Source: Basidiobolus meristosporus CBS 931.73 (lineage: Eukaryota; Basidiobolomycota; Basidiobolomycetes; Basidiobolales; Basidiobolaceae). Taken from it: a stretch of DNA of 54,151 nt. This document shows positions 1-54,151 of the stretch, piece by piece; positions within the stretch are counted from its first letter, which is position 1, and the number at the start of each line of letters is the position of its first letter. The notes below the pieces were generated by a model. That model was given only the letters and a program-made list of their open reading frames with translations, was not told the origin of the DNA and made no database searches. The position numbers and the translations under genes are program-made. The stretch spans positions 1 through 54,151 of the forward strand of contig MCFE01000603.1 in assembly GCA_002104905.1 (NCBI GenBank), given 5' to 3'.

Positions 1-62
1 AAAGGAAATCCAGTGGTAGTGATGGGATTGATGAGAAAAGACCATTCAGATGAGTAAGTCAT
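1..62 (-). pseudogene. PIF/Harbinger-like transposase, N-terminal fragment cut by the window edge
   Basis: The first 62 bases, read on the minus strand from the ATG at 62-60, match the N-terminus of the H2 transposase (ATG at 26376-26374). The frame is open over these roughly 20 codons. The remainder of the gene lies outside the window, so whether H1 encodes an intact transposase cannot be judged here. Confidence 0.6.
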
Positions 63-420
63 ATTAAAATTGGTGGATGATTGTATGGAGGCAGTTTGAA
101 TTGATTTGGTGCAATCTGCGTTGTTTATCTGATTTTTAATATATTATGGTTAAATCTCCATCAATTGCCATGTATCCCATCATTATGTTGCAAAAATCAT
201 CCGCAAACAATGCCTTGGTACTTTTATTGATGCTTTAATCATAGGGCTATAATCAAATAGGAAATCTACAATTGATGTGATCTGATCTGTGTCAACACGA
301 TCCAAGATTCATCATGCATAATATATGGAAAATTCAACAATCACATTAGTTTCATATATATTTCATATAAGACCAGGTTGATGCCAATAAACTGCTGTAT
401 AAGTATCACAATCCGTTGCT

Positions 421-2460
421 ATGGTCCCCATACCAAGCCTCAACTCATCTTTAGTACAACCCAGACAAAACCCATCCCCCAGCTCACAAGCACAGTCCAG
501 ACTGGAAAAGTCAATGTTGAATCCGTTCAAGTTCTTACCAAATGATTTTAGTATGGCCCAAGTGTCTATGATGAGCCTTCATACAGATATTTGGGCACTA
601 CTGATTAATCTAGCAGAACTAGATACCTCAGAGAGTCAACAAAGATGGAAGAATTTGAGTAGAAAGCTGTGGCATGAGTTCTACATCAAGATGCCAGCCA
701 ATGTATGTAAAAAGATATATAACAAGACAAGTATTGATATCAAGAATGAGCTGAGAGTGAGGGGATTTGACAAAGAAGCCGCGCGGGAGCAATTTTGCAC
801 GCAATTTGCACAGTATGGGCCGGACGCGTCTGTTTGTGCCTCAACTTTGGGAACCAAAGAGATTTTGAATGAGTTTTTGCCTCAAATGACTAATGTACTA
901 CACGATATATTAGTAGAGCTAAGTGGCTTCTGAGAGCAATATACACAGGACTCATCCAGGCAACAGCTCCAAAGTATCAGACAGAGGGTAAGTGAATACC
1001 TTGAGGAGTCAGATGGTGAGCTTCAGGAGGAAGAATACAGACCATGAGCAACATTGTCCAGATTGCGCCAGCATGCCTTGCTGGATTCCCTACCATCTCT
1101 TGCAACCACAGCGTGCCAGCACACGTCAGTCCAGACCATGCCAACACCCTTTACCAGAATGCCCCGCACTGAGTCAACGCACGTGCTTCAGAGCAAAACT
1201 ATGAGAACTTGCCAAACTGCTCATTCAGACACAAGTCCATTGGAGCAGACCAAGTTGCGTCAACATGCAGCATCACATCAAACTCAGCCAAGGGCCATCT
1301 CAACGCGTCAAGGCACTGTGGTGGTGTAGAGGTACCCCTGGGAGAAGCTACACAACTCAAGGTGTGTGAGGTGTCTGATGGGTGCAATAACATCTGTGTC
1401 TAAACTGCTGGTGTCTTTGTCAATATGTCACTATGGTAAAAGCTCCTGCTTCTCTAGCTTCCTAGGTGCTCCAAGTGTCTCCAAAGGCCTCTGTGTGCCT
1501 TGTGCACTACCCTGAAAAGCTCCTTGATTGTAGGTCTGAGATGTACTGTTGAAGGCAGGTGCAGTGATCAACTGCTAATCAATAAGGTAGCAGTGTTACT
1601 GATAGAAGGGATGATTTATTGATGAGGGATTGCTTTCCCTTAAATACTTTTCCTGATTGCCAAGTGATTATTAATGACAAGGTTCTAGAAGATTCTAGGC
1701 ATCAGTGGAATTCTTGATGACATCACTATGAGCTAAAAATATGCCAAGAATGTCCTGGAAGGTTCTAAAAGGCACAGCACATTCAACCAATCAGGAATCA
1801 GTAGTCTGAAACCTGTGCAACATAAAATTACCATATATGGTATTGAAATGGTAGGGATGGTAACACAGACCTAGGTCATGTGTCACCGGTACTGACACAG
1901 GTACATGCCTTATGTAGATACATATACTGATCATAAAGCTGAATAACATCTGGGATAACTAATGCTATAACTAATCAGGGTAAACATCATATGGGGATAA
2001 TACTGATACTAAGGGCAAAAGAAGAATGGGATAATACTGATAAGTTAAAATATGGATAAGTATATCATAATGACTATATGAATAAACTTGTCTGTGGGAG
2101 GTATGTTTACACTACCACAGCGCGCCTGCGCGTGCCGTTTTGCCTGACCAACAGCAAGTTACTTCTGGTGAACTGACTGATGATGACCAACATGAAGTGC
2201 CTCAACCACTGGAGCCCTTAGCAAGTAAAAGAACACGTCACCACGTGGCACTACAGGCCGGTTCAGTTGGTTTAGTTGGAGCAATTCAGCGCAGCCAAGC
2301 TGCAGCATTGCACTCATCAACTTGGAGGCAAAATACTGACTACAAATTCACAAGTAGCCAAGATGATAGTCAGCCAGGAAGTAGTATAGGTGTGCAAAGT
2401 GAGTCACTACCAAATGCTTCAGTAGTAATCCCTGTGAGAAAAAAAACCAGGAGAAGATGA
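421..2460 (+). pseudogene. Second ORF of H1, broken: unknown protein of the PIF/Harbinger-like element
   Basis: This is the homologue of the 415-codon second ORF of H2. It starts with ATG at 421 (MVPIPSLNSS) and stays in one frame to 1316, with TGA stops at 931-933 and 1045-1047. At both stops H2 has CAA, which fits an ancestral CGA that decayed differently in the two copies. The reading frame is then split by element X' (1317-2119) and resumes at 2120, ending with a basic tail (RKKTRRR) at 2460. The N-terminal ~170 residues look folded and partly helical; the rest is rich in Q, S, T and R and looks disordered. I recognise no domain. Its divergent orientation from the transposase suggests an accessory or DNA-binding role, as second ORFs of PIF/Harbinger elements often have, but that is inference. 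Confidence 0.7.
1317..2119 (-). mobile_element. X' insertion: 803-bp LTR-like element (likely solo LTR) in H1
   Basis: H2 lacks this segment, which gives exact borders. It runs from TGTGGTGGTG to ACTACCACA, so it has TG...CA ends with short inverted termini. The flanks are GCAC (1313-1316) and GCGC (2120-2123), a 4-bp duplication of GCGC in which the left copy lost a CpG. Read on the minus strand it has a TATTTAA-type box followed by AATAAA, as an LTR would. Its middle is clearly related to the ~1.07-kb X elements at 6371, 29612 and 41580. No coding capacity is visible. Confidence 0.7.
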
Positions 2461-3203
2461 TGCGATTACTTTGAATTGCTCACATTTGTAATGATCCCAA
2501 CAGCCCTTTTTTTTTGCAATCCTAATTGAGCCATTGCAAATCAGTGATCATCAAATTTTTGATATAAGTAATATCAAGGTCGTCTCACATTTGAGACAGA
2601 ACCCCTATAAATAAACACCCTGCATATATATACATCATCTGTAATACCAGTGCAGCTATTGGATCTGTTTTGCACCTACACAATTGCTTGCGCGCTAGCT
2701 ATGACACCTTGTCCAATCACTAGGATCAGGGATTTACTTGCTCAATGGGCAAAATGGGATATTTGATGGCAAATCAGGTAGCTTTTTCAGTAGTCAATGA
2801 GCCAATTGGGGGCTGCCAGCTTCAGGATACTTTTGGACCACTTAACCACTGAGATACTGTCCAATTGGAGTGAGGGTAACCAAAATGATAAGTATCAGTG
2901 TAGTTTATAGTATGATACACATTTATTTTCATTTACATTAAAGAAACATATCCAAATACCGGATTTTACCTGCCATAATAGCGGTATCCAATTGCGCACA
3001 TGATGCAAACATTACAAGTTGGCGCAATCATCCGTGCCAACCTCATCATGTCAGATTGTGCCATAGTGTGTGAGATTGTCCCACATAGTGCAAAATTGTC
3101 CAAGAACAATCCTGCGTTCTGGTAGCTATAATATTGCGCCCAATTGTTCTTTACAACCGTGGATTGCACCGCGCGCCCTGGCATGGTACAATGGAACAAG
3201 TCT
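2461..3203. other. Non-coding right arm of H1 with subterminal repeats
   Basis: This 743-base stretch has no supported gene. Its counterpart in H2 is 27984-28727. The last ~200 bases carry short repeated words around TGCCATAGTG and CCCACATAGTGC, similar to words next to the left end of H2 (25320-25340). Such subterminal repeats are typical transposase binding sites; that role is inferred. Confidence 0.5.
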
Positions 3204-3353
3204 AATGCTACCATACCAATTATCCAGATGGTACTTTCTTTTTCTACCTCCCTGTGAACCATTCATATTACCACTGTTGAATCACTCTTCTTAATTTGCT
3301 TACCCACTGCTACCTTGGGTATTCCACATATAGTTCAAATTAGAAAAAACTAT
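3204..3353. other. Flank of H1, no recognisable feature
   Basis: It begins with AAT, the likely target duplication of H1. I see no ORF or repeat match within the window. Confidence 0.3.
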
Positions 3354-3576
3354 GGCATCCTGCTTACAAACCTCTACATAGGAGCACACCTGCTATAATT
3401 TACACACTTCTATCACCTCAACTTTACAGCTTTTCATTGTGATACTTGCAATGTAGGCATATACCATGCATTGCTGGTAACATATACATCTTGCAAACAT
3501 GTGCTTGGTTGCCACCACCTTTGCCATGAATACACCTGAATATCTGCAAAGAATCTCTTGGTAATTAGCTAATATA
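3354..3576 (-). repeat. Decayed repeat Z, copy 1 (possible gypsy integrase scrap)
   Basis: This stretch matches 24403-24605 on the same strand. The minus-strand translation contains FARCICYQQ at about 3480-3510, also present in the other copy, and resembles the C-x-x-C-Q part of a Ty3/gypsy integrase zinc finger. The gypsy reading is weak. The copy is cut by the LTR of copia A at 3577. Confidence 0.4.
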
Positions 3577-3924
3577 TGTAGTAAGAGTCTTGAAGATATT
3601 GGAAGTGATTGGGAGAACCAACAGATTTTGTAGTTTTCACTTAATGATCTATTGAATGTAAAAGTAGTATTTATACTTTTACAAGGTCTTGGCATAGAGG
3701 CACATAGAATAGGTTTAGAAAGATCCCAAGAGCATGTGTGCAAGGTTTGGGACTGTATGGACAACTTTGAAAATTCTCATGTTCTGGGTACCCAGTATTT
3801 TGGTGAAAGTATTCTAAGTAAATTCCAACATGAATTTTGGTTAGTATTCTTTAGGATCTGAAGGTAATGATCTAAGTGACTACAATAGGTGTACATTTAA
3901 GTGAAATTACAAGTTTGTACAGCA
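3577..3924 (-). repeat. 3' LTR of copia A
   Basis: It runs from TGTAGTAAGAG to TACAGCA (consensus TGTTGTAAGAG...TACAACA), with both terminal motifs mutated. It keeps the conserved hairpin GTAAAAGTA/TACTTTTAC around the TATA box. Confidence 0.85.
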
Positions 3925-3939
3925 CTCCCACTTAACTAA

Positions 3940-6370
3940 ATACTCATAATGACTAATCCTAATTTTGACCTAAGATATTCAAACTTATCTCTAGCTGATG
4001 ATTTGGCAAATATGTCTGCAATCATTTAATATGTAGGATAGTAAGATAATTTAACCAAGTTATTCTCTATAGCTTCATATATGAAATGGTGTCTATCATC
4101 TATGTGCTTAGTTCTAGCATGAAATCTGGATTTCTACCTAATTGTATACATCCTTGATTATCTTGAAATAAACTAATAGTCATTTTTTGACGTAAGCCTG
4201 AATATTTGAAAGCTTCCTTAGCCACATTACCTCTTTTATAGCTTCCCAGGCTGTCATATACACTACCTCTGTGGTAAAAAGTCCTCCAATTGGTTGTTTT
4301 CTTGCATTCCATGAAATTACTCCTTTACAGTCAAGAAAGATGCATCCTGTGGTGGGTCTTCTATCAACCAAAATTTGTCCCCTATTAGCATCAGAGTATC
4401 CCACAAGATCCTGTTCTGAATTCTTACCAGTGTATCTTAAGCAGATATCAGCAGTTCCCTTTACATATCCAAGAATCTGCTTAACTGCTGCAATATGATC
4501 AGATCCATAGTTCTGGTTTTGCTGGCTGACAGCTCCCACTGAATATGAGATATATGGATGTATTCCAAGCATGAAATACATCAGACTGCCAATCATTGAT
4601 TGCTAAGGAAAGACAGGGCTTTCAGATGGCACCAAGCTCTCTTGATTTGGCTGAGTTTTGAACAAGTTAGGATTTGTCTCCATTGGGGTAGCTGCTGGTT
4701 GACAGTCTTCCATTTGGTACTTCTAAGTATATCTTGAGTATACTTGGATTGGCTTACGGTGATAGTCTGGGTACTTCTGTCTATGAAGAATCTTATCCCT
4801 AAGTAGTAACTGAGTTCTCCTAGATTGGACATCTTGAACTCCATAGTTAGGCTGGATTTAGTCTCTTTCAATGTTTCTAGGTTATTGGCAGCTATAATAA
4901 GATCATCCACATATAGAGCTAATAGAACTGTATTTGCTAAATCTGGCTTATAGGATGTACTATAGTCAGCATTACTCTGTTTCAAACTCAAAGATTTCAA
5001 ATAAGAATCTATTTTGCAATTCCAGGCTCTTGGTGATTGTATCAGTCAATTTAGAGACTTTTTAAGTTTGCAGACCAAATGGGAGTTATCTTGATCTACA
5101 AACCCATCAGGCTGGTCCATATGCACATCCTCATCAAGTTCTTCATTCAAAAATGCAGTTTTCACATCCATTTGATGTATAAATACCAGTATTTGGCTGC
5201 AATAGCCAATATTAATCTGATGGAATTAAACTTGGCTACCAGTGAAAAGGTCTCAGCGTAGTCAAGCCCATTTGTTTGAGAATATCCTGTGGCCATAGGT
5301 CCTGCCTTGTATCTTTCAGCTGTACCCTCAGCCTTGTATTTTGGCTTAAAGACCCATGGCATCCAACTAATTTTTGGTTGATTGGTAATTTGACCAAGTC
5401 CCAAGTTTGACTTTCCATTAGGGCCTGATGTTCCTCAGTAATTGCAGATCTCCAAAACTGTGTCTAAGGGATATTTAGGGCCTCTTTTACAGTCTGGGAC
5501 TCATCAATATGGACTGAATAGGCATTGGCTGAGTTGGTACACTCATTGATAAAGTAGTTTCTGCCATTTCATGTCCAGTTCAATCTTTGGGCATTTAATA
5601 CTAAAATGATCAGTTATGGAATATTCCTGGGCACTGCTTCAGGCTGTGCCACAGTTGTAGAGTCCTCTGCAGTGAAGAATATTTTGTTTTTCTCTGATTC
5701 AATCCTGACAATTGGAGGACTTGGATCAGATTTTTGTCATCATCTGATGTCATTTTTTGTGAATATTTTGAAATTTCATTAAACAACACATTCCTGGACT
5801 TGATCAGCTTCTTTGTTTTGGTATTATAGAGTCTGTATGCTATACTCTCATTGCAGTAGCTCAAAAATCATCATTTCTCACTTTTTGGCTCATATTGTGA
5901 CTGACTTCTTTGCAGTTTCTTAGCATATGCTGTACACCCAAATATTCCCTGATGCTCTACACTTGATCTGTGTCCATACCATGCTTCAAATGGAGTAGAT
6001 TTACAGAGTATTCTGTTATAACTCTTATTTCTAAGGTACACAGCTGAGGCTACTGATTCTGCCTCAAAATTAAAGGATGATTTTTGATTAAGGATCCTAG
6101 ATCTTACCATAATGTTTATTTATCTGTTTGCATATTCTGCTGCTCCATTTTGCTGTGGGGAATATGGTACAGTAGTCTCTTGTTTTATCCCATGAATTGT
6201 GCAGAAGTAGATGGAGAATTTTGTAGTAAATTCTCCACCATTATCAGAGTGTATTTTCTGATCCTTGCACCAGTTTCTCTCTCCACCATGGCTTCAAACT
6301 CCCTGAGCTTAAACAGAACTTCTTCATTTCTCTCCATGAAGTAGACCTATGTGTATGTGGTATAATTATC
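3940..6370 (-). pseudogene. Copia A pol remnant (integrase, RT, RNase H)
   Basis: Broken minus-strand frames give RNase H with GYSDA at 4180-4596, RT with the YVDDLIIA box at 4593-5000, more RT at 5162-5418, the integrase/RT linker at 5610-5864 and integrase at 5871-6370. RNase H reads TTEVVYM where better copies read TTEAEYM, so a catalytic glutamate is lost. Several frame changes separate the pieces. The order on the minus strand, integrase before RT, is that of Ty1/copia. No functional product is possible. Confidence 0.85.
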
Positions 6371-6466
6371 AGTAAAAGTGACACCCACTGACAGATGTGC
6401 TCATTTGCATATTTTCTACTACACATATTTTAGTTTTATCCCACTTGTCTTACTTGATCAGTGGTA

Positions 6467-6816
6467 TGTTGTAAGAGTCTTGGAGATATTGGAAGTGATT
6501 GGGAGAACAAGTAGATTATGTGGTTTTCACTTAATGATTTATTGAATGTGAAAGTAGTATTTATACTTTTACCTGGTCTTGGCATTAAAAACATGTAGAA
6601 TAGGTTAAGGAAGGTCCCAAGAACATGTGTGCAAAGTTTGGGGCTGTTTGGACAACTTTGAGAATTTTCATGTTCTGGGTACCTGGTATTTTGGTGAAAA
6701 TATTCTAAGTGAGTCCCAACAAGGAATTTTGGTCAGTATTCTCTAGGATTTGAAGGGGATGATCTAAGTGACTAAGTTAGGTCAATATTTAGGTGGAAAT
6801 ACAAACTTTTACAACA
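6467..6816 (-). repeat. 3' LTR of copia B
   Basis: It has TGTTGTAAGAG...TTTTACAACA ends and is followed at 6817-6830 by the minus-strand polypurine tract (GCTGAGTGGGAG). Confidence 0.9.
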
Positions 6817-6829
6817 CTCCCACTCAGCT

Positions 6830-9800
6830 AAATGTTCATACTGACTAGTCCTAATTTTGACCCAAGATATTTGAACTTGTCTCTAGCTAATGGTTTGGTA
6901 AATATGTCTGCAATCATTGCATCTGTAGGACAGTAAACTAAGCTAACTAAGTTATTCTCTATAGCTTCACATATGAAATGATGTCTACTATCTATGTGCT
7001 TGGTTCTAGCATGAAAAGTTGGATTTCTACCTAATTGTATACATCCTTGATTATCTTGAAATAAAGTAATATGCGTTTTTTGACATAGGCCTAAATCTGT
7101 AAAAAGCTTTCTTTACCACATTGCTTCTTTTGTAGCTTCACAGGCTGCCATATACTCTGCCTCTGTGGTGGAAAGTGCTACAGTTAGTTGCTTTCTTGAA
7201 TTCCATGAAATTGCTCCTTTACAGTAAAGAAAGGTGTATTCTGTGGTGGATCTTCTGTCTTCCAAATTTTGTCCCCAATCAGCATCAGAGTATCCCACAA
7301 GATCCTGTTCTGAATCCTTATTAGTGTATCTTAAGCAGATATCAGCAGTTCCTTTTAGGTATCTAAAAATCCGCTTAACTGCTGTAATATGAACAGATCC
7401 ATAGTTCTGATTATGTTGGCCAACAACTCCCACTGAATATGAGATATCTGGACGTGTTCCAAGCATGATATACATCAGACTGCTGATCATAGATTAATAA
7501 GGAAAGTCAGGGCTTTCAGATGGCACCAAGCTCTCCTGATTTGGTTGAGTTTTGACCAAGTTAAGGTTTGTCTCCATTGGGGTAGCTGCCGGTTTACAGT
7601 CTTCAATTTGGTACTTCTTTAGTATATCTTAAATATACTTGGATTGGCTTAGGGTGATAGTCTGGGTACTTCTGTCTATGGAGAACTTAATCCTGAAGTA
7701 GTAACTGAGTTCTCCTAGATTGGACATCTTGAACTCTCTAGATAGGTTTGATTTAGTCTCTTCCAATGTTGCTAGGTTACTGGCGGCTAAAATAAGATCA
7801 TCCACATAAAGAGCCAATAGAGCTGGAATTGCTCTATCTGGCTTTTAGTATATACTATAATCAGCATTACTCCCTTTGAAACTCAAAGATTCCAAATAAG
7901 AATCTATCTTGCAATTGCAGGCTCTTGGTGATTGTTTGAGACCATATAGTGACTTTTTAAGCTTGCAGACCAAATGGGGGTGATCTTGGTCTGCAAACCC
8001 ATCAGGCTGGTCCATATACACATCCTCATTAAGCTCTCCATTCAAAAATGCAGTTTTTATATCCATTTGATGTATAAAAAACTTGTATTTGGCTACAATA
8101 GCCAATATTGATCTAATGGAATTAAACTTGGCTACTGGTGCAAAGGTCTCAGTATAGTCAAGTCCTTTTGTTTGAGAGTGTCCTTTGGCTACAAGTCTTG
8201 CTTTGTATCTTTCAATTGTACCATCAGCCTTGTATTTTGTCTTAAAGACCCATCTGCATCCAATTGATTTCCGGTTGATTGGTAATTTGACTAAGTCCCA
8301 TGTTTGATTTTCCATCAGGGCCTGATATTCCCCAGTTATTGCAGATCTCCAAAACTTTGTCTGAGGGCTATTTAGGGCCTCTTTTACAGTCTGGGGTTCA
8401 TCAATATGGACTAAATAGGCATAGGCTAAGTTTGTACCCTCATTGACATAGTAATTTGGGCTATTTCTTGTCCAATTGGATTGCCTGGCATTTGACACTG
8501 GAATGCTCACTTCTGGGATATTCCTGGGCACTGATTCTATCTGAACCACGGTTGTAGAGTCCTCTGGAGTGAAAAAAGTTTCATTGTTTTGCTCTGATTC
8601 AATCCTGACAATTGGAGGACTTGAGATCAGATTTTTGTCATCATCTGATTTTGTTTTTTGTGAAAATTTTCAATTTACATCAAACAACACATCCCTGAAC
8701 TTGATCAGCTTCTTTGCTTTGGTATTGTAGAGTCTGTATGCCTTACTCTCATTGCAGTAGCCAAAAAATATGCATTTTACACGTTTTGGCACAAATTTTG
8801 ACTGATTTCCGGCCAGTTTTTTGGCATATGCTGTACACCCAAATATTCTTAGATGTTCTGCACTTGGTCTGTATCCCCACCATGCTTCAAATGGGGTAGA
8901 ATCACAAAGTATTCTGTTATAACTCCTATTTTTCAGTCATACAGCAGTGGCAACTGATTCCGCCCAAAAATCATAGGATAATTTTTGATCAAGGAACATA
9001 GATCTTGCCATATCAATTATTGATCTGTTAGCTTGTTCTCCTACTCCATTTTGCTGTGGGGAGTATGGTACAGTAGTCTCTTGCTTTATCCCATGAATTT
9101 TGCAGATGTGGATGAGAGTTTTGAGGTATATTCTCCACCATTGTCAGAGCGTATTTTCTTGATTTTTTACCAGTTTCTCTCTCCACCATGGCTCTAAACT
9201 CCCTGAACTTAGACAAAGCTTCTTCCTTTCTCTCCATAAAGTAGACACATGTGTATCTTCTATAATCATCAATAATAGCAATTAAATACTTCATCCCACC
9301 TAAGGATAAATTTTGCATAGGTCCACACAGATCTGAGTGAATTAGATCTAATTTTTTCTTAGTTTTGATTAACCCAGAGCTCTTGAACGGTTGTCTGGCT
9401 TGTTTCCCATATATGCAGGCTTCACAGTGCTCCAAATTAGCTGGGGGATCAATTTTCACTCCAGAAATTAGCTGATCTTTGATCATTTTACGCAAATACT
9501 CAAAATTGATGTGTCCAAATCTCCTGTGCCAAAGCATTGGTGTTTCTTCATTTAAGTTACTTATATTGGCTTCCAGATATGATGGAATATAAGTCAACTT
9601 GTATAGATTCTGCTCTCTGATGCCCAAAGCAATATGGGCACCATTTTGATCAGTGATCCTGCATCCAGAATTGTCAAAATTGAAACTGAGTCCTTCTGCT
9701 GTGGCCTTGCTTACAGAGAGTAGGTTCTTGGCTATTTCAGGTACATAGAGTACTTCTTTAAAGGTCAGTGTATGGCTTCCTTCACTGCTTCTAAGGTTTA

Positions 9801-9990
9801 CTTGGATAGTTCCTTCTCCCACTGCATCAAGTGTGTTCTATCATTACCCATGAAAACCCTCTTAATTGGAATTTCTTGATATTGGGTAAAAAGTTCTTTT
9901 TGGTGTGTTAAGTGTTGAGAAGCTCCAGAGTCAATATACCACATATGAGAATCCTTGTTTGTGGCCATATTTAGTGCAGATATGAATGGT
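6830..9990 (-). pseudogene. Copia B pol (protease, integrase, RT, RNase H), broken
   Basis: On the minus strand: protease/integrase linker and integrase in 9822-9028, with the HHCC finger (WHRRFGHI...CEACIYGKQ) and the first catalytic D in IHSDLCGP; RT in 8549-7845 with HQMDIKTAFLNGEL; the RT box YVDDLILA in 7817-7629; RNase H in 7490-7113 with GYSDADWGQ and TTEAEYMA. An indel near 9116-9130 breaks integrase where better copies read SDNGGEY. Stops separate the other blocks. The family normally encodes one long polyprotein made with Gag; this copy cannot. Confidence 0.9.
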
Positions 9991-10088
9991 CTATCTTGAG
10001 TTGTTGCAGCATTTCCATATTCAGGCTTCTTTTGCTGATTATCTTTCTTTTTGAGACGCTGGTCTGATGTGTGTCCTTTCCTTATGCA

Positions 10089-10772
10089 TTAGTTACATAA
10101 CAGGTTGCTGTTGCCTTTGTAGGGTCTTTGGTACCTCCTTTGCTGGTTATTGTTGCTTATTAAAGCATTTTCTTCTTCCTTCTTATTGGCCCTTAATTTT
10201 CTCAATTCTTCATCCAGGAGCCTTCCATATATGTAATTTAAGGTCAAATCTTCAGTTCTGGACTCTAGGGCTGATAAAAGGCCCTGAAACTCATCTGTCA
10301 GGCTATTCAGGATGGTAACTATCGCATCCTCATCAGTAGTTGGTACGCTCACAGATTCCATCTCATCTACCAGCAGGGTAATTCTGTTAATTAGGTTTTT
10401 CATTTCTTCTCCTGGCAGCATCTTTGTAGTAAAGAATTTTCTTCTCAGATACATTTTCTTGGCAGCTGAACATGACTGGTAGGTGTCTTCTAGTGCCTTC
10501 CAGGCATTCTTTGCTGTTTTTGCTCTTGAGCATTGAATTAGCAATTTGTCATTAACATTAAGGCAAATACAGTTAAAGGCACTTTGTTCTTTCTTCTGGT
10601 ACCTCAAGGCTTCCTCTCCCACATTTTTAGGAGGGCATTCTTCTCCCATGACAATATCCCAAAGGCCTCTTTCTTGTAGCAGCATCTTTATTTTCACCTT
10701 CCACACCTGGTAGTTATATCCATCCAACTTTTCAGCAGAGGGAAAAATTCCAGTAATAGCAGTAGTGGGCAT
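10089..10772 (-). pseudogene. Copia B gag
   Basis: The natural start is the ATG at 10772-10770 (MPTTAITGIFPSAEKLDG), just downstream of the primer-binding site; the longer open frame reading in from the LTR is not the gene start. It encodes a UBN2/copia-type Gag (LLQERGLWDIVMGEECPP, then AKTAKNAWKALEDTY). A stop at about 10089 truncates it at the zinc knuckle, just after LLCN, where intact copies continue CNYCKRKGHTSDRC. Confidence 0.85.
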
Positions 10773-10791
10773 TGCAGAGAGTGACAGCTTA

Positions 10792-10804
10792 GGGTTCTTA
10801 ACCT
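10792..10804 (-). other. Degenerate primer-binding site of copia B
   Basis: It lies directly against the 5' LTR. On the minus strand it reads GGTTTAAGAACCC, a decayed form of the family site GGTTATGAGCCC. Confidence 0.6.
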
Positions 10805-11153
10805 GTTGTAAGAGTCTTGGAGATATTGGAAGTGATTGGGAGAACAAGTAGATTATGTGGTTTTCACTTAATGATTTATTGAATGTGAAAGTAGTATTTA
10901 TACTTTTACCTGGTCTTGGCATTACAAACATGTAGAATAGGTTAAGGAAGGTCCCAAGAACATGTGTGCAAAGTTTGGGGCTGTTTGGACAACTTTGAGA
11001 ATTTTCATGTTCTGGGCACCTGGTATTTTGGTGAAAATATTCAAAGTAAATCCCAACAAGGAATTTTGGTCAGTATTCTCTAGGATTTGAAGGTGAAGAT
11101 CTAAGTGACTAAGTTAGGTGAATATTTAGGTGGAAATACAAATTTTTACAACA
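10805..11153 (-). repeat. 5' LTR of copia B
   Basis: Ends TGTTGTAAGAG...TTTTTACAACA, 349 bp. Read on the minus strand it has TATAAATA and, a few bases later, AATAAA. One hairpin arm around the TATA box carries a mismatch (GTGAAAGTA). Confidence 0.9.
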
Positions 11154-11192
11154 TACTATCCCATAAGCTGGCTGTCTATCACACCTGCTTAC

Positions 11193-11561
11193 TGTTGCAA
11201 TTTAAGAAGTGATTTGGATATAAGGAACTTATCAAGAAATAGTGATAATTGTTGAACTGTTGTTTATTCATAAAGAAGCTCAGTATTTATACCTTTGTAG
11301 AAGTAATACAGCTGCAACACTGAGTAGGGAGGGTTTCTCAATATTCAGGAGCATTCTGTAACAGTTTCAGGGTTAGTACATAATGTTTGGTAATAGTTTT
11401 AATTTGATCCTGACTATAGGGGAATAATCATAAGATCATATATCTGGAGAAAGTGGCAAAGTTAAGGCAGTAAATGAGTCCTACAGTGACTAAGACTAGC
11501 CTAGAATTGTTAAGTAAATTTTTAGCTGCTGAATGATACCAAATAGTCCAATATTTCAACA
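11193..11561. repeat. Solo LTR S, separate family, inserted in X2
   Basis: A 369-bp segment from TGTTGCAA to TTTCAACA is absent from X1 and X3. It is flanked by perfect 5-bp duplications CTTAC (11188-11192 and 11562-11566). No internal region is present, so this is a solo LTR. It has TGTTG...CAACA ends like the copia LTRs but little other similarity to them. Confidence 0.85.
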
Positions 11562-12482
11562 CTTACCTTATTGCATAAGTTATCCCTCACTTTATGTAAG
11601 ATTACTAGCTATTAGTGCTTCTATATTAGGCAAGTACCTGTGCCAATATCCATGACACATGGTCAACCCATGTCACCATCCCTACCATTTCTACACCATG
11701 AGTATTATCCCTATGTTACATAGCTTTCAGAGTATTGATTCCTGATTGGTTGGATGTGCTATACCTCTTGGAACCTTCTGGCACCTACTTAGAATACTCT
11801 TAGCTCATTCTGATGTCATTAAGATTTCTATTGATATCTGGAACCTTCTGGAACACAATGATTAGTAATCACTTAGCCAGTGAGAAAAGTATATAGGGGA
11901 GGCAATCCCTCATCAATGAATTATCATCCCTTTTATCAATATACCAACTTGTTGATTAGTGTGATCACTGCTACCTGCTGCTACCTGAACCTCCAATCCC
12001 AGACCACAGGACACTCCCAGCAAACCATGCTGACAGCCAACTGACCCCAGAGGCACTACTTGTGAGGAATGCCCAGAGCAGGTATCTTGTATAATATTTG
12101 ATTCTTTCCCAAGTTTGTGCTTCTACAGGCAAAGATACTTTTCTTTCTTTGTAACTATTGATTGCAGCTGCATTCTTATCAAGTCCTTGCTGGTGGAGTT
12201 TATAATTGTTTTGACTTTGGAAGCATTAGTACATTGTCATCTCAAAGGATGCTGAACCCAGCACATACTTTTGTTAAGACACCAACTAAGTTGGGGATTG
12301 TAGCTCAATAGTTTTTCCTTGACAAGCTTGTGGCTTTATTTCCCATCACATTAGATTAGAGAAAGAGCCCAAGTATTTCTAGCAAGCTTTTGCCAGAGGA
12401 TATTGCACCCAGTGAGCACCCCACACATACAACACTTGAGAAGTGTTGGATGTATCTCTCCCTTGAACTTATACACCACCAC

Positions 12483-14218
12483 AATGCTCAAGAATGAGCT
12501 TGCTAAGTTGCCAAGCTCAAGAACCCCAAACTTCAGAAATGAGTTTACTCTGTGCACAGATGCTTCAGACTATACATTTGGTGGAATACCAACCCAAGAA
12601 CATGAGGGAAAGAACTACCCAGTTGCTTTTGAGTCTAAATAGCTGAACTCAGCAGAACAAAACTATCAAGTGGATGAGAAGTAGATGCTTGCCATAATAC
12701 ACTGCATGAAGACCAGAAGATGCTACATTGAAGGAGTCAAGTGCACTGTGAAGACTGATCACTTTGCACTCAAGTATATATTTACTCAGAAAGTACTCTT
12801 CAGATGGATGACAACAGGGAATGAATATTTTTTGCAATTTGACTTGGATATTGTCTACTGCCCTGGGAAAAACAACACAGTTGCTGAAGCTGCATCAAGG
12901 CTAGAACAAGTTGCAGAACTCAACCTGGTGTATGAATCAGATTGGCCTAGCTTATTACCAGAGTACTTGGAGGACCAAGCCCTTCCTAATGAGGTGGATG
13001 AATCAATCAAGAAGAAAATCCAGGGTGAAGCCAGCAAATTTATAGTTTAGAATAAAATACTCTACCAATTTGTTGATGGAAGCCCTGTTGTCTATTGCCC
13101 TTATGTTGTTTGCCTGGATTTAATACATAAGCTGCACAATGGATATGGACATCTTGGAGTTGAAGGAACCTATAACCTTGTAAAGCTAGGTCTTGGTGGC
13201 CCCAAATGGAACAAAATATTGAGAAGCTAGTGAAAACATGCCCAAATTGCCAAATCAACCAAGGCCAACCACAGAGAATTGCTTAGCTCTTTCCCTTAGA
13301 GCCTGTGGGAGCATTTAGAAGATGGGGAATTGACATTATTGGAAGACTGCCAACCACCAGGATATGCAACCATTGGATCCTAGTTGCAATAGACCATGTC
13401 ACTAATTGGCCAGTGGCTAAAGTGGTACCTGTAGCCAATGAACAAAAAGTTGCAAGTTTCATCTACTATAAGATCCTTTTAAAGTTTGGATGCCCTTTAG
13501 AGATTTATTCATCAGAGGTGCAAACTGCATGGCAAAAAACATTGGAATCTTACCTGGAAATGCAGCAGATCAAACACTTGAAAGTCTCAGCATACCACCA
13601 TAGATCTAATAGAGTCACTGAGAGGTTTGATAGAATATTTGGGAAAAATGCTGATCAAGTATGCAAGTGGAGGTTCCAGTAGATGGGGTATGTATATAGA
13701 CCAAGCACTTTTTGCCTGAAGTGTTAGAGTAAACTGTACAACCCAACATTCCCCATTTTACTTAGTGTATGGATGTGAACCAAGGATTCCAGGAAATATC
13801 ACAAAAACAAAGCTAACAGATGCCTTAGAAGATGAACTCAGTCAGCCAAGTAGACACCAACAGCTGGAACAAAGAAGTCAAGAGGCACAGGTCAAAGTAT
13901 TTTTGAATGCAGAAAAGATGAAGCAGAGACTTGATAAGACTATATCACCTGAGGCATTGACAGTTGGGAACATTGTATTTCTACAAAACAATACATAGAA
14001 GAAGTTTGAGTCACAATGGACAGGACCCTTCAGGATCATCAGAGAATGTTCATTTGCCGCTTACCAAGTAGTGGACAAACAAGGTAATATCTGGGAAGAC
14101 TTAGTTCATAGCAATAGACTCATCCTAGCAAGACTTGCTGACAATACTGAACCATCAAGGTATTGGTATCACAAGAAAAGAGACTCAAAAGAACCCTCCC
14201 AACTTTAGCAAGGGAGAG
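12483..14218 (+). pseudogene. Ty3/gypsy G1 pol remnant (RNase H, integrase)
   Basis: The plus strand encodes RNase H (CTDASDYTFGGI near 12555; TDHFALKYIF near 12750; VYCPGKNNTVAEAASR near 12855), then the integrase finger region (LHNGYGHLGVEGTY near 13135), the integrase core (RRWGIDIIGRLP at 13320) and the C-terminal region (MYGCEPRIPGN at 13765; QWTGPFRI near 14015). RNase H before integrase is the Ty3/gypsy order. The integrase core reads EIYSSEVQT where a catalytic D is expected, and stops occur at 12640, 13050 and elsewhere. RT and everything upstream are missing; element X2 abuts at 12482. Confidence 0.85.
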
Positions 14219-14479
14219 TGTTATGATCTACTGCTTGAATGTTAGAGTTAGATCAGTTTTTAATCAAATCAGTTAGCTTTATACCTAGCCAATCAGTATA
14301 TCAGTGTTATCTATTAGTTCAGTGGTATTAGTCAGCAGATAAAATCAGCAGATCCTTATCATACAGAAATAGATATACTAAGTGTCATATAACTGGGTGA
14401 TGATGAGACCATCAAATGAGTCATCAGCCACAACCTGCAATAGGACATACAATTAGTCAGCAATTGATCTGGCAAAATG
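14206..14479 (+). repeat. Polypurine tract and partial 3' LTR of gypsy G1
   Basis: The purine run AGCAAGGGAGAG ends at 14218 and the LTR begins TGTTATGATCTACTG at 14219. The LTR is interrupted at 14479 by an inverted copy of itself. After that copy only a short piece of the expected continuation (to about 14865) can be followed. Confidence 0.8.
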
Positions 14480-14847
14480 TGTTACAAGTCTTGGTATAAG
14501 AGTTGTAGAGGAATAGGGAGTTTAGCTAGTATTGTATTCACTAAAACTTGAACTGATTTTTATTGAGGTTCCAGCAGCTCCTTAAATACATTTTGCCAGA
14601 TCAATTGCTGACCAATGGTATTTCCTAATGTATGTTGTGGCTGATGACTCATTTGATTGCATCATCATCACCCAATAAGATCCTACTTAATATATCTATT
14701 TCTGTCTGATAAGGATCTGCTGATTCATTTCCTGACTAATGCTACTGATTTCATAGATAATACTGATATACTGATAACCTAAACATATACTAATTGATTT
14801 GACTAAAAACTGATCTAACTTAAACATTCAAGCGGCAGATCATAACA
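14480..14847 (-). repeat. Solo gypsy LTR inserted inverted in the G1 LTR
   Basis: It runs from TGTTACAAG to GATCATAACA (368 bp). Its minus strand matches the G1 LTR (14219-14479) and supplies the missing end of that LTR. AATG occurs on both sides (14476-14479 and 14848-14851), a likely 4-bp target duplication. The two LTR parts form a large inverted repeat. Confidence 0.8.
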
Positions 14848-14849
14848 AA

Positions 14850-15830
14850 TGTATATAAGGTGCAAAAATGGATGTACCAGGCAGCACTTGTCAAGAAGAA
14901 AACAAAGGCCAATATAAGAAGCACACAGTCCAAGTAGTAGTGAAAGACTTGGCAGTGATAAAGGAAAAGGTAAAGGGAAAAAGTTTACCTAAGCCAGAAA
15001 CAGGATGTCTATGAAAAAAGCTACATTTCTTACCAATTAATGCCATAAGCCAGGAATAGACTGAATACCATCATTCCCAAGAAGAATTATCAATAAGAAA
15101 ACAACTGTTTTCACAGGAGTTGGAAGCACAGGAAGTTGGGCTGCACTCTAGCAAAGTACATGAGTTTGCAGAAAAGGCAATTTGTCTACCACAGCCTCTA
15201 CGTCAATCATTGTTGACAGAGTGGAGATTGCACAGACAGACAAAGTAGCAGTGTCAAGAATGCAAAAGGTTACCATAATGCCTTCAGTGGAATTTTGGGA
15301 CATCAAAAGGCACACCAAGAGGTTGCAGCACTTCTTCAAGAGCAGTGCTCAAGAAAATGCACTTGAACACTGCATGGATCTATTGCAAAGACTGACAGAT
15401 GAGGTGCTAGACCTTGCAGTGCCAGCTGAAGACCCAAATATTTGGGACCAGTGAGTGAATAATGGCATGAATCTGCAGGGTCTCCACCACAGTCATGGAA
15501 ACAGAGCGTTACAGCAGAAAAACCTATGGGTGGTGAGTTTTAATGGAGTTACTTGCTGAGTGTGGGTTGGGCTCAATGTTAGTGTGGGGTATAGGGACTT
15601 GTATTGGTCAATACAATTGGCAATTGAGGTACATGGAAGTTTAAATAGAGATAAACACTATGTACTCATGAAAAGTAAGAGAAGCAGTTGAGTCAGGAAG
15701 TAAGGAGTGTGAAAGAGAGGCAATAGCCAATCAAGGCACATAATTATCAGAGGTGATAGAATGTATGTGATCAGAAAGTGAGAAAATTGGCAGAGAACTA
15801 ACAAGAAGCCACTTTTGTATTGTTGTAATC
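14850..15830 (+). pseudogene. Partial second ORF of tnp2 element, copy P1
   Basis: The stretch matches the second-ORF regions P2 (17080-15990, inverted) and E1 (19361-17496). Typical words are VKDLAVIK near 14945, RHTKRLQHFFKSSAQEN near 15310 and DLLQRLTDEVLDLAV near 15380. The frame is open from 15182 to 15454 and broken elsewhere. Function is unknown. The 5' part is cut off by the gypsy LTR. Confidence 0.6.
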
Positions 15831-15985
15831 AGAAATTTTGACTAAGTTTTTTGTGAAATCTGGGGTGCAATAAATCTTTGATAGTCTTTGCAAGGTTTCC
15901 TGATGTGATCAATACCTATTAGTTACAGGGCTTGGAATTTGTGATGGCCTTTTGATGGGATCATCACAATAATTTTTTGTAGGGT
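15831..15985. other. Centre between the tail-to-tail copies P1 and P2
   Basis: About 155 bases separate the two inverted arms. Minus-strand frames around 16142-15909 stay open across part of it, so it may still be tnp2-element sequence present on one side only. I see no clear CACTA-type terminus here. Confidence 0.3.
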
Positions 15986-17080
15986 ACATGAGTGGCTTTT
16001 GATGGGTCCTCTGCCGATTCTCTAACTTTCTGATCACAGACACTCTATCACCTCCTACAATTGTGTATTGGTTGGCTATTGCCTTGCTTTCATGCTCTTT
16101 ACTACCTGACTCAATTGATTCTCTTCCTTTACATGAATACAAATTTGTTTATTTCTGTTAAAACTTCAGTGGTACCTCAATTGCCAATTGTACTGCCCTA
16201 TACAAGTCCCTATACCCAACACTCACATTATGCCCAACCCCACACTCAACATGAAACTCCATTAAAATCAACCATTCAATAAATATTTTTACTCTAGCAC
16301 CCTTTTTCCATGACTTCAGCTGGAACACTGCAGGTTTATGCCACCTTTATATCACAGGTTCTCATATATCCTAGTCTTAAGTCAGCACTGCAAGGTCCAG
16401 CATCTCATCTTCTAGTCTTTGCAATAAATCCTTGCAGTATTCACACTCATTTTCTGGAGCACTACTCTTGAAGAAGTGCTGCAACCTTTTGGTGCACCTA
16501 GTAATTTTCCCAAATTCTACAGAAGGCATTGTGATAGCCTCTTGGGTATGTGACAATGTTGTGTTGTCTGTAAGTGGTATCTCCACTCTGCCCACAACAA
16601 AGGATGGGGAGGCAGTGGTAGACAAATTGCTTTTCTCTGCAAACTCATTTACCCCACTGGAGTGTATCTTAACTGGTTGTGCTTTCAACTTTTGAGAAAA
16701 TAGCTTTGGTCTTGCTGATAATTCTTTGTGACTCTGATAGAATTCAGCCTTTTCTGGGCTCACAGCATTAATTGGTGAGAACTGCAGCTTTTCTTTAGTG
16801 CTTGCCTGTCTCTGGGCTGAGTAGACTTTTTTCTCTTAAACCCTACCTTTATCACTGCCAATTCTTTCACTCCTACCTGGACTATGTACTTCTTGAATTG
16901 TCCTTTGCTTTCTTCATGATGAATGCTGCACAGGTGCATCCATTTTTGCCTTCCTGTCTCCTGCCAACACTGTGTTGGCAGCTCAATGCTTCTTTGTTGC
17001 TTGTTTGAAGCTTTCAGCCTGGCTTGTGACAAGATCTTAAGAAAGCTGCTGGTCTTGAGCCATGAAGCCCCACATAGCAC
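15986..17080 (-). pseudogene. Partial second ORF of tnp2 element, copy P2
   Basis: Inverted relative to P1 and similar along its whole length. Minus-strand frames at 17080-16760 (ASWLKTSSFLKILSQ; KKYIVQVGVKELAVIK), 16763-16377 (SPEKAEFYQSHKELSARPK; CTKRLQHFFKSSAPEN; CKDLLQRLEDEMLDLAV) and 16142-15909 form one protein with stops removed by indels. The longest open block is 128 codons. No known domain. Confidence 0.6.
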
Positions 17081-17396
17081 TCAAACAAAGTTTTGGAGAT
17101 GTTCAACAACTGAGGAATATCAGGCCTTATTGGAGAATAGGACTTGGGACTTAATAAAATTACCAATCAACCAAAAATCAATTGGATGCCAATGGGTCTT
17201 CAAAACAAAATACAAGGCTGATGGTACAATTGAAAGATACAAAGTAAGACTTGTGGCCAAAGGATACGCTCAAACAAAAGGACTTGACTATACTGAAACC
17301 TTTGCACTGGTAGCCAAGTTTAATTCCATCAGATTAATATTGGCTATTGCAGCAAAATATAAGTTTTTTATTCATCAAATGGATGTAGAAACTGCT
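17074..17396 (+). pseudogene. Copia RT fragment (plus strand)
   Basis: The frame encodes FWRCSTTEEYQALLENRTW, then GCQWVFKTKYKADGTIERYK, GLDYTETFALVAKFNSIR and HQMDVETA, the N-terminal half of copia RT. It has no LTR and lies between two tnp2-element second ORFs, so it probably marks a recombination junction. One in-frame block of about 110 codons is still open. Confidence 0.85.
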
Positions 17397-17399
17397 TAT

Positions 17400-19361
17400 T
17401 ATCCACCACTCTATAGGTAGTTCTGCTGTAATGCGCTGTTTCCATGAGTCTGGTGGGAACCCAACAGCTGTTTACCGCTGCTCATTCACTGGTTCTCACA
17501 TGTCCTGGTCTTCAGCCAGCACTGCAAGGTCCAGCACCTCATCTGCCAGTCTTTGCAATAAATCCTTGCAATATTCAAGTGCATTCTCTTGAGCACTGCT
17601 CTTGAAGAAGTGCTGCAACCTCTTAGTGTGCCTATTGATGTTCCAAAATTCAGCTGAAGGCATTGTTATATTCCCTTGAGCTCTTGATTTATTGGCCTTG
17701 TCTGTTAGTGGGATCTCCACTCTGTCAATAACAGAGGATGTGGAGGCTGTGGTGGACAAATTGCCTTTTTCTGCAAATTCATCTACCCTGCGAGAGTGTA
17801 GCTCAGCTGCCTGTGCTTCCAGCTCTTGTGAAAATAGCTGTTCTCTTGTTGGTAATTCTTCTTAGCTATGATGATATTCAGTCTGTTCTGGGCTTACAGC
17901 ATTAATTGGCAAGAATTGCAGTTTTTTTTGTATGCAACCTGCTGCAGGCTTGGGTAGACATCTTTCCCTTGACCTTTTACTTTATCACCACCATGTCTTT
18001 ATCTGCTTCTCTGTATGAGTGTATCTTGTAATGAATTATGCTATCTCCTTTGCAAATTCTGCTCTGATGTATCTATTTTGGCCTGCTTATCCCTTGCTGG
18101 CACTCTCCTGGCAACCTGATATTACTTTATTGCTTGGTTTGAGCTCTCAGTTATTGTCATGAAAGGCTCCTGAGAAAGCCACCAGGAAAATCACTGGTTT
18201 TTATCACTGCCAGGTCCTTTGTTGCTACTTTGACTGAGTGCTTCTTAAGTGATACTATGCATTTTCCTTGATAAATGTTGTGCTGGTGCATGCATGTCTG
18301 CTTGATTGTCCCTTGTTGGCATGCTTCCAGTTACCTGGCATCTCTTTGATGCTTGTTTAGAACTTTCAGCCCTGCTTGTAATGGGCTCTTGAGGAAGCCA
18401 CTGGTTTTTAGCCATGGCTCCCTTATTCTTGCACCTTTGATAGCTTTTACTATTCTGGAGCTATTTCTTTGCATGCCATTGTTGGCTCAGAATCCATTTG
18501 CCTGTTTGAATCCAGGACTATACTCATGAACCAAGTCAAGCACTTTCTACTTGGCCTTGAGTTCCTGATGGTTTCATGGTATGCAGGCCTTAGGGTGGTG
18601 GCATGCAAGGCTTCAGACAGCCTCTTGACTATTTGCCCACTCTTCATTATTGCACTCAATGGCTTCACACATATTCAATGTCTTTTGACTTTTAGGCCTT
18701 GGTATAAACACCACATTGTCTCCCTCCCATGCTGTTGTAGGCTTTTCCTTGGGCTTTATCTTTGGGTACTGTTGTTGTGCTTTAAAGACTGTACAGAGTT
18801 CCTCTTCTGTTACACTGGGAAATGGCTCAGTTCTTGGCTGTGACATTGAGCTATTTGAGCTCCTTCTTTGAAGCAATGATACTGCTTTCCCTACCAGGAA
18901 TATTGATTGTTCTATAACTTTTATCAGCTTATCCTGCTTCTGGACTATTTCCTGATTTCCCTGGGCCTTTGCATCTATCCTGTCAGCCACTTCACCTAAT
19001 TGATTTATTGATGATTGGTATAAGCTGAAACATACTTGCTCATATGGGTGGTGGTGATGTTGTTATGGCCACTTGCTGGACTTCAGCTTAAGATACTGCA
19101 TTTGCTACACTCTTGTCTGTCTGAGCATAACAGTCAGCTTATGGCTCTGCAGAGATTCTGACTTGCCTACTTGACTGAGAGCCTGAGGAGTCTGCATTAT
19201 TACTTTCAGTGGGCACACTGTCAACATAGCCTTTTTTGGATGTAGCCCTGATTGTTGCACTGAGTATCAAAGCAAGCTGTTGTCCAACCATTTGTCTGCT
19301 GTCATCAGCAGTGGGGCTTGTTTAAGAACTAGATAACCTTGCTTTGTTTTTTGGCAGCATA
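17400..19361 (-). pseudogene. Second ORF of tnp2 element E1 (unknown protein), broken
   Basis: Start ATG at about 19361 (MLPKNKARLSSS; E2 has MPPKNKAKLSGSQ). Downstream on the minus strand: a likely coiled coil (RIDAKAQGNQEIVQKQDK... at 18990-18900), a conserved block with KPKEKPTTAWEGDNVVF near 18740, a block with EPWLKTSGFLKSPLQ (about 18420-18370), and the conserved end RHTKRLQHFFKSSAQEN...DLLQRLADEVLDLAV (17650-17520). Summed, it would be a protein of roughly 600 residues. It runs head to head with the tnp2 transposase gene, as in E2. It may correspond to the TnpA-like subunit of two-gene EnSpm elements, but I see no sequence support for that homology. Confidence 0.6.
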
Positions 19362-19640
19362 CATATGGAAATGAGTGAAACCAAAGGGGGAATAGTGTTA
19401 CATATAGATGTGTATGTGGTGCCACAACCTTATTTATAATGCTCACTATGGCAAGTCATCATTGAAATATATATATACATGCAGGTAGGTGCAATGTCTC
19501 AAATACAAGACTGTCTTAGATTCACTTAAGTATTGACCAAAAAGTGATATAATAGCATTACCTTGTTAAAGGTCAAACTGTTTGCCCCATGGACAAGACT
19601 ACCTAGATTCAACACCATAAGAGAAGAGAAAAAAGACCAT
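19362..19640. promoter_or_regulatory. Shared intergenic region between the two divergent E1 genes
   Basis: This stretch is conserved with 31760-32035 in E2, in inverted overall orientation: both have a block with TGTGGTGCCACA-like words and a TTATTTATAAT/AATAAATAAA segment. It separates two head-to-head genes in both copies, so a bidirectional promoter is likely. No transcription start can be assigned from sequence. Confidence 0.5.
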
Positions 19641-21762
19641 GTGGCTATAGTGACAAGCCGCTTAGCCATGAAACATGCAGACAGCATAGGATGCTTGCAA
19701 GGATCATGGCAAGTGTTTTGCCACACAAGTTATATTTGACCATTCATCAGTATCTACTGTACCAATATTATCTTGCCAGCCAGTTGATATTTTTATATTG
19801 GCACCTGGCTCTCTTTGTCACCTTGTGCCAACTGAGTCAGGTGAGTGTGTAATGCATTTGGACTTACCTCAGCCTTCTGAATATGGCATGTGGAGTGAGA
19901 ACACTGACAAAGAAGGCTCACTAATGAATTGTGTGCCTATCTCCCCTAACTACAATACTACTCCTGAGCCCAGTCAAATTCCAGTATACAATGAGACAAT
20001 ACCCATTGTAACTAATGTTAAGGATCCATTATGGAGCCAAGTAAACCCAGTTATCCATCTGCTGGTGAATGATGTAATGTTGTGGCTAGAGAAGTGGCAT
20101 ATATCCACTAATATCAGTAATAAGGGCTTTGAGGATTTGTTATTACTTTTTCCCAAGATCATTCCGGGATGAAACTTACCAAGTACATAGTACAAGTGGA
20201 CAATTTTTGTGCGGCTGGCAACATATGACTCTGACACTGACCTGATTCCAGCATGTGTTAACAGTTGCATGGCATTTGCATCCAAAAGTGCAATCATTGC
20301 AACATGTCCAAGTTGTCAGGAATCCACCATCATTGAGAGAAAACATCTCTCACACTCTAAATATATTCCAGTAATACCCCATCTAGAGAAGCTCATGCTG
20401 TGTGACAAATATTGCAAAGCTATGATGTACCACACTCAGTATCAATCAAGCGCAAACATATCCAATATATTTGATGGCAAACATTACAAACAGCTAAGAA
20501 GCAAGGGCTACTTTGAAGGTACTTATGATCATGCCTTTGCCTTGGCACTTGATGGATTCTTATTAGGCAGGTACCCTACCAGCAAATCCTGCTGGCCACT
20601 GCTTCTCATCAACCTGAATCTGCTGCCTATCTTATGGTATCAGAGCAAAAATCTGATGGAAGACTCACTGGTATCTGTGCCTAAATCACCATCCAACCTG
20701 GATAGCTACATGTATCTATTGCTGTATGAATTTTGTATGCTTTCAGGCAGGATAACAGTCAGTGGCTGTTATGTCAAAGTGCATATTACTTTCTGCATTG
20801 GAGATACCCCAGCCATCAGCAAGATTGCTGGCTTTTTGGGGCACAATGGACAGTATTGCTGTCAAATGTGTGAGATCCAGGGCATATACTCCATAACTTG
20901 CACACATTATTATTGTTAAACTCCAATACTAAGAACATCATCTTCTCACAGAGAGAAAGAACAGAAGTCAGCAGGCAATTACAGCAAAATTGGTAAGCTA
21001 TAAGCCATTGGCCAGAAATATGGAGTCAATTGGAAACCAGAAATACTTAAGATAGAGGCTATATGATGGAGGAAAAGCTTTTTACTGAGGGGCAATGCAT
21101 TTGCTTTTCAACAATATCCCTATACTGATGAATAGGCTGTAAAAGGGGCATTTCAAGCTAAATGAGCCCTTCAGGATACCAGAGAAATTTGTAGGAATTG
21201 GCAAGACTTTACAGACTATCTGTAACCCAAAGTACTTCTCATGGACTCCAATCAATATGTATACTCATATGCAACAGCACAAATGTAAGGACTGGATCAG
21301 CTAGATATGCATTTATCCAAGTAGCCTTCTGAGGCCAATTCTACATAGAGCACATTGGGATCAATGGTAGTCATATGCTGACATTGTAGGAAAATCTATC
21401 TAAAAGCAGTTCCCAACTGTAACTTGATGCATCTACAGCTATTATTTAGGTGGTTTGTGATAGGATTCAAGCTGCTATACTGCAAGCACAAAGCTGAGCA
21501 CATGGATCTCTGCAGCTATTGTACTCATTCTCTACTCCATCTTGCTTGGTGTGTGGAAAATATTAGGCCTTGCTTCACCTTTTGGAGTTTCCTATAAAGT
21601 GGATGTGTAGGGAGATAGGAAGACAAGTCGAGTTGCAGGTATTACCAAGTCCCAATCACATCAAGAATCTTACCTTGAAGTCTGTCATGGATGAGGTGAG
21701 TTGGCACAAGGAGGACAGTCAGGAAGAGTTGGGAAAAACTGGGACAGATGTGTACATAGAGA
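19640..21762 (+). pseudogene. tnp2-family (EnSpm/CACTA-like) transposase of E1, broken
   Basis: The best block, 20209-20919, encodes a possible zinc pair (CPSC, about residues 33-36), DHAFALALDGF (~108-117), SCWPLLLINLNLLP (~127-140), PKSPSNLDSYM (~158-168), FCIGDTPAISKIAGF (~195-209) and GHNGQYCCQMCEIQGI (~211-226). These match the fungal tnp2/Transposase_21 pattern. The upstream block 19798-20169 is in the same frame, separated by TGA and TAG. The C-terminal part at 21400-21760 reads FVIGFKLLYCKHKAEHMDL and CTHSLLHLAWCVENI, with stops. Copia L inserted at 21763. The gene is clearly dead. Confidence 0.8.
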
Positions 21763-22110
21763 TGTTGCAAAATTCTGAGGAGTATTGGTGGTGATGTGGA
21801 GAACTAGAGGATTGACATGTTATTCACTTATAGATTTATTGATCAAAAGTATGATATTTATACTTTTGATAAAGTAGAGCAAACAAACTTTTAGAGCTTT
21901 TTAAGGAAGGTTCTAAGAATATGTGTGCAAAGTTTGTGGGCTTTTGGACAATTTTGAGAAAGATCATAATCTGTGCACTGGATAATTTGTGAAAATATTC
22001 CTAGTAAGTCCCAACAAGAAATTTGAGCAGGACAGAATGCTGATCAGAGAACAGAATCTATATGACTAAGTCAGAATGAATATTTAGGTCACAACTTAAT
22101 AATTACAGCA
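21763..22110 (-). repeat. LTR of diverged copia element L
   Basis: Ends TGTTGCAAAATTC...ATTACAGCA. It aligns end to end with the main copia LTR but is far more diverged. It is followed by the polypurine tract (minus strand GTCGAGTGGGAG) at 22111. The TATA-region hairpin is kept with different bases (ATCAAAAGTAT/ATACTTTTGAT). Confidence 0.75.
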
Positions 22111-23165
22111 CTCCCACTCGACAAAATATTCATGAGTGATAAATACATATCAAGAGTGTGCATTCTGTAATGAGCATATAAGATTTAACTGTGTTGCATA
22201 CTGGACTAATATATTATCTAACAGTATATGCATTTATGCTCAACTTATTTGAACAAGCAACTTGTAACTCAATGTGCATATCTACTTAATAGTACGCCTA
22301 GAAATCTGAATGGTCTGATCAAAATACTAATCATTTGCTTTTATCAGCTGTACAGACTTGTATAATGATCTAAGTCTAATTGTCAGATTGTAATAATGAT
22401 ATATAGTCTCTGGGCTATCCAATGCTTTTATTGAGCAAAATTGACCCACTTTTGGTCAAATTAAGGTTTTGTCATTTACAGCAGATCTGGAGTTTCCTTA
22501 TTTCCAGGCAAAGGTCCAAGTCATTTGGACAACTTTGGGCCAAAAAAAAACTTTTGCTCAGCTTTGAGCTGGGATGTCCTTCTCCCACTTGAGCCACATC
22601 TGCTTAGAGCTTCAAATCCACAAAAATGATCTAGAATGGCCATCTTTGTCTTCCTTAAGTAGCAGCAATTTTGTTTAGATAGATTACTTCATTTGCAGTA
22701 GATTTAAAGCCCATTTGCTTCTTGATTTTCCTGGGTTGGTATCAGAAAGGATCATTCTTTGGTCAGTAGCTTTTTTTAGAGTGCTTCCACTTATTTGGAG
22801 TGATATAACTGCTTTTGTCTTATCAGAATATACTTGCAGAGTAGAGATTGGTGCTTTTCTGGAAGTGCAACTCACCTTAATAAGGGCTTTGATTATCCTA
22901 ATTCTTCTGATAGTTATTTTCAGCCTTGAGCTTAGTTTGCAAGGCTAGCTGATCTTCTCAGTGTCCTCAAAATCCATAAAAACCATCTGGTTGATCCTTG
23001 CACCTTTTTCTTTCAGCTCCATAGTGAGCAGACATCAAGACTTCTGCATTAGATAATTTACTCCAATACATGCAATAATATCTGACAGATCTTGTTGAGG
23101 TTTCCAGGCTCTTCTGGGGTTTCTGGCTTGTGAACTTTGTATAAGAGGCTCCATGCAGCATATCT
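22111..23165 (-). mobile_element. Internal remnant of copia L, mostly unreadable
   Basis: No RT, integrase or RNase H motif is visible. Minus-strand frames near 22980-22680 and 23161-22967 give short peptides (MEPLIQSSQARNPRRAWKPQ; INQMVFMDFEDTEKISLA) that could be decayed Gag, but I cannot confirm it. A second LTR is not found before gypsy sequence starts near 23190, so the element is truncated or strongly deleted. Confidence 0.4.
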
Positions 23166-23189
23166 GCATTTTCAGATAGTCCAAATATT

Positions 23190-24415
23190 GCCTACACAGG
23201 TTTTGGCTCCATTCTTATGCTTGGCTACAACCAAGCAATCATTCTATGTGGACTTGTAACTGAAGAAGGGAGATTGTCTGATCCTGCAGAACTTTCATTG
23301 GCGCTAAATTAGGAGACACCAAGCAGTATTCATCAAGTCAGACAACTATTGGACCTACTGGTCTATTCAGAATCTGGATCAAGAACTATGCTCATATTGC
23401 CAAGCCACTGACTTGGCTATTACAGAAAAACGAGAACTTTGAGTGGCATGAAGAACAAGCAAATGCTATGTTGGCATTACTTGAGTCATTATGTGAGCCA
23501 CCTGTCCTAGCAGCTATATACTGCAGTGTTATTGATTTACAACCAATCATTATATTGGTAAATAGCTCAGAAATTTGGGTTGGGGGAAGCATGATTCAAG
23601 TTTCAAAAAATCTTCATCAAGAACCTTGCAAATATCTCAGTAGACTTTTCAGAGGAAATGAGCTTGATTATCCATCTATCAAGAAAGAGGCACCTGGAAT
23701 ACTCTATGTACTCAAGAAGCTAAAGCCATACTTATTAGGAGTACACTTGATGCTAGTGGTTGATGCCAAGTCATTATTAGGGATGTTGAATAAGTTAGAG
23801 CTTTTGCTTGATCCTATTATAGCACAGCAGATATCATATATCCAGATATTTGACTTTATGCTTCAGCACTTAGCAAGAGCCAATCACTAGGGACCAATGC
23901 TTTATCTAGAAAGCAACCAGACTCACTGTACTAAACTGATGATGATGATATTGATGAGTTTCTTGCAAACACAAGTCTTGGATTCTCACCCAGACATATG
24001 ATACAGAGCAATTATCAGCAAGTCAAAGAATTTCCTACATCTATCAAAGTTCCTACAAAGTATTGCACAAATTTTAAAAAGAAGGCTTTGAAGCTTGAAC
24101 AGCATGACAGCACACTTTTCAGAAAAAGCAAATGTGGAGTTCTTTGACAGTGAACACATAACAAACATGATCAAGAGAAGATCATTCAAGAATTGCATGA
24201 ATCTGAATCAGGAGGTCATAAGGGAGTTACATCAACATATGCAAAAATCTCCATATGGTGTTTTTGGCCACTACTATATACCAACACAAATGAATATGTG
24301 AAATTATGTATTGCATGTCAAAGAAGAGATGGTCAAAAGATGCATGAGCCACTTCACAGTATATGTACATCTTATACTTATTCATCTAGAAAGCTACGGC
24401 CTCCTGCTTACTAAT
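23190..24415 (+). pseudogene. Ty3/gypsy G2 pol remnant (RT end, RNase H, integrase finger)
   Basis: Plus-strand translation gives RIWIKNYAHIAKPLTWLL near 23365 and FEWHEEQANAMLALLESL near 23440 (RT end), then RNase H (LRFGN-type sequence around 23640-23700 and LLVVDAKSLLG-like words near 23760), then the integrase HHCC region: ESESGGHKGVTSTYAKI near 24200 and YVKLCIACQRRDGQKMHEPLH near 24295. The RNase H catalytic aspartate region reads LVNSSEIWVGG, so a key D is lost. Similarity ends at about 24410. This family differs from G1. Confidence 0.75.
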
Positions 24416-24640
24416 CCCTACAAACATGCACACCTGCCACAATGACATACTTCTACAACCTCAACTTTACGGCTTTTTGGCGTGATGCTTCCAAAGTTGC
24501 CATATGCCTTGTGCTGCTGGTAACATATACATCTTGCAAACATATGCTCAATTGTTGCCACTTCTGCAATGACTACCTCCTGAAAATCTGCAAAGAACAT
24601 TTTGGTATTTAGCCAATATATTCCTTCTCCCTGCTAGATT
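24403..24640 (-). repeat. Decayed repeat Z, copy 2
   Basis: Matches 3354-3576. The minus-strand frame 24600-24418 encodes EHMFARCICYQQHKAYGNFG and VEVVEVCHCGRC. It resembles a gypsy integrase finger joined to YG-x-PPK, but this is weak. Confidence 0.4.
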
Positions 24641-24810
24641 CTAGTCCCCCTTTTAGGTGCATGATTGCTCTTGTTTGTGTGAATTCCTTAGTGAATGGTG
24701 TAGAAGCTGGCTTGTGACCAAGTAAAATCCAGCATACCTCGGTAGAGTTTTCTTAAAACAATTAGTTGCTTGTTACATCCAACCCAACTTTGCATTTCTT
24801 TACTGATTAC
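24641..24810. other. No recognisable feature
   Basis: Lies between repeat Z and the C-terminal end of the E2 transposase. It may hold the terminal part of E2, but I found no inverted terminal repeat. Confidence 0.2.
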
Positions 24811-25309
24811 TCATGCATTGGGGCTGCTTAGCTCCTTAATGTCATAGTCATATGTGTCTTCATATGCACATCTGTCCTCAGCATTTTCAACTCTTCCTGG
24901 CTGTCCTCCATGTGCCAACTCATCATATCCATGACAGACTTGAAGGTAATATTTGTGACCAGATTGGGATGTGGTAATACCTGCAACTTGACTTTTCTTC
25001 CTATCTCCCCACACATCTGCTCCATAGGAAACTTCCAGAAGGTGAAGCAAGGCCCAATATTTTCCACACAACAAGCAAGATGTAGTAGAGAATGGATACA
25101 GTAGCAGCAGAGATCCATGTGTTCAGCATTATGTTAGTAGTAGAGCCACTCAAAACCTTTTACAAACTCCTCACACAACAGCTGTAGATGTCTCAAGTTG
25201 GCATTGGTGATTTGCTTCTGAATAAATATTCTTACAATGTCCACATATACTCCCAATGCTTCCAATGTACCCTTGGTAGGAATGGCTTCAGAATGCCACT
25301 TGAATAAAT
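24811..25309 (-). pseudogene. tnp2-family transposase of E2, C-terminal part
   Basis: Minus-strand frames 25367-25134 and 25118-24828 give LYLF-type EQVYLFKWHSEAIPTKG, then LRHLQLLCEEFVKGFEWLYY, CIHSLLHLACCVENIGP, FWKFPMEQMCGEIGRKV and SVMDMMSWHMEDSQEEL. This is the C-terminal region of fungal tnp2 transposases and is better preserved than in E1. The gene is cut at 25309 by insertion of H2 and continues at 28731. One frame change occurs near 25125. Confidence 0.85.
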
Positions 25310-25410
25310 AGACTTGTTCCGTTGGATAGTGCCACATAGTGCCAGCCTGTTTATGGTGCCAGATCAATCTGGCACTCTACAGCACTATCTGGCACTATAA
25401 TTTCTACCAT
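25310..25410. repeat. Left terminal inverted repeat and subterminal repeats of H2
   Basis: TIR AGACTTGTTCC (25310-25320), then repeated ATAGTGCC, ACATAGTGCC, TCTGGCACT and ATCTGGCACTATA words. These short direct and inverted TGGCACT/AGTGCCA units are probable transposase binding sites. Confidence 0.7.
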
Positions 25411-25491
25411 GATGCCAGTGGTATGATACAGTTACTGGTATTTTACTCAATCTTACTTATGTTGCGCAGAATAGTGCTTTCCTTGCTTTAT

Positions 25492-26376
25492 TTACTCTTC
25501 ATAATGCTCCTGACACATTTCTCTCAGTGGATGTCTTCTTGTATGAACATACTGTGCATTAATAAGTATCTTAACTATTTTACCTATTCTGCTGTTTTCT
25601 CCTATATATGACTTTCCTCTGTATTTACCTGCCAATATGCTGAATCTCTTCAGATATCCAAATGTGTGCTCTACCCTTACTCTGAAATGATTAAATATCT
25701 CATTGTAGAGCTTCTGCTTCCTGCTAAGCACACCATTCCTTGGCTTCCTATAAGCTGTAATACATCCTAATCTCTGACAATCCTCTCCTGTATAGGCTAA
25801 GTCTGCCATACATTTCTCCCCTCTACTGAATTCAGGATGATTCTCTACCCAGAGTGCTTTGTCATGCCTACTTCCAGCAAATGGCCCACTTAACCAGATG
25901 ATGTTACACTCAATGTCAGACAGTGCTTGAAACTTCACACAGTGGGCCTTGTACTTGCCAGAATAAAAGTGCCTCTGCCCTCTAGAAGTTCTGTTAATCC
26001 TCACTGGGAAGGTATCCAAAATACTCCTGATATGGAACCTGTTGCTGAACACTCTGGGATATGGAAGTCTATTAGAGCTTCTGAACCAAGTATTCCAAGC
26101 TTGCTCTAAGTCATTCATACCCTCTGCAAGGTGGTTCTCCATTGCTGTCAGCTGGGAATGAAAGCTTCTAGGACTTTTGTTGCCATGGATGGTGGGATGA
26201 AACCTTGTAGGGCAATAGTTCTTGTAATAGCAGAGAAGCTTAACAAGGGATCTCCATGAGTAAATTGGGGTTGATGGTCCTCAGTACTTGAAATAGATCT
26301 CCTCTAGTGTGTCAAAAGGAAATCCAGTGGTAGTGATGGGATTGATGAGAAAAGACCATTCAGATGAGTAAGTCAT
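25492..26376 (-). pseudogene. PIF/Harbinger-like DDE transposase of H2 (one in-frame TGA)
   Basis: The frame runs from ATG 26376-26374 (MTYSSEWSFLINP) to the stop at 25492, 294 residues, with one TGA at 26283-26281. Without that stop it would be continuous; the part from the internal Met at 26142 is 216 residues. Catalytic residues are visible: D in SILDTFPV (residue 43 counted from the 26142 Met), D in MADLAYTG (114) and E in VEHTFGYLKRF (158). The motif SGPFAGSRHDKALW between them fits the DDE_Tnp_4 fold used by PIF/Harbinger and IS5-like enzymes. It would cut the element out and insert it in the nucleus. It is short for the family (often 350-400) and shows no clear N-terminal helix-turn-helix. 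Confidence 0.8.
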
Positions 26377-26735
26377 ATTAAAATTGGTGGATGATTGTAT
26401 AAAGGCGGTTTGAATCAATTTGGTGTGATATGTGTTATTTATCTGATTTTTAATACATTATGGTTAAATCTCCATTAATTGCCATGTATACCATCATTAT
26501 GTTGCAAAAATCATCCGCAAACAATGACTTGGTACTTTTATTGATGCTTAACTCATAGGTCTATAATCAGACAGGAAATCTGCAATTGATGTGATCTGAT
26601 CCGTGTCAATGCAATCCAAGATGCATCATGCATAATATATGGAAAATTCAACAATCACATTAGTTTTCATATATATTTCATATAAGACCAGGTTGATGCC
26701 AATATACTGCTGTATAAGTATCCAAATCCATTGCT
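26377..26735. promoter_or_regulatory. Divergent intergenic region of H2
   Basis: This ~360-bp stretch between the two head-to-head genes is AT-rich, contains TATATGG and ATATATTTCATATAAG, and is conserved in H1 (63-420). It presumably drives both genes. Confidence 0.45.
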
Positions 26736-27983
26736 ATGGTCCCTATACCAAGCCTCAACTCATCTTTAGTACAACCCAGACAAAACCCATCCCCCAGCTC
26801 ACAAGCGCAGTCTGGACCGGAAAATTCGATGTTGGATCCGTTCAGGTTCTTGCCAAATGATTTTAGTATGGCCCAAGTGTTTATGATGAGCCTTCATACA
26901 GATATTTGGGCACTACTGATTAATCAAGCAGAACTAGATACCTCAGAAAGTTGACAAATATGGAAGAATTTGAGTAGAAAGCTGTGGCATGAGTTCTACA
27001 TCAAGATGCCAGCCAATGTATGTAAAGAGATATATAACAAGACAAGTATTGAAATCAAGAATGAGCTGAGAGTGAGGGGATTTGACAAAGAAGCCGCGCA
27101 AGAACAATTCCGCGTGCAATTTGCACAGTACAGGCTGGACGTGTCCGTTTGTGCCTCAACTTTGGGAACCAAAGAGATTTTGAATGAGTTTTTGCCTCAA
27201 ATGACTAATGTACTATGTGATATATTAGTAGAGCTAAGTGGCTTCCAAGAGCATTATACACAGGACTCATCCAGGCAACAGCTTCAAAGTATCAGACAGA
27301 GGGTAAGTGAATACCTTGAGGAATCAGATAGTGAGCTTCAGGAGGAAGAATACAGACCGCAAGCAACATTGTCCAGATTGCGCCAGCATGCCTTGCTAGA
27401 TTCCCTACCATCTCTTGCAACCACAGCGTGCTGGCGCACGTCAGTCCAGACCACGCCAACACCCTTTACCAGAACGCCTTGCATCAAGTCAACATGCATT
27501 GAGTCAACGCGCGTGCTTCAGAGCAAAACTACGAGAACTTGCCAAACTGCTCATTTAGACACGAGTCCATTGAAGCGGACCAAGTTGCGTCAACATGCAA
27601 CATCACATCAAACTCAGCCAAGGGCCATCTCAACGCATCAAGGCGTGCCTGCACGTGCCGTTTTGCCTGACCATCAGCAAGTTACTTCTGGTGAACTGAC
27701 TGATGATGACCAACATGAAGTGCCTCAACTACCGGAGTCCTTAGCAAGTAAAAGAATGCGTCAGCGTGTGGCACTACAGGCCGGTTCAGTTGGTTCAGTC
27801 AAAGCAATTCAGCATGGCCAAGCTGCAGCATTGCACTCATCAACTAGGAGGCAAAATACTGACTACAAATACACAAGTAGCCAAGATGATAGTCAGCCCG
27901 GAAGTAGTATAGGTGTGCAAAGTGAGTCACTACCAAATGCTTCAGTAGTAGTCCCTGTGAGAAAAAAACCCAGGAGAAGATGA
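26736..27983 (+). pseudogene. Second ORF of H2: 415-codon unknown protein with one TGA
   Basis: ATG at 26736 (MVPIPSLNSS); the frame stays open to 27983 apart from TGA at 26952-26954, where H1 has CAA (637-639). Residues ~30-175 are the better-ordered part (FLPNDFSMAQVFMMSLHTDI; KLWHEFYIKMPANVCKEIY; ELRVRGFDKEAA; LGTKEILNEFLPQMTNV). Residues ~185-210 are acidic (EYLEESDSELQEEEY). The C-terminal half is rich in Q, S, T and R and ends in RKKPRRR, a likely nuclear signal. I see no Myb/SANT tryptophan pattern as found in the second ORF of plant and fish PIF/Harbinger elements. It is conserved between two copies in the window, so it is a real gene of the element; its function is unknown. Confidence 0.75.
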
Positions 27984-28727
27984 TGCAATTGCTTTGAATT
28001 GCTCACATTTGCAATGATCCCAACAACCCTTTTTTTTTTGCAATCCAAATTGAGCCATCAAAAATCAGTGATCATCAAATTTTTGATATAAGTAATATCA
28101 AGGTTGTCTCACATTTGAGACAGAACCCCTATAAATAAACACCCTGCATATATATACGTCATCTGTAATACCAGTGCAGCTATTGGATCTGTTTTGCACC
28201 TACACGATTGCTTGCGTGCTAGCTATGACACCTTGTCCAATCACTAGGATCAGGGATTTACTTGCTCCATAGGCAAAATGTGATATTTGATGGCAAATCA
28301 AGTAGCTTTTTCATTAGTCAATGAGCCAATTGGGGGCTGCCAGCTTCAGGATACTTTTGGACCAATTAACCACTGAGATACCATCCAATTGGAGTGAGGG
28401 TAACCAAAATGGTAAGTATCAGTGTAGTTTATAGTGTGATACACATTTATTTCCATTTACATTAAAGAAACATATCCAAATACCGGATTTTACCTGCCAT
28501 AATAGCGGTATCCAATTGTGCACATGATGCAAACATTCCAAGTTGGCGCAATCATCCATGCCAACCTCATCATGTCAGATTGTGCCATAGTGTGCAAGAT
28601 TGTCCCACATAGTGCAAAATTGTCCAAGAACAATCCTGCCTTCTGATAGCTATAATATTGCGCCCAATTGTTCTTTACAACCGCGGATTGCGCCGCGCAC
28701 CCTGGCACGGTACAATGGAACAAGTCT
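27984..28727. other. Non-coding right arm and right TIR of H2
   Basis: A 744-base region without a supported gene. It ends with GGAACAAGTCT (28717-28727). Subterminal words CATAGTG and CCCACATAGTGC (about 28585-28615) mirror those at the left end. Confidence 0.6.
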
Positions 28728-29611
28728 AATACATATCCAGCTCATCCAGTCTTTGCATTTGTATTGTTACATATGCATAGGAATATTGATTGGAGTCTGT
28801 GAGAAGTACTTAGGGTATCAGATACTCTGCAATTTCTTGCCAATTCTTTCAAATTTCTCCAGTATCTCAAAGGGCCCATTTAGCTTGAAATGCCCCATGT
28901 ACAACTTGGTCATCAGTATAGGGATATTGTTGAAAGCAAATAGATTGCCTCAAGTAGAAAGCTTTTGCTCCAACAGGTACCCTCTATTGTAAGTATCTCT
29001 GGTCTCCAATTGATTCCCAATTTCAGCCAATTGCTTATAGCTTGCCTACTTTGCTGGAATTGCATGCTGGCTTCTGTATGTTTTCTCTGTGGGAAGATGA
29101 TGTCCTTAGTATTGGAGTTTGTAATAATGATGGGTGTGAGTTATGGAGTAAATCCCCTGGATCTCATACATTTACAGCAATACCATCCATTGTACCCAGA
29201 GAAGCCAGCTATGTTTCTAATGGCTGGGGTATCTCCAATGCAGATAATATAATGTGCTTTGACATGACTGCCATTTGCTGTAATCCCGCTGGAAGGCATA
29301 CAAAATCCATTCAGCAATGGATGCAGGTAGCTATTCAGGTTGGATGGTGATTTAGGCACAAATACCAGTGAGTCTACCATTAGATTTTTGCTCTGATACT
29401 CTAAGATAGGTGGCAGATTCAGGTTGATGAGAATCAGTGGCCAGCAGGATTTGCTGGTAGAGTACTTGCCTAATGAGAATCCATTAAGTGCCAAGGCAAA
29501 GGCATGATCATAAATACCTTCAAAGTAGCCCTTGCTTCTTAGCTGTTTGTAATGTTTGCCATCAAATATATTGGATATGTTTGTGCTTGATTGATACTGA
29601 GTGTGGTATGT

Positions 29612-30974
29612 TGTAGTGGGGTGACAGTGACACCCATTGACAGATGTGCTCATTCCCTTATTTTCTACTTCCCTATACCTCTACTACACTTATTTTTATC
29701 CCATTTGACTTACCCAATCAGTACTATCCCATAATCTGGTTGACTATCACACCTGCTTACCTTATTGCGTAAGTTACCCCTCACTTTATGTAAGAATGCT
29801 AGCTATAAGTGCTTCTGTATTAAGCAAGTACCTGCGCCAGTACCTGTGACACATGATCAACCTGTGTCACCATCCCTACCATTTCCATACCATATATGGT
29901 ATCCCTATGTTACACATGTTTCAGAATATTGATTCCTGATTGGTTGGATGTGCTGTGCCTCTTAGAACCTTCTGGCACCTACTTAGAACATTCTTAGGTC
30001 ATTCTGATGTCATTAAGATTTCTATTGATATCTGGAACCTTCTGGAATACCATGATTAGTAATCACTTAGCCAGTGAGAAAAGTATATAAGGGAGGCTAT
30101 CCCGCAACAATAAATGATCATCCCTTTTATCAATATTCCAACATGTTGATTAGTGTGATCACTGCTACCTGCTGCCACCTGAACTTCCAACCCCAGACCA
30201 CAGGACACTCCCAGGAAACCATCCTGACAGCCAACTGACCTTGGAGGCACTATTTGTGAGGAATACTCAGAGTAGGTATCTTTTATTATACTTGATCCTT
30301 TCCCAAGTTTGTTCTTGTACAGGCAAAGATACTTTTCTGACTATGTAGCTATTGACCACAGCTGCATTCTTATCAAGTCCCTGCTGGTGGAGTTTACAGT
30401 TGTTTTGACTTTGGAAGCTTTAATACATTGTCATCTCAAAGAACACTGAACCCAGCACATACTTTTGTTAAGATGCCAACTAAGTTGGGGATTGTAGCCC
30501 AATAGTTTTCCCTTGACAAGCTTGTGGCTTTATTCCCCTTCACATTAGATTAGAGAAAGAACCCAAGTATTCCAAGCAACCTTTTGCCAGAGGTTATTGC
30601 ACCCAGTGAGCACCCCACACATACAACACTTGAGAAGTGTTGGATGTATCTCTCCCTTGAACTTATACACCACCACAATGCTCAAGAATGAAAGAATTGT
30701 TTTGACTTTGGAAGCATTAGTACATTGTCATCTCAAAGGATGCTGAACCCAGCACATACTTTTGTTAAGACACCAACTAAGTTGGGGATTGTAGCTCAAT
30801 AGTTTTTCCTTGACAAGCTTGTGGCTTTATTTCCCATCACATTAGATTAGAGAAAGAGCCCAAGTATTTCTAGCAAGCTTTTGCCAGAGGATATTGCACC
30901 CAGTGATCACCCCACACACAAAACACTTGAGAAGTGTTGGACATATCTCTCCCTTGGACCTATACACCACCACA
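29612..30974 (+). mobile_element. X1: LTR-like element inserted in the E2 transposase gene, with duplicated tail
   Basis: Starts TGTAGTGGGGTGACAG and ends CACCACCACA. The uninterrupted site is visible in E1 (about 20425), so the borders are firm. Flanks ATGT (29608-29611) and ACAT (30975-30978) reduce to a duplicated ACGT after CpG decay. TATATAA (30084-30090) followed by AATAAA (30109-30114) looks like an LTR promoter and poly(A) signal. Unlike X3 (1070 bp) the last ~280 bp are present twice (30402-30677 and 30695-30974). No coding sequence is seen. Confidence 0.75.
30402..30974 (+). repeat. Tandem duplication of the X1 tail
   Basis: Both units run from TTTTGACTTTGGAAGC to CACCACCACA. Between them lie 13 bases, ATGCTCAAGAATG (30678-30690), identical to the sequence after X2 at 12483-12495 in gypsy G1. 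The second unit is closer in sequence to X2 than to the first unit. Confidence 0.8.
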
Positions 30975-31640
30975 ACATCATGCTTTGCAATATTTGTCAG
31001 ACTGCATGAGCTTCTCTAGATAGGGTATTACTGGAATATATTTGGAGTGTGAGAGATGTTTTCTCTCAATAGTGGTGGATTCCTGACAATTTGGACATGT
31101 TGCAATGGTGGCATTTTTGGATGTGAATGCCATGCAACTGTTAGCACGTACTGGAATCAGGACAGTCTCTAGGTCATATTTTGCCAGCCACATGATGGTT
31201 GCCCATTTGCACCATGTACATGGTAAGTTGCATCCTGAATTGATTTTGGCATGTAGTATTAATAAATCTCCCAAGCCCCCATTACTGATATTAGTGGAAA
31301 TATGCCACTTCTCTAGCCACAACATTACATCATTTACCAGTAGGTGGATTACTGAGTTCACTTGGCTCTATAATGTATCTTTGGCATTTGCTTCCACAAG
31401 TGTAGTGTCATTGCATATTTGGAATTTGCCTTGGCTCATGCATAGTATTGTTGTCAGGGGAGATAGGCTCACAATCTATCAGTGAGCCTTCTTTGTCAGA
31501 GCTATCACTCTGCATGCCATATTTAGAAGGCTGATGTGAGCCTAAAGGCATCATAAACTCACCTGACTCAGCTTACACAAGGTGACAAAGACAGCCAGGT
31601 GCCAATATAGAAGTATCAACTGGCTGGCAAGGTAATGTTG

Positions 31641-32035
31641 GTGCAGTAGTGACTGATGAATGGTCAAATATCACTTGTGTGGCAAAACACTGGCTGTGAT
31701 CCTTGTAATACTTCCAGTGCTGACTGCATGCTTCATGGCTGAGATGCTTGCTACACTAGCCACATGGTCTTTTTCTCTTCTCTTATGGCGTCAAATCAAA
31801 GTAGTGTTGTCCATGGGGCAAACAGCTTGACCCTCAAAAACATAAAGCTATTGTATCAATTTTTGGTCAATACTTGTGTGAATTTAACACAGTCTTGTAT
31901 CTGAGACATTGCACCTACATGAATGTAAGATTCAATGATGACCTGCCATAGTAAGCATAATAAATAAAGCTGTGGCACCACATACACATGTATATGTAAC
32001 ACTATTTCCCCTTTGGTTTAACTCACTACTATATG
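31641..32035. promoter_or_regulatory. E2 transposase 5' region and shared intergenic region
   Basis: Conserved with 19362-19800 of E1. The distal part still resembles the N-terminal coding region of the transposase (minus strand), in broken frames. The part from about 31930 to 32035 holds ATAATAAATAAAGC and ATGTATATGTAACAC and lies between divergent genes, so it is the likely bidirectional promoter. Confidence 0.45.
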
Positions 32036-33020
32036 AATGCCACCAAAAAATAAAGCAAAATTGTCTGGTTCCCAACCAAACCCCTCTGCTGATGGCAGCA
32101 GACAAATGGTTGGACAACAGCTTGTTTTGACATTCAGTGCAACAAGCAGGGCTACATCCTAAAAGGCCCTGTTGATAGTGTGCCCACTAAAGGAAATAAT
32201 GCAGACTTCTCAGGCTCTCAGTCAAGTAGGCAACCTCTGCAGAGCTGCAAGCTGCCTGTTATGCTCAGGCAGATGAGAACATAGCAAATGCAGTATGCTC
32301 AGTTGAAGACCAGCAAGTGGCCAGCATAATATCACCACCACTAATATTAGCAAATATACTGTCAGCTCATACCAAAGCATTGATGAAGCAATTAGGTGAA
32401 GTGGCTGATAGGATAGATGCAATGGCCCAGAGAAGTCAGGAAATAGTCCAGAAACAGGATGAGCAGATAAAAGGTGTAGAGCAATCAATATCCCAGGTAG
32501 AGAAAGCAGTATCTTTGCTGCAAAGAAAGAACTCAAGTAGCTCAATGTCACAGCAAAGAATTGAGCCATTTCCCAGTGTAACAGCAGAGGAACACCGCAC
32601 AGTCTTTAAAGCACAACCACAGTGCCCAAAGATAAAGCCCAAAGAAAAACCTATCATAGCATGGGAGGGAGACAATGTGGTGTTTATACCAAAGCCTAAA
32701 AATTGAAAGACATTGAAGATCTGTGAAGCCATTGATTGCAATAATGAAGAGTGAATAATATTCAAGAGGCTGTCAGAAGTCTAGCACACCATCACCTCAA
32801 TGCCTGCATACTATGGGACCATCAGGAACTCAAGGCCAAGCAGAATGTGCTTGGCTTTCTCTGTGAGCATTATCCTGTATTTAAAGGGGCAAACAGATCT
32901 TGGGTCAGTATTTATATGCTAAGACAGTATTTTAAGACTAGCAAAAACTATCAAAGGCAGAAGAACAAGGGTGCCATGGCTAAAAACCAGTGGCTTCCCC
33001 AAGAGCCTGTTACAAGAAGG
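32036..33020 (+). pseudogene. Second ORF of tnp2 element E2 (unknown protein), 3'-truncated
   Basis: Starts MPPKNKAKLSGSQPNPSADG at 32036. An open block, 32317-32706, contains heptad-like sequence (GEVADRIDAMAQRSQEIVQK; VEQSISQVEKAVSLLQRK) that predicts a coiled coil, followed by KPKEKPIIAWEGDNVVFIPK. Stops occur at about 32162, 32280 and 32704. It is cut off near 33020 by a copia fragment just after WLKTSGFPKSLLQ. The same protein is seen in E1, P1 and P2. Confidence 0.65.
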
Positions 33021-33498
33021 GCAAAAATACATAAAAGAAGTGCTAAATGGAAGACTGTACACAGGCAGCTACCCCAATGGAAAAAAACCTTGACTTGGTC
33101 AAAACTCAACCAAATCAAGAGAGCTTGATGGCATCCAAATGCCCTGACTTTCCTTATCAATCTAAGGTTGACAGACTGATGTATAGTACCTATGGAACCT
33201 GTCCCAATATCTCATATTCAGGGGGAACTGTTGGCCAGCATATTAAGAACTATGGATATGACTACATTGCAGCAGTTAAGCAGATTTTAGATACCTAAAA
33301 GGAACTGCTAATGTCTGCTTAAGATACACCTATGAGGATTCATGACAAGATCTTGTGGAATACTCTGATGCTGATTAGACACAAAACCTAGAAGTCAGAT
33401 GATCCATCAGAGTATACACCTTTTATTACCATAAAGGAGCAACATCATGGAACTCAAGAAGGCAACCAACTGTAGCACTTTCTACTGCAGAGGCAGAG
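33020..33498 (+). pseudogene. Old copia RT/RNase H fragment (plus strand)
   Basis: Encodes PNQESLMASKCPDFPYQSK, then NISYSGGTVGQHIKNYGYD, and in other frames YSDAD and TTAEAE-like RNase H words. It carries many changes, including stops, so it is one of the oldest copia pieces here. It has no LTR. Confidence 0.75.
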
Positions 33499-33995
33499 TG
33501 TTGTATCCAAGAAAGAGGTGTAGTAGTACTGCTGAATGGTTCAACTGAACCAAAGGGATAATTTAAGTGCAAAATCTTAGATATGTCTGAGAGTAGCAGA
33601 AATATTATCAGAGAGATTCCGGCCTAATATTGGTGTGGTATAAAGCTGGGTTTGGCTACCAAGGCAATGGAGTCGGTTTGCTTTGCAGGCATGGCTTAGT
33701 GTTTGTTGGAGTGCTAGATATGCTAAGCTTGGGTGGGAACTAGAACAGAATTGCTCAATTCTTAACTTTGCTGAGACACAATCTTGCTTTTGTTGAGACC
33801 CACACTAACCCAAAAGGTCTGGTCAACTTTACTTATACTTTTCTGATCAAGTTGAATTAGTCAGCCCTAGGATACTGGGCTAAATGATATCAATTTTGGG
33901 TGCTGATAGGTGCATAAGACAAATGAAAGTTGCTTTGTCATTCAGCTGATGTCTTGGCAACTGCCAAGTGGTTGGATAGATCCCAGATAACTCAC
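33499..33995 (+). repeat. Y: LTR-like repeat, 5' part
   Basis: Begins TGTTGTATCCAAG. Its last ~60 bases (GATGTCTTGGCAACTGCCAA at 33945 onward) match the minus strand of 36190-36130. The missing end is found in that second copy, which finishes GATGCACAACA. The TGTTG...CAACA ends suggest an LTR of about 700 bp. No ORF is supported. Confidence 0.5.
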
Positions 33996-34341
33996 TGTTG
34001 TAAGAGTATTGGAGATATTTGAAGTGATTGGGAGGACAAGTGTAATATGTGGTTTTCACTTGATGATTTATTGAATGTAAAAGTAGTATTAATACTTTTA
34101 CATGATCTTGGCTTTACAAGCACATAGAATAGGTTAAGGAAGGTCCCAAGATTGTAAGCAAAGTTTGCGGCTGTTTGGACAACTTTGTGAATTTTCATGT
34201 TCTGGGTACCTGGTATTGTGGTGAAAATATTCTCAGTAAATCCCAACAAGGAATTTGGTCAGTATTTGCTAGATTTGAAGGTAATGATCTCAGTGACTAA
34301 GTTGGGTGAATATTTAGGTGGAATTACAAGTTTTTATAACA
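33996..34341 (-). repeat. 3' LTR of copia C
   Basis: TGTTGTAAGAGT...TTTTTATAACA, followed by the polypurine tract. It keeps the GTAAAAGTA/TACTTTTAC hairpin. Confidence 0.85.
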
Positions 34342-34352
34342 CTCCCACTCAG

Positions 34353-35330
34353 CTAAATATTCATACTTACAAGTCCTAATTTTGACCTAAGATATTCAAA
34401 CTTGTCACTAGCAAATGGTTTTGTAAGTATGACTGCAATTGTTTCATCTGAAGGACAGTAAACTAAGCTAACCAAGTTATTCTCTATAGCTCTGCATATG
34501 AAATAATCTCTAATATCCATGTGCTCAGTTCTAGCATGAAAAGTTGGATTTCTACCTAACTGTATACATTCTTGATTATCTTGAAATAAAGTAATAGGTG
34601 TTTTATGCCATAGGCCTAAATATGTAAAAAGCTTTCTTAACCACATTGCTTCTTTTGTAACTTCACAGCCTGTCATATACTCTGCCTCTGTGGTAGATAG
34701 TGCTATGGTTGGTTGCTTTCTTGAATTGCATGAAATTGCTCCTTTACAGTAAAGAAAGGTGTAACCTGTGGTAGATCATCTCTCTTCCTAATTTTGTCCC
34801 CAATCAGCATCAGAGTATCCCACAAGATCCTGTTCTGAATTGTTATAAGTGTATCTTAAGCAGATATCAGCGGTTCCTTTTACATCCTCATCAGTAGTTG
34901 GTACGCCCACAAATTCCATTTTATACACCAGCAGGGTAATTCTGTTAATTAGATTTTTCATTTCTTCTTCTGGCAGCATCTTTGTAGGAAAGAATTTTTG
35001 TCTCAGATACATTTTCTTAGCAGCTGAACATAACTGATAGGTGTCTTCTAATGCCTTCCAGGGATTCTTTGCTGTTTTTGCTCTTGAGCATTGAATTAGC
35101 AATTTGTCTCTAACATTAAGGCAAATGCAGTAAAAGGCACTTTGTTCTTTCCTCTGGTACTTTAAGGCTTCCTGTCCCACATTTTTAGGAGGGCATTCTT
35201 CTCCCATGACAATATCCCAAAGGCCTCTTTCTTGTGGCAGCATCTTCATCTTCATCTTCAACACTTAGTAGCTAGATCCATTCAACTATTCAGCAGAGGG
35301 AAAGATTCCAGTAATAGCAGTAGTAGACAT
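34353..35330 (-). pseudogene. Copia C gag-RNase H fusion produced by internal deletion
   Basis: Gag starts at ATG 35330-35328 (MSTTAITGIFPSAE), with TAG and TAA stops early on. From 35264 the frame is open for 158 codons: Gag to VGVPTTDEDV, then directly KGTADICLRYTY and GYSDADWGQN of RNase H, ending at a stop near 34788. A further RNase H block is at 34676-34353. The junction is near 34885. Deletion size relative to full copies is about 3 kb. Confidence 0.85.
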
Positions 35331-35348
35331 TGCAGAGTGTGACAGTTT

Positions 35349-35360
35349 GGGCTCATAACC
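35349..35360 (-). other. Primer-binding site of copia C
   Basis: Minus strand GGTTATGAGCCC directly abuts the 5' LTR. It is complementary to the anticodon arm of eukaryotic initiator tRNA-Met. Confidence 0.7.
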
Positions 35361-35711
35361 TGTTGTAAGAGTCTTGGAGATATTGGAAGTAATTTGGAGA
35401 ACAAGTAGATTATCTGGCTTTCACTTGATGATTTATTGAATGTAAAAGTGGTATTTATACTTTTACATGGTCTTGGCATAACAAGCATATAGAATAGGTT
35501 AAGGAAGGTCCCAGGAGCATGTGTGCAAAATTTGGGGCCATTTGGACAACTTTGAGAATTCTCATGTTCTGGGTGACTGGTATTTTGGTGAAAATATTCT
35601 AAGTAGATCCCAACCAGGAGCTTGGTCAGTATTCTCTAGAATATGAAGGTAATGATCTAAGTGACTAAGTTAGGTGAATATTTAGGTGGAAATACAAATT
35701 TTTACAACATA
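35361..35711 (-). repeat. 5' LTR of copia C
   Basis: TGTTGTAAGAGTC...TTTTTACAACA, 351 bp. Confidence 0.85.
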
Positions 35712-35941
35712 TCCCACCTAAAGACAAATTTTGCATAGGTCCACACAGATCTGAGTGAATAAGATCTCATATTTCTTAGTTCTAACTAACCCAGAGCTCT
35801 TGAACAGTTGTCTGGCTTGTTTCCCATATATGCAGGCTTCACAGTGCTTCAAATTAGCTGGGGAATCAATTTTAACTCCTGAAATCAGCTGATCTTTGAT
35901 CATTGTGCGCAAATAATCAACATTGATGTGCCCAAATCTCC
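35712..35941 (-). pseudogene. Copia integrase fragment
   Basis: Minus-strand RRFGHINVDYLRTMIKDQLI, CEACIYGKQARQLFKSSGL and a broken IHSDLCGP region: the HHCC finger and start of the integrase core. It is bounded by copia C on one side and an inverted Y on the other. Confidence 0.8.
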
Positions 35942-36193
35942 TGTTGTGCATCAACATTTGAAACTTGGCCAATTTCACTCTGTTACAAAATCTGGTACCC
36001 TAGCTGATTTTCCCTAACCCAAACATAACTAATCCCTGTTATGGTTTATTTTATCCCCTCTTAGAATCTATTTTTAGCTGTCACACCTGATCAATTTTCA
36101 TGTGGTCATTACATCCTCAACTGGTCTGCTAAGCCTTTCCAAGTGATTAGTCATCTGAGATTTATCCAACCTCTTAGCAGCTGCCAAGACATC
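35942..36193 (-). repeat. Y: LTR-like repeat, 3' part, inverted
   Basis: On the minus strand it runs from GATGTCTTGGCAGCTGC to GATGCACAACA, where it abuts copia integrase. It overlaps the end of the Y copy at 33499-33995 by ~60 bp and supplies the rest. Its other end is cut by the Harbinger-like relic at 36194. Confidence 0.5.
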
Positions 36194-36545
36194 ACACTAG
36201 TTCCATTGGATAGTGCCACATTGACCCATCAGTGGCAAATGATGCCATAGCATGCCAGGGAGGCCAAGTGAGCCCATACCTGGCCACAGAGTGTGAATCA
36301 TAGCTCTACATCTCCATGTAAAGCAGCCCCTGTGATTCACCCATTGTGCTGGAGAAAATCCATTTTTTGACCTTTTTTTTTAGATCAAAGTTGTGCAGGA
36401 TGTGCAAGAATACAAAAGAACTGAAGATATGCATCTGGTACTCAATACCCATGGCACTCTGAATCTAGCTCCTGTGGCTTGTAACATGTCACAAAAATGC
36501 ACAGCACTATCTTGGTCCACTGGTACTATCTGGCACTATATATAA
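36194..36545. mobile_element. H3: relic or short relative of the PIF/Harbinger-like element
   Basis: Begins ACACTAGTTCCATTGGATAG followed by TGCCACA, close to the H2 left end. It ends with GTACTATCTGGCACTATA, like the H2 subterminal words at 25382-25401. The ~280 bp between have no match to H2 and no ORF. It could be a non-autonomous derivative; the right TIR is not clear. Confidence 0.45.
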
Positions 36546-36584
36546 TTATTAGCCCTAAAGTAAGACCAATACAAAGCACTTATA
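36546..36584. other. Junction between H3 and copia F
   Basis: Short AT-rich stretch with no match elsewhere in the window. Confidence 0.2.
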
Positions 36585-36882
36585 GAGAGGTAAGACCCTA
36601 CAAAGGCAACAGCAACCTGTTTTGCAACCACTGCAAAAGGAAAGGACAAACATCAGACTGGTGATTCAAAAAGAAAGATAGTCAGCAGAAAAAGCCTGAA
36701 AATGGAAATGCTGCAACAGCTGAAGATAGACTATTCATATCTGCACTAAATATGACCACAAACAATGATTATCAGGCATGGTATATTGACTCCGGAGCAT
36801 CTCAACACTTTACACACCAAAAAGAACTCTTTACCCAATATCAGGAAATTCCAATTTAGAAGGTTTTCATGGGTGAGAATAG
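36585..36882 (+). pseudogene. Copia F gag zinc knuckle and protease, fragment
   Basis: RPYKGNSNLFCNHCKRKGQT gives a CCHC knuckle in which the H has changed to Q and a TGA follows in place of the last C. Then WYIDSGASQHFTHQKELF carries the intact protease DSG motif. A TAG follows before 36863. Interrupted by D2. Confidence 0.85.
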
Positions 36883-37231
36883 TGTTCTAAGAGTCTTGGA
36901 GATATTGGAAGTGATTTGGAGAACAAGTAGATTATGTGGCTTTCACTTAATGATTTATTGAATATAAAAGTAGTGTTTATACTTTTACATGGTCTTTGTG
37001 TAACAAGCACATTGAATAGGTTAAGGAAGGTCCCAAGAACATGTGTGCAAAGTTTGGGGCTGCTTGGACAACTTTGAGAATTTTCATGTTCTGGGTGACT
37101 GGTATTTTGGTGAAAATATCCTAAGTAAATCCCCACAAGGAATTTGGTCAGTATTCTCTAGGATTTAAAGGTAATGATCTAAGTGACTAAGTTAGGTGAA
37201 TATTTAGGTGGAAATACAAATCTTTACAACA
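36883..37231 (-). repeat. 3' LTR of copia D2
   Basis: TGTTCTAAGAGTC...TCTTTACAACA, then the minus-strand polypurine tract. Confidence 0.85.
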
Positions 37232-37242
37232 CTCCCACTCAG

Positions 37243-38016
37243 CTAAATGTTCATACTGACTAGTTCTAATTTTGACCTAAGATATTCAAACTTGTCCCTA
37301 GCTAATGGTTCGGTAAATTTGTCTGCAATCATTTCATCTGTAGAATAGTAAACTAAGCTAACTAAGTTATTCTCTATAGCTTCACGTATGAAAAGATGTC
37401 TAATATCCATGTGCTTGGTTCTAGCATGAAAAGTTGGATTTCTATCTAATTGTGTACATCCTTGATTATCTTGAGATAAAGTGATAGGCATATTTTGACA
37501 TTGGCCTAAATCTGTAAAAAGCTTTCTAAACCACATTGCATCTTTTGTAGCTTTGCAGGCTGCCATATACTCTGTCTCTGTGGTGGAAAGTGCCACGGTT
37601 GGTTGCTTTCTTGAATTCCATGAAATTGCTCCTTGACAGTAAAGAAAGGTGTATCCTGTGGTGGATCTTCTGTCTTCTGAGTTTTGTCCCCGATCAGCAT
37701 CAGAATATCCCATAAGAACCTGTTCTGAGTCCATATATGTGTATCTTAAGCAGATTTTTAGACACCTAAAAGGAACTGCTGATATCTGCTAAACTACTGC
37801 AATATGATCAGATCAATAGTAATGATTATGTTGGCAGACAACTCCCACTGAATATGAGATATCCGGACATGTTTCAAGCATGATATACATCAGACTGCCA
37901 ATCATAGATTGATTATGAAAGTCAGGGCTATCAGATGGCACCAAGGTCTTTTGATTTGGTTGAGTTTTGATCAAGTTAAGGTTTGTCTCCATTGGGGTAG
38001 CTGCAGGTTTAGAGTC
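37243..38016 (-). pseudogene. Copia D2 RNase H, with a local inversion
   Basis: Minus-strand 37734-37243 encodes GYSDADRGQNSEDRRSTTG, WNSRKQPTVALSTTETEYMA and DEMIADKFTEPLARDKFEYL. TETEYMA replaces TEAEYMA. Upstream the sequence between about 37751 and 37790 is inverted relative to all other copies, and the linker (PNQKTLVPSDSPDF; PDISYSVGVVCQHNHYY) follows. The gene is cut at 38016 by F2. Confidence 0.85.
37748..37792. other. Micro-inversion of ~40 bp in D2
   Basis: In other copies, such as 51108-51160, this stretch is bounded by perfect inverted 10-mers TTAAGCAGAT and ATCTGCTTAA. In D2 the sequence between them is reversed and complemented. Confidence 0.8.
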
Positions 38017-38364
38017 TGTTGTAAAAATTTGTATTTCCACCTAAATATTCACCTAACTTGGTTACTTCAATCATTACCTTCAAATCCTAGAGAATACTGA
38101 CCAAATTCCTTGTTGGATTTACTTAGAATATTTTCACCAAAATACCAGGTACCCAGAACATGAATATTCTCAAAGTTGTCCAAACAGCCCCAAACTTTGC
38201 ACACATGTTCTTGGGACCTTCCTTAACCTATTATATGTGTTTGTAATGCAAAGACCAGGTAAAAGTATTAATGCTACTTTTACATTCAATAAATCATTAA
38301 GTGAAATCCATATAATCTACTTGTTCTCCAAGTCACTTCCAATATCTCCAAGACTCTTACAACA
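38017..38364 (+). repeat. 5' LTR of copia F2
   Basis: TGTTGTAAAAATTTG...CTCTTACAACA, 348 bp. It contains the GTAAAAGTA...TACTTTTAC hairpin and CAATAAATC. Confidence 0.9.
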
Positions 38365-38378
38365 GGTCATGAGCCCTG
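38365..38378 (+). other. Primer-binding site of copia F2
   Basis: GGTCATGAGCCCTG directly follows the LTR; it has one change from the family site GGTTATGAGCCCTG. Confidence 0.7.
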
Positions 38379-38395
38379 AGCTGTCACTCTCTGCA

Positions 38396-39200
38396 ATGTC
38401 TACTACTGCTATTACTGGAATTTTTCCCTCTGCTGAAAAGTTGGATGGATCTAACTACCAAGTGTGGAAGGTGAAGATGAAGATGCTGCTACAAGAAAGA
38501 GGCCTTTGGGATATTGTTGTAGTAGAAGAATGACCTCCTAAAAATGTGGGAGAGGAAGCCTTAAAGTATCAGAAGAAAGCACAAAGTGCCTTTAACTGCA
38601 TTATCCTTAATGTTAAAGATAAATTGCTAATTCTATGCTCAAGAGCAAAAACAGCAAAAAATGCCTGGAAGGCATTAGAAGACACCTACCAGTCATGTTC
38701 AGCTGCCAAGGAAAATGTATCTGAGACAAAAATTCTTTACTACAAAGATACTGCCAGGAGAAGAAATGAAAAATCTAATTAACAGAATTACCCTGCTGGT
38801 AGATGAGATGGAATTTGTGGGTGTACCAACTACTGATGAGGATGTGTTAGTTACCATCCTGAATAGCCTGACAGAGAGGTTTCAGGACCTTGTATCAGCC
38901 CTAGAGTCCAGAACTGAAGATTTGACCTTAAATTACGTATATGGAAGGCTCCTGGATTAAGAATTAAGATAATCAAGTGCCAATAAGAAGGAAGAAGAAA
39001 ATGCTTTAATAAGCAATGATAGCCAACAAAGGAGGTACCCAAGACCCTACAAAGGCAACAGCAACCTGTTATGGAACTACTGTAAAAGGAAAGGACACAC
39101 ATCAGACCGGTGTCTCAAAAAGAGAGATTATCAGCAAAAGAAGCCTGAATATGGAATGCTGCAACAACTGAAGATAGACTATTCATATCTGCACTAAATA
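38396..39200 (+). pseudogene. Copia F2 gag
   Basis: ATG at 38396 (MSTTAITGIFPSAEKLDGSN). A TGA at 38531 replaces the C of EECPP. A one-base insertion near 38710 shifts the frame, which continues from 38715 (MYLRQKFFTTKILPGEEMKN) to a TAA at 38958. The zinc knuckle follows near 39070-39115 with WNYCKRKGHTSDRC, its first C changed to W. Confidence 0.85.
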
Positions 39201-42200
39201 TGACCACAAACAAGGATTCTCAGATGTGGTATATTGGCTCTGGAGCTTCTCAACACTTTACACAACAAAATGAACTTTTTACCTAATATCAAGAAATTCC
39301 AAATAAGCTGGTTTTCATGGGTGACTATAGAACACTTGATTGAGTGGGAGAAGGAACTATCCAAGTAGACCTGAGAAGCAGTGAAGAAAGCCATACACTG
39401 ACCTTTAAAGAAGTACTCTGTGTACCAGAAATAGCCAAGAACCTACTCTCTGTAAACAAAGCCACGGCAGAAGGACTCAGTTTCAGTTTTGACAATTCTG
39501 GATGCAGGATTACTGATTAAAATGGTGCACAATTTGCTTTGGGCATCAGAGATCAGAATCTATACAAATTGACTTATATTCCATCATATCTAGAAGCCAA
39601 TATAAGTAACTTAAATGAAGAAACACCAATGCTTTGGCACAGGAGATTTGGTCACATCAATTTTGATTATTTGCGCAAAATGATCAAAGATCAGCTAATT
39701 TCTGGAGTGAAAATTGATCCCCCAGCTAATTTGGAGCACTGTGAAGCCTGCATATATGGGAAACAAGCCAGACAACCGTTTAAGAGCTCTGGGTTAATCA
39801 AAACTAAGAAAAAACTAGATCTAATTCACTCAGATCTGTGTGGACCTAAGCAAAATTTATCCTTAGGCAGGATGAAGTATTTGATCACTTTTATTGATGA
39901 TTATACAAGATACACATGGGTGTACTTCATGGAGAGAAAGGAAGAAGCTGTGTCTAAGTTCAGGGAGTTTAAAGCCATGGTGGAGAGAGAAACTGGTGAA
40001 AAAATCAAGAAAATACGCTCTGACAATGGTGGAGAATATACCTCAAAACTCTTCATCCACTTCTGCAAAATTCATGGGATAAAGCAAGAAACTACTGTAC
40101 CATACTCCCCACAGCAAAATGGAGTAGCAGAACAAGCTAACAGATTAATAAAGGATATGGCAAGATGTATGATCCATGAGCAAAAATTATCCTATGATTT
40201 TTGGGCAGAATCAGTTGCCACTGCTGTATATCTTAAAAATAGGAGTTACAACAGAATACCCTTGTAATTCTACTCCATTTGAAGCATGGTATGGATGCAG
40301 ACCTAGTGCAGAACTTCTAAGAATATTTGGGTGTACAGCATATGACAAAAAACTGGCCGGAAATCAGTCAAAATTTGAGCCAAAAAGTGTAAAATGCATA
40401 TTTTTGGGCTACTGCAATGAGAGTAAGGCATACAGACTCTACAATACCAATGTAAAGATGCTGATCAAGTCCAGTGATGTGTTGTTGGATGAAAATTCAA
40501 AACTTTCACAAAAAACGACATCAGATGATTACAAAAATTTGACTCAAGTCCAGCAATTGTCAGGATTGAATCAGAGCAGAACAATGTGAATTTTTTCACT
40601 CCAGAGGACTCTACAACCATGGTTCAGCCAGAATCAGTGCCCAGGAATATCCCAGAAGTGATCATTCCAGTATCAAATGCCCAGAGATCCAATTGGACAA
40701 GAAATAGCCCAAATTACTACATCAATGAGGGTACAAACTTAGCCTATGCCTATTTAGTCCATATTGATGAATCCCAGACTGTAAAAGAGGCCCTAAATAG
40801 CCCTCAGACAAAGTTTTGGAGATCTGCAATAACTGGGGAATATCAGGCCCTGATGGAAAATCAAACTTGGGACTTGGTCAAATTACCAATCAACCAAAAA
40901 TCAATTGGATGCAGATGAGTCTTCAAGATAAAATACAAGGCTGATGGTACAATTGAAAGATACAAAGCAAGACTTGTAGCCAAAAGATACTCTCAAACAA
41001 AAGGACTTGACTATACTGAGACCTTTGCATTGGTAGCCAAGTTTAATTCCATCAGATTAATATTGGCTATTGCAGCCAAATATAAGTTTTTTATTCATCA
41101 AATGGATGTAAAAACTGCATTTTTGAATGGAGAACTTGATGAGGACATGTATATGGACCAGCCTGATGGGTTTGTTGACCAAGATAACCCCCATTTGGTC
41201 TGCAAGCTTGAAAAGTCACTATATGGTCTCAAACAATCACCAAGGGCCTGGAATTGCAAGATAGATTCTTATTTGGAATCTTTGAGTTTCAAAAGGAGTA
41301 ATGCTGACTATAGTACATACTATAAGCCAGATAGAGCAAATCCAGTTCTATTAGCTCTATATGTGGATGATCTTATTATAGCCGCCAAGAACCTAGAAAC
41401 ATTGGAAGAAACTAAATCCAGCCTATCTAAGGAGTTCAAGATGTCCAATCTAGGAGAACTCAGTTACTTCTTAGGGATTAAGTTCTCCATAGACAGAAGT
41501 ACCCAGACTATCACCCTAAGCCAATCCAAGTATATTCAAGATATACTAAAGAAGTACAAAATGGAAGACTGTAAACTGGTGTGGTGGTGTATAGGTCCAA
41601 GGGAGAGATACGTCCAACACTTCTCAAGTGTTTTGTGTGTGGGGTGTTCACTGGGTGCAATAACCTCTGGCAAAAGCTTGCTAGGAATACTTGGGTTCTG
41701 TCTCTAATCTAATGTGAAGGGGAATAAAGCCACAAGCTCGTCAAGGGAAAACTATGGAGCTACCATCCCCAACTTAGTTGGCGTCTTAACAAAAGTATGT
41801 GCTGGGTACAGCTTCCTTTGAGATGACAATGTACTAAAGCTTCCAAAGTCAAAACAACTGTAAACTCCACCAGCAGGGACTTGATAAGAATGCAGCTGTG
41901 ATTAATAGTTACAAAGACAGAAAAGTATCTTGGCCTGTACAAGAACAAACTTGAGAAAGAATCAAATATAATAAAAGATACCTACTCTGAGTATTCCTCA
42001 CAAGTAGTGCCTCCAAGGTCAGTTGGCTGTCAGCGCGGTTTCCTGGGAGTGTCCAGCAGCCTAGGGTTGGAAGTTCAGGTAGCAGCAGGTAGCAGTGATC
42101 ACACTAATCAACAAGTTGGTATATTGATAAAAGGGATGATGATTTATTGTTGAGGGATAGCCTCCCTTATATACTTTTCTTACTAGCTAAGTGATTACTA

Positions 42201-43164
42201 ATCATTGTGTTCCAGAAGGTTCCGGATATCAATAGAAATCTTCATGACATCAAAATGACCTCAGAGTGTTCTTAGTAGGTGCCGGAAGGTTCTAAGAGGC
42301 ACAGCACATCCAACCAATCAGGAATCAGTGTTCTGAAACCTGTGTAGCATAGGGATACCATATATGGTATGGAAATGGTAGGTATGGTGACACGGGTTGA
42401 TCATGTGTCACGGGTACTGGCGCGGGTACTTGCCTAATATAGAAGCACTTATAGCTAGTAATCTACATAAAGTGAGGGGTAACTTATGCAATAAGGTAAG
42501 CAGGTGTGATAGTCACCCGGCCTATGGGATAGTACTGATTGGGTAAGACAAATGGGATAAAACTAAAATAAATGTAGTAGGGATATAGGGAAGTAGAAAA
42601 TGAGGGAATGAGCACATCTGTCAGTGGGTGTCACTGTCACCCCACTACACCAGCAGCTACCTCAATGGAGACAAACCTTAACTTGGTCAAAACTCAACCA
42701 AATCAAGAGAGCTTGGTGCCATCTAAAGGCCCTGACTTTCATTATCAATCTATGGTTGGCAGTCTTATGTATATTATGCTTGGAACACATCCAGATATCT
42801 CATATTCAGTGCGAGTTGTCAGCCAACATAATCAGAATTATGGATCTGATCATATTGCAGTAGTTAAGCGGATTTTTAGATACCTAAAAGGAACTGCTGA
42901 TATCTGCTTAAGATACACTTTAAAGGATTCAGAACAGGATTTTGTGGAATACTCTGATGCTGATTGGGGACAAAATTTGGAAGACAGAAGATCCACCACA
43001 GAATACACCTTTCTTCACTGTAAAGGAGCAATTTCATAGAATTCAAGAAAGCAACCAACCGTAGCACTTTCCACCACAGAGGCATAGTATATGGCAGCCT
43101 GTGAAGCTATAAAAGAAGCAATGTGGTTAAGAAAGCTGTTTACAGATTTAGGCATATGTCAAAA
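39200..43164 (+). pseudogene. Copia F2 pol, split by X3
   Basis: Protease reads WYIGSGASQHFT, so the catalytic D of DSG is changed to G. Integrase at 39539-40267 is well kept: HHCC finger, IHSDLCGP, RSDNGGEYTS and PQQNGVAEQ all present. A frameshift near 40262 leads to 40176-40589; a stop at 40916 precedes RT. RT at 41030-41577 has HQMDVKTAFLNGEL and YVDDLIIA. X3 follows. RNase H resumes at 42650 with PDISYSVRVVSQHNQ and YSDADWGQ, then breaks into LTR sequence at 43165. Confidence 0.9.
41580..42649 (-). mobile_element. X3: complete 1070-bp LTR-like element inserted in copia F2
   Basis: The uninterrupted site is known from other copia copies (for example 48826-48845), giving exact borders. 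On the minus strand it runs TGTAGTGGGGTGACAG to CACCACCACA. Flanks CTGG (41576-41579) and CCAG (42650-42653) reduce to a duplicated CCGG after CpG decay. On the minus strand it has TATATAAGG near 42165 and an AATAAA-type signal just after. No coding capacity. Confidence 0.8.
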
Positions 43165-43283
43165 ATGCCAAGACCAGGTAAAAGTATAAATACTACTTTT
43201 ACATCCAATAAATCATTAAGTGAAAACTGCATAATCTACTTGTTCTCCAAGTCACTTCCAATATCTCAAAGACTCTTACAACA
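43165..43283 (+). repeat. Truncated 3' LTR of copia F2
   Basis: Only the last ~120 bp of the LTR remain, from ATGCCAAGACC to CTCTTACAACA. The end of RNase H, the polypurine tract and the first ~230 bp of the LTR are deleted. Confidence 0.85.
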
Positions 43284-45720
43284 GAGTCTTCCATTTTGTA
43301 CTTCTTTAGTATATCTTGAATATACTTGGATTGGCTTAGGGTGATAGTCTGGGTACTTCTGTCTATGGAGAACTTAATCCCTAAGAAGTAACTGAGTTCT
43401 CCTAGATTGGACATCTTGAACTCCTTAGATAGGCTGGATTTAGTTTCTTCCAATGTTTCTAGGTTCTTGGCGGCTATAATAAGATCATCCACATATAGAG
43501 CTAATAGAACTGGATTTGCTCTATCTGGCTTATAGCATGTACTATAGTCAGCATTACTCCTTTTGAACCTCAAAGATTCCAAATAGGAATCTATCTTACA
43601 ATTCCAGGCTCTTGGTGATTGTTTGAGATCATATAGTGACTTTTCAAGCTTGCAGACCAAATGGGGGTTATCTTGGTCAACAAACCCATCAGGCTGGTCC
43701 ATATACAAGTCCTCGTCAAGTTCTCCATTCAAATATGCAGTTTTTGCATCTACTTGATGAATAAAATATTTATATTTGGCTGCAATAGCCAATATTAATC
43801 TGATGGAATTAAACTTGGCTACCAGTGCAAAGGTCTCAGTATAGTCAAGTCCTTTTGTTTGAGAGTATCTTTTGGCTACAAGTCTTGCTTTGTGTCTCCC
43901 AATTGTACCATCAGCCATGTATTTTGTCTTGAAGACCCATCTGCATCCAGTTGATTTTTGGTTGATTGGTTATTTGACCAAGTCCCAAGTTTGATTTTCA
44001 ATCAGGGCCTGAAATTCCTCAGTCATTGCAGATCTCCAAAACTTTGTCTGAGGACTATTTAGGGCCTCTTTTACAGTCTGGGGCTCATGAATATGGACTG
44101 AATAGGCATAGGCTAAGTTTGTACTCTCATTGATATAGTAATTTGGGCTATTTCTTGTCTGATTGGATCTCCAGGCATTTGATACTAAAATGATCACTTC
44201 TGGGATATTACTGGGCACTGATTCTGCCTGAACCACAATTTGAGAGTCCTCTGGAGTAATAAAATTTTCATTGCTTTGCTCTGATTCAAACCTGACAATT
44301 GGTGGATTTGGGATCAGCTTTTTGTCATCATCTGATGTCATTTTTGGTGAAAACTTTGGATTTTCATCAAACAACACATCCCTGGACTTGATTAGCTTCT
44401 TTGCTTTGGTATTGTAGAGTCTGTATGCTTTACTCTCATTGCAGTAGCCCAAAAATATGCAGTTTACACTTTTTGGCTCAAATTTTGACTGATTTCCGGG
44501 CAGTTTCTTGGCATATTTCTGTACACCAAAATATTCTTGGATGTTCTGCACTTGGTCTGTATGCATACCATGCTTCAAATGGAGCAGAATCACAAAGTAT
44601 TCTGCTATAACTCCTATTTTTAAGATATACAGCAGTGCCAATTGATTCTGCCCAAAAATCAAAGGATAATTTTTGATCATGGATCATAGATCTTGCCATA
44701 TCAATTATTGATCTGTTTGCATGTTTGGCTACTCCATCTTGCTGTGGGGAGTATGGTACAGTAGTCTCTTGCTTTATCTCATGAATTTTGCAGAAGTGGA
44801 TGAAGAATTTTGAGGTATATTCTCCACCATTGTCAGAGCGTATTTTCTTGATTTTTTCACGAGTTTCACTCTCCACCATGGCTTTCAACTCCCTGAACTT
44901 AGACACAGCTTCTTCCTTTCTCTCCATGAAGTACACCCATGTGTATCTTGTATAATCATCAATAAAAGTGATCAAATACTTCATCCTGCCTAAGGATAAA
45001 TTTTGCAAAGGTTCACACAGATCTGAGTGAATTAGATCTAGTTTTTTCTTAGTTTTGATTAACCCAGAGCTCTTGAATGGTTGTCTGGCTTGTTTCCCAT
45101 ATATGCAGGCTTCACAGTGCTCCAAATAAGCTGGGGGATCAATTTTTACTTCAGAAATTAGCTGATTTTTGATCATTTTGCGCAAATAATCAAAATTGAT
45201 GTGACCAAATCTCCTGTGCCAAAGCATTGGTGTTTCTTCATTTAAGTTACGCATGTTGGCTTCCAGATATGATGGAATATAAGTCAACTTGTATAGATTC
45301 TGATCTCAGATACCCTAAGCAATAAGGGCACCATTTTGATCAGTGATCTTACACCCAGAATTGTCAAAGCTGAAACTGATTCCTTCTGCAGTGACCTTGC
45401 TTACAGATAGTAGGTTCTTGGCTATTTCTGGTACATTGAGTACTTCTTTGAAAGTCAGTGTATGGCTTCCTTCACTGCTTTTTAGGTTTGCTTGAATAGC
45501 TCCTTCTCCCACTGCATCAAGTGTTCTATTGTCACCCATGAAAACCTTCTTATTTGGAATTTCTTGATATTGGGTAAAAAGTTCTTTTTGGCATGTAAAG
45601 TGTTGAGAAGCTCCAAAGCCAATATACCATGTCTGAGAATCCTTGTTTATGGTCATATTTAGTGCTGATATGAAAAGTCTATCTTCAGTTGTTGCAGCAT
45701 TTCCATATTCAGGCTTTTTT
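43284..45720 (-). pseudogene. Copia D2 pol, upstream part (protease, integrase, RT)
   Basis: RT at 43918-43199 (minus) includes GLDYTETFALVAKFNSIR, HQVDAKTAYLNGELDEDLYM and YVDDLIIA. The integrase C-terminal part is at 44680-43970, with frameshifts. The integrase core at 45287-44478 has the HHCC finger, IHSDLCEP, RSDNGGEYTS and PQQDGVAKH, in which the catalytic E has changed to K. Protease at 45656-45315 reads WYIGFGASQHFT, so the DSG motif is lost. Confidence 0.9.
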
Positions 45721-45739
45721 TGCTGATTTTCTTTCTTTT

Positions 45740-46470
45740 TGAAGCACTGTTCTAATGTGTGTCCTTTTCTTTTGCAGTAGTTGGAAAACAGGTTGCTGTT
45801 GCCTTTGTAGGGTCTTAGGTACCTCCTTTGTTGGCTATCATTGCTTATTAAAGCATTTTCTTCTTCCTTCTTATTGGCACTTGATTATCTTAATTCTTCA
45901 TCCAGGAGCCTTCCATATATGTAATTTAAGGTCAAATCTTCAGTTCTGGACTCTAGGGCTGATACAAGGCCCTGAAACCTGTCTTTCAGGCTACTCAGGA
46001 TGGCAGCTATCACATCCTCATCAGTAGTTGGTACACCCACAGATTTCATTTCATCTACCAGCAGGGTAATTCTGTGAACCAGATTTTTCATTTCTTCTCC
46101 TGGCAGCATCTTTGTAGTAAAGAGTTTTTGTCTCAGATACATTTTCTTGGCAGCTGAACATGACTGGTAGGTGTCTTCTAGTGCCTTCCAGGCATTCTTT
46201 GCTGTTTTTGCTCTTGAGCATTGAATTAGCAATTCATCTTTAACATTAATGCAAATGCAGTTAAAGGCACTTTGTCCTTTCTTCTGGTACTTTAAGGCTT
46301 CCTCTCCCACATTTTTAGGAGGTCATTCTTCTACTATAACAATATCCCAAAGGCCTCTTTCTTGTGGCAGCATCTTCATCTTCACCTTCCACACTTGGTA
46401 GTTAGATCCATCCAACTTTTCAGCAGAGGGAAAAATTCAGTAATAGCAGTAGTAGACATTGCAGTGAGTG
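45740..46470 (-). pseudogene. Copia D2 gag
   Basis: The main open block is 46310-45885 (GEEALKYQKKGQSAFNCICI; AKTAKNAWKALEDTYQS; VGVPTTDEDVIAAILSS). The natural start lies near 46460 (ATG TCT ACT ACT), but a one-base loss at about 46439 and a stop at about 46322 break the N-terminus. The zinc-knuckle region near 45780 has lost its first cysteine. Confidence 0.8.
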
Positions 46471-46478
46471 ACAGCTTG

Positions 46479-46490
46479 GGGCTCATAACC
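46479..46490 (-). other. Primer-binding site of copia D2
   Basis: Minus strand GGTTATGAGCCC, abutting the 5' LTR. Confidence 0.7.
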
Positions 46491-46839
46491 TGTTATAAGA
46501 GTCTTGGAGATATTGGAAGTGATTGGGAAAACAAGTAGATTATGTGGAACTCACTTAATGATTTATTGAATGGAAAAGTAGCAGTAAGACTTTTACATGG
46601 TCTTGGCATTACAAACACATAGAATAGGCTAAAGTAGGACCCAAGAACATGTGTGCAAAGTTTTGGGCCATTTGGACAACTTTGAGATTTTTCATGTTCT
46701 GGGTAACTGGTATTTTGGTGAAAATATTCTGAGTAATTCCCAACAAGGAGTTTGGTCAGTATTCTCTAGAATATTAAAGTAATGATCTAAGTGACTAAGC
46801 TAGGTGAATATTTAGGTGGAAATACAAATTTATACAACA
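46491..46839 (-). repeat. 5' LTR of copia D2
   Basis: TGTTATAAGAGTC...TTTATACAACA. The TATA-region hairpin is damaged here (GCAGTAAGAC in place of GTATTTATAC). Confidence 0.85.
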
Positions 46840-49606
46840 GATAGAACACTTGAAGCAGTGGGAGAAGGAACTATCCAAGTAGACCTAAAAAGCAGTGAAG
46901 GAAGCCATTTACTGACTTTCAAAGAAGTACTCTATGTACCAGAAATAGCCAGGAACCTACTATCTGTAAACAAGGCCACTGCAGAAGGACTCAGTTTCAG
47001 CTTTGACAATTCTGGATGCAAGATCACTGATCAAAATGGTGCCCTTATTGCTTTGGGTATCTGAGATCAGTATCTATACAAGTTGACTTATATTCCATCA
47101 TGTTTGGAAGCCAACATGAGTAACTTAAATGAAGAAACACCAATGCTTTGGCGCAGGAGATTTGGGCACATAAATTTTGATTATTTGCGCAAAATGATCA
47201 AAGATCAGCTAATTTCTAGAGTAAAAGTTGATCCCCTGGCTAATTTGGAGCATTGTGAAGCCTGCATATATGGGAAACAAGCCAGATAGCCATTCAAGAA
47301 CGCTGGGTTAGTCAAAACTAAGAAAAAATTAGATCTAATTCACTCAGATCTGTGTGGACCTATGCAAAATTTATCCTTAGGTGGGATGAAGTATTTGATC
47401 ACTTTTATTGATGATTATACAAGATACACATGGGTCTACTTCATGGAGAGAAAGGAAGAAGCTCTGTCTAAGTTCAGGGAGTTTAAAGCCATGGTGGAGA
47501 GAGAAAATGGTGAAAAAATTGAGAAAACACGCTCTAACAATGGTGGAGAATATGCCTCAAAACTCTTCATCCACTTCTGCAAAATTCATGGGATAAAGCA
47601 AGAGACTACTGTACCATACTCCCCACAGCAAAATGGAGTAGCAGAACATGCAAACAGATCAATAATTGATATGGCAAGATCTATGATCCATGATCATAAA
47701 TTATCCTTTGATTTTTGGGTGAAATCAGTTGGCACTGCTGTATATCTTAAAAATAGGAGTTATAACAGAATACTTTGTGATTCTGCTCCATTTGAAGCAT
47801 GGTATGGATACAGACCAAGTGCAGAATATCTAAGAATATTTTGGTGTACAGCACATGCCATGAAACTGCCTGGATATCAGTCAAAGTTTGAGCCAAAAAG
47901 TGTAAAATGCATATTTTTGGGTTACTGCAACAAGAGAAAGGCATACAGACTCTACAATACCAAAGCAAAGAAGCTAATCAAGTCCAGGGATGTGTTGTTT
48001 GATGAAAATCCAAAGTTTTCACAAAAAATGACATCAGATGATGACAAAAATATGATCTCAAGTTCACCAATTGTCAGGATTAAATCTGTTCAAAACAATG
48101 AAGATTTTTTCACTCCAGAGGACTCTACAACTGTTGTTCAGCCAGATTCAGTGCCTAGGAATATCCCAGAAGTTGATTATTCTAGTATCAAATGCCTGGA
48201 GATCCAATCAGACAAGAAATAGCCCAAATTACTATGTCAATGAGGGTACAAACTTAGCCTATGCCTATTCAGTCCATATTGATGAACCCCAGACTGTAAA
48301 AGAGGCCCTAAATAACCCTCAGACAAAGTTTTGGAGATCTGCAATGACTGAGGAATATAAGGCCCTGATGGAAAATCAAACTTGGGACTTGGTCAAATTA
48401 CCAATCAACCAAAAATCAACTGGATGCGGATTGGTCTTCAAGACAAAATACAAGGCTGATGGTACAATTGAAAGATACAAAGCAAGATTTGTGGCCAAAG
48501 GATACTTTCAAAAAAAGGACTTGACAATACTGAGACCTTTGCACTGGTAGCCAAGTTTAATTCCATCAGATTAATATTGGCTATTGCAGCCAAATATAAC
48601 TTCTATTAGCTCTGTATGTAGATGATCTTATTATAGCCGCCAATAACCTAGAAACATTGGAAGAGACTAAATCCAGCCTATCTAAGGAGTTCAAGATGTC
48701 CAATCTAGGAGAACTCAGTTACTTCTCAGGGATTAAGTTCTCCATAGACAGAAGTACCCAGACTATCACCCTAAGCCAATCCAAGTATATTCAAGATATA
48801 CTAAAGAAGTACAAAATGGAAGACTGTAAACTGGCAGCTACCCCAATGGAGACAAACCTTAACTTGGTCAAAACTCAACCAAATCAAGAGAGCTTGGTGC
48901 CATCTGAAAGCCCTGGCTTTCATTATCAATCTATGGTTGAAAGCCTGATGTATACCATGCTTGGAACATGTCCAGATATCTCATATTCAGTGGGAGTTGT
49001 CAGCCAACATAATCAGAACTATGGATCTGATCATATTGCAGCAGTTGAGCGGATTTTTAGATACCTAAAAGGAACTGCTGATATCTGCTTAAAATACACT
49101 TATAAGGTTTCAGAACAGGATTGTGTGGGATACTCTGATGCTGATTGGGGACAAAATCTGGAAGACAGAAGATCCGCCACAGGATACAACTTTCTTTATT
49201 GTAAAGGAGCAATATCATGGAATTCAAGAAAGCAACCAGCCATAGCACTTTCTACCACAGAGGCAGAGTATATGACAGCCTGTAAAGCTACAAAAGAAGC
49301 AATGTGGTTAAGAAAGCTTTTACACAGATTTAGGCCTATGTCAAAATATGCCTATTACTTTATTTCAAGATAATCAACAATGTATACAATCAGGTAGAAA
49401 TCCAACTTTTCATGCTAGAACCATGCACATAGATATTAGACATCATTTTATATGTGAAGCTATATAGAATAACTTAGTTAGCTTGGTTTACTGTCCTACA
49501 GATGAAATGATTGCAGACATAGTTACCAAACCATTAGCTAGAGACAAGTTTGAATATCTTAGGTCAAAATTAGACTAGTCAGTATGAATATTTAGCTGAG
49601 GGGGGG
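46840..49606 (+). pseudogene. Copia F pol (integrase, RT, RNase H), with RT deletion
   Basis: The integrase finger starts near 47080 (LWRRRFGHINFDYL; CEACIYGKQ); the first H of the finger has become R. The core at 47362-48222 contains FIDDYTRYTWVYFMERK, RSNNGGEYAS in which the catalytic D of SDNGG has changed to N, and PQQNGVAEH. RT at 48071-48550 is followed by a stop, and near 48598 about 255 bp are missing, removing HQMDVKTAFLNGEL. YVDDLII survives near 48615, then RNase H at 48657-49373 with GYSDADWGQ and TTEAEYMT. The gene ends near 49590. Confidence 0.9.
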
Positions 49607-49955
49607 TATTATAAAAATTTGTAATTCCACCTAAATATTCACCTAACTTAGTCACTCAGATCATTACCCTCAAATCCTAGAGAATACTGACCAAATTCCT
49701 TGTGGGGATTTACTTAGGATATTTTCACCAAAATACCAGTCACCCAGAACATGAAAATTCTCAAAGTTGTCCAAACAGCCCCAAGCTTTGCACACATGCT
49801 CTTTGATCCTTCCTCAGCCTACTCCACATGTTTTTTATGCCAAGACCATGTAAAAGTATTAATACTACCCTTACATTCAATAAATCATTAAGTTATAACC
49901 ACATAATCTACTGGTTCTCCCAATCACTTCCAATATCTCCAAAACTTGTACAACA
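49596..49955 (+). repeat. Polypurine tract and 3' LTR of copia F
   Basis: The tract reads CTGAGGGGGGG (49596-49606). The LTR runs TATTATAAAAATTTG...ACTTGTACAACA (49607-49955) with its first TG mutated to TA. Confidence 0.85.
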
Positions 49956-50246
49956 GAAGGCACTTTGTTCTTTCTTCTGGTACTCTAAGGCTTCCTCTCC
50001 CACACTTTTAGGAGGGCATTCTTCTCCCATGACAATATACCAAAGGCCTCTTTCTTGTAGCAGCATCTTCATCTTCACCATCCACACTTGGTAGTAAGAT
50101 CCATCCAACTTTTTAGCAGAGGGAAAAATTCTAGTAATAGCAGTAGTAGACATTGAAGAGTGAGACAGCTCAGGGCTCATAACCTGTTGTAAGAGGTTAG
50201 GAGATATTGGAAGTGATTTGGGAGGACAAGTAGATTATGTGGTTTT
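49956..50246 (-). mobile_element. Copia J: fragment between F and K (gag start, PBS, start of 5' LTR)
   Basis: Minus strand: LTR start 50185-50246, primer-binding site GGTTATGAGCCCTG at 50171-50184 and gag from ATG 50153-50151 (MSTTAITRIFPSAKKLDGSY) open to 49956. F interrupts gag at 49955 and K interrupts the LTR at 50247. Confidence 0.85.
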
Positions 50247-50596
50247 TGTTGTAAGAGTCTTGGAGATATTGGAAGTGATTTGGAGAACAAGTAGATTATG
50301 TAGTTTTCACTTAATGATTTATTGAATGTAAAAGTAGTATTTATACTTTTACATGGTCTTGGCATTACAAACACGTAGAATAGGTTAAGGAAGGTCCCAA
50401 GAACATGTGTGCAAAGTTTGGGGCTGTTTGGACAACTTTGAGAATTTTCATGTTCTGGGTACCTGGTATTTTGGTGAAAATATTCTAAGTAAATCCCGAC
50501 AAGGAATTTGGTCAGTATTCTCTAGGATTTGAAGGTGGTGATCTAAGTGACTAAGTTAGGTGAATATTTAGGTGGAAAATACGAATTTTTACAACA
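50247..50596 (-). repeat. 3' LTR of copia K
   Basis: TGTTGTAAGAGTC...TTTTTACAACA, 350 bp. Perfect hairpin arms ATGTAAAAGTA (50326-50336) and TACTTTTACAT (50344-50354) with a 7-base loop. Polypurine tract (minus strand GCTGAGTGGGAG) at 50597-50608. Confidence 0.9.
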
Positions 50597-50607
50597 CTCC
50601 CACTCAG

Positions 50608-51753
50608 CTAAATGTTCATACTGACTAGTCCTAATTTTGACCTAAGATATTCAAACTTGTCTCTAGCTAATGGTTTGGTAAATATGTCTGCAATCATTTC
50701 ATCTGTAGGACAGTAAACTAAGCTAACTAAGTTATTCTCTATAGCTTCATGTATGAAATGATGTCTAATATCTATGTGCTTGGTTCTAGCATGAAAAGTT
50801 GGATTTCTACCTAATTGTATACATCCTTGATTATCTTGAAATAAAGTAATAGGCGTTTTTTGACATAGGCCTAAATCTGTAAAGAGCTTTCTTAACCACA
50901 TTGCTTCTTTTGTAGCTTCACAGGCTGCCATATACTCTGCCTCTGTGGTGGAAAGTGCTATGGTTGGTTGCTTTCTTGAATTCCATGAAACTGCTCCTTT
51001 ACAGTAAAGAAAGGTGTATCCTGTGGTGGATCTTCTGTCTTCTAAATTTCGTCCCCAATCAGCATCAGAGTATCCCACAAGATCCTGTTCTGAATCCTTA
51101 TAAGTGTATCTTAAGCAGATATCAGCAGTTCCTTTTAGGTATATAAAAATCTGCTTAACTGCTGCAATATGATCAGATCCATAATTCTGATTATGTTGGC
51201 TGACAACTCCCACTGAATATGAGATATCTGGACGTGTTCCAAGCATGATATACATCAGACTGCCGACCATAGATTGATAAGGAAAGTCAGGGCTTTCAGA
51301 TGGCACCAAGCTCTCTTGATTTGGTTGAGTTTTGACCAAGTTAAGGTTTGTCTCCATTGGGGTAGCTGCCGGTTTACAGTCTTCCATTTTGTACTTCTTT
51401 AGTATATCTTGAATATACTTGGATTGGCTTAGGGTAATAGTCTGGGTACTTCTGTCTATGGAGAACTTAATCCCTAAGTAGTAACTAAGTTCTCCTAGAT
51501 CGGACATCTTGAACTCCTTAGATAGGCTGGATTTAGTCTCTTCCAATGTTTCTAGGTTATTGGTGGCTATAATAAGATCATCCACATATAGAGCTAATAG
51601 AACTGGATTTGCTCTATCTGGCTTATAGTATATACTATAGTCAGCATTACTCCTTTTGAAACTCAAAGATTCCAAATAAGAATCTATCTTGCAATTCCAG
51701 GCTCTTGGTGATTGTTTGAGACCATATAGTGACTTTTTAAGCTTGCAGACCAA
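50608..51753 (-). CDS. Copia K RT (C-terminal) and RNase H
   Basis: A 381-codon open block, in life part of one polyprotein. RT catalytic YVDD is at residues ~56-59 (VLLALYVDDLIIA). RNase H residues are in place: D in GYSDAD (~230), E in TTEAEY (~271), D in FQDNQG (~307) and the C-terminal HIDIR. It ends LGLVSMNI, four bases from the polypurine tract. RT copies the element RNA to cDNA in virus-like particles and RNase H removes the RNA. The apparent ATG at 51753 is only where the frame opens after a one-base loss in a run of G near 51757; it is not the true start. Confidence 0.9.
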   Translation of the reverse strand: MVCKLKKSLYGLKQSPRAWNCKIDSYLESLSFKRSNADYSIYYKPDRANPVLLALYVDDLIIATNNLETLEETKSSLSKEFKMSDLGELSYYLGIKFSIDRSTQTITLSQSKYIQDILKKYKMEDCKPAATPMETNLNLVKTQPNQESLVPSESPDFPYQSMVGSLMYIMLGTRPDISYSVGVVSQHNQNYGSDHIAAVKQIFIYLKGTADICLRYTYKDSEQDLVGYSDADWGRNLEDRRSTTGYTFLYCKGAVSWNSRKQPTIALSTTEAEYMAACEATKEAMWLRKLFTDLGLCQKTPITLFQDNQGCIQLGRNPTFHARTKHIDIRHHFIHEAIENNLVSLVYCPTDEMIADIFTKPLARDKFEYLRSKLGLVSMNI

Positions 51754-52790
51754 ATGGGGTTATCTTGGTCAACAAACCCATCAGGCTGGTCCATATACAC
51801 GTCCTCATCAAGTTCTCCATTCAAAAATGCAGTTTTTACATCCATTTGATGAATAAAAAACTTATATTTGGCTGCAATAGCCAATATTAATCTGATGGAA
51901 TTAAACTTGGCTACCGGTGCAAAGGTCTCAGTATAGTCAAGTCCTTTTGTTTGAGAGTATCCTTTGGCTACAAGTCTTGCTTTGTATCTTTCAATTGTAC
52001 CATCAGCCTTGTATTTTGTCTTGAAGACCCATCTGCATCCAATTGATTTTTGGTTGATTGGTAATTTGACTAAGTCCCAAGTTTGATTTTCCATCAGTGC
52101 CTGATATTCCTCAGTCATTGCAGATCTCCAAAACTTTGTCTGAGGGCTATTTAGGGCCTCTTTTACAGTCTGGGGTTCATCAACATGGACTGAATAGGCA
52201 TAGGCTAAGTTTGTACCCTCATTGATATAGTAATTTGGGCTATTTCTTGTCCGATTGGATCTCCGGGCATTTGATACTGGAATGATCACTTCTGGGATAT
52301 TCCTGGGCACTGATTCTGGCTGAACCACGGTTGTAGAGTCCTCTGGAGTGAAAAAATTTTCATTGTTTTGCTCTGATTCAATCCTGACAATTGGTGGACT
52401 TGAGATCAAATTTTTGTCATCATCTGATGCCATTTTTTGTGAAAATTTTGAATTTTCATCAAACAACACATCCCTGGACTTGATCAGCTTCTTTGCTTTG
52501 GTATTGTAGAGTCTGTATGCCTTACTCTCATTGCAGTAGCCCAAAAATATGCATTTTACACTTTTTGGCTCAAATTTTGACTGATTTCCGGCCAGTTTTT
52601 TGGCATATGCTGTACACCCAAATATTCTTAGATGTTCTGCACTTGGTCTGTATCCATACCATGCTTCAAATGGAGTAGAATCACGAAGTATTCTGTTATA
52701 ACTCCTATTTTTAAGATATACAGCAGTGGCAACTGATTCCGCCCAAAAATCATAGGATAATTTTTGATCATGGATCATAGATCTTGCCAT
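51684..52790 (-). CDS. Copia K integrase C-terminus and RT N-terminus
   Basis: A 368-codon block. The first ~100 residues are the integrase C-terminal part (TPFEAWYGYRPSAEHLRIFG; KCIFLGYCNESKAYRLYN). After a variable linker rich in D, N and S, RT begins (EALNSPQTKFWRSAMTEEYQ; GCRWVFKTKYKADGTIERYK; GLDYTETFAPVAKFNSIR) and includes the first RT catalytic aspartate in HQMDVKTAFLNGEL. The last ~20 residues are out of frame after the indel near 51757. The start is an indel artefact, not a real initiation site. Confidence 0.9.
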   Translation of the reverse strand: MARSMIHDQKLSYDFWAESVATAVYLKNRSYNRILRDSTPFEAWYGYRPSAEHLRIFGCTAYAKKLAGNQSKFEPKSVKCIFLGYCNESKAYRLYNTKAKKLIKSRDVLFDENSKFSQKMASDDDKNLISSPPIVRIESEQNNENFFTPEDSTTVVQPESVPRNIPEVIIPVSNARRSNRTRNSPNYYINEGTNLAYAYSVHVDEPQTVKEALNSPQTKFWRSAMTEEYQALMENQTWDLVKLPINQKSIGCRWVFKTKYKADGTIERYKARLVAKGYSQTKGLDYTETFAPVAKFNSIRLILAIAAKYKFFIHQMDVKTAFLNGELDEDVYMDQPDGFVDQDNPIWSASLKSHYMVSNNHQEPGIAR

Positions 52791-52806
52791 ATCAATTATT
52801 GATCTG

Positions 52807-53358
52807 TTAGCTTCGTTCTGCTACTCCATTTTGCTGTGGGGAGTATGGTACAGTAGTCTCTTGCTTTATCCCATGAATTTTGCAGAAGTGGATGAAGAGT
52901 TTTGAGGTATATTCTCCACCATTGTCAGAGCGTATTTTCTTGATTTTTTCACCAGTTTCTCTCTCCACCATGGCTTTAAACTCCCTGAGCTTAGACAGAG
53001 CTTCTTCCTTTCTCTCCATGAAGTAGACCCATGTGTATCTTGTATAATCATCAATAAAAGTGATTAAATACTTCATCCCGCCTAAGGATAAATTTTGCAT
53101 AGGTCCACACAGATCTGAGTGAATTAGATCTAATTTTTTCTTAGTTTTGATTAACCCAGAGCTCTTGAACGGTTGTCTGGCTTGTTTCCCATATATGCAG
53201 GCTTCACAGTGCTCCAAATTAGCTGGGGGATCAATTTTCACTCCAGAAATTAGCTGATCTTTGATCATTTTGCGCAAATAATCAAAATTGATGTGTCCAA
53301 ATCTCCTGTGCCAAAGCATTGGTGTTTCTTCATTTAAGTTACTTATATTGGCTTCCAA
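52807..53358 (-). CDS. Copia K integrase, zinc finger and catalytic core
   Basis: A 183-codon block. HHCC finger: H17 and H22 (LWHRRFGHI), C51 and C54 (CEACIYGKQ). DDE core: D82 (IHSDLCGPM), D145 (RSDNGGEY) and E181 (PQQNGVAER). The integrase inserts the cDNA and would make the 5-bp target duplications seen for this family (GAGTC at F2). The block is bounded by one extra A near 53358 and one extra C near 52813, both unlike every other copy here. Confidence 0.9.
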   Translation of the reverse strand: MEANISNLNEETPMLWHRRFGHINFDYLRKMIKDQLISGVKIDPPANLEHCEACIYGKQARQPFKSSGLIKTKKKLDLIHSDLCGPMQNLSLGGMKYLITFIDDYTRYTWVYFMERKEEALSKLREFKAMVERETGEKIKKIRSDNGGEYTSKLFIHFCKIHGIKQETTVPYSPQQNGVAERS

Positions 53359-54151
53359 GATATGATGGAATATAAGTCAACTTGTATAGATTCTGATCTC
53401 TGATGCCCAAAGCAATATGAGCACCATTTTGATCAGTGATCCTGCATCCAGAATTGTCAAAACTGAAACTGAGTCCTTCTGCTGTGGCCTTGCTTACAGA
53501 GAGTAGGTTCTTGGCTATTTCTGGTACATAGAGTACTTCTTTAAAGGTCAGTGTATGGCTTCCTTCACTGCTTCTAAGGTTTACTTGGATAGTTCCTTCT
53601 CCCACTGCATCAAGTGTTCTATTGTCACCCATGAAAACCTTCTTAATTGGAATTTCTTGATATTGGGTAAAAAGTTCTTTTTGGTGTGTAAAGTGTTGAG
53701 AAGCTCCAGAGTCAATATACCACGTCTGAGAATCCTTGTTTGTGGTCATATTTAGTGCAGATATGAATAGTCTATCTTCAGTTGTTGCAGCATTTCCATA
53801 TTCAGGCTTCTTTTGCTGATAATCTCTCTTTTTGAAACACCGGTCTGATGTGTGTCCTTTCCTTTTGCAGTAGTTGCAAAATAGGTTGCTGTTGCCTTTG
53901 TAGGGTCTTGGGTACCTCCTTTGTTGGTTATCATTGCTTATTAAAGCATTTTCTTCTTCCTTCTTATTGGCGCTTGATTTTCTTAATTCTTCATCCAGGA
54001 GCCTTCCATATACGTAATTTAAGGTCAAATCTTCAGTTCTGGACTCTAGGGCTGATACAAGGCCCTGAAACTTGTCTGTCAGGCTATTCAGGATGGTAAC
54101 TATCACATCCTCATCAGTAGTTGGTACGCCCACAGATTCCATCTCATCTAC
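53339..54151 (-). CDS. Copia K gag (C-terminal) and protease
   Basis: Open from the window edge to 53339. Gag C-terminal region (ALESRTEDLTLNYVYGRLLD), a canonical CCHC zinc knuckle (CNYCKRKGHTSDRC, residues ~89-102 from the Met at 54142), then aspartic protease with WYIDSGASQHFT (D ~144) and KNLLSVSKATAEGLSF. The knuckle binds element RNA and the protease cuts the polyprotein. The last ~5 codons are out of frame because of the extra A near 53358. Gag continues upstream past the window. Confidence 0.9.
   Translation of the reverse strand, partial: VDEMESVGVPTTDEDVIVTILNSLTDKFQGLVSALESRTEDLTLNYVYGRLLDEELRKSSANKKEEENALISNDNQQRRYPRPYKGNSNLFCNYCKRKGHTSDRCFKKRDYQQKKPEYGNAATTEDRLFISALNMTTNKDSQTWYIDSGASQHFTHQKELFTQYQEIPIKKVFMGDNRTLDAVGEGTIQVNLRSSEGSHTLTFKEVLYVPEIAKNLLSVSKATAEGLSFSFDNSGCRITDQNGAHIALGIRDQNLYKLTYIPSYLGSQYK

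Follow-up and report, generated by a model that had tools for sequence, protein, structure and literature searches.

Two related LTR elements of Basidiobolus meristosporus insert at CG-centred 4-bp target sites

Two LTR elements of Basidiobolus meristosporus CBS 931.73, named X and X', insert almost solely with CG centred in the 4-bp cut, and the target rule of these insertions is VCGB. This choice of CG is far stricter than is usual for retroviral integrases. Sequence comparison places X and X' as related elements of the Ty3/Gypsy type. We think it quite probable that the X integrase cuts at CpG-centred VCGB sites, that X' borrows the enzymes of X and that both target duplicates then decay.

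Insertions and empty sites in the window

The analysed window comprises 54,151 bp of contig MCFE01000603.1; target sites are given on its forward strand unless stated otherwise. A first-pass annotation had quoted mismatched flanks for three insertions, ATGT/ACAT for X1, CTGG/CCAG for X3 and GCAC/GCGC for X', and all of them are present in the sequence. The X1 LTR copy (29612-30974, forward strand), with an internally duplicated tail (30697-30974), lies between ATGT (29608-29611) and ACAT (30975-30978), and its empty site in a sibling repeat reads ACAT on the reverse strand (20425-20428). The X' insertion is a solo LTR of 803 bp (1317-2119, reverse strand; 804 bp in most other copies), preceded by GCAC (1313-1316), a decayed GCGC, and followed by the GCGC copy of the duplication (2120-2123). 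The empty site in its sibling repeat reads GCGT (27643-27646), the final base of which likewise lies within a former CpG.

The X3 solo LTR (41580-42649, reverse strand) is flanked by CTGG (41576-41579) and CCAG (42650-42653). Intact empty sites with CCGG were found in a sibling copia-like element (7589-7592) and at a second place (51369-51372); a third sibling of the X3 host element carries CTGG at the insertion spot (4695-4698). Since CCGG is kept in two sibling copies, the reconstruction of the X3 site is directly seen. The X2 LTR copy (6377-12483, forward strand) has an eroded start, 6377 being its first matching base, and two other elements split it, one copia-like (6467-11153) and the other an unrelated solo LTR (11193-11561). 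X2 is followed by ATGC (12484-12487), as previously noted, a right duplication compatible with a decayed ACGC. Observed to expected ratios of dinucleotides in the window are 0.108 for CpG, 1.34 for TpG and 1.35 for CpA.

Junctions across the genome

When copies were collected and their 4-bp targets inspected, as the first-pass annotation had suggested, loci picked by LTR similarity alone yielded 29 distinct right junctions of X', with CG at the centre in 26 cases, TG in two and CA in one. Within the flanks, CG makes up 0.98% of dinucleotides (TG 8.1%, CA 8.9%, TA 6.3%), and the excess of CG in the 29 junctions over this share has a p of about 2e-49. The left junctions, 39 distinct ones in all, showed CG in 32, CA in four and TG in three. 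Pooling the 29 with 17 junctions whose search pattern required NCG (CG in all 17) and 17 chosen as non-NCG (TG 8, CA 9) gave 63 distinct right junctions with CG, TG and CA as the only centres; as 34 of these 63 were picked by their flank, a valid CG fraction comes from the unselected 29 only.

Exact X' LTR right ends number 351 genome-wide, and 53 of them enter the internal region by pattern; among the other 298, NYR comes next in 288 and NCG in 151. Centres of NYR and YRN sites were counted, for X as for X', on the first entries by contig with duplicated loci still included. For the first 100 of the 288 X' right ends this gave CG 51, CA 26, TG 23 and TA 0. Within the first 100 X' right ends of any kind, 84 lie outside the internal pattern and a single one of these (C423) is not followed by NYR; 42 are neither NCG nor internal by pattern, and the 20 of them that were read consist of 19 NTG or NCA ends and one mutated internal junction. 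On the left side, a search pattern for the common LTR form found 312 starts, preceded by YRN in 251 (CG 56, TG 19, CA 16 and TA 0 among the 91 with letters shown), while the pattern of the window copy matched just two places because that copy is atypical. YRN was lacking at 24 of the first 100 left starts, five of which are not accounted for by position as 3' LTRs.

X follows the same target behaviour. Its LTR right ends occur 824 times in the genome, with NYR next in 684, and 100 of the latter had centres CG 53, CA 24, TG 21 and TA 2. Sampling of 86 external right ends revealed CG, TG or CA in 81, TA in two and other centres in three; at the last three, read on the right side, the next letters are CCCA, CAGG and TCCT, and these may be rearranged copies. 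As a within-genome control, consisting of one LTR only, an unrelated solo LTR displayed a 5-bp CTTAC duplication.

For 44 solo LTRs both junctions were paired by hand from two listings and compared solely at the two central bases. CG was present on both sides in 14 and on one side in 19, whereas three pairs showed opposite decay (TG/CA) and eight the same decay; the expectation for independent decay is 12.6, 21.9, 4.8 and 4.8, respectively. A CG ancestor is needed in 36 of the 44 pairs, the remaining eight being ambiguous; together with the CCGG kept by the X3 siblings, this upholds the earlier proposal that CpG decay caused the mismatched flanks. Eight of the 11 doubly decayed pairs show the same decay on both sides (one-sided p 0.11 for the excess over an even split), and a minor fraction of the insertions may have had TG or CA as their native target. 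Five solo LTRs have unequal outer bases (GCAT/GCAC, GCGC/GCGT, CCGG/CCGC, GCGG/CTGG and CTGT/CCAG), which we assume to stem from mutation or LTR-LTR recombination.

The sites had also been described as CG-centred palindromes, and as a class they are not. Among 43 distinct CG-centred right junctions 16 (37%) are self-complementary, the same 37% as expected by chance from the base composition of positions 1 and 4, and GCGG, CCGC, ACGC and CCGT are common among the sites. A requirement for a palindrome is thereby ruled out.

Gene content and relatives of X and X'

The junction counts and the LTR anatomy agree with the original view of X and X' as LTR elements with a 4-bp stagger and a CG centre at insertion. 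Both have direct LTRs with TG...CA ends, a primer site, identical in the two, and a polypurine tract (for the X copy L090, the 5' LTR was covered by its last 45 bases only). X has an LTR of 1,072 bp and a single ORF of 1,617 aa with reverse transcriptase (RT), RNase H and integrase. Domain models above the cut-off were RVT_1, two RNase H models, Integrase_H2C2 and rve, in one copy in the order RVT_1 (775-946), RNase H (1011-1144), H2C2 (1253-1309) and rve (1328-1417); DUF4100 is also present. The integrase has a D57D34E triad and a GPY motif, from which 45 residues remain to the C-terminus. No protease and no chromodomain model was detected in X at E <= 0.001, and with no chromodomain at the integrase C-terminus membership in the chromoviruses was rejected. 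Insertions lie at times within older X copies (L011, L031).

X' has an 804-bp LTR, a total length of 3,617 bp and one Gag-protease-like ORF, in the L010 copy 618 aa long and the sole ORF above 100 aa. This ORF shares 39% identity with the N-terminal portion of the X ORF across 612 alignment columns. It showed a weak Asp_protease match (E 0.014, below the cut-off) in the region aligning to X; RT, integrase and Gag models did not match, and a protein search of 7,998 scored candidates revealed no relative at E <= 0.001. A search with another ORF of the window (25492-26142) produced a single hit, an unnamed protein. From its position and the alignment to X, the product is a putative Gag, and X' would be a non-autonomous LTR element carrying it.

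Searches with the RNase H-integrase part of X placed Gypsy elements of Smittium, a genus of insect-gut fungi, among the closest relatives and as the best named match. Identity to three such elements was 46%, 44% and 53%, with 99%, 97% and 54% of the region covered, respectively; DUF4100, present in X, also occurs in two of them. Among solved structures, the best sequence matches of the X integrase were the foamy virus and Ty3 integrases.

The first-pass annotation knew of no LTR element with such a target choice, which is fair but not absolute, as partial precedents are described. Like X, the Drosophila errantivirus ZAM belongs to the Gypsy-type LTR elements, duplicates 4 bp and has CG in its target (CGCGCg); for its integrase, both binding and nicking of specific DNA are described (PMC2527525, PMC3276498). 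The consensus of ZAM spans six bases, and env is among its three ORFs, whereas X sites share only CG flanked by V and B, and no env gene follows pol in the X copy L090, where 39 bp separate the ORF end (5039) from the 3' LTR start (5079); X was therefore not assigned to the errantiviruses. In plant LTR retrotransposons, 5-bp duplications show a deficit of T and A at their left and right ends, and 4-bp ones have a GC-rich centre (PMC6911290). Those elements mostly have 5-bp duplications, and the available passages of that source mention no CG-only centre, in contrast to the 4-bp, CG-centred sites of X and X'. The other precedent, the DNA transposon Ginger1 with its CCGG or CCGT targets (PMC2836005), is considered below.

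Explanations of the CG centre and their meaning

A CG centre could arise if the enzyme wanted a flexible pyrimidine-purine centre (VYRB) only, in the manner of foamy virus and murine leukaemia virus, with TG, CA and CG all native targets. The foamy virus consensus VYRB has a flexible YR step at its centre and disfavours T/A at the inner edges; retroviruses with 4-bp duplications prefer YR, and central YR use exceeded random by 63% on average in four viruses (PMC4422553). X resembles them in its 4-bp duplication and YR-type centres, and nearly all centres found here are YR. Those viruses show a statistical preference, however, whereas X and X' have CG or its one-step decay at nearly every site. 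CG is 0.98% of flank dinucleotides yet accounts for about half of the listed X' sites, TA (6.3%) for 0 of 100; 36 of the 44 paired sites would have had to gain a CG had they started as TG or CA, and two sibling empty sites of X3 read CCGG. The pairing and the near absence of TA rule out YR flexibility alone, and we give this reading very little credence. We attach practically no weight to a reading of X and X' as DNA transposons of the Ginger type mistaken for LTR elements. Ginger1 has 4-bp duplications of CCGG (75%) or CCGT/ACGG (24%), TGTNR termini and, like X, a Gypsy-like integrase with GPY/F (PMC2836005), and its sites also occur here. Its site is narrower, the sites found here also including GCGC, GCGG, CCGC, ACGC and GCGT, and it is a cut-and-paste element with terminal inverted repeats of 40-270 bp and no RT. 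The long direct repeats with adjoining primer-binding site and polypurine tract, the solo LTRs, and the RT and RNase H within the X ORF rule this reading out. The YPYY motif ahead of the Ginger1 zinc finger provides no link either: a simple pattern search matched X at residue 45 only, far from the integrase and not around its zinc finger, and had no match in the 121 proteins retrieved.

A tether to CpG-rich regions such as promoters, with the CG centre as a by-product, would fit the higher CpG content of the flanks (0.98%) than of the window (0.41%). A regional rise to 1% cannot place CG at one fixed position in nearly every site, and as the sole cause a tether is extremely unlikely; it could act in addition to the sequence rule. 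Alternatively, 5-methylcytosine might serve as a landing mark, recognised by the integrase or by a host partner that binds methyl-CpG. The strong CpG decay of the window, as under CpG methylation, and the position of sites in CpG-poor DNA, sometimes inside older X copies, are consistent with this. An unmodified CpG step accounts for the sites equally well, though, and lentiviral sites are reported to be disfavoured in CpG-methylated regions (PMC3185549); we consider a methylated target possible but unlikely.

In the reading that we prefer, X would be an autonomous Ty3/Gypsy-type element whose integrase itself makes a 4-bp staggered cut around a CpG step. The weak VYRB preference of intasomes with a 4-bp stagger (flexible YR centre, no T first, no A last) would be tightened to one dinucleotide, VCGB reading as the published foamy virus consensus narrowed to CG. 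X' is most likely a diverged Gag-protease-only lineage mobilised by the X enzymes, because it shares with X the tips of the LTR, the primer site and the rule for target choice. After insertion the CpG in each duplicate would turn into TG or CA independently, by deamination, probably of 5-methylcytosine, so that the insertion scars no longer match.

If methylated CpG were the target, a Gypsy integrase would read a host silencing mark and the elements would steer into methylated DNA, in a genome with repeats largely stripped of their CpGs (the window is at 11% of expectation); the X' source lineage, nearly CpG-free with nine CpGs in one 3,617-bp copy, would then hardly be a target for itself. 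Under the preferred reading, X is a Gypsy element with no recognised chromodomain and its closest named relatives in gut fungi, which combines an ordinary 4-bp geometry with one obligatory dinucleotide. Sequence-specific integration has been called exclusive to Drosophila errantiviruses and their derivatives in one account (PMC5408687). The X integrase would be a natural enzyme specific for a single step, for comparison with those of foamy virus and Ty3, and the CpG rule ties Gypsy elements to the target of Ginger1. Each scar has a known ancestral base, which makes the insertions a set of many two-sided clocks of CpG decay, and tools that require identical duplications may overlook such elements in CpG-decaying genomes.

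Target sites of X and X'

The first-pass annotation had proposed that X and X' make 4-bp duplications at CG-centred palindromes hidden by CpG decay, and the flanks it gave for X1, X3 and X', as well as ATGC after X2, are all present in the window. The X' solo LTR (1317-2119, minus strand) lies between GCAC and GCGC, and a sibling repeat holds the empty site GCGT (27643-27646). X1 (29612-30974) is flanked by ATGT and ACAT, with ACAT as empty site, and X3 (41580-42649, minus strand) by CTGG and CCAG; sibling copies of its host element read CCGG (two) and CTGG (a third) at this spot. X2 has an eroded start and is directly followed by ATGC; a copia-like element and, at 11193-11561, an unrelated solo LTR with the 5-bp duplication CTTAC interrupt it. 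The 14-bp stretch ATGCTCAAGAATGA is found directly after X2 (12484-12497) and also in X1 (within 30678-30974), where a second LTR tail comes after it, as if neighbouring flank had been copied along. An ORF at 25492-26142 (minus strand, 216 aa) has as its sole match an unnamed protein of 294 aa, in which the Pfam domains PF01609 and PF13359 are of transposase type.

In the 89.0 Mb genome (1,311 contigs), exact matches to the LTR right end numbered 351 for X' and 824 for X, 5' LTRs included. Collecting the 4-bp sites of further copies, as the first-pass annotation had suggested, revealed a CG centre in 26 of 29 X' right junctions at loci picked by LTR similarity alone (TG in two, CA in one), near-identical flanks having been removed before distinct junctions were counted. 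With 17 further junctions from an NCG-requiring search and 17 picked as not NCG, none of the pooled 63 had a centre other than CG, TG or CA. The 39 distinct left junctions showed CG (32), CA (4) and TG (3).

Genome-wide, 53 of the 351 X' right ends enter the internal region by pattern; N-Y-R follows 288 of the remaining 298, with NCG in 151 of these. The first 100 listed comprised 82 NYR, 16 internal patterns, one mutated internal junction and one unread end. YRN precedes 251 of 312 X' left LTR starts and 76 of the first 100 listed, where 19 of the 24 others are 3' LTR starts by position and five are unexplained. For X, the first 100 right ends listed gave 83 NYR (including two with a TA centre), 14 internal (11 by pattern, three by reading) and three not fitting; pairs read on both sides in extracted loci were CCGT/CCGT, ACGT/ACGT, ATGG/ATGG and CCAT/CCAT.

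T at position 1 and A at position 4 never occurred among the 63 right and 39 left distinct X' junctions. Exceptions were rare in longer listings (X': T first 0/100, A last 2/91, one TCG among 100 NCG right ends; X: T first 3/100). The target site is VCGB. A palindrome requirement did not hold up, as self-complementary sites (16 of 43) were at the chance level (37% expected).

TG and CA are one-step products of CpG decay. Among 44 X' solo LTRs with both junctions, CG was found on both sides in 14, on one side in 19, opposite decay in three and the same decay in eight, a pattern compatible with a CG ancestor whose two copies decayed independently (p 0.18). Left flanks were readable at six of eight sites with a decayed right side (CG three, opposite decay two, same decay one), four of the six also belonging to the 44 pairs. 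CpG observed/expected in the window is 0.108, with TpG at 1.34 and CpA at 1.35; low CpG with high TpG and CpA usually marks DNA in which methylated CpGs have decayed.

Anatomy of X and X'

An X stretch (L090) runs from the final 45 bases of the 5' LTR through the internal region and a 1,072-bp 3' LTR into the start of the next element. Its open ORF, in the one stretch examined, encodes 1,617 aa and carries domains for RT, RNase H, zinc binding and the integrase core, together with a D57D34E triad and a GPY motif; no chromodomain match was found in this ORF. Because of its gene order X is assigned to Ty3/Gypsy, and its closest named relative is a Gypsy element of Smittium.

Full-length X' measures 3,617 bp with LTRs of 804 bp each; its primer site is TATT-TGGCACCCAACG and its polypurine tract is rich in G. 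The single long ORF of one copy (L010; 618 aa) showed 39% identity when aligned with the N-terminal portion of the X ORF. X' is accordingly classed, by sequence, as a Gag-protease-like relative of X without RT or integrase, and we infer that X supplies the missing enzymes. The two LTRs of six full copies differed at 0, 0, 0, 0, 1 and 5 positions, which implies that some X' inserted recently.

At a single place (L023, L042), an X-like LTR, ~85% identical, adjoins X' with the variant primer site TTGGCTCCCAACA. Two X primer sites lie 6,105 bp apart at G000:C616:76250-82450 (L090), and three successive X' LTR starts on contig G000:C235 are spaced at 2,813 bp; both are head-to-tail elements with LTRs in common. 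Near-identical flanks enclose a full X' on one contig (L009) and a solo LTR on another (L019), which suggests two haplotypes or a duplicated region.

Integrase and the CG centre

The foamy-virus intasome study describes a severely bent target with an unstacked central YR step and a target consensus VYRB (PMC4422553); VCGB is the same consensus with its centre fixed as CG. The simplest account is that X integrase would likewise need an unstacked central YR step and that extra contacts would admit CG alone. A methyl-dependent version, in which CpG methylation is required for targeting, is possible. Among the titles and abstract starts listed by searches of the PMC open-licence library, none dealt with an LTR element whose target centre must be CG; the nearest precedents found are Ginger1 and ZAM, and ZAM integrase itself reportedly binds and nicks its CG-containing target region (PMC2527525).

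The full X' copy L010 contains nine CpGs in 3,617 bp. Six of these are three LTR positions, each counted twice, which are kept in 35, 35 and 29 of 37 LTR copies (L009-L039). By its CpG content, X' would present almost no target sites for itself.
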